Shown: positions 1 through 64,000 of the stretch, in pieces
Layout: the number at the start of each line of letters is the position of its first letter
How positions within the stretch are numbered: position 1 is the stretch's first letter
Source of the DNA: Isoetes taiwanensis
Taxonomy: Eukaryota > Streptophyta > Lycopodiopsida > Isoetales > Isoetaceae
DNA length: 64,000 nt
NCBI GenBank assembly: GCA_021234155.1
Contig: JAJEKV010000035.1
Location: forward strand, 3,984,224 to 4,048,223
Direction: 5' to 3'
Program-made: the position numbers and the translations under genes
The notes under the pieces: model-generated
The model's database searches: none
The model's input: the letters and a program-made list of their open reading frames with translations, nothing else
Told to the model about the DNA's origin: nothing

Positions 1-650
1 TCTTTGCATGGAGTCAAAGCTATCCTGATCATCTACTTTTGGCTTCTCGATGGATCATCTGGTCAATTTAGAAAAGGAGGAATTTTTTCATCTTTAAAGG
101 TCATACTTATTCATGAGCTCTTTTTCTCTTCTCAAAATTTTTAGATATTACATTAGGAGGGATGGCTTTACTCACAATAACTAACAAGGTGCTGCGCACG
201 AGGGGTTGCCCTCTGGGGGCCCGAGAGTGTGTTTTCATGGGTTCTATTTCGTCGTCTTCTGGTGGGTTTTGTTTGTTTTATATGGAGCCGTGTAATTCAG
301 GGTGCATATAGACATCATCCTGCAGCAAAGGAATGATCATCTAATATTAACCTTTCAGCAAAGATGTATGTTGACGTACAACTTTGCTGGAAATTATAGA
401 TGACTATATGCTATTGTAGTATCATAGCAGCTTGTAGTCTTTACAAGCCCTAATTACATATTGAGAACATGATCATCCTTTTGGAGTGGCCGCTTCGTAT
501 TGAAGATCTAACTTTTATGCTACCGCACTGTTTATAGAATTTCTACTAGAGTTACCAGAAACTGTTGCACTAAGATCTCAAACATTGCAAAGAAAAAACA
601 AGGGCCTCTGCATATCAATACACTCGATGTAAACATGAATGAGAAGATGA
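1..650. other. Intergenic; one short dispersed repeat
   Basis: No coding region is recognised. Positions 188-285 match 45,905-46,000 on the same strand: both have GGTGCTGCGCACGAGGGG followed by a GAGAGTGTGTTTTCATGGG block. Further exons of the SPEF1-like fragment to the right, which is read leftwards, might be expected here, but none could be found. Confidence 0.5.
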
Positions 651-654
651 GATG

Positions 655-920
655 GAATATATTATTGTTGAGAGTATTCCAGTTGTAAATCTTCTGTGCC
701 AGGCTATTTGCAAGACTATAGTTGTGGATCTCCACCAATCGAGGACAGTAGTGAGCCACGACCTCTGCTGCCAACACTGCAAATTGGTACTCCAGAGGCA
801 TTATTTGAAAGGTAGCATATCAATCATATACTTTTTCAACAATTCCTGAAAAACAATTGGAGAGAAAGGAGAACCAACCCAGGAGTATAGATTGGGAAGC
901 TCCTCAGGTGCCACATCCAT
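655..920 (-). pseudogene. SPEF1/CLAMP-like CH-domain gene fragment (two exons)
   Basis: SPEF1 is a microtubule-associated CH-domain protein of motile axonemes. Read leftwards, an ATG at 920-918 opens MDVAPEELPNLYSW, which matches the start of the SPEF1 CH domain (LYxWV). A weak GT donor follows at 878. After a CAG at 779-777 the second exon reads VLAAEVVAHYCPRLVEIHNY and then SLANSLAQKIYNWNTLN. This fits the family pattern VLVAEV...PK.VE.HNY..ANS..QK..NW..LN, and it starts where an SDG^V splice junction would be expected. The stretch between the two (the PLSRPKRN...DFSDG part) is missing, and no good donor follows the second exon, so this is more likely a decayed fragment than a working gene. 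Identification is from memory of the family, not from a search. Confidence 0.6.
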
Positions 921-1084
921 TATATCTGCAGATTATAAGATGCGGCATTGCTCTAGCAGCGCCGGAAGTTCTTCAAGTAATATCCAGAACATTTGTCAAA
1001 CACCCGGAAATCATGTATTAATAGCAATTGCACATACCTATCAACGTAGTTGCCAGGGTCAACTTGCAACCTTCTAACGATTAA

Positions 1085-3870
1085 GCTACATGAGTCACAT
1101 CAAGAATAAATTATTAAGGCAAACATTTCCATGATGCACATTTGCACATGCAAAGCAATCAGTAGTAATATGGATGAAACAAGAGAAACAAGTACAAGCC
1201 TAGGAAGCATTAATACTTAAGGCATCTATTAGTCGTAATTGCCAGAAATGTGTGATAGTCCTGCTCACTTCTAAAGCGAGAGCAACCGTAAGGCATGAGA
1301 CATCAATGTCTGCTCCAATATCCACGAATAATACGCTACCATGGCAAATGAAGTGCCAAGCAAGCTCGAAAGACAAGTATGCAAGATACAAATAAGGTGA
1401 AAGTTTAGGTAATCTACAAGACACTTTGCATGGTGGCCTTTGCCGCCGTGAAGTTGGGAAATGTGTGGGAGTTGAACCCACAATAGTCCCCTCGCAAATG
1501 TGCGGCTACTCATATTTGCGCCTTTGTGGCAGTGTTATTCAACTTCACATGTTTTCAGTCATTGTTAAGCTTGGTTTAGTGTATGCATGCAGTGCTAATA
1601 AATAATGTTTGCATGCTAAATTTAAGGAAAATTAAACAGGGTTAGATTTCGGTTTGTGCATATATTATACTCTGCTCAAGATAAAGTTTAAAAGTTCCTA
1701 GCTTTTGGCCATTGCTTCTTCTAAAGCACAACTCACATAACAAAAACTAGATTTCCGATTCACAAATGATTTCTAAGAACGAATCGTAACACTGGGCAAT
1801 GGGCCTACAAGCAAAACATCACCCAAGTTTTACTCACATTTCATTATCGAGCTCCCTTTGTTTGCCATTGCAAAGGCCCCCGTAGGAAGACTTCCTCCAG
1901 TAAACTGAAGATGTTATAGAACGTTTATAGCCTTGGCTATAATGTAGATAGATGTTGTACCATAACCATAGGCATTTAGCACATCATTAGAATCTATTGG
2001 CTTAGTTGTGTCACCAACTTGTTTAAAATTGTGCCCTTCATAACTCATGGTTTATAATCTTCCCGCACCATGGCCACCGCTTGTCGCAGTCAATCGGCTT
2101 TTCTTTACAAGATAATTAGCGTTAAGAAGTATGAGAAACTAAAAATAAATGTACTACAACGAACATCAAAAGGGATTGACAATTCGGAATTTGAAAGGTT
2201 TAATGGAAGGTGAAGAAACGTTTGACATGTTCAAAGAATGTACAATGCACATCAATAAATTGTGAACAAAGCCTAAACAAAGCCTAAAAGATATATTGCT
2301 TTTGAACAATTTTTTAAGTCAAAATACACGTATGTTAGGTAGATATGCTTTTTTGATTGGTTCTTGTTCTTGATTCAATGCCAGTAACTTTGGCTACACA
2401 TTGAAGAGGGGGAAAATTTAGAAATCAATCGAATTCTTAAAAACTATAATGCACTTTCTAAACCCATATCGGCATACGTTATCCACCTTTACTCAAAGTG
2501 CTAGAAGAATTTATGTGTTCTAAGTAGTGCCACAATGGAATTATAGACGCCAAGCAAATTGCCAAAGCAATGCCTAAACAAAACAACCCTGTGCAATAAC
2601 CATTAAGCTTGGGATCGTACCTTGGGATCGTACCATTGTTTAAATTGAAATAATATGTTGTAGCAAGACAAATCGGGACAAAAAGTGAGTAGCATGTCTT
2701 GTTGCAGTTTAAGAATAGCTAAGTTAGTGATGAATTTGCATGAGCCACAATCATAAATACATATAGATTCATTTTACACAATTTATTTACAACATAAATA
2801 TAGGCATCATCCCATGAGTGACTTGACACTAACATGAAAAGGGATTGGAATAACATAAAAAAGTCTCAGAGTTTAGCTCTGTTGCAAAAATGAACTGGTA
2901 GTGGGCTTATGATACTTTAGAAGTTAGATAGTTTAGCCAATGTCATACCAGCCTAATATATGGCATAACAAATTGTAAAACATGACAATAATCAGCCTTA
3001 TAGCGTATAATCAATTATGTATGTTCGATACAATGCAAATTCATATATAATATAACTCTATTTCCAATATCATTTCCATTGTTAGTGTCGTATAAATAGT
3101 AGACAGCATATAGGATTTCTAGAGAAGAGATGTCACACAATATTGAACAAATTGTTGTTGTTTATCATAGATAGGAACAGTGGCTTGAATATACTTCAAC
3201 TTCCAGCCTCAATTGTTTTGCTTTTTCACCTGTCATATATGTCTGACAAACAAAAGAAATGCATCCAATCATGCTGCTGCTAAACATCATAGACATGTGC
3301 TGCAAAAAAAATAAAAGCAATGCATGTAAGCTTATGATAAGGCCTTTTACTTGGAAGGCCTGATCCAATAAAGCTAACAATCAGGCATGCTAACTTTAAA
3401 AAAAAAACTTACAATTTATTAAAGAGTTGTAGCAATCAGAAATTGCAAACAATGGAGCACAACAAATGCCTTTTGCAAGTGATTTGAACAACTATAGGTT
3501 ATGGTACTTTTGCAAGTGATTTGAACTACTATGGGCTATGATACAGGTATATGTACAGGCCTAGATAGAAATAAATGGGTCTAATTTGCAAGCTTCTATG
3601 TAGTGTATATGAGATTTGCCCATAAATGAGAGGAGCCAATCTTCAGAATCAAAATTATAGCTACAGTTTGCAAGACTGTGTTATGCTCTTTGAACCATAG
3701 TGCTGCAACTTATTTTGAAAATGCAAAAGACCCAGCAAAAGAGCACATAGACATGATACCAATTTATCTAAAATTTATAATGATTCACATGCAGTTTTCC
3801 TTTGCAAGTCTCAAAGTGACGGAGATAGCAAGTAAAACTTGGTCTATATTTCCATATGCCCAAAAGTTTG
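1085..3870. other. Intergenic, AT-rich, no gene recognised
   Basis: No ORF with recognisable protein character was found. The pieces around 3.17-3.38 kb and 3.68-3.90 kb are open but look like chance frames. No terminal repeats or long hairpins were noticed. Confidence 0.4.
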
Positions 3871-3982
3871 CAGTCCTTGGGAAAGCCAAGTCTATACTCT
3901 AATGGCGGCTAGAAAAGCAACAATTTCTTAAAAACAAAGAAGTGATTGTCTACTATAAAATGAACTTCCAAAGCATTCTTAC

Positions 3983-4995
3983 CTTCATTGAATGATCTAT
4001 GACGCTGACACACTCTGAGGATGTCAAGCACATGGCCATATATCTGCTATACCATCAAAGAAAAACCTAAAGATGGAGTAAAAATGGATGTACCAGTTAT
4101 AAGAAGGCGATTCTTCAGCTTCCTAAATTCATACCTCCAGATCGGCCAGTAGCTTTGGTTACAAAAAGTTTCCACTAAGGTTCTCTGCTGCACCAAAATA
4201 CAACTTTAGAAATTGCAACATGGAAAGTCTTTATACGCAAGGAATTTTTTATTTGGCTATGCCAGCTAGGAGCACCAAATATTAAAACGTGCAAAATGGT
4301 AATTATTGACTCTATTCCAAGTGTTAAACAGTCAGCAAGTGTTATTTGGATTGTGCAAATGTCTCTTCTATTTCATGGGTTAACTACATTTGCCCTTGCG
4401 CTGCGCTATGCAAAAGAAAGAAACGCAAGCTAAAACATCAAGGCAGCAATAGTAGGGAAGATCAAGAAGCTTAACTGCGTATCTATTAGTTTGAGTTGTG
4501 ACAATGGCAAAAATCAGAATGGGGAAGAAAAAGCAAGCAATGTCAGAAGCAGAGATTCATAGACCGTACATCTCAAAAACATTCATATGGAAGAAAAAAA
4601 TTCAAATACACATCTGTTATTCATTTGTTTACTATTTACAAAATGATTAAAAGTCATCTTACATATTTCAAGATTTTGGGTCTTGAATGCAAGATTCCAG
4701 ACAGTGATCCTTTCTAAACATGTAGAACAGCCATGGATACATAAAATATAAAAGAAAGGGCAAGCTGGAAAGGTGAAAATAAGAGAGAACAGAAAAGCTA
4801 AGGATGAAATGCATTAACCACATCAAATCCGGCCATTTTAACTTGGTATGATTAGCTTGTTAGGAGAAATACCTGTGAAGAGCAGGGGCGCTGGAAATAG
4901 AAATGAGGAGGCCACTGCCACGCCATTCCATCCTTCACGCAGTGGGACTGATTCAGAAGTTTTTTTACTTCAAGCCAGATGCGCAGAGCAGAGAC
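3983..4995 (-). other. Putative exons of an unidentified host gene
   Basis: Three segments look spliced, reading leftwards. The first is 4995-4873, after a CTTCAG acceptor and before a CAG|GTATTT donor. It is open for 41 codons and contains IWLEVKKLLNQSHCVKDGMA. The second is 4187-4135, between TGGTGCAG and GAG|GTATGA. The third is 4043-3983, between ATAGCAG and GAAG|GTAAGA, and its best frame reads IYGHVLDILRVCQRHRSFNE. The splice sites are good and the peptides look like protein. However, the middle segment is 53 nt long, so the phases do not join cleanly unless there is an indel or a different acceptor. The family is not recognised. This could be a degraded gene or a captured fragment. Confidence 0.3.
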
Positions 4996-5239
4996 CTGAA
5001 GGTTTTCAGGCGCTAAGAGGGAAGTAGAGAAAAACTTCCCGGATCAAAGGAATCTGTGCAAAGGTGAAAAATGACGGCAACCAAGTGATTTGAATTTCAA
5101 TTTTCTTTTCTTCTGATATATCAACACTCCATGCAACCATGTTGAAAGTGTCGCTCGCCTGTTGCAGTTTCCCTTGTTGGATTTGGGCCCTCAAATGAAG
5201 AAATGGTAGAACTGCAAAATCCGCCTTAAAATCCTAAAA

Positions 5240-6320
5240 TCTAAAATCCGGTTGCTTGCTTGCTTGCTGGCTCTATTTTCCCCTTTGTCCATTTCTCTTT
5301 GCATCCTCCGCTCTTCTCTTCGAAACGGCAAGCGCAGCTCGATATGATGATCGAATCTGTACTAATGTGGGTCGATTTCATCATAGATACATTTAGGGTG
5401 TGTGCCGGAAAGGAAAAAAAGTTAAGAACCAAATCTGATCTTCAAGAATGACCACTGAGATCTTCAGGACCTTCCAGGATCTCTGAAAACGCCACAAACT
5501 CTGACTCTGACTCCGTTTTTAGGGCTCAGAGCTACGCTTGAACCTATCCGCAAAATCATCTCTGGTAAATATCTCTGTTTCTTTCTTATCAGAATAACTG
5601 CCCTGTGAAGATAGAATAAGAAGCCACCTGCTCTCATTCTTATGCCCCTGGACCCTAAGACGGAATGGAGGTCGAATATATATATGTTCCATTCCTCCAA
5701 GGCGGTGCATGCCGTAATATGGATCAAAGACCAAGAAAGCCGTGGTTGATCTGTTGTTCACCATGGCATCATAGCGCAGAGAATAGTGGCTTCCAGCCTC
5801 TTTCAAAGTGCTTTGCTCTCAGATTCAGTAGAAACCGGTTACCCAGTTTGCACAGCCTCCCCCAATGACACTCGCGACCTGGCATTTACAGGCAACAAGA
5901 GGTTTTTAGCAGTCACCAGCATATCTTAGGTATATTCTAGCATATACCTAGGATATGCTAAAAACCCACATAAACGAGGGTTTGCCCCCCTAGGGGCAAC
6001 CCAAAAACTAATTGGAAAGAGCTAAGCCTTGTAATAAAGGGTCACAAGTTTGAGTCCTTTTATTTTGATCTTTATAGATGATAATATTTCATTCAACTCC
6101 AATGAAAATTCTTTCCCCTGAATTTTAAAGTCCCCACTGTACTTTGTTTGTAACTTTTTACGGACTTAATTCAATTCTCGAATTAGGGTGATCAACAGAA
6201 TTCTACAATGATTGAGAGTGGGTAGCTGTTGCAAGCTACCTATAAAAAATGAAAAAACACAGGAAATATCTAGTTTAATCAGCTGGACCCCAAAAAAATT
6301 CTACAGATGTCGGTTAAGTG
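5240..6320. other. Intergenic with palindrome and tRNA-like B-box
   Basis: No gene is supported. Positions 5919-5958 form a nearly perfect 40-bp palindrome with arms GCATATC..TAGGTATA. GTTTGAGTCC near 6048 resembles a pol III B box and sits about 60 bp after the palindrome, so a decayed tRNA-derived SINE is possible but weak. Confidence 0.35.
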
Positions 6321-6322
6321 TA

Positions 6323-6409
6323 CCTGTCGAGAGCTTATCACCGGGATTAAAAAAACCGCGCCTTTTCGGGCTTTTGAGGAAAAACCCTAGTGATAAGCCC
6401 TCGGCAAGG
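6323..6409. repeat. Small foldback element (~87 bp)
   Basis: The left arm starting CCTGTCGAGAGCTTATCACC pairs with a right arm ending TAGTGATAAGCCCTCGGC. The arms are about 24 bp with a few mismatches and a ~40-bp loop. It resembles a miniature foldback transposon, but no clear target duplication was found. Confidence 0.45.
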
Positions 6410-7054
6410 GGCCTGGACACAACATAAGGCTAAAAAAAAAAAGTCCCACAAAGAAACCTATGAAGCCTAAAGAAGACGGAATCACGCATCCTAATGTATC
6501 TGCACATCAACAAACTAGAACACAAAGATAAGAAAATAACAACCTCGAAAAGCGAGGGGCTGGTCACGCGTGCCATGCGACAAGAAACAACATGTACAAT
6601 AATATACAAAATTAAGGGAGAGTGGGTGAGAGTCAAGGGAACTGTTGAGAGAGGAGAAAACGCCGAAGAAGAATCAATGAAGAACCTGCAAGAAATAACG
6701 ATCCCCAAACGAACCAGGGCCCCAGAAAATGCATGCATGGAAGAGATGCATGCTTGCCCTATTCGAGAATATCGATCCGATGGATCGGATCGATGGCATT
6801 TTAATGAAAAGTCACTTCCCTGAATTTTATAGTCCTCAATGTACTTTGTTTGCAACTTTTTATGAATAATATTGGCCTACGTTCCTTAAAATAAAGAATA
6901 GCAATATAACATAAAGTTCGTGCATGCGGGGTGAAAGGGCATACCACTTTTAGAATCTGCAAAAGTACCTACATTGGGGCAATTTCCGTAACGGCTACTT
7001 CTAGGAAAGGCAAAATTTCTGTTGAAAAATACAATTTTGAGAGATTCGCACTAA

Positions 7055-7330
7055 GAAAGGCAGCTGCTCAAAACAGAAAAAGCAGCACTGAGGGCTTTTC
7101 TTGGCTAGCTAATAAAAAAAATGTAGCTCAAAGTGAAAAAAGTGAGTCTGAGGGTCGTTCTCGACTAGCGAGTCAAGAAAGATAGCTCCAATTGGGGGGA
7201 AAAAAAAAAAAGCCTTTGAAAGACTTTTTCAACTAGCTAGTCGTGAAAAAAAGCTTTTTTATGGCCTTTCTCGACTATTCGAAAAAGGCAGCTCAAAAAA
7301 AAAAAAAAAAAGCAGGTCTAAAGAGCTCAA
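7055..7330. repeat. Degenerate tandem repeat, ~63-70 bp unit
   Basis: About four diverged copies of a purine-rich unit are present. Each has GCAGCTCAAA, then a poly-A-rich stretch, then CTTTCTCGACTAGC and GAGTC. The open frames across this block follow from the repeats and are not taken as genes. Confidence 0.6.
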
Positions 7331-7448
7331 AGAGAAAAATACGAGAAAGGCAGCTTAAAGTGGAAAAAACATGCCTCTTCTCAGCTGCCTGCAAACTGCC
7401 ATGTGAAGATAAAGGCAAAGAAACTTATCCTTGGAAATGATCACAATT

Positions 7449-8202
7449 TTTTTTTTTTTGAAGAACTGTGTCATCAATATATTAAAAGAATGGTAATGTT
7501 ACAAAGCAAGTGAGGAGGAAGGAGAACTGCCCCAAAGAGACAGCGATACCTCGACACTCCACAACAAACTCATAGAAAAACTGCAACTCCCCATCACCGC
7601 ATAAACCGACCATCACCATCTACAACACCCAAGAAGTCCTACAAATGGCAAACTTCCGCTCTACTACTCCCCCGAACACCGTAAAAGCTTTGAAAAGCTT
7701 GTACCGAAGTCGAGGAATCGAGAGGGCCGCAGTCAATCCCCCCCGAAGATCCACAACCGCCGCCGCTTCCAAATCAGCCACACCAACCAAGCCACGCACA
7801 GATGCAAGGCTTGCTGACGCAAGAGCGGCCAAGCACCAGGATACACATGAAGCATCAACTGCTGGCTAGTCAATCTCACGTGAAACAGAGCCCTAACCCA
7901 ATCCCAGGCAGCTTGCAAGTGAGGGCATAAAACCAGACAATGCTCCAGAGGCTCACGATGAAGGCCACAACAAGGGCAGAGAGGGCTCACATCCGGCCTA
8001 AACTGACTCACAGGGGCATTCACCCTGATACAGCGGTGCACCACCTGCCACAGAAGCAGCCTAACCTTCGGTGGGGGAAGTGAGCTCCATGTCCATGTCC
8101 AAACCGAGCGCCATCGAGAACCCGGAAGCTGCAGAGACCACTTGCCTGAAGGAGGTAGTGTGTCATGAATAGCCAACACCCGGTAAGAAGACCACACAAA
8201 GC
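7449..8202 (-). mobile_element. 5'-truncated L1-type LINE copy (zf-RVT end of ORF2)
   Basis: Read leftwards, this encodes the C-terminal end of a plant L1 ORF2, with the reverse-transcriptase-associated zinc-binding region (WTWSSLPPPKVRLLLWQVVH, then CPCCGLHREPLEHCLVLCPH). A short 3' UTR ends in poly(A), seen as T's at 7449-7459. The copy is flanked by a perfect 13-bp target-site duplication, AATGATCACAATT, at 7436-7448 and 8203-8215, so both ends are fixed. It belongs to the same family as the LINE ending at 35,493: the proteins align over the whole segment and the 3' ends share the TTCTTTTAATATA..CAGTTCTTCAAAAA pattern. With no reverse transcriptase it is dead on arrival. Confidence 0.93.
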
Positions 8203-8329
8203 AATGATCACAATTGACTAACGTACCTTATCATTTTAAATTAGAAAGCTAAGGCTATGCATATATGGTTTACAACCATATATTCTAATGGGTTAGGCAT
8301 GGTAAAACCTTGCCTTTACCTCCAAGAAC

Positions 8330-9961
8330 ACAACCTTTCCACGTAATCAATGGTTTGATGCAGAGTGCAAGGAACACAAACGCTGGCTCTGCCAGGTCAC
8401 AGACCTTGCTTTACGCCCACATGCAATCAGACAGTACCACGTCTTCCTTAAAGCTAAAAAAGCCAGGTACATCGCAACGCATCAAAGGGAAATGTTTTAC
8501 CTCCTAGAACGTCATCCCAGGACCTTCTGGGAACATCACTCCAGCAGTGGAGGCAATACTTGCAACAGCTATACGACCCTTAGGGTGCACAGGCAACATT
8601 ACCCCTGTAAGAAGGCCCAGTGCTGGAAATCACAGAGTCGGACGTGGATCAAAGCTTATAGCATCTTGCCAATGGAAAAGCACCAGATCTGGATGGTATG
8701 CAGGCAGAATTGCTCAAGTGGGCAGGGTTGTCCATAGTACCGGTGCTGATCGCTTTGTTCAACAAGGCATTACAGGAAGGCTTCCCACTGCAGTGGACCA
8801 ATAGCAGAGTTGTTCCCATCTATAAAGTAGGTGACCCGCACTGCCCAGCCAATTACCGAACAATCATGGTCAGTTTGTTGTTTGCAAAACTTCTTGCTGG
8901 GATTCTCGAGCAGCAATTGACGGGCTGGGCAGAGGCAGCAGAGATGCGGGCCCTCACCCAGGCAGGATTTAGACCTCGACACTCAACCATTGACCACATC
9001 TTCACGTTGCTAACTCTGATTGAAGACAACAGGAACCGCCGTCGGGATCTTGATTGTTGCTTCGTGGATTTTGCGAAGGCGTTTGACACTGTGCCTCGGG
9101 AAAAACTTATGGGCAAGATTGCGACAGCTGGGGGTTCCTGTAGATTTATAGAATGCAGTGTACAGGCTATATAAGAGATGCTCGGGTCGGTTGCAGCCGA
9201 CAAGCCAACCATTTGATAGTAGTATCGGGGTTAGTCAGGGATGCCCTCTTCCCCAACATTGTTTGAGCTTTACATTGATCAGTTGGAGAGTTGGCTTGTT
9301 GATAATGGGGGCGACGGAGCTCACCTTCTGCACCAGATCATTAGGCAGTTAATATATGCTGATGATGTGGACCTCCTAGCTTACACACCAGCAGACATGC
9401 AACGCTATCTCGATGCCCTGGACACATTCTGCCAAACGACTAATATGCTCATCAACCTGGCCAAGACTAAGGTGGTTCTCATATCATATTCACGTCAGCC
9501 GAGGATCCCTTCCTTCAGTTACCGAGGGCAGAATGTGGAAGTAGCACCCACATACAAATATTTGGGAGTGGAGTTTCCTTCTACTATGCACTGGGACACA
9601 TCCATATGGCTACGAGTGACGGCGGGCTGGAAGGCACTATATGCAATGCAAAACAATAGTCATAAAGCCAGAGTTGTATGATTGGGCCCATCAATCACCA
9701 CCTGTTCAAGGTCTTAGTGGAGCCTGTCCTTTTATAAGGGGTTGAAGTATGGGGCCCAGTAGTATTCCTCGCGACCTGGAATGACTTGGAGCAGGTGCAG
9801 AAAGCCTTCTTGGTACGAGCACTAGGGGTGAAGTCCACAGTCCCATATCAAATTCTGCAGCAGGAGATGGGATTCTTGCCTCTTCAGAGGGCGGCCCTTG
9901 ATCGCCACATTGTCTATTTTCAAAAGGTGGTCTGTGACGTTCCAGGGAAATATATGCCATA
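8330..9961 (+). pseudogene. Non-L1-like LINE, reverse transcriptase ORF2 remnant
   Basis: The linker before the RT reads WFDAECKEHKRWLCQVTDLA near 8342. The RT core follows at 8698-9174, with NYRTIMVSLLFAKLLAGILE, QAGFRPRHSTIDHIF and CCFVDFAKAFDTVPRE. After a frameshift near 9150-9240 it continues with SQGCP and the catalytic YADD (at ~9357), followed by NLAKTKVV. The C-terminal part (VWGPVVFLATWNDLEQVQKA, then PYQILQQEMGFLPLQRAALD) runs to about 9950. At least two frameshifts and several stops disable it. The GFRPxxSTxD and VWG...QE.G.LPL features differ from the plant L1 copies in this window and suggest a Jockey/RTE/CR1-like or algal-type clade. The exact clade is not assigned, and no endonuclease domain is visible. 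Confidence 0.85.
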
Positions 9962-9964
9962 AAT

Positions 9965-11180
9965 ACGTATATTTTCAGGTCTGTCACTATACAAATCTAC
10001 CTTCATAGCCTTGTATATCATAAATTAGTGGCATAGGGTGCATGACTAAGTTATTCATATAACTTAGCCAACCTTAGGTTAAGACTACTTTCCACGTGGC
10101 CTTAACCTATTGGGCACCTGCCACATGGAACCACCCTAACCTTCCTTCCTTCCTTCCTTCCTTCCTATTGGAGCCACGTGGCAGGAGACATCAACCCTAA
10201 CCTATAATTGGCCAAATCCTAACCCTAGGCCATTTTTCTGGCTCCAACAGTCTGGAAACTCTTTCTGCACTCGAAACCCCGTTTCGAGAACCGTGTAGCC
10301 TAGCACAGCAGCCCCCAGAGCGTGTGCAAATCAGTAGGAGTGGGAGCTACTTCGACCACCTCGAAGACCATGGAGTCGCCGGGAGTAGGAGGGAGTTCCT
10401 CATGAGCAGGTATTTGGATTAGAGTTCTTTGTAGATCATCTGGAAGTAGGACTCCAGACGAGTTAGCATTTCCTGTCTCTAGTAGAGCCTTCCGAGAATC
10501 CTCAGTCTAGATCTTGAACCCTAATCAATGAACCCTAACTGTAAGTTAGATGTATGTGATTAAGTTTAGATGTTCTTCTCATTATTATCATGTTATGTCG
10601 ATATGTGATGTTGGTTGATCATGTTTGCTCCTCTTGTATTCGGAAAGGGGGTAGCATTCGCCTTCTACATTTCAAAATTTGAATGTGTCGGTTGAAGCTT
10701 TGTATCAGACTTTCATTTTGAGGCGCTGCGGCCAGAAGAGTCCGCTTCCGCTTGGCAAGTAATTTCTGGATCGCAATCGAAGATCTATTGTGTTGAAGAG
10801 GAGGAGATCACTGGAATAGCATCGATCAAAGAAGTACCCCTTTAAGGAAGGGGAAATGTCTGTGAAGATGCTAATAAATGACATTATACTTTGCAATGCG
10901 AAGGGTTTATACATTCTTGAAGTACAAAGGTTATGGTGTTTGTGTTTAGATACCTCTAATACAAGAAGTCTTTGACTATTTTTCACAATAGATTCCTTTA
11001 AAAATCTATTGCTATTCAAATTATAGCAAAAATGAGTCTTGAAACTCTTTAAGTAGTAGAAGAACTCTTTGACTAGTTATCCATTTGATGACCATTTTTT
11101 AAGAAAATATGATATGTGACATTCTTATATGCAAACATTCATAAAATTTATGAACATTGAAGGTCAAAGCCATCCTTGTT
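9965..11180. other. Intergenic with (CTTC)n microsatellite
   Basis: Positions 10,141-10,167 are a (CTTC)n run. The CACGTGG and CCAACC(C)TAACC-rich sequence around 10.05-10.25 kb and the GC-richer stretch to 10.5 kb resemble LTR or untranslated sequence, but no partner copy is present. No gene is supported. Confidence 0.4.
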
Positions 11181-11186
11181 TAAAGA

Positions 11187-12938
11187 GGATCATATGATGC
11201 GAAATCTTCATGCGCAGAAGTAATTGCATATAAGAAATTCGTCTGGTGTGATCCTTGCGTAAAAAAGTAAATAGAAACACAAATATTGAACTTACAACTT
11301 AGCGTAAACAAATAGTATTTTTAATAAACCAACACTTTACATACTAACACTTTACACTTTAAATAAGATATTTCTTTCTTTCCTTTTATTTGAAAGCTAT
11401 TTTTTTTTCAAGATGGATCACACCAAGCGAATAATACATATGCAAAAAAAAGGGACACACTAAATTCGCATGGTGTGATCCACTTTCTTATTTGTTGTCA
11501 AATTAAAATTAAACACAAGTACTCATTCCTATTTGTATCTAAAATGCTTTACCACTCTTAAGTACATAAGTCATTATCCCTTTTCAAAGAGCATATTCTT
11601 TTTCAAGAAGGATCACACCAAGCGAATAGTACATATGCAACAAAAATGGAACACACTAAATTCGCATCGTGTGATCCACTTTCTTATTTGTTGTCAAACT
11701 AAAATTAAACACAAGCACCCCTTCTCATTTAATGCTTTACCACCCCAAGTGCATAAAGTTATTAGTCCTTTTCAAAGAGCATATCTTTTTTTAAGAAGGA
11801 TCACATCAAGCGAATAATACAATGCAAAAAAAAAAATAGAACACAATCATTTCGCATGGTGTGATACGCTTTCTTGCTTGTTGTCAAATTAAACTTAAAC
11901 ACAAGTACCCCTTCCTATTTGCATCTAAAATACTTTACCAACTCTAGTAGTATATAAAGTTATTAGCCCTTTTCAAAAAGCAAACACTTTATCAATAAAT
12001 GAGCACGTCACATATCCACACTTAACTTCAAATAAGACACATATATATTTTTTTTATTAAAAGATAATCAAAGTAATTTTACTATAGGAAGTCATCTTTT
12101 TCCAAAAAGATCACACCAAGCGAATTTTGTATAAGCTACAAGGTTGGAATATACTAAATTCGCATGGTGTGATCCACTTTCTTGTTTGTTGTCAATAGAT
12201 AATAACACCAAGTCCCTCATCAATAGTCTCCCATTTGCATATAGAATATGTATCATTCCAAGTTATATTATGTTTTATGAACTAAACTTTTTCAAAGAGG
12301 GTCCCAAAGCAAAATACAAACACTTAATCAATAAGCCAACACTTTACCAACAACCAAAGCTTTATTAAATAAGATTTTTATGTTATTTTATCAAACCTAA
12401 CAATGTTTCCATATGTGACACTTTGTATTAACTGATCCAAAGGCTCACGAAAGCGACTTTTTGTACAATATGTCTTTGGAGCTTTTGTGTCGTGGCATTA
12501 GTAAACACCTCTAATGGAGCAAATATTTTGTAACTCATTTTTTCAACAACCCTGGATGCACGCCTTATCAAACATTTATTCATTGCAAGGACACCATTCT
12601 CATAACTTTGAGGCTTGCACAATTCGCTTAAAAGAGGTCATGGGACGACTTTCAAGCTCGGCTCCCACAACTTTACAACGTAAAACTAGATGCCCATTAC
12701 CCTGAATGTATATGTTGGAAAAGCATGTCTCTTATGTCTCTTATGTTTAACGATGCTAGTAATGCTTTTCCCTAGTCTCAAATCCCCGACATCTGATAAA
12801 TATAGTCTGAAGAAAAATATTTGATTCAGTGGGTGAATATAAATCAAGAAGAGGGAAGAAAAAAGAAGCAAGGATCACATGAGCAAAATCTCACTACACA
12901 TTTACAAAGTGCATATGCATTTTCGCATGGTGTGATCC
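11187..12938. repeat. Array of six ~67-bp stem-loop units
   Basis: Six units carry inverted arms GGATCACACCAAGCGAAT and ATTCGCATGGTGTGATCC around a ~30-bp A-rich loop. They lie at 11187-11254, 11415-11481, 11610-11677, 11798-11867, 12109-12175 and 12872-12938, and each is 67-70 bp long. Between the second, third and fourth units the ~120-130-bp spacers are also repeated (CACTTTCTTATTTGTTGTCA, TTAAACACAAG, CCCTTTTCAAAGAGCATAT), giving a tandem period of about 190 bp. No coding region underlies it. It could be a tandemly amplified foldback element, or a MITE whose terminal repeats are the arms. Confidence 0.85.
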
Positions 12939-12939
12939 A

Positions 12940-13960
12940 TGTATTATTGAGGGTGCAAATTTGCAAATATCCTCCTCTTCAAATCCCTTCCCCCCCTCCC
13001 CTCCCCCTTTTTTTTTTTGCAATATACTATCCATAGCATTTATTTTGAACCCTATAGTTCTACCTATTCATTGCGTATGAATGTCGCTCCGGCGATGTAA
13101 CTCCATAGTCACCCTTCGTTAAGGATAGCATTCTCACCCACAAGCCTATGGATAGATATCCTTCCACCGTCATGCCTTTATTGTTTTGTAAGTGATGAAC
13201 TGCAGAAGCAATGTAGGAGTACTAGGAGCAATGATGGATGCAATTAGAGATACAGATCAGTCGTTGAATTGTAAGAATGAATGGCAGGGAGCAATACGAT
13301 GAATGGGAAGAGCTGAAAAGTAGGAAAACTTCAGAATGAAAATTTGGGTAGTAAAAACATGGCATGTAACGTACGTTTGCTTGTCCGCACATCGCCTCGC
13401 CGTTGTCGCTTAACTCTATGCTCGCCCCTCATCGATGCTATAACATACTCACCCATGAACCTTTGGAGACATAACCTCCTACTTCTTGACCTTGGCAAAA
13501 ACACAGACACTATTGGAGACTTAGATTCCAAATGAAGAGTGAAGGCGGAGAGGATGCATGTAGCGGCGCTAATGTGAACAATGGAAATCTTGGCGCCAAA
13601 ATTTGATAAGATGGTTGGCGCATGTGGGCATGTGCACAGTAGGCGGAAAAAGTAGCCCTTATTTTGGTCCGCGATACGATTTTCGAAAAATGCGGGCCAT
13701 TAATGTGGTTGCAATGAATGCACAAACATGTCCTATGAAATTTCGCCATGTGGATGCCAAGTAAGCCTGCTCCTCTTTCTACTTGCCAACTAATACTGAG
13801 TTTGGAAAAAAATGCGCAAACATCATTGATCGCGAGAAACATGACGTGGAATTCTGGCATCCAAGTTATGGGCCATTTTGAGACCCCAACTCTAATGAGA
13901 CCTAGTAGCCATTACTTAGTGATGCTCCTAGTTTAGACCCTTTAGTTCCTGTTATCATGC
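12940..13960. other. Intergenic, no gene recognised
   Basis: A C/T-rich run ending in T12 lies at 12,985-13,018. Short open frames around 13.33-13.86 kb have no recognisable domains. Confidence 0.4.
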
Positions 13961-13964
13961 GGCC

Positions 13965-14540
13965 TGTGCATAGGAACCCACCGGGCCACGGGGGCTATGA
14001 TATGACTCAGCACCAGATAACGGGGCTAGAGGTGAAGCGGCGGGAGGGTCCCTGTTAGCGCGGCTACTGGGGACCCCATAGCGTGCTAGGCCTATAGCCA
14101 GTCACTTCGAGTGGGCCGGGTATGGGTCCGACACCTCCTGGGGCAATGGTGCCGCCCTGCCTCTCAAGAGCTACAGATGACGGCCTGGATCTTGTTTTGG
14201 GGGGTTAAGTCGGATAAGGATCGTGTGTCGCCACGATTTCTAGCTGCCCGTGGAACCTCTCCCCAGGAAGGGGAGATGGAACCCTTCATGCCTCGTCGGA
14301 CCAGGGAAATGCAACCCGGAGCAGTCTCAATGGGTGATATCATGAGATTGCGTATCCGAAAGGCTAGAGTCGCACCAGAGCCCCATCTAGCCCATCTGCA
14401 AAGTATGCACAGAAGGGGCGGATGGAGTGGTCAACACTAGCCATTGTCTATAGCCAGCTCCGCCATTATTATGCTTCGGTCTGCGCTATCTTATGACCTA
14501 GCCATCAGTCTACCTCCCCATGAGTTCAAGCCTTGGGTAG
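13965..14540. other. GC-rich block resembling organellar (mitochondrial) DNA
   Basis: This ~570-bp block is much richer in G+C than its surroundings. In style (CGGGCCACGGGGGCTATG, TCGAGTGGGCCGGGTATGGG) it resembles plant mitochondrial intron or intergenic DNA. The 109-codon open frame at 14,111-14,440 has no recognisable domain. Transfer to the nucleus (a NUMT) is the best guess. It rests on composition and general resemblance only. Confidence 0.4.
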
Positions 14541-14559
14541 GAGCTCTCATGTTTTAAGG

Positions 14560-15500
14560 CTTAGATATGTTTCTCATTTTTTAAAGCATTTTCATAGACT
14601 TAACCTATTGATCTATTTCTGATGAATTTATGGAAGCACAACGAACTTAGAAATGTTTGGTTATTTCATTTGCTCCTCAATTCTAAGTGGCCCAGGAATA
14701 ATTACCCAGGTTGGGCCATGATTATTTGGCTATATGAAAAACAATGCCGACCCCATCCTTTCATGTTGTTGGCACACAGAGAAGGTCAAGTAAAGAGACT
14801 TTCCCATTACGTAGAAGTTGGTTGTGCAGTTTTGTCAGAAGGAATGCAGGGAAAAAGTGTCAGAATGCAAGTAAATTGTCACTGATGCAGGTCGTGGTTC
14901 CTTACTTCCAATTTTCAAGTGCATTAAATTTGTATACTATATGAATTTGGTTTCTAGCAGAGATGAAATATTGACGATTATAGATGTGGTTGAAGTTGAG
15001 CCAGGTAATTTCCAACCAGATGCTTGGGTGTAGAAGGTTAACAACATTAGTTTATGCCATTAAAGAGGTTGCATAAATAACAGACAAATTGTTGTCTCTG
15101 TTCAGAATGCCTTTTCAAAATTTATACATGCAGGGCTCAAACAAAATCATGGCAGCTATGGAATTAGGAGATAGAGAGATTGTTGGACAGGTGAGTCTTT
15201 GCCCCTGCCGCTCTGTTTTGAGATGTCTGGAACGAATGCATGTACAGTAGTAAGTTCAGTCCATTTATTTTCTGCCTGGCTTTGGTCTTTGGTCTTTGTT
15301 GCATCTCTTTGCAGGATTTAGTAAGTTTAGTAGATTCCATTTATCTCCTACTTAGCTTTCCTCTCTGTCACACTTCTTTACAGGTCTTGCTCTCACTTTT
15401 GGATCGCCATCAAACTTGCAGGCGAATTCTTGAGATGTCAAAGTACAGTGATAGATCTTGCATGCTCTTTTATTTTTTGTTGATTCATTATGGTTTATGA
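14560..15500 (+). other. Exon-like short segments of unknown origin
   Basis: Several pieces look spliced. DEILTIIDVVEVEP ends at a CCAG|GTAATT donor near 15,004. AAMELGDREIVGQ lies between ATGCAG and CAG|GTGAGT (15,134-15,191). VLLSLLDRHQTCRRILEMSK follows TTTACAG near 15,384. The phases do not all join, and no family is recognised. They may be a decayed host gene 5' of, or partly overrun by, the Copia element. Confidence 0.25.
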
Positions 15501-15529
15501 TCTGCATCTTCCAGAAGGGGGAAATGTCA

Positions 15530-18071
15530 TGAAGCATATCTGCACCATGAAGGAGATGATGATGATTTATGTGCTACTGGATCTAATATCACAGAAGATG
15601 AAAAAGTCTGCATTTTATTGATTAATCTTCCAAAGTTGTTTGAAGGTCTAATTATCAATCTTGAAGGGCGTCTTGCAGATCATATCTTTGAATTTGCCAT
15701 GGAGCGGGTCAAGAATGAAGCCTTATGCCAAGACCAGGGAACTGATTCAAAGTCTTCTGATGCTTTAATGCTTGCTAATTTCAGGGCCATATCCAAGAAA
15801 GATCCAATCAAGAAAGATTCCACAAATGAAGGCAAGTCTGTTCGGAATAAGATCACTTGTTATAGATGTCAGAAGAATGGGCATCTTGCCAAGGATTGTC
15901 GTGCACCTGCACCCATATCCAAAGGGGAGGCAGCATCACCTGCAATTGAGGAAGTAAGTCCAATAATTGAAGAAGAGCAAGGTGACATTCATGATTATCT
16001 TTTTCCTGTTATTGAAGACTCTGATGTAAAGCATATTGATCATTTCTGGTATATTGACTCTGGAGCAACATCTCATATGACGCGTCATCAGGAGTCGTTT
16101 ATCTCATATCAAAAACTGCAATCTAAAAGAGTGCTTCGGATGGGAGATAATCATCATCAGGTCGCAGTTGGTATTGGAAATATGGTCATTCATTTTCAAC
16201 ATAGAGTTAAAAAGATCATTAGGGGAGTGCTTCATGTTCCTGGGTTGCATGAAAACTTGGTGTCTGTAAGTAAAATTACAGATGTTGGTCTTCAAGTTGT
16301 CTTTCTTCATAATTCTTGCCATGTGTTAAATGCTAATAAGAAAATCTTGCTTGTTGGGAAAAGAACAGGAAATATGTACTGGCTACAAAATCAAAGTCCT
16401 ATTCTTGAATCTGTCAGTCTTGCCATTACCAAACCTGATAAGCGAAGTCTATGGCAATATCATCTTGGGCACATTGGTACAACACGTGTACATATCCTCA
16501 TTCACCAAGGTCGACTGAAATCTCCACTGTTCTCTGGTTCCTGTAATGTATGCCTTCAAAGCAAGATCACTCGAAGTTCTTTTCCAAGATCTGATTCCCA
16601 TGCTGGTAGAAAATTGCAACTCTTGCACATAGATCTTGTTGGCCCCATCAAACCCAAGACTTTTAATGGAGCTCAGTATATACTAACGATTCTAGATAAT
16701 TTCAGCAGGTTCTCTTCTCAAATCCAAAGGTGAGACTTGCAGTACACTAATCAGTCTTTGGAGATGGAGAGGCAATCTAGTCACAAAATTGCAATCATTA
16801 GAAGTGATAGTGGAGGAGAATTTTGCTAAAATGCTTTCAAAGATTTCTGTTCATCAAATGGGAGTCAACATCAATTGTCTGCTCTCCAGACTCCAGAGCA
16901 GAATGGCAGAGCAGAGAGGACCAATAGAACTCTTATTGAGACAGCCAAAACTCTGTTATTGGCTATGAAGGTTCCATCACATTTTTTGGGAGAAGCAATG
17001 AATATTGCGGCGTATCTGATCAATAGATCTCCACGTAAGGCAATTAAGAATCAAGTACCAGAAGAGGTTTGGTCTAGATCCAATGTCTCGTACAAACACT
17101 TCAAAGTGGGTGGGATGTTTTTTGGCGCAGCTAGGGCGGCGAACGAGGGAAGGACCGCCTCCTTCTTTCTCATCCAGCACTGTCGCTTCTATCTTGGTGC
17201 ATGCAAATCTTAGGTCAGTGCTAGCATGGTAGAATGATTCGCTTCAAAAATTTTCTGGAAAAAAAGATCTGTACAGGTTGCATATTCTTTTCCTTTTTGG
17301 CGGCGACAATCTGCTTCTTTGTCTTTGCAACATGTAACCACAAACGTGGTTCTTTTCTTTGTTGCTTTACATTATGTCCATCTCCTTGCTTGAAGATGTT
17401 CGTGCCGAAAAGGTTTGCCCGAATGGGATAGTGGCCTTTAAGGCGAAGAGAAGAAGAGTTTTTCAGCAAGATTTAGGTTATGGAGAGGAGATATTATGTA
17501 GTTTCTGCCGTGAAAACCATTTGGTCCGAATGGAATTTCTTGGAATGAATTTTATTTTGCCATTACCTCTTTACTCTTTCTTACTAGCAGAAAGATCCAG
17601 CCTTTGCAATCAATGATTAGAAAGATTATGTTTGGTCCGAAAAACTATGCAGATGATTCCAGAATTACTGATATGGAAGAGGTAATGAGAAAAGGATATG
17701 TGAAAAGGATATGTGGCAGCAGCTAATAAAGTGTACATGCTTAAACATTGAAGCTTGAGCATAGAAGCACGAGTTGGTCTTCTCAAGCATTGTTATGCTT
17801 GATCCATTTGGATTTCATCTGCACAAATACTGCTATATTTGAGCAAGTGCTTCATCAGGTACTGATATGCCTGATTTGAGCATTCAATCCAGTACTATTA
17901 TAGCATAACAGGTATCACATGATTAGGGATTTGGTGGAGAGCAGACTTATAAAATTACACTATTGGCCAACAGATGATATGATTGCAGATATGTTAACCA
18001 AGGCTCTGCCACAGCTGAAGCTCTCAAAATTTCTGAAGGCTCTCAGCTTTGACAAAAGTCCAATTATCTAA
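15530..18071 (+). pseudogene. Ty1/Copia retrotransposon, internal region gutted
   Basis: In order the region shows the end of gag, then a zinc knuckle (CYRCQKNGHLAKDC, near 15,858), the aspartic protease site (DSGATSHM, near 16,056) and the integrase HHCC region (HLGHIG...CNVCLQSK). The integrase core acidic residues follow in DLVGPIKPK, then SDSGGEF and QNGRAERTNRT (16,640-16,930). The first frame runs to 16,733 and is then broken by stops. After about 17,110 the sequence diverges and the reverse transcriptase is missing. It is replaced by ~800 bp of unrelated or decayed DNA. The RNase H tail returns at 17,906 (MIRDLVESRLIKLHYWPTDD, then DMLTKALPQLK) and ends at TAA 18,069-18,071. PR and INT before RT is the Copia order. 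It cannot move on its own. Confidence 0.92.
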
Positions 18072-18400
18072 TCTATTATAGTTAGTAGTGGCTATTTATG
18101 ACTGTAACAGTCATAATTTTTCTGTTGTAAAAAAGAGACTATAAAATAGCAAGTCTCGCATGCAAAAAGCACTCAGCCATCTTGAGCTTTCTATACTTCA
18201 GTTTGTAACCAAAGATCTTTCTTGTGGTCTATTGCATGTTTCAATATTTTCTATTCTCTTAAAAATTACTGCCAGTGATGGTTTGTGAGCAATTGCCACA
18301 ATGCCATAAGGTTTGCTAGTTCATGAAACCGTATGTTTATATTATAACATAAGGTTTGAATGGTTAATGGGGTGTATTGTAGAAAAATGTGTACATAAAT
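18072..18400 (+). promoter_or_regulatory. Likely Copia 3' LTR remnant
   Basis: TGTAACAGTC begins at 18,103, about 30 bp after the pol stop. It is followed by ACTATAAAATAGC, a TATA-box-like motif near 18,139. This is what the U3/R part of a Copia LTR would look like. No 5' LTR copy was found for comparison, so the ends are uncertain. Confidence 0.45.
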
Positions 18401-18719
18401 GGGGCCTAAAAGAATCTTTGCGATTTCTGCTCTTGTTCATTGGGTTAGATTCAGTAGTTAGGTTAGATTTAGTAGGTTACGTTTCGCGGGAGATTGTGGA
18501 GTTTCGCGGATGTGGGCAAGCAGGTCGGGTGCATGGTCTGATGCAGGCGCTATGTTTGGAAGGTGCCTCTTTCTGTTCCTGGCAAGCTGGAAGTGGATAA
18601 GATGGGGAATCCGGCCCTCTTACAGTCTATAAATCGTGACCTTGGAGCCGGCTTGCGTACCTAACCAGGTGAGCTTCAGATTCCCTTCTGTTTTTTGCTC
18701 TTCTGTTTGTTTTGTTTCC

Positions 18720-19966
18720 ATGAGGAGGGATGCTAGAAGAGCAGGGCGGGCAGGCAGGAATGGGCAGCCAGAGTCTTCTTCTGGGAGGTCTGGTGTGGAG
18801 GCATGCAGAAATGGTCTTGAGGATGAAGGCATAGGCCTCATAGACGTCAGTGTTACACTGGGTGTGGCAGGCATGGATGCACCCCCAGAGTTCGATGACA
18901 TGCTCGTTAATTTCTGTCAGGAGGACTGTGTCTCAGGTGCTGTTGCAGCGGAGAGGGGGAGTGACTTAGATCACCTGCATTACCAGTGTGTCTTTAGGCT
19001 TGCTCTGAAGTCCCCTAGAGTAGTGAATTTGGCCATGAAGCGGAGGTTTGGGTGGGGAGGTAAGAAGCCTGTGGGGGTTGTTCTTGTTTGTAAGGCATTA
19101 AAGAATACGAAGCTCCATTGTTTTGAGGGGCTAATAGGGTATTGCATGAAGGATATGTGGAAGCCCCACTTCAAGCTGCACACAAAGAATGTTTCTGAGC
19201 GCCAATTGGAGATGGACAAGGACCTGTACTTGCTCTATGGTGCAGGGGACATCAAGCATGTCGTAGTTTTGGATGACAGGAACCTCTTGGGAAGAGCCCT
19301 TCATTTTGTAAACTATGATGGTGGAAGGCAGCTGAGTTCTAGCCTTGTATACACAATCACTAGGATGCTTAGAACCGGTAAATTTGTGTTGTCTACTAGC
19401 TGGATCCTTCCTTCTAACACTGCTTTTATATCTGAGCATAGAGTCAAGTCCGCGTGGCACCTGACACTAAACCCCAGAGTGGCTTTGCCAAGTGATGTTA
19501 GGTGTGTGTTGTATGGCATCCCGGCTGGGATGGAACCCATTCAGCGGATTGGGAAGGCTAGAAAACGCAAGGGGGGTTCACAGTTTTGGGCATATAACCC
19601 ATCTGCATGCACGGGAAGGGTTTTTTGGACCCATTTTCGTACATATACGGTCGGCAGGGGGTCCTTTTTCTGGTTTGCACTATCCTAGGTAATTTTTATT
19701 CGAAAGGGGTCAAAATTTGCTTTTAAAGATCCGTGTACAGGGGGGTTTTTTGCCACCCCATGCACGCAGATGGCATATCCCCCTTATACATGAGTGAATC
19801 CCCCTTGAGAAAACGATACTGGGATGAGGCTGCCACGCCTGGAGACATGGATGAGAACTTTGTGGAAGGGGATGATGATGAATTCAGGCCTGAGGCTGTC
19901 GTGGACATGCCTGGGACTGATTTCATACCTCTTGACACCACGGATTACACAATGGCAATTGGGTGA
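18720..19966 (+). pseudogene. Replitron A transposase (HUH Y1 endonuclease), interrupted by MITE
   Basis: The start at ATG 18,720 is chosen because the homologue in Replitron B also begins MRR. Motif I is DVSVTLG (about residue 42). The metal-binding HUH motif is DHLHYQ (H85, H87). The nicking tyrosine and lysine are in GYCMKD (Y141, K144). This Rep-type domain is followed by a conserved C-terminal region, YGAGDIKH to LVYTITRMLRTGKF, then LTLNPR. A basic stretch at the N terminus may serve nuclear import. Such enzymes cut and join one DNA strand through the tyrosine. A 240-bp MITE sits at 19,568-19,807. Joining 19,567 to 19,816 gives 999 nt, exactly 333 codons, with one frame through to the TGA at 19,964-19,966 and a tail (KRYWDE) matching PRYFDE of copy B. 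The enzyme was therefore intact before the insertion. As it stands the frame stops at 19,688. Confidence 0.9.
19568..19807. mobile_element. hAT-like MITE (240 bp) inside Replitron A transposase
   Basis: The terminal inverted repeats are CAAGGGGGGTTCAC on the left and GTGAATCCCCCTTG on the right. Imperfect inverted homology continues inwards for about 60 bp (CCATCTGCATGCACGGG against CCCCATGCACGCAGATGG). A perfect 8-bp target duplication, AGAAAACG, flanks it at 19,560-19,567 and 19,808-19,815. An 8-bp duplication and CA(A)GGG ends are typical of hAT elements. Removal with one duplication copy restores the host frame. Confidence 0.93.
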
Positions 19967-20053
19967 CTTGTGCTTGCAGGGGGCTGCCTGCAGGTTTTGT
20001 ACATATGTTTGTCTTTCTTTTGATCTTGCATCTTTGTTTGCAGTTATTTCTTT

Positions 20054-20575
20054 ATGCCTGGACTAGAGATGGAACGTGGTGATGGGAGTGTAGGGATGGA
20101 GAGGGCTGCTGCGACCAGCAGCCCTGTTGGAGTTGTCGGGATGAGGTCAACTGATGGCGTGATTAACATTGACAGTGATGAAGAGGCCCCATCTTCCCCT
20201 CCTCACAGGCCTGCTGCTCCCGGGCCAAGTATCCATGATGTAATTCATAATGTTGTGCCCTCTCCTGTTGCCTTCTTTCCGAACAGGGAGCGTGTGCAGG
20301 TTGCTCTGGAAGTTGTCTCAAGCATTGTTAACATTAATACTCTTGCCGAGTCTGTGGCAGCCTCCGTCAGATTGTTTAGGATGCAGCTTGGCCGCCTCTT
20401 TGCAGCATTGGAAGAGGCCGTTTCCCACATGGAGTGGGAAGAGGTGGAGGTCAGTACAGATGAGCGCCAGCATATGCGGGCGCATATGAATCTGGCACGG
20501 GCTCTTCTTCTCAGGGAATTGCGGCGAATTGATGCTTTGGCCAGGCGTCACAATGTTGTTATGAACAACAACTAG
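20054..20575 (+). CDS. Replitron A second gene, unknown function
   Basis: The open frame is 173 codons, with a possible later start at 20,069. It begins 88 bp after the transposase stop, and TTTGTTTGCAG just upstream (ends 20,041) could be a splice acceptor. No known domain is recognised. Visible parts are a Ser/Pro-rich N-terminal third with VINIDSDEE (hydrophobic patch then acidic run, like a SUMO-interaction motif), a helical middle (NINTLAESVAASVRLFRMQL) and a basic, probably helical C-terminus (DERQHMRAHMNLARALL, then RRIDALARRHN). Replitron B has a homologous gene in the same place with IIIVPES, DQRRQLRAQINRLTAL and FDRQNN. Conservation of position and C-terminal motif between two diverged elements argues that it is a true accessory gene. 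It may assist the transposase or bind DNA or host SUMO machinery, but this is inference. Confidence 0.75.
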   Translation: MPGLEMERGDGSVGMERAAATSSPVGVVGMRSTDGVINIDSDEEAPSSPPHRPAAPGPSIHDVIHNVVPSPVAFFPNRERVQVALEVVSSIVNINTLAESVAASVRLFRMQLGRLFAALEEAVSHMEWEEVEVSTDERQHMRAHMNLARALLLRELRRIDALARRHNVVMNNN

Positions 20576-20845
20576 ACATTGGTATGCTTGTATGATTCTC
20601 TGATTTGCTTTCTTCTTGTGTCTTTTTTGTGTGATATGTACTATGCATCAGAAAAGGAACTAAAAAATGGAAAATGGATGTGGAAATGGACTGCAGATCA
20701 GCAAAAAGAGGTTGTCTTTCATTAGAAAAACCAGATTTCTGTGTTTGCGTGGCTTGATGTGATTGAATGTGGAAAAAGGAAATGAAAAAATGAAAAAATA
20801 AAGGGAAAAGCATGGTGTGATTGCATGTGCATGGGAATAGCCCCT

Positions 20846-20906
20846 GCCCTTTAAGGGCGGGCAGATTGCTTGGGCCTGCGCATTGCGCAGGGGGTTAGAA
20901 TCCCCC
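20846..20906 (+). promoter_or_regulatory. Three hairpins downstream of Replitron A genes
   Basis: In order: GCCCTTTAAGGGC (20,846-20,858, perfect palindrome), CCTGCGCATTGCGCAGG (20,875-20,891) and GGGGGTTAGAATCCCCC (20,890-20,906), within 61 bp. HUH transposons commonly use hairpins at their ends as recognition or termination signals. Such a role here is inferred from position only. Confidence 0.5.
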
Positions 20907-21405
20907 AATCTCTTTCCTCATTCCAGTTGTATTTGCAGCAGGGCAGGGACTTATGTTGGTGCAGCCTTGTTTGGTCGTTGCAGACGCCTGCCTCAACTTT
21001 GTGGTGGCAGGCACAGGAAGCTTTTCTTAGACTCCATTCTATTTTCAGTCCCATTGCTATTTTAGGCTCTCTTCTAATCTGGGGTCAATGCAACATTATT
21101 TCCTTCTGCAATGGTTGTCAAGGGGCCTAAAGAATAGGGCCAACTAAGCGTTTGACCCCATCTCCCAATGACGTGTACGGCTGCAATGCTCCTAGAGGGA
21201 ATATCCGAGGGAATATTCTTGCATCATGCGGCTGCCAGTGCACTAGAGAAACCATCAGCTATAAAAGCTTAGGTAGCTATATAAATATGCCTAAAAATGA
21301 TGGTGGTCTTCAAATGTCAATATCCTCCTGTTTACATGAATTAATATGCCAGACCTTGCAAACCGGGTCGGTTCTACGTCAGTTCTACAGTAGACTGACT
21401 GTAAA

Positions 21406-21560
21406 AGTGCCAATTGGGCACATAAATAAGGAGGAATTTAGATGAAAGTGCCAATTGGGCACATAAAGAAGAATTGCGGAGGAATTTAGGGGCATGGGAA
21501 GTGTTGGAGTTGGGCATATCAATAAGGATTGGAGAGGAATTTAGAGGCATGGGAGTCTCG
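21406..21560 (+). repeat. Three short tandem copies with GTGCCAATTGGGCAC
   Basis: Copies beginning near 21,406, 21,446 and 21,500 share GTGCCAATTGGGCACATAAA (GTTGGGCATATCAA in the third) followed by GGAGGAATTTAG. The core is itself a near-palindrome. It lies between Replitron A and the Harbinger element. Confidence 0.6.
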
Positions 21561-21885
21561 GGTTTTGGAGCAGAGGAATTGTTATGAGACTCTAAAACTG
21601 TGAGTATCAATTTTTGATGCAATTCTTATGGGTTGTTCACATGACGGGCCTGTTTATAAGCCCGGACCCAGTGCTGAATCAGCACTGGAATTTGCCCTCA
21701 GCACGGAGTCAGCATCACAAGATGCTCTTTGCGCGGGCTGATGCCCCAAAATCCGTCGAGCTGATACCCCGCTGAGTCCGCCGCTTACTCAGCCATGAAT
21801 CATTCACATGCCCAAACAAAAGAGGATGGGATATCCTCACCAACGACACAATTCCGGAAGCTCTACCATGGAGATCTCTTGAGGT

Positions 21886-22651
21886 ATGGATTTGAATTCT
21901 GTTCCATCTGATTTTTCTGAGTATGAGGAGGATTATGATGTGGTTCCCTCCACCCAAATCCCAACACCTTCTCAAGAGTCTTTTCCTCAAACAGCCCCAA
22001 ATGCCTCTGATATACTTCCTATTTCTGCACCAGAGAAGAAGAAGCAGCTATAGCCACCAAATGCAACAGACAATTTGCTTGATGAGTTTGCTGATGTGAA
22101 GCTGAATGTGATACGAAATGGAAACCTTGGTTCCAAGCATTATGATCTTATTGCAGAGAGGATCAACAGGTATTTATCGGTCAGATACAGGAAAGCAAGT
22201 AAAAAATAGGATGGAATTTATGATAAGGAGGTATAAGCAAGAAAAGGATAAAGAAAACAAAACAGGAGGCACTCCTAGTACTTGGCAGTATTTCGATCAG
22301 CTTGATCAAGTTTTGGGCTCCTCTGCAAAATGTGTCGGACTTCCTGGGGGATCCTCAAATGAAGGATTTAGATCAGGGGACACATCCACATCTAATATCA
22401 ATGGAAATAGGAAACGTAGTGAACCTGATTTGGGTAGTGCTGCTACAGTTCAAAATCAAGGTGCCAAAAAGAAAAAAGGAGTAGACATATTGCAGCAAAG
22501 TGGATTCAAAGAAAATCAGGTTACCGTCATTGAAGATGATGAAGAAGATAGTAACGATGATGGCCAAGGTACTCCAATGAGGGAAGTTGACTTTGCTTCA
22601 CACCTATCGAACCATCTAGTTTCCTTCTTCATATCACACGTAACAGATTAA
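21886..22651 (+). pseudogene. Harbinger Myb/SANT-like accessory protein, broken
   Basis: In PIF/Harbinger elements this protein partners the transposase and helps it bind the ends. The frame opens at ATG 21,886 (MDLNSVPSDFSEYEEDY) and has a TAG at 22,051. It reads on through LLDEFADVKLNVIRNGNLGS and HYDLIAERINR, then must shift by one base near 22,170 to continue as VKNRMEFMIRRYKQEKDKEN and TPSTWQYFDQLDQVLG. Together these are the three-helix SANT-like domain. A Ser/Asn-rich tail with KKKKG and an acidic EDDEEDSNDD run ends at 22,651. One stop and one frameshift make it a pseudogene. Confidence 0.85.
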
Positions 22652-22799
22652 TTTTAATTGCTTGGCACTTTGATTTACACTCAAATCAGCAATAACATAT
22701 CATCTTTATTCAAAACTAACTAATAGTTTCTGTAACACACATAGAAAATAGGAAAGCAAAACAAACATGGATTTCTTGTTGGAAATTTATGGCCTCAGT

Positions 22800-23973
22800 A
22801 GGCCTTGGTCTTGCATATACTTGTATGTTCTTTGGAGAAGATTACCTTCATGGCGTCTACGGCTTTGACCTTGCATTATTGCTCCACCATAAATGTGCAC
22901 TTGACCTTCTACGTTCTCCTCTTCGCCATAAAGCTGCAAGAAATTGTGCAGCACACATCCAAAATCTTCCATCTACCCTTGAGCAGTGCAAAAGCATTCT
23001 CAATTAGAACCCTGACTTGTGACATTTTCTTGAGAAAAAGGATTTGTTCAGGAGTATCATCGAGCTTTCTTCTTGTTACAACCAGCATTGACGATGATGC
23101 TGGATACCCTGAGTCACCCAATAAAAAAGGTTTGACTCTCAATCCACGAATCCTCTTAGTAGGAAGCACAAGAATCTGCCTGGTGATGAGCTTGTTATAT
23201 AAAGGTGAAGTATAAAAATGGCGTGTATCGTGTGATCCTCCTGGTGCATCACAACAGATGTCCCAAAATATTTTGGAAGCATCACACACAGCTTGAAGAA
23301 GAATTGAATGAAAATGATGCCTACACCAATAATCTGCTGGTGTAAACCGGGCTGCTGGTTTGTAGCGCAAAGGGATATGAGATCCATCTATCACCCCAGC
23401 CACTTGGGAAAGACCTGATATGGATTCAAAGTCCTGTATTATTTGTTGCAGTCTGTGACCGTCTGGAGCTATAATGAACTCATTTCTAAGCTCAGTGGCA
23501 AGAATTTCCACTATCATCCTCGTGTACTTGTGCACAGTTGAGACTCTAAGGCCAAATAACTGTGCACAAATAAAGCATTTGTTATTGTGTGCAAGCCTGA
23601 ATACTACACAAGCGAGGGCTTGTGCCTTGTTCACAGGTTCTCTCACACGATTTTCTGGATTTGGCTCAAGTATATGAGGGGCCACAAGCTTCAGTAAAGT
23701 CTCAAAATTATGGGCAGACATTCTATAAAAACGTCTGAAATTAAAATTACCTGCCAATCCTGATTCTAGCCACAAGGAAGAGCTAACATCACGCCAAAAA
23801 GCCTCTTGCCTGGGATATACCCAGAACTCTCGAGTTGTTTGGCAGATCATAGAGAAGAGAACACCCAGCCAACAGCAAATAATCTGTATGATGCATTGAA
23901 ATAGTTGCTCGAAATCATCCTCCCCATCTTCCCGTTCACCGTAATTGAGCACAGGAGGATGATCTTGAGCCAT
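22800..23973 (-). pseudogene. PIF/Harbinger DDE transposase (DDE_Tnp_4), C-terminal frameshift
   Basis: The ATG at 23,973-23,971 opens 354 codons. A helix-turn-helix-like LFGLRVSTVHKYTR lies near residue 140. The catalytic triad is D196 (VAGVIDGSHIP), D287 (FLLGDSGYP) and E325 (VRVLIENAFALLKGRW), so the nuclease core is complete. After GRWKIL the frame runs out at 22,909. The expected CVLHNFL motif appears in the next frame from about 22,945 and continues to about 22,790, showing a small indel. The protein would lack its proper end. Adjacent and divergent to the SANT-like gene. Confidence 0.93.
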
Positions 23974-23995
23974 GGCAAGCCGGAGGAGATATATT

Positions 23996-24204
23996 TCTGG
24001 GAATATCGATTGTTTTTAAGCTAGCTTAACGGCGGTGGGAATTCTGATGATAAAAACACCTGGCCGCATCTGAATACGTGGCTGAATAAAACTGTCAGCT
24101 TCTGGGAATATCGATTGTTTTTAAGCTAGCTTAATGGCGGTGGGAATTCTGATGATAAAAACACCTGGCCACATGTGAATACGTGGCTGAATAAAACTGT
24201 CAGC
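23996..24204. repeat. 105-bp tandem duplication in Harbinger right end
   Basis: 23,996-24,099 and 24,101-24,204 differ at only about three bases (both start TCTGGGAATATCGATTG and end AAAACTGTCAGC). High identity suggests a recent duplication. Confidence 0.9.
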
Positions 24205-24205
24205 A

Positions 24206-24328
24206 CTGACCATGACTCCTCGGCCCAGAGTCGGACGCATATATCCATGTGAATCTACATTTGGCGCTGACCATGACTCCTCAGCCCGGAGTCGGACGCA
24301 TATATCCATGTGAACCCTACGTTTGGCC
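24206..24328. repeat. 61-bp tandem duplication next to Harbinger end
   Basis: 24,206-24,266 and 24,267-24,328 both begin CTGACCATGACTCCTC, contain AGTCGGACGCATATATCC and end TTTGGC. A few substitutions separate them. Confidence 0.88.
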
Positions 24329-24911
24329 AATTCCGACGTGGTTTAGCTTATATTCTTGTGCTTTAAGTTCGCAACTAGTTGAACAAAACAACTGGTAATG
24401 TTTGTGCTAGTAATAAGAAGCTGGGCTTCTCAATCCTGGTTGTGGCAGAATAGGATTGTAGCCAGTCTCCAATTATTGCCAGTAAAGGGAACTGTTGGAA
24501 TCCTGCAATATCAGTTTGCTTTTATGATTGCTATATAAGGCAAGGTTTAGTTCCTGATAAAACTATTTCTCCGATAAAACTGTCCCCAAAGTTTCCCTCT
24601 GAAGATGTAGTTAGAACAGTTTCACATTCAACTTTTAATCTCAGGATTGATAGGACACCGTTAAACAAAATTTTCATTAATCAGAATCTACAACATATGA
24701 TTAATAAGGTGTCAGTCAACCAAGCACATTCGTGCCTGCCATTAATTATAATACATTTTACATCAAATGCTACAGGTTCTCTATCATGGTACAACATAGC
24801 GGCTCTTGGAGTTTCATAGGGCAATGAATATCTCCACAACTGAACATGGGGCTCTCATGAGCAAAATAAATTATTTCACACTGGATATAGCATGTGACCC
24901 ACAAACCCACA

Positions 24912-26818
24912 TCAAACGAAGACACAGAGCATCCCAGGCTGAACTTCGGTAAAGGATAAATGCTCATCCTCGGCCAAAAAACGTTCTATTGCAGCAGGTA
25001 TTCTCGCTGGAGTCCGTGAGCCCTTGGTATGATGACCAGTTCCAACACACACAAAAATCTGCTGGCGCTTGTATGAAGCTCTTCCCGATGACCTCAGAGC
25101 TGCAAGTTCTCTTCTCAACAAAGGGATAGCTTCATTGACATGCAATCCATGCAAATCTATTATCTTGTTATCTCTGCATGCCTGAGAAAATGCAGAAGCA
25201 TTTCTGCACAACATATCAACAACTCAGTACACAATGTTCGATATGAAAAAAGCAACAACAAGCTTGACTCTGTAATTCCGTGCTTGCCTTTGACGGAATA
25301 TTGCTTCTGCTGCCTTGCTATGAGCAACCTTCATTTGCTCATTATGCCATTGGCCCTTAACACTCAATTCTTTCGCAAGTGCTTTGTTCCCAATAAGATA
25401 TGCCTGCCTTGCCTGTCCCGAGGACAAATAAGTTAGGCGAATAGCCTTTTTTCACATTACAAACTCCAAATGCAGAAGCATTTACCTGTTCAAAGAATGC
25501 ATTACGCACGCGTGCATGGTCACGTGCCTCTTCTCGCATATCTGAATACATGGTCGCTGTAAAAACAAACATACATCAGAGGCAGCGCCCCCACATTAGC
25601 GGTATATATTTACGTCAAAAAGTCGTACCAACAGCATCCCCTGTCTCAAGCCATGGCTGTTGGCGTATTCGAGGAGTCTCACGTACAGGGTATGGATCCA
25701 TGCGTGCTCTACTGGTAGTCATGCCAACCCCAGTTTGAAGCGGTAACCTTGCTGCCCCCACGGGAAGATCAACACCTCCATTTCTCTCATACGGCCACTG
25801 AGATGTTTTCCTCACAACTGTTGCAAAGTCAGCACCCAGGCCACCTGCTCCATTCAACCTGGCGACTCGATGCACACTCACAGGACGAAGATCAAGCCCT
25901 TGAGAAGATGCATCATTCATCAATCCTGTTGTGGGCAAGGATGGGAAATCCATAGGAGACAATGAAGGTGCCACAGCAGGCTGAGAACTTGAATGCCGTG
26001 TTGCAGGACCACCGTCATCCTGAAGCTGAAACCAATCGACCAACAATAAACAAATCAGAAACAAAGGAGTGCACACTCAACAAAAACATAAAACACTTTA
26101 TTTTGTTGGTTACCTCGAGTTGTGTAAGCATCTCAACGGTGAGAGATAGGTCACCCCCATTAGCATAGTAAATATCGGATAGGCTTTCAACAGCAAAATT
26201 TGGGAATTCAGCGGCCAAAAAATTAAGAGGATGCAGATCTCCAGGTTCATCAAAAGCTGCCTGATTTTCTGTATCAAAATGAATGCCATCAGTCCAAGCG
26301 TTCTGAATGTGTCCTTGATTGACAGAGGCAGTTTGCTCTTGTTCAAATGCATTATTGCCATTTCTGCCATTAGCTAAATTTAATCCATTCCTTACAGGAC
26401 TTTCTTGATTGTTAGAACCTGGATGTAAGAGAACCCCGTTGTTGCTAGTTGTGCCGCCATAGTTCAGTAGATTAGAGGGCTGCTGATATTCGAGAGACCC
26501 ATCATCTATAGAAAAGTCCAGTGGGGATATAAGATCATCTGGTAGTTGTGCCCGCCAGTATTGCCTGAATTCATCATCAGAGGTATTTGAGACTGAAGAA
26601 TTTGTTCTTTCAAGACACACTTTGCTGGTGTCTGCATTCGGTTTACTTGTTAAAACAGATCTCGATGTCGAGGGCACAAATTCCTCAGCATTTGGATTTA
26701 ATGACAACCGCCCAAATGCTAATGACAAAGAAGTTGCAGGTCTGCCTTTTTGCTCTAGCTCTTCCCCTGCTGAGCCATTGCCGAGAGTTCCTTTGCTAGC
26801 AGAACTTTCAACTGACAT
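24912..26818 (-). CDS. CID7: CID7-like protein: PAM2, CUE-like, DUF1771 and Smr domains
   Basis: This is a homologue of Arabidopsis CTC-interacting domain protein 7, which binds the MLLE/CTC domain of poly(A)-binding protein in the cytoplasm. Five coding exons fit: 26,818-26,114; 26,025-25,629; 25,556-25,486; 25,412-25,269; 25,181-24,912. They sum to 1,587 nt (528 aa plus stop) with matching phases. All are GT-AG; the donor at 25,268 (GTCAAG) is weakest. Residues 39-50, [12 protein letters not shown], form the PAM2 motif. About 198-235 is a CUE-like helix region ([20 protein letters not shown]). About 370-437 is DUF1771 ([20 protein letters not shown] onwards). About 442-528 is Smr, with DLHGLHV and GTGHHTKG, a fold linked to RNA or DNA nicking. 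A 5' UTR intron is likely (donor 27,982, acceptor ending 26,891). No disabling change is visible, so this is the best host gene in the window. Confidence 0.93.
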
Positions 26819-26843
26819 GCTTATAAGGTATATCAACAACCAT
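26808..26843 (-). promoter_or_regulatory. Short uORF overlapping the CID7 start
   Basis: An ATG at 26,843-26,841 opens an 11-codon frame out of phase with CID7 and ends at a TGA (26,810-26,808) inside the main coding region. If the mRNA includes this stretch, as the acceptor at 26,891 implies, it could lower initiation at 26,818. Confidence 0.45.
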
Positions 26844-27982
26844 GGATAAAGGGAAGGCGCATTCTGACAGCATAAAATAACCCAAACAGCCTGAAATAAA
26901 GATAATGTTTGTTAGTGAAGTACAAAAGACAACATAAGTTATATTTCAAAAAGCTGGAAGTTAAAAAAACCTGCACCTACCGTTTCCAAGGTCCAATAAC
27001 GCTAATTTATGGATCACAATGTTTGCTCTTTACCTACAAGTGCCCAGAAACAAAGAAAGTGGATAACAACAATAACCTATCTGGACAAAAAATAGACTAG
27101 CCAATTAGAATGATTACAGTGCAGTCAAAGTAGCACTTACAACTGATAGCCTTAACACAACAAACTCAAATCTGACCAATATAAAGTGGCCAGTCACCCA
27201 CCAGAATTCTAACCTTTTATCATGCCATAGCTATTCCTCTTCACCTGAGTTACGAGACATGGTGGGAGATCCAAATAAATCAAAGAAAAGTATTGAATAT
27301 TCATTTGAGTATTGAATACTTGTTTGTTTTAAACAAAGCATATTTGACAAATCCTTGGGTCACTGCCATTCTAAACAATAACTCTATGAAATGCATAAAA
27401 TGCCTCTATTACAGAGACTCTATAAAGAAAATTGAAATAAAAGACAAAGGCTCTGAAAAGAGGCTGATGGAATACATAAAGCACTTTATGTGCCTTTCCA
27501 TTTGGACCACTTCCTTATCCTACCGGAATTGAAGAACTTCTTGGTTGTGTTTCGTCGTACAAATAAGATGCCTGTCCCGTCCAGTTTCCACTGCTAAAGA
27601 AGCGGTCTATGCCATGCTGTCTCACAGAACTTCGTATAAGTAGAGCGAAGATGTCCCTATTATTAAATTCAACCAGAAAACAACCTATTAGTTTGATGGG
27701 TAACTCCCCAAATCAAATACGGTGAAACCACATAACTTGAAGCCATGCAAAATACAATTTTCTCACATTTCAAGACTCGAACCAAATTGCAAAATATGCG
27801 AGGAGGCAAAATCACAGGAAATTTTAAAATACATTCGAACAAGGTCACTCATATAAAATCCAACCAGGAAATGCTAAAATTTGAAGCCCAAAAGCAACAA
27901 AGCATGAATTCTAAATACCCACAAAAAGAGTGAAGAGATTTAAACAAGATCAAAACCATGGGCCGAAAAATAGAAAGTTTAC

Positions 27983-28250
27983 CTGCTCCATGCAGCGAGG
28001 CCTGCACGGCCGGCGTGCCGGAGCAAAAGCTAAGGAAGTGCAGGAAGAAAATGGCAGGAAGCCGACTCCGAAAGACACGGCGAAGTGGAATGGCCGGATT
28101 TCCGATCAGATTGCGAAAAATATCGATGTGGGCTGTCTTCGTTTTGGCACTGCTAGCAGAGGAGGTCCTTCCCGAAGAACAAAGGAGAGGAGAGAGAAAC
28201 AGGGGTAGAGAAGACTGTGTGTTTTGCCCTTTTTGGTTTTTTACCCTTTA
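27983..28250 (-). other. Probable CID7 5' UTR exon
   Basis: A GGAGCAG|GTAAAC donor at 27,983/27,982 on the minus strand matches a TTTATTTCAG acceptor before 26,890. The GC-richer sequence to about 28,200 fits a leader exon. The transcription start is not visible. The 26,891-27,982 interval is then a 1.09-kb intron with no gene of its own. Confidence 0.5.
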
Positions 28251-28489
28251 GTATATCTATATCCTATACGTATCTATTACTGTCCTTATCTAATGTCTTG
28301 GTGTAAATGAACCCTGGCCCCCCGTTTTTATTTCACTATTCCGATAAGTTGTTGCAATTGGTGGACGTGATGGTGCTAGTTTTTCTTTAAGGGGAATTTC
28401 TAAATGAGGTATTTACCCTATTTGGCCAAAAAGTCCCTAATTTTTTTATATGGTGTCCATTTAGAAAAATACAAGCAATGACGGTGTTG

Positions 28490-28745
28490 GTTTCTGCATG
28501 TTCTAGAAGTGTTCTTGAAAGGCAACACGTTTGAAATGTTTGGTCATCTCCCAGCTTCACATGTAGTTAAATCGTCTTATATGAAGGGTATGGCATTTTC
28601 ACAATCAAGGCAAATATAAGATGCATAAGCATGCAGTCAAAAGAAAATCATTTGTACAATGTTGGTTTCTACATGTTCTAAATGCGTTCTCGTAAGACAA
28701 CACGTATCGTTGGGCCATCTTCCAGCTTCACGTGTCAATTCTCTA
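28490..28745. repeat. Diverged direct duplication upstream of CID7
   Basis: 28,490-28,565 and 28,662-28,735 share GTTGGTTTCT.CATGTTCTA, CAACACGT and CCAGCTTCACRTGT at a ~170-bp offset. The second copy contains CACGTG. It lies a few hundred bases upstream of the likely CID7 leader. Confidence 0.55.
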
Positions 28746-29249
28746 AGTTAATTATCTCATGCTTAAACGGTAGAGAGGCTATAGCAAATAGAGGTGATAT
28801 GACATTAAAAACTACTAACTAAATAAACCATATATATCATATATATACGTTCATCACCTTGTATTTACGCAGCCAAAAACATTTCTCTAGAGCCTTCAAA
28901 TTATTCCTCAGCGTTCCAAACAGTTTTAGGAACTAGAAATTTTTAGAACTGGCCCCCTCGCTAGTATATGTAGGGGCCTCCAGCATGGGGTTCGACATTC
29001 CGTTCAATGCCAGTTGTGAGCCTTTCCTTATTCCATTATCTTGTTCTCTTGCGACATTTATGGCGATTGTACATATTCATGTATGGTATATAGATTATTC
29101 ATTCATCTCGAGTATCTGCAGCGATTTCTTGTATCCTTGTTTGTAGGTTCATGACAGTTTAAACCAGAATCTATTACCTAGTTCTAATTTACACTAAGCT
29201 TATTTATTTCTTGTCTTCTTATTCATTATCTTGCCATCATGGAAGATGT

Positions 29250-30349
29250 TGCAGCAAGTAAGGAAATAATGGTGACTCTGATGAAGTAGCTCGAGCAGCT
29301 TGCTCAAATATTCGATCTCATAATCCGTTCGTGTATTCATAAATCAAGTGATCTGGTTGCATTCTCACATATATCGATCAAGTTCAGGTCGGCCTGGTCA
29401 GTTGTCTCCCTAGGAAACTAGCTCTAAATTGGTTTTTGCCGTTGCGCGAGAAAGGAGCTCTATAGTTGGACAATTCTGGGACCTTTAACATAGCACCTGA
29501 GGCTTGTTTTGGAGACAATGAGAAATAAGGATTGTGATCAATAAACTCAGCAATGTGAGGCAAGGGTCACATCCAGCTTCAGTTTACATATCTGAGTTTC
29601 GTCAATATCCTCAGATATAACTTGCCTTCGTGATTGTTTTAGGAAAGGGTTTTAGGATGATGTCCTGGGATAATCGCATATTCAAATATAAGCAGGAGTG
29701 TCAGAAATTAGCTTCAGTTTCAGACTCTCCCATAGTTGTTTCTACTCTTGCTCCAATTACAGATTCTGAAACGGATGGTCCAATGTCGATGCAGGTGGAC
29801 TGAAAAGCAACATCAGAGGGAGGCCAATTTATGTTTGTAATGTGGAGATTCAAGACATATAGTTCGTGGTTGCCCAATCAAACAATCCAGCTTGTCAAAA
29901 AATGCCAGGAACCGTTCGAATAGAAGAAATCTCTTAACGGCTAACCAACATTTGTCTGGCTCCTTCAACATCTGACGAAAGTCCCATACCTTCTGATAAA
30001 GTCAGTGATTTCGGTATTGTTGGAGTCAGAGGTGGAAAAAGTAGATGCTTTGGCACAGCTCGACTATGAGGCGAATGTTTGTTCCGTGGATACTGCATTT
30101 GCTTCTAGGCATGCAATTCCTAGAATCACACTTGCGCATCCGTGAACTGTCGCAGTCATTAATGGGCATGGAATTTCCTCTAGATTAGTCACATAATGTA
30201 TTGCGTCCTTTAGAGTTTTGTTTGGAGGAGTTTGTTACAAAGTTGCCGTCAATCTGGTTGCTAGTTCGCATGCACCAATAGTTTTTGATCTACCTTGGCT
30301 CGAGTTACATAACCTACAGGTTGATAGGCACTATAGATCATTTTTATTT
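29250..30349 (+). pseudogene. Ty3/Gypsy gag-protease remnant
   Basis: A frame near 29,815 reads REANLCL, a stop, then CGDSRHIVRGCPIKQ, which is a gag zinc knuckle (CX2CX4HX4C) with a TAA inside. Further on, LVASSHAPIVFDLPWLELHN (about 30,250) matches the retropepsin-end pattern of plant Gypsy elements (GLPWLxxHNP). No RT or integrase is present. Many stops show long decay. The 28.75-29.25 kb stretch may be LTR or leader sequence but has no partner to prove it. Confidence 0.7.
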
Positions 30350-30780
30350 GGGCAAATTTTAAAAATGCCCCTAATTTTTTGCAAAATTACGAAAATACCC
30401 CTGTTTTAAGGGTATCTTTGGTAAAATGACCATAACTTTTTTCTGATAATCTATACAGGAATATGTCCTTCAGACAAATTATAGATGAGAATGATATCTT
30501 TCTAAGCAAGCTAAAATTATCTGAATCAGAGTTCAGAATCGTAAGTTATGATTACGATTTGTTTGTGTCTAAGATTTCACATAACTTGTGATTCCAAACT
30601 CTGATTCAGGTGATTTTAGCTTTGATGAGAAGATAGAATCCTCATCTATAATTCATCTGAATGATACATTCCTATTTGGAACATCAAAAAAAAGTTATGG
30701 CTATTTTATTAAAAATACCGCTAAAACAGGGGTATTTTCGCAATTTTGCAAAAAATTAGGGGCATTTTTAAAATTTTCCC
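30350..30780. mobile_element. Foldback MULE-type MITE (431 bp)
   Basis: Almost the whole element is one long inverted repeat. The left end GGGCAAATTTTAAAAATGCC mirrors the right end GGCATTTTTAAAATTTTCCC, with arms of roughly 190 bp around a short centre. A perfect 9-bp target duplication, TTTTTATTT, flanks it at 30,341-30,349 and 30,781-30,789. Long arms plus a 9-bp duplication are typical of Mutator-like elements. It carries no gene. Confidence 0.93.
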
Positions 30781-31599
30781 TTTTTATTTTCTGGTTCTAA
30801 CCCTAGTCTCAATTCGTCTTTGGTCCCTGCTCTTGGGCTAACATCTACTCCAGTTTATGCATTATCTTTTGCCTCTGATCCAGTCGCTGTTCATGTCTCT
30901 ATAAATGTTACAATCCAAGTTCCAGATTCTATTCTCAATCTTGACTCTGGTTCTGCTTCTACTCATGATTTGGCTTGTGATCTTGATCCTTTTCTTGGTT
31001 CTAAAATTTTATTCATGTTCATGTTCTTACTTTAATTCTTGCACCTGCTCATGTACTTCCCGTTCCAATTTTGTTCCGATTCTCCACTATGCGACCTGCA
31101 TAGATTCCTTCGTCTAAATCATATCCTCAATTCATATCTCGAAGATATCTTGCAGGAGTTTATCAAAGCTGGCAAGCGAGAACCTAGTTCACTATTTGCT
31201 ATCCAAGTTCAACCTTTGACTATAATTCATGTCCCCCCTGATCTCTTAGTAATAGGTAGGATTTCTGGTCTTCTGGTATCTATTCCCTGTCCTTCTATTC
31301 TTATGCTCTCAATTCCCCAATTCCTTTTTTCTGTTGTCGATTCTTTCTCACACGTTTTTTATTAAACCACCTGACCTGGAAAATCAAACAAATTTTAGCC
31401 CTAAATTCCTTGCCATTCTCCACGATTTCTTCAAACTCGCGCCATCTAATCAACCTCTTCTGCTGGATCAGTTAAGATCTTTTAAAAAAAAATCCTCAAA
31501 ATTGCTTGTTATTTGGAAATTCCTCTAATTTACTTCTGGACGATCAGAAGATGAACTCAAGATCCTCTAAAGTTCCGATTTAGGACAATTTCTTCACGG

Positions 31600-32185
31600 A
31601 TCTGCATCTTTATGGTCGTTATCCCCAGCTGCATCCGAGTATCCAAGTTCCTTTGCCATATGGAGTGCCTAAACCTTATGTTGAAGTTTACTCTGATGAG
31701 ACCCTGGATGGAGCATTAGTTAAACCTCGAAAACCTCTATTATGGTATTTCTCTTAATCTCCCCTCTGTTCGTGAAAAGATGTCCATTCTAAAAGATACT
31801 GCTGTTCTAGTTAAAGTCAATAAATGTGGAATTAAATTGGAAAAACTCTGGACCTTCTGTCAAAATCTTCAAAAAGAAGTCCTTATTAAAGCTATGTATG
31901 GTTTACACTTTCCATTCATTATGATTGAATGTGAGAGTAAAAGAACAATTAATTTCCTTCTGAATCGTGGGCCATTAACAGTTGAAAATTTCCGCACATC
32001 CTTTCTTAAATGGGATCCAAAAATGGACATTGCCACCTTTGATTCCTTATGTGTTGCTTCAACCACTCTTCATGGGTTAAATCCAATCTATTAGAATGAA
32101 GATTGCTTCAAAATCCTTTTTAACTCCATTGGCACTTATATCTCAACTGAGTATGTTCTTGAAAGTCCTCCATCATTATCCTCAA
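31600..32185 (+). pseudogene. LINE ORF1, DUF4283-like N-terminal part
   Basis: The frame at 31,780-32,094 contains NLQKEVLIKAMYGLHFPFIM, FLLNRGPLTVENF and KWDPKMDI, matching the DUF4283 pattern (GPW...W.P..D), and ends LHGLNPIY. The next codon is TAG where the family has Trp (YW). The protein-like sequence goes on as NEDCFKILFNSIGTYIST, so a single TGG-to-TAG change broke it. ORF1 products bind RNA and form the retroposition particle. Confidence 0.8.
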
Positions 32186-35100
32186 TTGTTGTGCAGCCAG
32201 AATACTTCTACCCCCAAACCCTCCAGAACAGTGTTTCGTCTGAACACCCACTTCTTGACAGATGAAGTCTTCTCGTCTCATTGTCGGGACTTGTGGCTCA
32301 ATACCTTCTCCTCTCTGAGTGGAATGGCAGGCATGGTGGCAGCATTGGCTAGGGTTAAATGTTTTGCTAAGGCTTTTGGTAGGCAGCGAGTTCAGCAGGA
32401 GCGACAGGAACTCCACTTACTCTATGGAGAGTTGGAGCAGATTCGGGCACAACCTTCTGATGGCATCGGGGAGAATGCCATACTATAGCAAATCATATCT
32501 CTAGAGCAGGTCAAAGTTAAGGAAGCTCATGCTGAAACAAGGAGACACGAGCTCTTCGGTTTTCTTTAGGGCAACAAAGCAGCGTCAGTATGCAGCATCA
32601 ATGGCATCCCTTATTTTGTCAGATGGTCGTAAATAGGAGGATCCTGCTGATCTCCAGAGGTATATGCACGGCTATTTTTCAATGTTCTTTGCTAAGCAGT
32701 CGTTTCCATACGAGCAAGAAATGCAGGATCTGGTTTTGGCAGCTGTTAAGCCATCTATCTTGCACCATCAGCGTGATAGTTTGAAGAACTCTCCAAGGAA
32801 GATTTAGAGGGTGTATGTATGTGCATGGTTAAGGATAAGTGTCCTGGGCTGGATGGTGTGCCTGTGGAATTCTTTCAGACTTATTGGGAATGGGCTGGAG
32901 AGTTAGTGTATCAGGTCTATCTTGACTTGTTGCACTCTCATGAAATGGATAGAATTCTTAACACCTCCTGCATTTCCCTGATCCCTAAGGTCAAACAGCC
33001 ATCCACGATCAATGATTGGAGGCCTATTTCTTTGCTCTCCTCTATGTATAAGATTATTGCAAAAGCTTTGGCAGAAAAGCTTAAACTGGTTCTAGCATCC
33101 TCTATTAACTTGGCAACTCTTTTTTAAAAATACTCTACAATATGCCAAGTGGCAAAATTCATTAGAGAGCTACTTGAGAACATTGACAATAGTGAAAAAG
33201 ATACTCTTATCAGTAGAGAGTAGACGTAAAAATTGTAAGAGTTGTCCCATGGCCTACGGGTCTTTGTTGGATGTTAATAAATCTTATTATTATTATTATT
33301 ATTATTAACAAGGTTCAGTCCGGGTTCATCCCAGGAAGAAACATCTTAACTAACGTTGCTGCAACTTATGAGGGCTTGTATTGGGCTAGGAAAACAGGTC
33401 AGGGAGTTGTTTATCTTAAGCTCGATTTTGCAAAGGCATATGACAGTGTGCGCTGGACGTTTTTGTCTAGTGTGCTTTCAGCTTTGGGTTGTGGTCCACA
33501 TTTTACAGAAACAGTTATGAAGCTTCACACGTCAGCACGAGCTACAGTTGTGTGCCAGGGGGAGCCCTCCCCGTTCTTTTCGATGGGAAGAGGAGTTCGT
33601 CAGGGCTGCCCTCTGGCCCCATTTTTGTTTACCATGGTGGCGGAGGCATTATCACAATTGCTCTTGACTGCAGTAGGTGAGGGAGTGGTAGATGGCCTTC
33701 GGATGCAGAACGGCAGTCAGCATATTTGTAATCAGTTTGCAGATGACATTTTCCTCTTTGTGGACATTGGGAAAAGTGTTCGGCTCTGTGGGCTTTGGAG
33801 ACGCCGCCTCCACCTTGTTTGTTTCTCTTCCCTTGGAAGGTACTCTCAGTGAATGCATATACCAGACTTCTGGGCATTCCTTTTGGGGGTAATATCTCTA
33901 TGGGCGGTGTCTGGGATGAGATTTTGTAGAGACTACAAAAGCACCTGAATTGGTGGAAGGGTAGTAAGTTGTCAATGGTAGGCAGGATTACTGTAGCTAA
34001 GTCAATGCTTTGTAGCACCCATGTATACACAACGTCTGTTATGTTAGCTTTAGAATGCAAGGTTCAGGAATTAGATAGAATCGTCCGAAACTTTGTTTGG
34101 GGAGGGGATGCAGAAGGAGCAGTGGTTAAAGTAGCCTGGTGGAAGTGCCTCCGCCCTCGAGAGGATGGGGGTTTGGCAATCCTAGATTTGGCTTTGCATT
34201 CTAAGGTGTTAGTCTCCAAGTTTGTTTGGAGTATTCTCCATGAAGAGGTGTTCTCTCCAGGTGCAGCATTGCTTTTACAGTCCCTCGAGAATTGTGTGGC
34301 GTTTCACAAGCCATATGTCCCTTGGTTTACGGTTTGAGGCCGTGCCCACACGCGTCACCTTTTCTCAAGGGTGTACTGCGGGCCTGGGAGCATGTGCGAG
34401 TGCTTTTTCAGGTAGACTGTGCATCAGTACTTCATTACACTTTTTTCTTGTGGGTTCCTCTGCCTCCGACATACTTGCCTTTGGCTGCCAGCTTGCACGC
34501 TTGGACGCAGGCCCGTTGGACTCGGGCTGCAGTCTCCACCTTAGAGGATTGGTATTGGCATGGCCAACTGGCTCCTTGGGAGTTTTTTCAGGCCCGCTTT
34601 CGGCTTAAGGCAGTGATCGGGCTATCTGGCAGCAAATGGCCTCCTGCATTCTACTGCATATTCTTGTTCTCCTCCAGGGAAGGGTGGGCTTTCAGATTTG
34701 GAAGGTTCATTCGGGAGTCGATGAGTCATGTTTTGTTCGTTCTTGTTACCGGGCGTTGGTTATTCATGATACTTTACCTCCTTCTGACAAGTGGGCACTG
34801 AAGCTTCAGGGTTTCTGTTGGCGCTCTGTCTGGACATGGACTTGGAACTCTCTCCCCCCACCAAAGGTTAGGGTTCTTTTGTGGCAAGTGGTGCACCGCT
34901 GCATTAGGGTAAATGTTCTTGTGCATAGATTTAAGCCAGCTGTGAGTTTTCTTTGCCCTTGTTGTGGCTCTCATCGAGAGTCCATTGAACATTGTCTAGT
35001 CTTGTGCCCACATTTGCAAGATGCATGGGATTGGATCAGAGCATTGTTCCAGATCAGGACGTGTAGCCAGAAGATACTTCTTCATGTGTTTCCAGCTTCA

Positions 35101-35493
35101 TGGTCCTCTCCTAAGAAGCAGGCTTTCCATCTGTGTAAGGCATGGTTGGTTTGGTTGATTTGGAAACGGCGTCGTTTATGGATTTTTCAAGGGATTCAGC
35201 AACTTTCAGCCTCTCTAGTTCCACGACTCAGACATAAGCTATTCCAGAGTTTTCTTATGTTTACTGGTTTAGAGGAGATAAAGTTTTGCATCTGGCGAGA
35301 TATTTTGCACATTGTGAATGCGAATGGGGAGTTTGTACAACGATTGCTAGAGGTGATTGGAAGTTTACGCACTAGTTTTTTAGTATGGAGTGCTGAGGTG
35401 TCTTTGTCCCTTCGGAGCATTCTTTTTCCTCACTACTCGTCTTGTATCATTGCCATTCTTTTAATATAAGTGCCTCAGTTCTTCAAAAAAAAA
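32186..35493 (+). pseudogene. Younger L1-type LINE, ORF2 without endonuclease
   Basis: This copy is 5'-truncated. It starts in the linker after the endonuclease (VFRLNTHFLTDEVFSSHCRD). RT part one is at 32,819-33,109 (PGLDGVPVEFF, NDWRPISLLSSMYKIIAKAL). It is interrupted by a 193-bp insertion and continues at 33,310-33,852 with SGFIPGRNI, LKLDFAKAYDSVRW, GVRQGCPLAP and the catalytic FADD (~33,740). The thumb region (RNFVWGGD, then PREDGGLAI) is at 33,969-34,337. The zf-RVT region (PPPKVRVLLWQVVHRCIRV, CPCCGSHRESIEHCLVLCPH) is at 34,636-35,469. Poly(A) follows at 35,485-35,493. Several frameshifts disable it. It is the same family as the minus-strand copy at 7,449-8,202. Confidence 0.9.
33110..33302 (+). 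mobile_element. SINE-like retroposon with (TTA)n tail inside LINE RT
   Basis: The insertion splits the RT frame between SSIN and KVQSGF. Removing it rejoins ATTAAC to AAGGTT in frame. TATTAAC occurs on both sides (33,103-33,109 and 33,303-33,309), although the TTA tail makes the duplication length ambiguous. The 3' end reads TTTGTTGGATGTTAATAAATC followed by TTATTATT repeats. No clear A or B box is seen, so it could also be a very short LINE end. Confidence 0.7.
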
Positions 35494-36668
35494 AGGGATC
35501 TTTAACTTGACCTGTCGAAGCTTATACCTACTTCTATCCTTTTTACCGATGCTTTTGGACAGAAAACTTCCCTATCACTTAGATGGTACAAGAGGATGGT
35601 GCCAATAGTGTCGAGTATAACGTCAAAATTTTTGACCCAAGCAGAACATGTCAAACTTCAAATCTTGCCACAATTTTGACACTATACTTGTCGTGATCAT
35701 TGCCACAAACATGACACAATAGCGTCAAGTGTTGTGTCAACATTATGCCTCCAATTTTTGTTACAAATGTTGATATAAAATCAATTTCCAACAACACTGC
35801 AACAAGTAGAGAACAAAGTTTCAAATAAATTTTACCAAGACTATGTAGAAAAAGTCAAACATGTAAGAACCACATTGCATCAAATTTATGGCAAGCTAGT
35901 GGTAGCATCATAAAAGATGAATAATAAATGTTGTGTCTAAAAAAAACAAACTTTACAATAGCTTATTCAAGCTTATTCAACAAGTATTGTGCCAACACTA
36001 CAAGTATTTATCCAACAAGCCTTGTGCCAAAGTAAAGCTCATGTTTAGGAACAAAAGCACAAGCAATGTTACTCCACAAATGAACAATCTAGTCACATTT
36101 CACTTTACTAATAGTGTGAAACTTGCAACTCTACTTAGAATCAAGATTACAATTACAGTGCTTAGTAGTACTTTGATCTAAACTGCAAAACAAACATGGG
36201 AGACATAGAAAGTAGAAGTAAAAGTTTTTATTGATCAACAAAAAAGTACAAAGTATTAACACTCATACACAAGCCTTTTAAACATATAATGTAAAATATA
36301 TGGAGTTCCAACATGTCACAAACGATCGAATTCTCTTAGTTGGCTCATGTCCACATCCTAAATAGTACCATTGCCTTCAGACTCCATCATTGTCTTTTTC
36401 ATTGTGGTCCTATCAAAATACATTTATAAAAGTATGTTATCAAACCGTTTCATACATTGAATATTAAACAATAGAACTTCCTTCCCTTACCTCATCCTTT
36501 AGAGCACAATTTTCTCCAAGACAACATATGGAACACATCATTCACTTATTCTCCTCTTGAGGACGGCTGTCAAAGAAGAACAGAACAAGATTTGTGGTAT
36601 CAACACTCCAGAACCTCGTGTAGAAAAATGATTAAGTCCTCTTGAGAATGGATTAACTCCAACCTTAC

Positions 36669-38285
36669 ATGAATGTTCAGCGATGCAAATGCATGTAAAA
36701 TCTAAGTCTGTCAATGCATCCAAGAACCAAACCTCGATATCAAATAAAGCCATATGCACTAGAACCTGGAACAAGCAAATGAAGTGGTCAGATGTAGATG
36801 ATGATAAAAGTTTTTTATAAAGGATGGATGGAGGTTTAAACAAATGCATTTAGATGTACATGTAAATGCATTTCTGCTATATAAGCTACGGTATACAATT
36901 GGGAAAAAGAATAGCCATGTGTATCATAAATCTAAGATAATCTGAAACCTTCTATTGGATAAATCATACCAGGAGATACCATGTTTCCTGGAGAGGAATT
37001 GCAGTGAAATATTTCATAATTCGTATTCAAAAAATGTCCAGGAAAAAAAATCAAGGGTTAGATTATCAAGAAACAAAACTATGTATATGAGAAATGCAGT
37101 AATGGCATAATACATGGAATGCATGAACTTGTTAGGTAAATATAAGTGGAAGAAATGTTCTTCTGAGACAAGCACTTATTGATGACAAGAAAATAAAAGC
37201 AACAAGCCCTAACCTTCTAAGTAACCAGACAGAAGCAAATGAAAAATATATAAAACAAATAATGCTGGATTTATCAAAGAACAGCGCGCTGTGCATGTAA
37301 GTAAATTAGAAGAGACATGATAGGAGTATGTACTTAGTCTGCGAATACGAGATGAGGGCAGGGTATGGCAACACAGTCAACATAATAAGTAATCTCCATT
37401 GCAAGCATTATAATAACCTATATAGGCAGGAGAAGAGATTTTAGAACAAATCTTGCAATGCAGAGGTGTTTGTCAACTGTCTCAAATGAACTTGTCATCA
37501 TTATCAGCTTTTAGGATACAATTACTCAGGACTAGACATCTATGGCTGTTCTTTTACATTGCTATTAGAGCATCCTTCATCGACTATAGATTGGGGCTTC
37601 AATAAGCATTCAACAAAAACAACTTCAAGAATATAACTAAATTAAGAGATAGATAAATACCTTGGCTATGCTTGGATCTATAAATGCCTCCAGAAAGCTA
37701 GAGAACACATTGGACTTACAGAAACGTTGATAAGAATGAAAAAACGAAAGCTTACAGGGCCTTCATAGAGATTATAGTTAGAAAGAATGAAACAAATTAC
37801 TCATCTTATTTTAACTCAATGTTGGTCTAGTCTGAAGGCCAGTTTGACCCTCTAACCTGCATAAAGTACCGCAGTAGAAGCTTGATTGCCTTGTGCATCT
37901 TGACATCTAACAAGCACATGAGCCATAATGACAAGTGCTAAACAGAAAGACAAGTTCTAGTTGAAACTCCTACACAAGAACTGCAACGGGCAACATCGAC
38001 TTGGACGAATTTAGTGAAAACCAATTTCAAGTAACAACAGCAAGAAAGCTTAGTCATGCCAAAGTAAAAGAAAATAAATTTATTGCCTAGATGTACCTCA
38101 CCAAAGGGCCGCCAAATTGCATCATCGAGGAACCTTCTGCCCTGTTCACCCCGGATTATTTTGTGCAGATGCAGCAAAAATGGCGCCCCACTAGAATCGA
38201 CGACAAAAGTTGTTCTTGGTTCTGTGGGCGGGCAAAGTCGAACATTCGCGCCCACGTCCCAAATCAATTTCTTTATTTCTTTATA
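36669..38285 (-). pseudogene. Exons of an unidentified cellular gene within the CACTA element
   Basis: Four exon-like segments read leftwards. The first ends at 38,097 (GGTGAG|GTACAT) and contains CPPTEPRTTFVVDSSGAPFL and EQGRRFLDDAIWRPFGE. The second is 37,937-37,857 (LVIMAHVLVRCQDAQGNQAS). The third is 37,714-37,661 (SNVFSSFLEAFIDPSIAK). The fourth is 36,765-36,669 (VLVHMALFDIEVWFLDALTD). Each has AG before and GT after it, and the peptides look like ordinary cellular protein, not transposase. The family is not recognised. Introns are kept, so the capture was at the DNA level. It may be a fragment captured by the element, or part of its own poorly known gene. Confidence 0.45.
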
Positions 38286-38534
38286 TGTTCTTGCCCGCTA
38301 CCACTGATCGTCAACTCGACCCGTCCATCTAGGGGGTAAGCTCAAGAACTTCCCTTACAACAATGGATGCTAATATTGGTTCGATTGCTCTATAATTTAG
38401 ACAATTATAATAATGATTGTCTTGCTTACGAAGTTTAAAGAATGCAAGTTTGGGGTGGTATAAAAAAAGTGTTTGCATCACCAACCCGTGTAGAAGTGTT
38501 TCAAAAAATGAAAAGGATTGCTTTTCAGTCCCAT

Positions 38535-38658
38535 GAGGTGGAGATAGACAACCCAGTTTTCCTTCATCTTGAGATATAAAAATATGACTAGACTCATGAG
38601 GTGGAGATAGACAACCTAGTTTCCCTGCACCTTGAGATATAAAAATATGACTAGAATG
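38535..38658. repeat. ~61-bp tandem duplication inside the CACTA element
   Basis: Two near-identical units start TGAGGTGGAGATAGACAACC at 38,535 and 38,598 and end AAAAATATGACTAGA. Confidence 0.85.
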
Positions 38659-39623
38659 CATTTATATGTCAACAAGTTCGAATATTTGCAGCTCTATGAT
38701 AACAACAACGGAACAATTACATTTGGTGATATGTGTGCATGAAAAATGACGTAAGGTTTGACATTGTATTTATTTGTTGGACTGCCCATGTAGCATAAAT
38801 TTGCTTCAATTTGAAAATGATGCAATGAAGCCCAGGTATTCAGCGATTGCAATTTGGCTGGAAGACTAATTAAAGGTATCCAAACCAAGTGAAGCTTACA
38901 TGCTTTCCATGACAATGCTTTCTCTTGTTTTTTTTTCCTTCTAAGAGATGTTGTTTTTAAATCCCTTGCAATGCTTAGAAAGGTGGACCTTATTTTTAGG
39001 AAATATAGAAACACCTTATGATAGCATTAAGTAACACCACCTAATCTAACAAAAAATGTATCTATAAAGTTAGAGTGAAGTATATTCTATGTTACCTCTT
39101 GTTTGATAAAAATATGAAAAAAGTCAGGCTATTGATTGAGCTCTTCTTTTATAGGTCAAAATGTTTCAATGTAGTGCAACAAGGTGTAACAACAATTGCC
39201 CTCAAGACAAATGGAAAACATCACATTGTATTGTACCAAGTTTGGGTATCTCTCTCTAGAATAGCCACAAAAAGTTGGTACAAAGTTGTTATAGGCTTTG
39301 TCATAGTGATGTACAAAAGGTACAACACAATTTAATTGAAATATTAGGCAACATTGACGGACTTTGTTGTAAGACTTAAAGAAAAAAATGCTATAATGTA
39401 GTTATAAAATTGTTAAAATGTTGTTGCATGAATGCTTTTACATTGCATTACAAATTTGACAAAAATTTGCCATTGCTTTGGCAAAGAGCTTGACACTATG
39501 CCATTCACACCATTTTTGACACAAGAGAAGCATTTTGTGTCAGGAATATAGTGTTTGTCACAAAGTCACTACTATTATGTCTTGACACAAGCATTGACAC
39601 TATAATCTCATCCTCTTGTAGTG

Positions 39624-41199
39624 CGGGTCTACCTCCTCGTTGTCAAGCTTGTGACCAGAGACATTATTGGTATGAGAGCTGCAAGAACAAACATATACAG
39701 CAACATGATACATTGACGCGTAACATTAATGGTCAAAAAATAAGTCAGATTGATCGTGCTTCTAAGGGTTTCTCCATACCTTTGGATTCCATAGGCTATA
39801 AAGACTCAGACGAAAGAGAGAGGAATACAATTGCGAATGGACAAGAATTTGTTTGGAAGAGAGTAAATGGCTCTCAAAGAAGAATGCAAAGGAAAAGGAT
39901 GGAAAGAGAAATACAAAGTCAAGATGGGAAAAACTTTGACTCAAAATTAAGAGAAAGCATGTATACAAGCAATCATTCTACAGGAATAAAGGTTCTTCAA
40001 AAATACGGAGATACTTCCATCTAAAGGAAAGCATCAATGTTCCAATCAAAATCTTCAACTGATGAGCTTCATTAAACACTCAGCAGAATCATTAAGGATG
40101 CCAAATGTTTACAAAATGTTAAACCTTTATCATTAATGAATTTTTCTGTCCATTTTAAAAGTAAGGGAGATTCATTAGTTAGAAAAATCCATGCCAGTTA
40201 CAATTCCATAAACAAGAGACAATCACTTACAGACAAAGATTCTCATGCCAAAGTAATAGGATCAAATTCTGGTAACAAAGTCCTCCCATTCCAAAACTCG
40301 ATTGTATCAACTTCTTCAGCAAATATTGATGCACACACAAAGTATAAAAGGGAGGCCTAATGTCAATGTTCAGACTTTCAAGCAGGTAGCAGACATACTG
40401 CTTTCTCCTGAAAAAGATACATGCAAAACAAATGTGAATCAAATGGTCGACAATGTTATCTGCTCGAATCAATATCAGATACTGTAAATCTTAATACTGA
40501 CCGTGACTCTGATTTAATGTTGAGCTTCGAAAATAATCTTGAAAAATTGGTCAACCCCTCTGCCAATCCCTCTGTCATAAATCCAACAGCATATGTCACT
40601 CATTTTCCACCTTTGCTGAACATAGATTCTCTTATTGACTTAGATCAAACTTGTACCCCATCAAACCATATATCTCCAATAATAACTCCTGATATTGAAG
40701 AGCAGTTAGCCTCTCTACAAGAGGGATTGTTAGAGAATGCAAAGGATTTGTGGCAGAATGAAGATGAACATGATAGTCAAATTCAAGTTATGAAGAATAA
40801 AGAGCCTGCTGATGTTGGCGTGGGGTAGGGCAGAGAGAGAGAGAGATAAATCGATAGATCAGCAGATGGTTCCTAACAGTCTCAGTCCAGAGATTCTTGG
40901 CATCAAAGACAGCAATAAGAATGATTGTCAACTATCCAAGCAAGTACCTCTCTATAATAATTCTAAAAAATGCCTTCGTATAGATGAAGTGAATAAAATG
41001 TTTGAATTTGTACCAAGGGATATCTTTGATAGCGATTTTGATCTAGATAGTGACAATGAAGACTGGGGGAATGATGAACACTTGAGAGATAATGCTTTGA
41101 TTTTTAAATCTAAAAAAAGTCTTGGTAAATATAATAATACTACTCCAAACTCTGTGGTTAGTGTCCCAGCCAATAACACTAGAAGCAAAAAAAAGTAAG
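39624..41199 (+). pseudogene. LINE ORF1, zinc-knuckle and tail
   Basis: It opens with LPPRCQACDQRHYWYESC, the degenerate CCHC knuckle that ends plant LINE ORF1 proteins, directly after the CACTA end. A long hydrophilic tail follows in three frames (to 40,024, 40,136-40,360 and 40,421-41,199), with frameshifts between. Acidic and Asn/Ser-rich stretches (FDSDFDLDSDNEDW) precede the end near 41,199. Confidence 0.75.
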
Positions 41200-41299
41200 C
41201 TTAAGAATAGAAGGTCTGGGAGATCTAAGTAATGTTGAACTCTCTAATCGTTGTTGTCTCTCTAATCGTTGTTGTCTCTTCTAGTTTTAGTTTCTGACG

Positions 41300-44200
41300 A
41301 GGATTGTAAGTTGGAACCTTAGGGGTATTGAAGGACCTTTAAAGAGAAGGAGAGATCACAAATTAAGCAATACAATGCAGACATAATCCTTCTTCAAGAG
41401 CTCAAATTACCTAAGTTTGAAGCCTCTAATCTTGGGGATTGAATTTATCCAGGAGCTTCTTCCATTTGGATTGAAGCTGGTGGAACAAGGGGGGGTTGGC
41501 CATCATTTGGAAGAAAATAAAACACCTCTCCTTTTGCAATAGTATTTCTAGAATGTGGCAGGCAGTTTCTCAGTTAATAATGCCAACTTTGGGGTGATTA
41601 ATGTTTATACTTCCACGAATCCTAAGGAAAGGGAAAGCTTCTGGCCAAAAATCAGCTCATGGATTAGAAACAACCTTTCTATTGATTGGATTCTTGCTGG
41701 GGACTTCAATAACACTCCTGTATGGGATATGAAACTTGGGAATAAAATTAATATGACTTCAACTGAAAAGCTCAGATGGGACAATATGATCAATGACTCT
41801 GCCCTGATCCATATTCCTTCCTCTACTTCTAACTACACGTGGTCAAACAAGCAGAGACATCAAGCTAGAGTTTACTATGCTCTAGACAGATATTATGTGT
41901 CAAATCCTAACTCTGGGTTTTGGGACAATTGTTTTGTAACTAGTGGTGAAGGCACATCTATTTCTGATCATCAGCCTCAATTCCTTCATACTAAGCATTT
42001 GCTTGCTATTCCTAGAGATGGCAATATCCCCTTCAAGTTAAATTGTTCTCTTCTCTAGAATGAAGAGTTCAATAAAGACTTCCTTGAATTTTATCAGAAT
42101 ATTGAGTCTGGGGATCTCCTACTGGCTTTATGAAATCCTTTTATTCCAAGCTCAAGAAGGCAAAAGATTGCATTAAAAATTGGGCTAAAATACGGCATCA
42201 GAATAGAATGAAAGAGAAGGAAATCCTCCTTATCCACACGAAGGAAATTAGATCAATGTTACATGCTGATCCCTTTAATCATAACCTTCAAATTGGGAGG
42301 AAATGCTAGAGAGTCATTTGAAAAATATAGAAGAGAGAGAGGCCAAATGTGCAGCAATTAAATGTAAAATCAAATATAATAATGAAATGGACTATGGCAG
42401 CTCTAAGTTTTTCTTCAGAGTTGCAAGGAATAGGCTTCTGAAGAACTCAATTGCTCAGGTTAGGAATGACTCGGGTACTACTCTTAGCTCAGATTCTGAT
42501 ATCAAAAAATTCTTTATGAAAACTATGCCTGCCTCTTTTTTTGCCAACTCTGTTCCTTCTGCAATTGATGTAAGTAGTAGAAAAAGTTTCATCTCTCAGT
42601 TGGATAATATCCTCTCCACTCCAGCTGATGTTATGGATGCATCCCTTGCTAGTATCCCAAAATGAGATTTTCAATACTCTCAAAAGCTTTAATAAAGGGA
42701 AATCTCCTGGCCCTGATGGATTTCCACCTGAGTTCTATCTCCTTCTGGAATACAATTAAGTCAGATTTGATTGGTCTTATTCATGGCTTTTGGAACTCAA
42801 ACCATTTGCACCCCTCTATCTCTGCTGGATTTTTTGCATTAGTGCCTAAAGTAGAAAATCTGGGCTCCTTTGCTGAATGGAGTCCTCATTGCTCAAAGAG
42901 TCCAACCCTTTTTACAGAAAAATATCAGTAACAATCAATCTCCTTTCTTGCCTAAAAGGTTTATCTTGGATAATTATATAACTGCTATAGAAGAACTTCA
43001 CTGGAACAAAATTTCTAAGCAGACTTGTGTTCTGCTCAAGCTAGATTTTAAAAGAGCTTTTAATACTGTTAAATGGTATTTCATTGACACTGCCTTGAGA
43101 AAAATTGGCTTCCGTCATAAACTCATATCTCTTATCCATGGACTTAACTCTATGTCTAACTTTGCAGTTATTATCAATGGCTTCCCAACCAATTTCTTCC
43201 CTTTTGCTAAAGGGGTGAGACAAGGCTGTCGTCTAGACCCATATTTATTTTTTGTGGTTGCTGAAATGTTTATTAGATGTGTTGATCATTTTCAATCTAC
43301 TGGGACATTTACTGGTCTTAAGCTTCTAAATAATGAAGATTACCTCATTATATCCCAATATGCTGATGACACTTTTGCTTTCTTGGACTCCAACACTCAT
43401 AACATTAATATATTCCTTGACTTAATCAATCAGTTCTCTGATGCCTCTGGAGTTCATCTTACTCTTGCAGAGTAAAATTATTGGTGATATCAGTCAAACT
43501 TCTATATGTGGCATTCCTGTTCTCGGTACCTTGCAGGCCTCTAACTTGCTTGAGATGCCTCTCTCTCCTAAATCCGAGTCTTAAAGGATTATGGAATCCA
43601 ATTCTGGAGAGAATTAATAAGAAATTGAATAATTACAGGAGTTGCTTATCTTTTCCTGCTAGAACCGTGATTGCAAACTCTGTCCTGACATCAACTCATG
43701 TGTATTTCTCATCTGCTTTAATTGCCCCTAGATCTATTTATGCTGATCTGGAGAAAATCATAAGGAATTTCATCTGGAATGGTTCTCATTTAGTTAATTG
43801 GATCTCAATTTCTAGGCCAAAAAAGTTTGGAGGTTTAGGTTGTAAGAATTTGCATATTCAGGATTGTTCCTTAGCTGGGAAGTACATATGGAGAACTCTT
43901 ATGGGTAATGCATCTCCTGCTTCAAAGTTTATTAATTATTGGTTAAATACATCCTATCCCTCGGGTCATCCTTCAATTAAGCATTGCCTCCCTGAATCTG
44001 CTTTTATACATCTGCACCCTGCTCCAAATTCTTCCCCTTTGATGCAGAATACGATTATGGCTTGGAACAAAGTTCAAACTTGCTTTCATAGTGTTAAGAT
44101 GACTGATGCTAATATGAATATTAATCTATTTTGGTCACCTATTTTTCGAAATCATCACTCTAAAGTGCTAGCCATCAAGCATCCCAAATCTATAACAAAT

Positions 44201-45270
44201 GGGCTGAGAAACGCATTTTGAGAATCAAAGACCTCTATAGAGATAACAATTCCTTTACCTCTTAAACATCCTTGAAATCTATTATTGGAGGCACATCTAG
44301 TAATAAGAAATTATATGCTCATTTCAAGAACATTCTTGCTCCATTCAGGAATTACCCTGTTGATAACAGTCCCCTGGGATGGACTTTGAATGGTAAACAC
44401 GTCTACAAGGTAAGTGAAATTTATTCCATTTTTAGTCAAGTGGATGCTCCTGTCAAAGCCATCTATAAATGGTCTTTATTTTATACAGGAATTCTCTCTC
44501 TCTTTAACAACATTTGGAATTCCTATTGTACTCCTAAGATCAGTTTCTTTGATTGGCTCAAAAAAGTTTGACCAATCTTCTGTCCTTATAAAAAAAAATG
44601 GACATTTCCCCAATTTGTCACTCTGGTTGCTTACAGGAAGAATCTATGGAACACATTTTTCTCTGCCCAAAGCTCATCTCATTTTGGTCATGGTTCTCTA
44701 GGTATCTGCGCTATAAGGACATAAGTAACATTCTTTTCTTTCTGCAACAAGATGGCACTTTTGCAAACATCTTAGTGTATACTGCTTTATGGAACATATG
44801 GAAAGCAAGAAATAGAGTTATTTATGGTTCCAAGTCTTTTTCCATTTTCTGGATAGAAATGCATTTTCAACTTGATATTGAATCTATTGCTACTGCTCAC
44901 AAAAAAAGCATGGGGAGAACTACAACAGAAACTGGGACTCAATTGGGCTTTACAGGGGCTCTTCTGATATTTTCATATCCAATTTAAACATTATTGATTC
45001 TAATGCACCTTTCTCTGATTGTGACAGAATATCTGAACTTCATTAAGGGTCAGGGAACACATAAATTTGACACTGATATGGATAATTATGAGGTTTCTCT
45101 CCATTGGCCAAAGAACACAGGAAAACATCTCACTCTACGAGAACTCTGTGCTGCCACAGATGAATTTATATAAGAAATTGAGAGATCTAGATCAAAAGAA
45201 GCAGAATGGGCAGGAATCTACTGTAGGGAAGTGGTACAGATGTATTACTTGTTTGAATTCCTTTACATGA
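41300..45270 (+). pseudogene. LINE ORF2: endonuclease, reverse transcriptase, zf-RVT
   Basis: The endonuclease begins RIVSWNLRGIEGPLK at 41,302, with ACG where the ATG would be. It continues with LLQELKLP, GDFNNTP (about 41,700) and the catalytic SDHQP (about 41,967). RT motifs follow: SPFLPKRFILDNYI, LLKLDFKRAFNTVKW, GVRQGCRLDP and YADD (about 43,360). The thumb has FIWNG and RPKKFGGLGCKNL, and the zinc-binding end has MEHIFLCPK and ALWNIWKARN near 44,650-44,800. Stops and frameshifts are spread throughout, so the protein is dead. Beyond 44,990 the sequence to the poly(A) is long for a 3' UTR and has further open pieces of unknown nature. Confidence 0.9.
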
Positions 45271-45893
45271 CACATTTTAGCATGACTGTGAGACAGTTGA
45301 GCAAATACAGGGAGGTGTACTACAGTCACAAGCTTTTAGCAGATCTGTATTGAACATTCCTCATCTTGATGGCAAAATATATCTTCTCTCTTCATCCAAA
45401 ATGGCTCGGAGCACAACATATATATTCATGGCTCGACTGGAGAATTATATAGACACTACAATGAATCGTTTGATGCCCAGCTGCTGAAAAGAACTCTCAT
45501 ATAGCCTTCTATTAAACTTCTCCTTCCAGCTTCATCTTCTTACAATCTCGGCTAATTTGAACTTTGCTCCTCATCAAATCAAGGTCATGGTTGGTATTTT
45601 TTGCTTTTACACGATCTTGAAGACTTTTCAATTGTCTGATACAGCTGCAAACATTACACTAAAGGGGATATTCAGCATAAATTTTTAGTCTACATTAACT
45701 GCAAACTACATTTCAAAGACTTCAATTCCAGTTAATGGAATCAATTTTTGGTTACCTTTGTTATTAGTGTTTGTTTTATGATGTCATCTTCACTCCTATA
45801 CCTCTCTGCTCATTTAGCAGATTGTTATATGGCTTGTATGGCCTTTTCTAGTTAATGAAAAAATCTACTCTTATTCTAAAAAAAAAAAAGAGG

Positions 45894-47680
45894 TGCTGCG
45901 CAGGTGCTGCGCACGAGGGGTTGCCCTTCGGTGGCCCGAGAGTGTGTTTTCATGGGTTCTGTTTCGTTCTTTTGTGTTGGGTCTTGTTTGTGTGTTGGCA
46001 GGTCACCAACTGTTGCATTGCTACTGTACATCCTTTGCTTTGATTACCCTTCTTACTAACGTCATATACAACCTTTGTTGCCAATTGCTTGGAGCTATCC
46101 TCCAGTATATTGTTGTTACATGTGGGGAGCAATTCGAAACGCAAGTGGCATGTGGCTCTTAACATTCATGACAAGACTCGAAAAACATTGTCATAACAGA
46201 CTTGATAGAGAAACTTGCAAATGTGCTTGTATCCTTGGGAACCTTCCATCAAGTAATGTGGCACTGTTAAGTTTCTGCCCAATAAACATCTATTGTTATT
46301 ATTCATCATTGAGAAACTGCATTGACCAACCCATCAATTCCATCTGACATGAAATAGAAAAATATCTTTCGGCAAATACAACAAAACCATGAATAATAAC
46401 TACTTAATGCCCATATATAAGAATATCTAGCATTATAACAGGGGGTTTTTTTGTGATTTTATACGCTTTTTCGCATGGTTTTCCTATGATTTTAGTGTTG
46501 TATTCATTGGGCCATACTAAATAGTATTTCTAGAGGGCGGCTTTTTTGGAGCGTTGATCTTGATTACCTTCAACAATCTAACGGTTGCTATTTTGACCTC
46601 CTTATTCATATGCATGAAACCAGAAAAGTTCTCTTCTCTAAAAAGTTCTGGTGGAGGTGTTGTCGATCCGTCCTGTTGATCCGTTTTGCTCTGTCTTCAT
46701 TCAACAGTTTTGGTATGCAAGATTTTGCTTTTTTGTTTGCTAACAATGTTTTTTGTTTCAATCGTATTTGGAATATCTAGCATGAGTATGGCGAACAAGC
46801 ATTCATAAAAAAATCCGTTCTTGATTCTGTTTTACAGCATTAGTTCCCTGAATTTCATGATCTTTCATGGCAGATATTTAAAAAAATCGTTCTTGATTCT
46901 GTTTTTGTTCTTCATTCATCTTTTTTGTACATTTCAGATTTGGTGTTGTTTTATTTGGTATTGCTTTTCAAAATCTGAAACCTGCAGGCAAATATCTAGC
47001 ATGCAAAATTGGAGATCGAGATAGATCTTGCAGTTTTTCCCTAAGTTTATCTTCCTCAACTTTACCTCTGAAAACCATTGGCCCCTCAATTCGAAACTGG
47101 AGCTATGACTACACTTTCTTAATGGCAGAATCTGCCTGACACAGCCTGGCCACCATAGCCAGGTCTTGAAGTTTTACCCTAAGTCTATGTTGCTGGAGTT
47201 TACCTCTGAAAACCATTCGCCCATAGGCCGAAACTGGAGCCATGACTTCACAATAACAAGGAGCAGAATCTGCCTCACACAAATTAGCTGCTATAGCCAC
47301 ATCTGCTGAGCTTTTATTCTGTAAACCCTCCAGAACCTGTGTCTAGCATGCTAAGATATTCTGTTTTCAACATCTAGCAACGCCAGAGTTATATTCGGCC
47401 CTCAGAATGCCCTATTCGATCGGATTTCCATGCCTTCCAGTAAGCAGCTGCCATCATCGATTGCACAAACCCTAACCGTGCCCTAATTCCGGTTGTCTCG
47501 AAAATCCCATTTTTCTTGACCTTTACTTCCTTAACTATTTCCCTTTAGAATTTTAAATGTCCCCCTTCCTTTCAATATCTACTGCCCATTCTTTAAGCTT
47601 CAAAATTTAAAATCTCACCCTTCCTTTCAATATATACCATTATAGCCATTGTTTAAGTTTCTACGCAAAAATCAAATGCT
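45894..47680. other. Intergenic between LINE and Replitron B; repeats
   Basis: The dispersed repeat of 188-285 recurs just after the LINE poly(A), with GGTGCTGCGCA doubled. 47,030-47,160 and 47,165-47,300 are a diverged ~138-bp tandem duplication (TTTACCTCTGAAAACCATT, CGAAACTGGAGC.ATGAC and GCAGAATCTGCCT in each). AATATCTAGCAT occurs at 46,422, 46,772 and 46,991. No gene is seen. Confidence 0.55.
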
Positions 47681-47838
47681 ACAATATCTAGCAATATCTA
47701 ACATTATAACATCTACTATATTAGTCTTTATGGTTTGCTAGTATTAGAAGCTTGTGTTACTCATATTATTACTACCATTACTAGTTATTAACAATTGTGT
47801 TGTTTTTTTAATGCTAGACATTACATCTAGATATTACA

Positions 47839-49170
47839 ATGAGACGAATGGCACGAAACAGACGAGGCACAGGCTCAACATCACGAACGGGAGTCATGCA
47901 GGCAGAAGGCGTCACGTATGAGATAAATCACCCTGTACAAGAAAATGTCGTCGAAGCTGAAGAGGCCCAAATCAACAAACGTGTTGAGGTATTTTGCAAC
48001 ACATTACATCTAAATAAGTCTCCGCCATGTCAAGATCCTGGACCATCTAGCCCTATTAGAGATTGCAGTCATGTCAGGCAGACAAGAAAAGGAAAGCAAC
48101 CTCTTATTGAAGATGATGATACAGATTTGATTAGCATTCATACGTCTAGCTCAAGTAACATAGATTATTCTGAAAATAACCAAAGAAAAAAAAAAAGAAA
48201 AAGAACAAAGAAGCAGGGGAAGAACAAGCAATAACGCAAAACTAAAGGGCCAGTTGGTGATGTATCCATAACAATAGGAATTGGGGGTACAGATGTTGAC
48301 CCAAAATTGATAGACAATATCTTAGAGTTCTTTATTGAGCATTGTCATGCAGAATTAGTTGCAACAGAGCGTGGATCAAATATAGATCATTTGCACTTCC
48401 AAGCCACAGCCAGACTCAAAACAGTAGGAGTCCGGGGTGCTGCAACATTACTCAAAGTAGCTATGAGATGGAACACCACAAAGCCAGCTGGAGCCAAAAT
48501 AATGTGCAGGACATTAAAGGACACAAAGCTGCATTGCTTTGAAGGTATGTTAGGTTATTGCATGAAGGACTTTGGAAAGCCTCATTTCAGTGTGCGCATG
48601 CATAATGTCTCATCAGCAGAATTGATGAGAGGGAAAGAAAAATATGCAATGTATGGAGCAGGAGAAATCAAAGATGAGGTTTGTCTAGATCCTAAAAACT
48701 TACTCCTCAAAGTCCGTCACTTTGCGAATTATCGCATGGCCAATCGTCGTAAGCCACCCCTGACATTCACAATCACAGAGATGATCAAGACAGGAAAGTT
48801 CTGTCTCAGTACACAATGGGCTATACCTACTAATGGCCAAAACATAGACCAAAGAAAAGTTGAAGCTGCATATGATCTAATGATGAACCCATTCCAAGCA
48901 ACCCATGAGAATGTATCGTTAGTTCTTTATGGGCCACCGAATAATGATCCAACACGCCCGTCAAGAGCCCGTAGCAGTAATCCATTTGCTAATCCCCCAA
49001 GGTACTTTGACGAGCACCAGCCTGTTAACGAAGATCCAGACAAAATCATTGAAGCACATATTGCAGACAGACTCCAAAATACAATTGTAGTTGGAGATTT
49101 GGGTGATAGCGAATTATCCTCACCAACTGGAACTCATCTTTTGCAGCAGAGTGACACTTACGGGTATTGA
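47839..49170 (+). pseudogene. Replitron B transposase (HUH Y1 endonuclease), one premature stop
   Basis: A single frame of 444 codons runs from ATG 47,839 to TGA 49,168-49,170, broken only by a TAA at 48,232-48,234 (codon 132). The N-terminal part holds an acidic patch and a strongly basic run (RKKKRKRTKKQGKNK), a likely nuclear signal. After it come motif I DVSITIG (about 141), the HUH motif DHLHFQ (H184, H186) and GYCMKD (Y240, K243). HUH-to-Tyr spacing is 56 residues, exactly as in copy A. The C-terminal region keeps YGAGEIKD, LTFTITEMIKTGKF and LMMNPF. Relative to A the N-terminal linker is about 100 residues longer. The stop is the only visible defect. Confidence 0.92.
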
Positions 49171-49273
49171 ATAGAATACTATAGTAATTGTCATCTAGTT
49201 TAATATCTAGTATAATAACATATTATTTCATTACGTTCTCATTTACTCAATCTCATCAATTTGTTTTGTTAAT

Positions 49274-49688
49274 ATGCAAATTATAGAAGCCCCCAATGAA
49301 TCACCTCCAAGTGCCATCCTCGCCATTCCTGAAGTAAGCAATAATGTGGAGCTCGAAATTATCATAGTACCAGAAAGCCCAACAGTTGAAGTTCAAGTTA
49401 GTTCCTCCGCCATCAGCACAACCACCACCTCCACATGGCGAGGACCCTATTGACGTTATGTCACTGTGGTTAGTTGGATACATCAATGACATGCGCTCGT
49501 CTATGCAACAAATTCGTAACGCACTGAACTCAATTGAGAACTTCATTCTTGATGCGCACATTCGTTTGGACATAGATCAGCGGAGGCAATTACGTGCGCA
49601 AATAAATAGGCTAACTGCCCTCTGCAGGTTGTTTGATAGGCAAAACAACGAAGATGTGTATCACATCTTAAGCCGCTATCCATATTGA
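49274..49688 (+). pseudogene. Replitron B second gene, frameshifted
   Basis: It begins at ATG 49,274, 103 bp after the transposase stop, with MQIIEAPNESPPS and then ELEIIIVPESPTVE (SUMO-interaction-like patch). That frame closes at 49,454, but the homologous continuation is in the next frame from about 49,386: VPPPSAQPPPPHGEDPIDVM, then MQQIRNALNSIENFIL and the conserved DQRRQLRAQINRLTAL..FDRQNN, ending 49,688. One frameshift or a small unannotated intron separates the parts. The C-terminal motif aligns with DERQHMRAHMNLARALL..LARRHN of Replitron A. No known family is recognised. Confidence 0.7.
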
Positions 49689-49752
49689 ATGCTTCAAAAT
49701 TGATATACTACTTTTACTATCTCCAATGACTAAATAAATTTATAAATAATAT

Positions 49753-49800
49753 GCTTTAAAAGCGTATGTAATTGAATTACATTATGCTATAATATTATAG
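49753..49800 (+). promoter_or_regulatory. Three palindromes downstream of Replitron B genes
   Basis: GCTTTAAAAGC (49,753-49,763), GTAATTGAATTAC (49,768-49,780, perfect) and CTATAATATTATAG (49,787-49,800, perfect) fall within 48 bp, 65 bp after the second gene. The arrangement parallels the three hairpins of Replitron A, although AT-rich DNA makes palindromes likelier. Confidence 0.4.
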
Positions 49801-50379
49801 TTACTTAGGCTTCATATTAGTATTTGTTTTTATTTGTTATAATGCTACATATTGCTACATGTTTTACAGCCGACATATTATTAATTACACAATATAACAT
49901 CAACTCATCCAAGTGTGATGTAATGTTGTTTGTTTTTGGCATCGAAGGGGCAAAAAAAAATTTTAACCTATAACAAAAACCATTACATTACACGCCTTAA
50001 AATTAAATTCCCCCTTAAAACTATTCTATTCTATTCTATTCCTTAAACCCCCTTTTGTTTGGGTGCATATTCACACGGGGGGTGACGTAGGGCAGCGAGA
50101 GCCCTTATAATTATGTTTTGCACGTACAAAATCAACACCATATAGTATATTGCCTGAAATCTTATAGTATTTTGCAAATCTTGTTATACAGTATAACAAA
50201 TTCTGTACATCCATACCCCACAAACGAGGAACTTTGTGTACTGTGTAGATTAAGGAATAAAGGGTGAATAAGGGGTGTAGATTAAGGAACCAGTGTGAGA
50301 AAAACCTATAAACTTTTTTGTTTTCCACATTAACATTATTGTACGCTGTAAAATGGGCTTTGGCAGCACAACATGTACT

Positions 50380-51450
50380 CTCTACTGTAAAGACCCTAAG
50401 AGTTAAGATTCATCAACATTTGAAGCATTTTTCATCCATTGTATTGATGTCTATTGATTCTCAGAATCAACAGTATTCTCAAGCATTTCCTCAAACAGCA
50501 ACATTGCCTCCACAAGTCCCTGTCGAGACAACATCATATAATCATGGTAGTCTTTCCCAATATGGGCAGGTGTCTTCTGCATGAAACTGTTCAAATTATG
50601 CCTGAGAGAAATGCTATCTCTTGGAATGTCATAATTATTGCCCAACCCAAATGTGACTTTACAAAATATTATACTGCATGTATTAACATTGCAGAGAAGC
50701 ATATTTGATGTTCCAACAAATGCCTGAGCATTTGTATAATTCCATAATTGCAGGATATGCCCAGGAAGGGCAGTTGAGAGATGCACTTTGTCTCTTCCAA
50801 CAAACGCCAAAGAGAGCCATCTCTTGGAACACCATGACGACAGTTTATGCCCAGCAAAGACAATTAATGGAGGCGTTGCATCTATTTTATCAAATGCCTC
50901 AGTCTGACATGTTCTTATGGATGCCCTGATTTCAGCTTGTGTTCATCTAGGACGCTTTGAGAAGGCCGTTAAAATGGTTGATTTGATGTCTTACAACATC
51001 ACGGAATACAATGATAACCATATTGTAGGAATGGGATGGATGAATTATGCATCAGGCTTATTTCAGAAAATGCCAATGAAAGATGCGATCATAGAATACC
51101 TTGATTACAGCCTATGATGTGAGTGGGACAAGTCCACGGAGCTCTCCAGCTTTACAATCAGATGCCTTACCAAGACATAACCTCATGTAATGCTATAATT
51201 TATGCCTATGTCCAGAATGGGTAGCATAAAAATGGCATGGAACTCTTCTCTAATATGTCACAAACAAATATGGTGTCTTGGAATGCGGCCATTTCTGTGC
51301 TTTCTTAGCAAGAAAAACTTGATCTATCTCTTCAACTTTTCAAACATATGCAGGTGCCACCATGTTCCTTTGAGGCATTTCCTAAATTTTTGTGCTTTTG
51401 TCAGCAGGCCATGGCACAGCAGAAATATATGCAATGCCTCTATATGCTAA
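50380..51450 (+). pseudogene. PPR (PLS-type) protein pseudogene
   Basis: PPR proteins bind organellar RNA through tandem ~35-residue helical hairpins. Repeat signatures recur across several frames: MPERNAISWNVII (50,600), LYNSIIAGYAQEGQLRDALC (50,731), AISWNTMTTVYAQQRQLMEA (50,818), ALISACVHLGRFEKAVKMVD (50,922), MPYQDITSCNAIIYAYVQNG (51,161) and TNMVSWNAAISVLS followed by LDLSLQLFKHMQ. At least two in-frame TAGs and several frameshifts occur, and there is no clean start. Such genes are very numerous in ferns. This one is dead. Confidence 0.85.
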
Positions 51451-52569
51451 GCAACATAAATTGGCATATTTTTAGCCTAAATCTAGCGAGTCTATAGTCT
51501 ATTAGATAGTAAGAATCAGAAAAAAAGAACTTGTTCTAAAAACAAAAAACTATACCGCAGCTATCCAGCCAGCTTTTTTAACATGAATAACTTCAAAACA
51601 TAATGTATCAGCTCCTAAGTTCTTAATAATTTACTTTAGCAATTTAATATTTATGTTATCATGCATATTAGACGAAGATTGATATCCATCCAGCAAGCCA
51701 TACCTCTTATGCCATATCCACCATATTTAACTTTATGGACATCAGATAGATTAAAGCTCCACTGCATATTATTGGACATCATCTAATATTGTCATTTTTT
51801 GGTCTATCTACCTGAATCCTGCCAAACATCCCTTTCCATATACGTATCCAACACTTATTTCAGGCTACTACCAGCAAAGATTAAGCCCCAAAGGCAAACC
51901 TTAAGCCTCCCAAAATTGAGCAAACCAATAAAACATCATCTGACTACACAAACCAGCCCTTTTAATTTTGATCACAGAGATCATCATCCATTAGGCTCTA
52001 TTAGCATGCAGACCCTTTTATTTTCACCATATAACACCATCTACCTATTGAATCATAACCATATTTAAAAGAAAATTCATTAAAGCAGCAAGATAATAAC
52101 CAACACTACATCTCAGCCCAAATAGACACACATGCACTAGTCTGTTACCAATATTTAAAAATATTTCGAAAAAAATCAGGGTACTTTCATTCAAATTCAA
52201 ATTCCAACCATCCTACACTGGTATTGAAGTTCCAATATCAGGATTTTGCATTTCAATCATGTTTCTAACATAACTGTGGATTCCCTTTATAAACTGGGTT
52301 CCATGCGATTTCATATGGCTATTCAAATCTCGGCTATCTAGACGAAATTTTATATCTATGTATGTAAGGCATATATATAAACCAAAAACCAAAAAATTCA
52401 TAGTTAAAGATTTGTGTGTAATAGGATGAGATGGTTAAAGATAAATGTCAGACTATAAAAAAAAAATTAGTAGAAATAATTTGGTCCTGGAAATATTGGC
52501 TCCATTACTTGCTCGATGAGGTTTAATGATATATATAAATGCAGCCAAAGAGGTGTCCTCTTTGATCCT
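51451..52569. other. Intergenic, AT-rich, no gene recognised
   Basis: No convincing ORF, hairpin or repeat boundary was noticed in this stretch. Confidence 0.4.
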
Positions 52570-52570
52570 G

Positions 52571-52891
52571 GGGTAAAAGCATGTTAGGGTGTCCCTTAAA
52601 AAGTATTATTTAGTGACCAAAAAAGTACCTAAAAAGGTACCCAGGACTGGGTACTGGGTACCTGTGTAATATCCCAATAAAAGGTACATTCTAGAACTTT
52701 TATATATATTTTGGTCTCCGGTAGCATTATCTTTATCTTAACTTTGAATATTAATGCGTCCTTGACTTTTATTTTGGATACTTGTACTAGTTTTAATGAA
52801 AATAAAAATGAGAAAGTACCCAGTTCTGAAGTACCTAGTGTATGTACTTTTGCAGGTTCCAAAAGTGGTACACCCTAACATGCTTTTACCC
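52571..52891. mobile_element. MITE with ~22-bp terminal inverted repeats
   Basis: The left end GGGTAAAAGCATGTTAGGGT and right end ACCCTAACATGCTTTTACCC are perfect inverses. CCTG on both sides could be a 4-bp duplication. GTACC(C)AG motifs repeat inside near both ends. It has no coding capacity, and the superfamily is not assigned. Confidence 0.8.
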
Positions 52892-53487
52892 CCTGGCTAG
52901 ATGGAATAACTATGAGTCACGAAGGAGATTTTCTTAGGCTCTATTATGTTGTTATTCCTCTTATTTGGGTTCTAGAGTGCGACGCCTATGAGCTTAATAG
53001 AATCACTGCACCACCTGCTCATGATGAGTTTGGATGGTGAATAAATAGATGACTGCTAAAGTTCATGTAGGCTATATCTCTTATATAAGTTACACATCAT
53101 ATTACTAGTATAGCTCTTACATCCACTTATTATAAAGATGTAATCGTATTACAAGTGATATAAGATATAATACTTTAAAGATGTCATGTGTTAAGAATCA
53201 TGGACTGAGAGGTGCTATGTCCTTCCACATATCCACATTTGTAAATATGTGAAAGGACATATGTAAATATGGCCATAATTTATAGATTTTGGATCAAGAA
53301 CAACATTCTCCTCTCCATATTATAATCAAGCTGCAGTCTTATGATCTCTACGTCTAACTAAAACAAATATACGTGTACATGAGGATCAAACTCTTCAAGA
53401 GGCATCACTGACGTCCATCTAAAAGCCTGCAAAAAAAGGTAAAGGTCGCATGACCAAGCAGCTTCATCGGTCTCTGAAACAAATGCA

Positions 53488-53720
53488 ACGGTGTGAAATA
53501 GGCACCTCTAATAATATTGGAAAGAGGAAATTTTGCACCCCAGCCAGGTGTGAAATAGGTACTCTAGCAAATATATTGGAAGAGTGAATTTTGCGTCATA
53601 GCCACAGTGTGAAACACTCACCCCCCACCAATAGCAGAGGAGCCAATTTTTCACCATGGCCATGGTGTGCAATAGGCACCCTTAATAATCTCAAAATAGC
53701 CAATAATATTAGGAGAGTCA
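53488..53720. repeat. ~58-bp minisatellite, four diverged copies
   Basis: Copies start with GGTGTGAAATAGGCACC or variants at about 53,490, 53,548, 53,604 and 53,666, each followed by TAATAATATTGG-like and TTTTGCACC..AGCCA segments. Confidence 0.75.
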
Positions 53721-53966
53721 TTAAATAAACGAGTCCAGCACTTAAAAACAACTAAAAACGAAAAGAAAAGAAGTAATATAAATAATAACACAAAACTAGC
53801 AGTTATGCAGGCTTGGGGAGTGATTGAGTTGGATTGATTGCATAATTGGGTTAGATTATTGCGTATTTGACGTATGCATTATTTGTTTATTTGTTTGGTG
53901 GAGTTAGATGGCGAGATATGAATTAGTGTTTATTAGTTTCTGTTCAGATAGCGTAATATGTGCCAA

Positions 53967-54041
53967 AGAATAGAATAGAATAGAATAGAATAGAATAGAA
54001 TAGAATAGAATAGAATAGAATAGAATAGAATAGAATAGAAT
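53967..54041. repeat. (AGAAT)n microsatellite, likely LINE tail
   Basis: About 15 copies of TAGAA/AGAAT. On the minus strand this is (ATTCT)n directly following GTGGACAATAAATATAC, the 3' end of the LINE remnant to its right, so it was probably its retroposition tail. Confidence 0.85.
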
Positions 54042-54720
54042 GTATATTTATTGTCCACGAAGACCAATTAGCCTATGAGACTCAAGCTGTCAGGATTAAA
54101 GAACCCCTGCCTCAAAGGGTTTTCGTGGGAAAAACCTTAGCATTAATAAATATGCTGGTAGATTGTACAATTGTATAGGACAATTTAATATTGCACTGGA
54201 GGACACAACTCAACCCGTGTATCCATAACCTCATGAAGGTATGATCCCAATAAGCCCACGGAGGCCGTGTTCACCATCACATGCAACGGCTAGTCAGGCA
54301 TAGCTAATTGAACATACCGTGCCCGGATAAGATCGAATGATGGACAGGTCTGAATGGCGTGGCATTCATCCTCAATGCGCCTTGTTGGAAACATTGACAG
54401 ATCTTGTCTTCACGTGCCTCTCGAGTCCATCAGTCTGTCTCAATGCGAAGGTGATGCACATCCATGTGAATGGAAGCTATCAATTTGCGCTTCTTCAGAG
54501 GCAAATGGGTACACAAGTAGTGTTGCGAGCTTCCTGTGAGTCTTGAGATTGACTTGCTGCCGATAGTATGCCATCTTGACATGCATTTGAGCCTTTGCAT
54601 CTCATAGCTTGCCAAGGAAGCAAGCATTAAGGTACTGCCTCAATGCATCGTGGTCCTTCTCTGTTTGTACCTGCATGCATTTGTGTGCCTATACATTCCA
54701 TTGTGAGAAGCACTGAGTTT
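54042..54720 (-). pseudogene. LINE 3' end remnant (minus strand)
   Basis: Read leftwards, ASEEAQIDSFHSHGCASPSH and then DLSMFPTRRIEDECHAIQTC and PSFDLIRARYVQ resemble the C-terminal (H/C-rich, CPxFxxIRxRY) region of non-L1 LINEs. It ends in AATAAATATACATTCT repeats. It is truncated and carries stops. It may belong to the same broad clade as the LINE at 8.3-10.0 kb. Confidence 0.5.
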
Positions 54721-54786
54721 GCTTTTCCTTCTAGCATGCTTTGAGGTGTTGTGGACCCATTACTACGGCCAAAGCAAGATTTGCAC

Positions 54787-54880
<94 letters not shown>

Positions 54881-54881
54881 G
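54787..54881. repeat. (GTT)n microsatellite, ~31 units
   Basis: An uninterrupted run of GTT. It makes long poly-Val and poly-Asn open frames, which are not genes. Confidence 0.97.
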
Positions 54882-55326
54882 AATATAATAAATTTAGCAA
54901 TTGGTTTTTGAAGATTGAGCTTTTGAATCATTTAGTTGAGGTTATTAATTTTGATTTGAAGACAATGTTTAAGCTATTGTATATTGATTTCTTTGAAGTT
55001 AGTAGTGTTTATTCATCATTATGTAATACTAGTAATATCTTCAAGTGCTTGTCCATGTTTTTTAATGTGCGCAATAAGTTTAGCTTCTAATGCATTATCT
55101 ATATTCTGCTTTTGTTTTATTGGTGTGAGTCTGTATTTCATTAAAGTCACGTACATTAAGGCTATGTTGCAACTAGCTCTTTGTTGATTATCATGATTGA
55201 CGAGTACAGTATACTGTAAACTTATGCTAGCTTCATGAAGTAAGAAGATATTGATATGTGGCACATTTTTTTGATCAAGAATAACAATAATATTGGGTTA
55301 GTATAGAATTTAGAATAAATTTTTCA

Positions 55327-58300
55327 ATGGCTCAGATTCTACTTTCGAACCTGCCTATAAAAATCTTGGTTGAACAGACGCGAACCCTAAACCTCCACAA
55401 ATTTTTTCGCTCTTTGCCTTCCGCTCTTCAACTCTTTCCTTCAATCGCCATAGCTGCTTCCACAAAGTTGCCCACCCTACAAGCTACTGCGCCCATGGAT
55501 CCTGAACTTTTTACATCTGTAATCTTTTCCATCGCCATTGTTCGAGGACCTCTTGAAGGCGCTAGTCGCGACGTCGCTGAAACGGTGGGGTTGCTTGATT
55601 TTTTAAAACAAGAACTCCATGTTCCCAATCCAGTGCAGCTTCGACAGTTTGTTGCCCATTTGATCAAGACAGATGCAGGATATCAGGCGATGGTGGATCA
55701 TGCCTGCATCACCCTCAATCAAAGTCTCTTGGCACATGTATTTCAACTTTCTCGACGCACTCCTTTAAATTGGAATGCTTTACAGGATCATGATGTCATT
55801 GTCTATGGTCAAGCTCCATATGCTGCCACCACGCATAAGCTTACCAACATAGCGAAACCTCATGAAGCTTTTGTCGAGTTTTTATGGGGGACTATAGGTA
55901 CTCTATCAAAAACACCCACATCAACAAGCATTTTTTCCATACTGCTAATGCCGCCATTCATTCCACCAGCTTTGTGGATTGACCCCGAATTTTATTCCAA
56001 TATCTTCTTCATGAAGTCGACCGGCTTCACCAATCTTCTGGTTCGGGTCTTGAATCTGCCATGGGTGCTCATTTCCAAGCCATCATTAACTAATGTCTTC
56101 CAGAACCTAGTCGACTCTCCATTGGACAATTAAAAGCCACTTCTCAAGCTTCCAGTCGCACCCACTCTGTCATCCGTGCGGTCAGGAAACTTCAAGAAGA
56201 GATCTCTCGGCCCCGACCTGATGCCCAAACATCTTCACGCCCACAAGATCCATGCCCTACACCTTCCAAGGTCATCAATATCCCCTCCTCTCAGTCTACT
56301 CACGCTGATGCTTCTACCTCCCACCAAGTCTCTCAAACCTCTACACACATTGTTCAACAGCCGCCTTTTCCCCTTCAGCCGCTCCTTCCTCCATTCACTA
56401 GAAGAGCCCTGTATCAATATGAATGAGTCATAGGAGTCACAAAACCACTTCATGAATGGGGTTAAAGAATATATAGATTCCACTGACGCATTGCAGCGCG
56501 ATCTTCATGCTGCTCACGCTCAGAACCAAGCTTTAAAAGAAAGTCTTCAGAGTAAGCATAGAGCTTTGCTGGACAAGAGGGCGTCTCTCCTTAAAGAACA
56601 GGAGATACGCGTTGCTATGGAAGAACAACAAGCTTAACTGCAGGCCACCATCACAGAGCTTCTGGCTCAGATTACCGAAAAAGACAAGCTTGTTGTTGAC
56701 GCTCAGGCTCTTTACAAGGGGTTGCAAAATGAGCATGCCACTACATTGGGTGAAATTCGCATTACTGTCTTGGAAGGACAGCTAGCAGCAGTACAAACAC
56801 AGGTCACAGATTTGCAAATGCAGCTCAGTGACATGCAAAAACAGAGACTTGTGGATGACGCTGAGATTGCTACTCTTTAGCTGCAGGTTTCCACCCACGG
56901 CCCTTCGTCTTCCAAGCTATTCATTCTCACAGAAAGATCAAGGAACAACTCCGTCTCCTCACTGAGAAAGACAACAGAATCCACGATCTGGAACATCAGC
57001 TGCAGCAGGCAATTCAGTCTACTGATGATGCTCATCATCAACACGAGACCTACATCTCATTAGCTGTCCAGATCCAGGGTGATTTTCCCAAACCCACGAG
57101 CTATCTGGACTATGTTCAATCCTGAAGACAGCTTTTTTTGCTCAAGTGGTTCACTGCTAATGGAACTTTTCATGGCTGTCTCATCAGCAAGGATCTGCTC
57201 GCTATATCGTCTGATCTTTTCATTGAAGACAAAGACCTTCTTTGTGCTCTTCTTACATTTCAGCTTATTCCGTGTAAAGATCAAGAATTCTTTATTCTTC
57301 ACCTTGTTCAACCAATGGCGTATGTCATGCACGATTTCTATCTGGCTGACATACAAGAAAAGTTTCATGATGGTCCACACCGTGTCTTTCAAGGTGATTC
57401 AAATGTCACATGGCTGTTACAGCAGGAAAATAATTCAAGGTCATTCATGGGTCATTGCTCTTAAGCGGAGTACATGCCCGAGCTAACTCGCCATTTGCCT
57501 CTTTGGATTGCAGAAAACTTTGCAGCGAATCTGCAAATATTTTATGAGGACATGGGGATTCAATTCACTCAGATCATATTTACAGCACTTAAGTGCCCTC
57601 AACAATCTTTGTGCCTATCTTGATGGTGAAATCATTCCTATGGACTAGGTTCCTCCTCCTATCAACACACTTCTTCCCTGTTCAAAATGGGAACGTTGGT
57701 GTTAAACTCTGGATGCCGATCTACTTCAAGAGTTCTGTGACCAAGCTCAGCAGCCTATGATGCAACCTCCTCCTCAACATGATACCCTTTATGCGTCATT
57801 GGGAGCACCTCCACGCCGTGGGTTTCTTACTTCGGACTGGCGCTCCTCCTTTTGGACCAAGGCTCTGGCTAGTCACACGGATTGGATTCCGACACACATC
57901 TCCACAAACCTTAGATGGAATCCACGCTTCATGCATTGTAATGTCTGGCAAGAAGAAGAAACCTTGGATCATAACAGAAATTGGATGTACATTCCTAATG
58001 AACGCGGTTGGCGACTCCCGGCTCATGCCGTCTGGGGACTTACCCAATTCTTGGAACGAGCTGCCACGTTCCCTGGTCTGTCAGTACACCGTCAAGCAGG
58101 TTTTTGTGTTGCTTTGAAGTGTCTTCTCACATGTTCGATTGCCCGCCGACGTCTTGTTTATTATTGTAATCCCAATGCCAGTGCTGGTGCTTTTGGTCTC
58201 CAGACTAGTCTGCTCATTAAATGTCAGTATGTTCCCGCCGGGGGCTCACCGTGCTTTTGAAGACACGATGCACTCTGGCTTTCTGATAGACGCATCACCT

Positions 58301-58460
58301 TCCATTGGGGTACACACTTCGGATGCTTTGAAAGATCGGCAAGATCTCATCTAGAAATATCATTCTGAGGCTCGTCCTCATAGTCAGTGGAATGAGGGCT
58401 TTCCTCCTCCAGAAGTTGTGCTTGCTTTTCTCTCCTCCTAGTATTCTTTGGTGGGAGGGA
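55327..58460 (+). pseudogene. Large unknown coiled-coil protein of an LTR element
   Basis: One protein of roughly 1,000 residues seems to have been encoded, now split by frameshifts and stops. The N-terminal part (55,327-55,890) has PVQLRQFVAHLIKTDAGYQA and ITLNQSLLAHVFQLSRRTPL. It continues in another frame with YLLHEVDRLHQSSGSGLESA and VIRAVRKLQEEISRPRPD plus a Ser/Thr/Gln-rich linker. A long coiled coil follows (56,452-57,060: ALQRDLHAAHAQNQALKESL, then QVTDLQMQLSDMQKQR). The C-terminal part has FTANGTFHGCLISKDLLAIS, VQPMAYVMHDFYLADIQEKF and GWRLPAHAVWGLTQFLERAA to 58,260. No zinc knuckle, protease, RT or integrase is seen. A purine-rich GGTGGGAGGGAG precedes the LTR-like TGTTAGTCCC at 58,461. 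This could be a non-autonomous LTR element with an unusual gag-like or captured gene. Confidence 0.6.
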
Positions 58461-58727
58461 GTGTTAGTCCCGTGCAGCCAGGCACTGGACTATTCTTGAA
58501 CACCACACAGGTCAGAGACAAGGGACCAGGTCAAGCGTCAGGTAGCAAACCCACACCCCTGCCAAAAACCACGTAGAAGTCCATACCAAGAAAACCACGA
58601 AGAAGAGAACCAGACAAGACAAATGACCGCCTTCGGGGAGTTCGGCCTTAAATTAGCAGGATTCCAGGCACTAATGACGGCACTGCAAAGATTCCCTCAA
58701 ATCAAGCATATGATCCAGGAGTTTGTG
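58461..58727 (+). repeat. LTR-like sequence, forward copy
   Basis: It starts TGTTAGTCCCGTGCAGCC just after a purine-rich tract and matches 59,069-59,329 in inverse orientation for about 265 bp. After CCAGGAGTTTGTG the two copies diverge. Confidence 0.7.
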
Positions 58728-58864
58728 ACCGAGATCCTGCATCGGCACCAGTGTTTAGGATCTGGGTTCGGGATCACCTGCAAGACAGCCCTCTGTGAGG
58801 TCTTTTGGATCAAGCAGCATAAGGTGTCATATGGGATTTTGCAAAGAAATAAAAACAGAAAAAA

Positions 58865-59329
58865 TGAAACAGAAAAGCAAGAGACTATATGCCAAGATAA
58901 GGCTCCTTGAATATCAAAAGAGTACTTGAGATCCTGCTGAGATGAGAAAACAGAAATAAGACAATACTAAGTCTCATCTAAAAACTTGAGATCTAACTCT
59001 ATTGATATATATAGTACAATGGCCTCGGGCCCAGAATAGACATATGGCAGAGCCTTTGTGGTCTCTACCACCAACTCCTGGATTATATGCTTAATTTGAG
59101 GGAATCTTTGTAGTGCCGTCATTAGTGCCTGGAATCCCGCTAATTTAAGGCCGAACTCCTCGGAGGCAATCATTTGTCATGTCTGATTCTCTTCTTTGAC
59201 AGGGGTGTGGACTTCTGCGTGGTTTTCGGCAGGGGCATGGGTTTGCTACCTGACGCTTGACCTGGTCCCTTGCCTCTGACCTGTGTGGTGTTCAGGAATA
59301 GTCCAGTGCCTGGCTGCATGGGACTAACA
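58865..59329 (-). repeat. LTR-like sequence, inverted copy
   Basis: Read leftwards it runs from TGTTAGTCCCATGCAGCC to CTTTTCTGTTTCA, 465 bp with TG..CA ends, and contains a TACTATATATATC TATA-like motif. A ~170-bp purine-rich tract (pyrimidine-rich on the + strand, 59,330-59,500) lies directly upstream, where a polypurine tract would be. So this also looks like a 3' LTR, facing the other one. No 5-bp duplication was found. Confidence 0.6.
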
Positions 59330-59499
59330 CCCCTTTTTTTTCCCTTTTCCCTTTTCCCTTTCGTTCTCCTTTTCCCATTCTCATTTCCCTTTGTTTTCAT
59401 GCTTCCCTTTTTCCTTTTCTGTTTTTCCACTCTCCTCTTTTATCTTTTCCCCTTCGTTTTTTCGCCTCCCCTTTCCATTTTTCGTTTTACCTTTCTTTA

Positions 59500-60471
59500 G
59501 CACGTTTGCACAAACGCAAGTGGACACTTTGAAGCAATTTCAGAGTGTCCACGTTGCTGCCAGGTGGGATTTTTGTGCAGATGGCTGATGTTTCCGTCGT
59601 TGGATTTCATCTACGGCTTCAGAAATTCATGGAAATTCCAAGTCACAGCAGTTAGGTGTGCGTCGGGATATCTTGCGGAAGAGCGTTCATGCTGCATATT
59701 TCATGGTGGTGCGACATGCTTCCTCAGGTGCTAATTCGGTTGCTGAGCGCCAAGCTTGGTGTCGATGCTCGAGTGCTTTGGGTATGGCCTAGGTTCTAGT
59801 GCTTCAGGTATGGCATGATGTGCACAGAGGGAAGGTCGTAGCGTCTGTGTCTTTATGTGTTTTTCAGATGGGTTTCCTTCTTCTTCCATTTGATAGTGCC
59901 GGAAGAGAGCTCAAAATGCAAGCTGCAAAGTTGCCTCAGGATTTTCCTTTTGTGTGTTCTTTTGCAACTCTAATTTCGGCAATTTGAGGGTGAACCTTTG
60001 AGTTGTACCACCCCAGAGCAAATCGAGTTCTTCCATACTCCAGCTTTCGCCTCCATAACTGGCAACCATACGTTCTAAGCCAAGTCCTAACCGGCAGCCA
60101 TGCTGTGGGCATGCTGTGGTTTAGGAGATGCAGATGCCCCAAGGTTATCCCTTACAGCGCAGAGCCATCGAGCTTCTCTGGAACAGGGCGAAAAGGAATC
60201 CCTGTAGAAGAAAAGAAAGAGGTCATATTACATGAAAATGAAATGCAGTAGAAAGTAACCTGTCGTGGGTCTTTGCAAAAAAAGACTCTTCTTGCCTTAT
60301 TTTTTTACCTTCGTTGCCTTTTCCTTTTGTTGTTTTTTGACACTGCTGAAGATTGGTGCAGGTTCCGATGCATGCAGGTTATGTCTGCCCAACAATCTAT
60401 ATGACAAAATTGCGTTTTGTAGCAGACCTTTCTTTGCATTTTGCCTTGATGGCTTAACTGGGTTTCTGTAG
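59500..60471. other. Intergenic, no gene identified
   Basis: Short frames such as QVDTLKQFQSVHVAARWDFC (about 59,520) look protein-like but are not assigned. Nothing else is supported. Confidence 0.3.
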
Positions 60472-60794
60472 ACTATCGATTGCCTGCAACAATTAGCAAA
60501 AACAGGGGAATCCAATCCACTTGTCGCACAGATCCTTTCTGCAGATAAAGAGGTAGTTTGAATTGAATTGGAACATCAGATGGACAAGTGGTGCTGAGCT
60601 TTGCATATATTTTGTCATGACCATATTGTAAGCTAAACTGTCTCTTATGGACATGATTCTTTGTTTTTGTCTGTCCAGATTATGGGGATATTTGGGAGCC
60701 TGGGAGCTGCAGGTATAACTGCATCAATTTTAACATCTGTGTTACCAACTACGCTAGAGGACATTCTTGCATTAGGACTTTGTACTGCTGAAGG
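60472..60794 (+). CDS. FZL: Two exons of an FZL-like (FZO-like dynamin) gene, partial
   Basis: FZL is a membrane-remodelling dynamin-family GTPase of chloroplast thylakoids and envelope. Exon one, 60,472-60,552, lies between TTTCTGTAG and GAG|GTAGTT and encodes LAKTGESNPLVAQILSADKE. Exon two, 60,679-60,794, lies between TCTGTCCAG and GAAGG|GTAAGT and encodes GSLGAAGITASILTSVLPTT followed by LEDILALGLCTAEG. This fits my recollection of the hydrophobic membrane paddle near the FZL C terminus. Both exons join in phase 0 and have no stops. The GTPase domain and last exon are not found here. Either the gene has very long, transposon-filled introns or this is a fragment. Identification is from memory, not a search. 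Confidence 0.5.
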
Positions 60795-60799
60795 GTAAG

Positions 60800-62270
60800 T
60801 AATGTTTCTCCATGAATTGTATGCTTGTCTGGAAAACAGTATCACGGTTAATACTACATGTGATGCATGCTCTGCTATGGAATAGCGCAAAAGATTGTAC
60901 CCAAGAGTTGGGAATACATTGCAATCTCGTTGTATTTCATTGATTATTATTCCAACCTGTCTTTTGCATTGATGGTCTACATTGGGTGCCGATTGTGGTC
61001 TCACAAAATTTCTACGAGCATGTGACCAAATTATTGCATCTTTAGAAAATCCGTAAGGATAGTAGTCCTATCTCAATTAGATTCAAAGAAAGTAGTTTTC
61101 AAGTTGTGGAAAGGGACGAGGAACTCAGATTTTATTTGGTTTAAATTGGGCAGACTCCCAAGCTGTGATCTCACAATAAAATGGACCAAAAGGTTGTTTT
61201 TCTATCTTTGTGAAGTGGTTCATGCTTGGACAACAATGCATCCCAGTTTTGTTGTACCTGATGATGCGACTTGACTCCCTCTTCCTCCCTTCCTCCCAAG
61301 GTCTTCAAAAACACTTGACATCTTGAGAGACATTGAAAAGCAAAAGCCTAAAGTGATTTGAACCAGGTTGAAAATTGGTTCTTCACAATCAGAAGATGGG
61401 TAACAGTGCTTCAACTATGAGACACTTCCTAAAACCTTATCTCTAAGCACATTCTTTTTCATAATCACTGAGAATCATTTCTAACAATCATTCCTACATG
61501 GACATCGGCTGGAACACTTCAAATGAGGCAAGTCCAGATACATTATGCCAGTTGTAAACAAATAAGTACACTTGGGAGTTTAACTATCAGCAATGTCATG
61601 CTCTACATCTTTTTGATCACAAGATAATCATAGATTAAACACACTATCCATTCGAGGTGTCTACGATGTTCCAAAAGTTCATGACTATGTGCCACATTAG
61701 CTCCCTCTCGCTCTTCATATTCTTCTCAATGCCGCGGATCGGGTTTGTGGTCTCCATGGAAGAAGAAACAACTGAAATAGACGGCGGGAACAAGCAGACA
61801 CTTGAAACCCCCAGCCATGGCCGTACATCATGTGTAGTTACAGATACACATGGTCCAGATATAGAGGGTCCAGATATAGAGAACGGATCCAGATACAAAG
61901 AACGCGCACATGAAAGCATCAGTTTCTAAGTGCATCTGGGGCCATTGTCACTGCTCTGGCAGGCAAAGAGAATTTGGAAAGAATAGACGAAGATAAAGTT
62001 TCACTTTCCATTGTGCCTTTTGAACCTAGTAGTAGTAGCGTCATATTTCAAGTGTAGTTTTGCTAACGTGCTACTAGGACTTTTGCACAGCATTAATAAC
62101 TTCACTATGAGGGCTCTCGCTATACCATCATGCCTTGTGTATAACGCTATGGTCTTTAGAGGACCAGACACTGCATCTGTTGTGCCATTTTTAATGTCTT
62201 CGTCCTATTATGAATGCTTAGAAATTTTAATGTCCACTAACAGCTAATGTTCATGCAAAGGATCACAACT
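60800..62270. other. Intron or intergenic; nothing recognised
   Basis: No further FZL exon was found. A frame on the minus strand ending near 61,644 (NPIRGIEKNMKSERELMWHI) is protein-like but unassigned. Confidence 0.35.
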
Positions 62271-62360
62271 AAAAGCAAGATCATCCAAATACTCAAGGGC
62301 ATGAACCTCAATAGAAAGCAAGATCATCCAAATACTCAAGTGCATGAACCTCAATAGAGT
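62268..62360. repeat. 46-bp tandem duplication
   Basis: AAAGCAAGATCATCCAAATA..CTCAAG.GCATGAACCTCAATAG occurs twice in succession with one or two differences. Confidence 0.9.
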
Positions 62361-63435
62361 AGGGGCCATATAGACGTAAACAATGGAATAAAGCAAGGGC
62401 ATAGACAATAAAGAAAAAAATTATAGAAATACATTGCGATTCTTTTAGTGTAGAAGTCTCTCTAGGGCAAAGTGGATACGTGAAAGGTTAAGGTTTAGCA
62501 TCTTTTTTAGGAAATTATTCTTAAAAAATAGGCCAATATCAATACTAAAGTCATGAAACCTTTAGACATTGGCCCCAAGGGCTATATCATGTTCTATGAG
62601 TTGGAATTGCATAGAACCAAGACCTAGTGTTCTAATATTGATTTGTTGCCAAAAGAATTTATGTTGCAATGTTGGAATATTTTAATGGTTGGGGGCATTG
62701 ATTTCAAAGAAATCCATTTAAAAATGTGACTTTTTTTTTATTTATCTAAACATGTATAAAGATTATAGACTCTCTCGTAGCATCTGCACAATAAGGATGT
62801 GATTTATAGAGACATGAAACCATCTATATTTTGGTCAAAACTGCACATCAGAGTTTTATTATTGAGCTTGTTGATTTTAAGGTATCTAGAGCATACTTTT
62901 ACACGAGTTTTAATATTGAAATGTTGGGAGAACCTCTCACTATTCAAATAAAGGTATAATACTGAGATGAGATGCACAATTAATAACTTAACCAAAAAGG
63001 AGCAAGTAGAACATCATTGAGAAGAGCCAAATGCAGGCTACTGAAAAGTGCACTGTCAATTAGAAAGCAATGCTAGAAAAATTAGTCAGTGATCCTAGAG
63101 ATCTAGAGATCTTGACAACGAGGAAAATCAATCCTAATCAAAACATGTCAAGATTTAAGTTGATTGAATAAAAGGCACATTTTTCCTATATATGCTTTCA
63201 AATAATAAGCATTATAGTGTAGATTTACCTAAGAGGTTGATTACAATCATGCATGGAATTTCTCTGTATTCTAAACAGTTTTCATGTGGATTAAGCATGT
63301 GAGTATCAACCAAAGTTGTCGATTCCTTGCAAAAACTATACTATCTAATGCCTTAATTCGACTTCAATTTTATATTACAAAACACCACCCACACAATGTC
63401 CTACAATTGGCTATGCAAAGTAATCAAACGTGCTT
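62361..63435. other. Intergenic, AT-rich, no gene recognised
   Basis: No ORF with protein character and no repeat boundary was noticed. Confidence 0.4.
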
Positions 63436-64000
63436 TTGACTAGTTTTCTCCTTTTCCTTTTTTCCATTCCCCTCCGCTTATTGTTGTTTTTCCTTCCCCC
63501 CCTTTGTTCCTTCTCTTTTTTCCCGTCTTTGTTTTCCTTTCTTTTTCCTTTCCCCCCCACTCCCCCCTCCCTTTCCATTTCCCTTTTCTATTTTCTTGTT
63601 CCCCACTTTCCCTTTTTCTTCCCCTCCTTTTTTCTATTTTCCCCTATTCCCCTTTTTCCTTTTGCTCTTTCGTGGTATTCTCCTTTTCCTATTCACATTT
63701 CTCCTTTTCTTTCCTCTTGTTTTTCTTTTCATTTTCCTACTCTGGGTTTTGCCTTTCTACTTTTCTATTTAGCTTCCCTTTCCCTTTTTCCATTTCCCTT
63801 TTGCTTTTCATTTTTTTTCTCTTTTTTCTTTTGCCCTGTCCTTTCCGCTTTCTCCCTTCCCTTTTTTTCTTTTCCCAATTTCCCTCCCCTTTCCATTTTC
63901 TTTTTTTCCCTTTTTCCCTCTTGCCCACTCCGTTTTCTTTTCCCCCCTTCCTTTTTTTCTTCCTCTTCCTTTTTTGCCCTTTTTCCTTTCAAACCTTTTG
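63436..64000. repeat. Long polypyrimidine tract (>550 bp)
   Basis: From CTAGTTTTCTCCTTTTCC to the window end the + strand is almost only C and T in CCTTTTTCCC-like words. Lys/Glu/Gly-rich frames on the minus strand are a by-product. The same style of tract precedes the inverted LTR at 59,330-59,500, so this may flank another copy beyond the window. Confidence 0.9.

Follow-up and report, generated by a model that had tools for sequence, protein, structure and literature searches.

The 64,000-nucleotide window of Isoetes taiwanensis DNA very probably contains two Replitrons, A and B, which represent two long-separated, multi-copy lineages and carry an accessory gene, gene 2, alongside the HUH transposase gene; both copies are broken. 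The kind of element is already known, and A and B add members to it. The features of both copies are as follows (positions in the window; relatives are other copies in the genome, numbered with the prefix L).

18306..21264, plus strand: Replitron copy A, whole element, ends ATAAGG...TATAA (sharp ends common to relatives, flanks unrelated)
18720..19688, plus strand: A gene 1 as it stands, the HUH transposase frame, its last part contributed by an insertion (open reading frame; Replitron_HUH match)
19568..19807, no strand: nested 240-bp MITE-like insertion in A gene 1 (absent from relatives; terminal inverted repeats)
19560..19567 (left) and 19808-19815 (right), no strand: 8-bp target duplication AGAAAACG of the insertion (read from the sequence)
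19816..19966, plus strand: C-terminal tail of A gene 1, displaced by the insertion (joined to gene 1 without a break in L035 and L050)
20054..20575, plus strand: A gene 2, 173 aa, predicted helical (open reading frame; homologues 3' of other HUH genes; dN/dS; model)
46422..50270, plus strand: Replitron copy B, 5' end AATATCTAGCATTATAACA, 50270 being the last base common to relatives
47839..48234, plus strand: B gene 1, N-terminal portion up to and including an in-frame TAA (48232-48234; open reading frame; open in relatives)
48235..49170, plus strand: HUH and C-terminal part of B gene 1 (Replitron_HUH match; Replitron_C below its cut-off)
49274..49688, plus strand: B gene 2, interrupted by a frame change between 49368 and 49453 (open reading frames; open in L013, L025 and L026)
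50041..50102, no strand: segment found again, in inverted orientation, past the 3' part of many B-family copies (relatives)

Replitrons were reportedly named only in 2023, by Craig (PNAS e2301424120), and are represented in Pfam by PF21859 and PF21860. Both gene-1 products pass the curated Replitron_HUH cut-off of 28.5 bits (52.8 bits and E 6.7e-14 for A, 74.9 bits and E 9.4e-21 for B), which bears out the Replitron-type HUH transposases proposed by the sequence-only reading. No non-HUH family is above its cut-off in the Pfam searches. The motifs described earlier are present in both HUH frames: motif I (DVSVTLG in A, DVSITIG in B), HLH and GYCMKD. The distance between HUH motif and tyrosine is indeed identical in A and B, but the 56 residues initially given are the offset from the first His to the Tyr; the second His and the Tyr are separated by 53 residues. 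The same spacing is found in P0001, a metagenome protein which itself scores 64.3 bits against Replitron_HUH. With a two-row alignment of A and B as query, P0001 is the sole relative at E up to 1 among the best 7991 candidates by shared words in a protein database of about 5.8 billion sequences; the B gene-1 product alone finds no relative there. HLH, the Tyr and the Lys of YCMK are conserved in 25 of 25 aligned rows, comprising 20 loci fetched from the genome, A, B, two A-family copies and P0001. The length of the HUH frame is reached in none of 1000 first-order Markov resamples of either region. The C-terminal family Replitron_C (cut-off 27 bits) remains below threshold in B (16 bits) and P0001 (23.9 bits), and for A no match is reported.

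The structural comparison that had been suggested along with these claims was run for the B gene-1 product. The model is of low confidence (mean pLDDT 54.7) and its best matches are generic ferredoxin-like folds, which neither confirms nor refutes the assignment. No HUH enzyme is among the matches listed by a PDB sequence search, by Foldseek and by VIA-align, which carries little weight with models of low confidence.

Lineages A and B are both multi-copy in this genome. In the assembly of 1,658,258,908 bases in 1110 contigs all 150 scored Replitron_HUH matches pass the cut-off (best 150 of 2165 candidates); this number is a lower bound, is biased to the best-scoring lineages, and includes copy B, not copy A. 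A stop inside the domain is present in 9 of the 150. None of 14 control genomes gives a match. DNA searches returned at least 114 matching pieces with A (best 40 of 2141 candidates) and at least 108 with B (best 40 of 6314 candidates), where a single copy may account for several pieces and the window's own copy is counted in both lists. The copies are dispersed and have common sharp ends.

That A and B are separate lineages within one genome, as claimed from the letters, is supported by protein divergence, silent sites and phylogeny. The gene-1 proteins are 42% identical over 264 aligned residues. Over 224 codons the identity at codon positions 1, 2 and 3 is 57%, 62% and 31%, and among 36 four-fold sites 7 agree; thus, judged by these identities, silent sites are saturated and the protein has been kept. 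In a tree of the 25 rows, the root of which is arbitrary, all rows other than P0001 and those of the B family, A included, form an 18-row clade (support 98/99), and A with its family lies inside a 15-row clade (support 100/98). P0001 is a long branch about which the program issued a warning. Linking at 80% identity yields six groups from this genome, i.e., at least six lineages, with P0001 apart. The C-terminal tails of gene 1 from A and B, when compared alone, show no significant similarity (1071 of 3000).

Copy A had been read as starting at 18401, and any reading of it as intact finds no support. The relatives place it at 18306-21264, a length of 2959 bp with the insertion included, and the 240-bp insertion breaks gene 1, the frame of which presently stops at 19688. 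Four relatives (L030, L031, L035, L050) run through the insertion point without an insertion. In L035 and L050 gene 1 reads on into the C-terminal tail that the sequence-only reading had counted, and the family copies demonstrate that this tail belongs to gene 1. In A it is in another frame behind the insertion, and the spacing of 88 bp to gene 2 has to be corrected: 87 bases lie between tail end and gene 2, in A as in the uninterrupted relative L035. The insertion has terminal inverted repeats of 14 bp, which match at 13 of 14 positions when read by eye; we presume it to be a MITE, possibly of hAT type, on account of these ends and the 8-bp duplication. Reading the interruption of A gene 1 as an intron was given up in favour of the nested insertion. 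An extent of 19599-19773, drawn from inner inverted repeats, was wrong; the relatives give 19568-19807.

The A-family left end was seen in 18 of 21 sequences (20 loci and A), with the exact start ATAAG in 15 of the 18 (exceptions: L031, L035, L038). On the right, 14 of 15 ends hold ATA in the last places and CATAA is the commonest form (7 of 15); L055, which has the left flank of L033, is excluded from this count. The two ends share ATA(A) only, and no terminal inverted repeats were found. Nine A-family copies have kept both ends and start with the exact ATAAG. A target duplication beyond ATAA of at least 3 bp is seen in none of the nine and one of 2 bp in a single copy; hence, on this sequence comparison, ATA(A) would represent a duplicated target or, alternatively, a terminal repeat that is very short. 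Direct repeats GGGGCCTAAA at 18401 and 21122 were rejected as ends of A: a proportion of about 0.33 of 2000 resamples contained equally long ones, and the relatives overrule them. A joint scan for terminal repeat and target duplication in each copy alone was likewise discarded, as 137 and 113 of 300 Markov resamples did equally well. Among five folded stretches near the termini 20830-20930 alone stands out as a hairpin, weakly (z -2.35). An 11-bp match between A and B near the 5' leaders was reached in 2 of 300 resamples.

Replitrons are mentioned in PMC10741241, in PMC13231165 and, in its reference list, in PMC13253262. PMC10741241 describes them from green algae and non-seed plants as elements of 0.9-4 kb which have target duplications of 2-8 bp and end in direct repeats of 5-11 bp, terminal inverted repeats being absent. 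At about 3.0 kb, A falls within this length range, as does B with about 3.85 kb or more; both further resemble Replitrons in an HUH domain above the curated cut-off, a single Tyr and the lack of a helicase, and A in the lack of terminal inverted repeats. Differences are the short ATA(A) at A-family ends compared with repeats of 5-11 bp in that paper, the lack of further target duplication in the A family, and Replitron_C scores below cut-off.

Measured to the last base that relatives share, copy B is 3849 bp long, its 3' end possibly lying further out. Position 49800, which had been taken as a boundary, is inside B, since by its relatives the element spans 46422 to at least 50270. The B-family start AATATGTAGCATTATAACA is exact in four of five relatives, with a single mismatch in L015 and likewise in B. 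Related stretches, most of them with mismatches, are also present in the interior of the elements, in either orientation. About 14 bases past 50270 at least ten relatives run on into an inverted copy of 50041-50102, and for this reason the 3' end of B itself looks incomplete. Copy B is not intact either. No ATG precedes the HUH motif in its HUH frame, and the TAA at 48232-48234 is in frame between the start-bearing N-terminal part and the HUH domain; in L026 and L027 the frames are open at this position. Gene 2 of B changes frame between 49368 and 49453, where L013, L025 and L026 are open. The spacing of 103 bp between gene 1 and gene 2 of B was correctly stated.

The two-gene layout, reported as common to both copies, holds in that a second frame on the same strand exists in both and recurs across lineages, although homology of the two gene-2 products is unproven. 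A gene-2 homologue is present downstream of the HUH gene in 17 of the 20 fetched loci, 12 of them on the A side (L009, L010, L012, L014, L017, L018, L019, L020, L021, L022, L024, L028) and 5 in the B family (L013, L015, L025, L026, L027); in some, e.g., L015, L018 and L024, it is in pieces. To obtain the 20 loci, three rows (two with a stop, one without) were skipped among the top 23 of the HUH match list, so the sample leans to well-preserved copies. In L011, L016 and L023 neither a gene-2 homologue nor a remnant was found; in the alignments listed their similarity to relatives is lost before the gene-2 position, and these loci appear to be 3'-truncated. Gene-2 matches in 20 of 20 A-family loci, in pieces in several, are not an independent count because the loci were fetched by the A DNA search and gene 2 formed part of the query.

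Similarity searches with gene 2 yielded little outside the genome. No Pfam family matches the gene-2 products tried, and NCBIfam has no match for that of A or B. In PHROGs the A product has no match and the B product only weak ones (E 0.1 or worse). The L010 product has no PDB sequence match. For the A product there is no homologue in the protein database, and its model finds nothing in Foldseek at E up to 0.001. This model (mean pLDDT 66.5) has a two-helix layout, helices 78-128 and 135-172, which has been counted in favour of A/B homology.

Do the gene-2 products of A and B form a single family? Within the A side the answer is clear: the A-family profile matches that of the other A-side lineages at 99.5% probability. 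Across the A/B divide homology is likely, though unproven, by sequence comparison. Both genes have the same place, the same strand and a similar size; a stretch RA..N...AL is common to both products in a joint alignment; and L021, from the A side, is the only locus outside the B family matched by the B gene-2 profile (E 0.01). It is conceivable, if rather improbable, that the two are unrelated and that each lineage acquired a different small helical gene at the same place, and several comparisons point this way. BLASTP between the two products gives E 0.012, and their score is equalled by 104 of 5000 double shuffles. Against the B product, A's frame is third of 156 other window frames, two unrelated frames scoring higher. 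A global comparison of the C-terminal parts gave 477 of 3000. The B-family profile matches that of the A family with a probability of 0.2% and that of the remaining A-side lineages with 4.1%.

Whatever its ancestry, gene 2 is, by its pattern of substitution, a real coding gene under purifying selection which is less constrained than gene 1. This follows from median dN/dS values below 1 and from differences that are most frequent at third positions in each of three groups. Calculated according to Nei-Gojobori from copies with long open frames only, the gene-2 medians are 0.49 in the A family (8 sequences, 28 pairs), 0.28 in the B family (5 sequences, 10 pairs) and 0.27 in a third group (6 sequences, 11 pairs giving a value); the gene-1 medians in three groups are 0.29 (21 pairs), 0.22 (15 pairs) and 0.14 (3 pairs). 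It is very unlikely that gene 2 is a chance or relic open frame. Such a view could invoke the fairly high A-family value and the B frame, the length of which is no more than chance provides (reached by 169 of 1000 resamples from ATG, 83 of 1000 from stop to stop); it is countered by the homologues in most of the fetched loci, by the dN/dS values and third-position excess in all three groups, and by the 173 aa of A gene 2, reached in just 8 of 1000 first-order Markov resamples.

On the evidence of the profiles, a single-tyrosine HUH endonuclease is the only recognised enzyme of A and B. Helitrons, the eukaryotic HUH-type transposons with two catalytic Tyr and a helicase, differ in that the gene-1 products of A and B match no helicase family in Pfam. 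The prokaryotic IS200/IS605 elements have a single-tyrosine HUH transposase without helicase and often a second gene. Unlike these, A and B match no Y1 transposase family in Pfam at E up to 10, and gene 2 is not a TnpB since it has no Pfam match. Rep proteins of CRESS-DNA viruses contain motif I, HUH and YxxK in this order, and the HUH motif and YxxK-type motif III of A and B recall them; Foldseek also matched the low-confidence B model weakly to two models of CRESS Rep (E 0.013, probability 0.25; E 0.016, probability 0.60), with CRESS Rep not among the matches listed for this model in the other structure searches. That A and B are endogenous viral Rep genes and no transposons, with gene 2 a remnant of another viral gene, is nevertheless highly implausible: Replitron_HUH is the matching Pfam family and no other exceeds its cut-off, no Rep family is matched at E up to 10, the gene-1 products have no helicase domain, the multi-copy elements are dispersed with shared, fixed ends and the same gene pair, and searches of viral contigs and phage records confirmed no relative. 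A search of prokaryote contigs confirmed none either.

For the Replitrons A and B the following mode of action can be envisaged by analogy with the HUH superfamily. The HLH histidines would hold a metal ion, and the Tyr of GYCMKD would attack single-stranded element DNA to form a 5'-phosphotyrosine link; the strand would then be rejoined at a new site. Strand separation would presumably be supplied by the host because no helicase domain is encoded. Gene 2 probably specifies a small helical accessory protein that most likely cooperates with the transposase or acts on the element ends; to see in it a partner that binds ends or oligomerises is a guess. We consider a more far-reaching proposal possible, yet doubtful: that the Replitrons of this genome are two-gene throughout, and that the small helical accessory proteins form a hitherto unrecognised family which has been kept since the lineages split and without which transposition does not occur; they might bind the ends or handle the strands and so compensate for the lack of a helicase.

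The accessory gene is the point of interest of A and B. To our knowledge, Replitron movement has been little tested experimentally. With clear A-family ends, at least 150 HUH matches and a companion gene under selection, the two-component system is testable, and if gene 2 is undescribed, it changes what any transposition assay must express.

The A 5' end (window 18306-18349) resembles part of the B leader (47728-47773). The exact match shared by the two, GGTTTGCTAGT, was equalled in 2 of 300 Markov resamples. The end of element B itself lies elsewhere than this A-like leader stretch. B-family loci L013, L015, L025, L026 and L027 carry the 5' end motif AATATGTAGCATTAT, which is repeated internally in both orientations; these internal repeats are perhaps candidate binding sites.

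Two A-family copies, L032 and L041, are arranged head to tail in the assembly that holds the window (G000:C1035:820979-825733), the second being truncated on its 5' side.

Transposon-type sequences flank element A, and further features lie between A and B:

15618-16733, Copia-type retrotransposon fragment (Pfam: Pol_BBD, zf-CCHC, gag_pre-integrs)
22909-24015, minus strand, transposase frame with DDE_Tnp_4 (Pfam profile match, 73 bits)
30350-30780, long imperfect palindrome, an 80% match to its own reverse complement (window self-comparison)
33271-35469, non-LTR-type reverse transcriptase pieces (Pfam: RVT_1, zf-RVT)

The Copia-type fragment on the left and the DDE_Tnp_4 frame on the right, which is of the PIF/Harbinger type, are each about 1.6 kb from element A. 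The window self-comparison further matched 34729-35494 to 7450-8203 on the opposite strand (71%).

In at least four B-family copies of the same assembly (contigs C1047, C1048, C1038 and C1073) an inverted equivalent of window 50041-50270 adjoins the element; in C1073 the inverted sequence covers part of this segment. The arrangement resembles the outcome of a flip of DNA lying between inverted arms.
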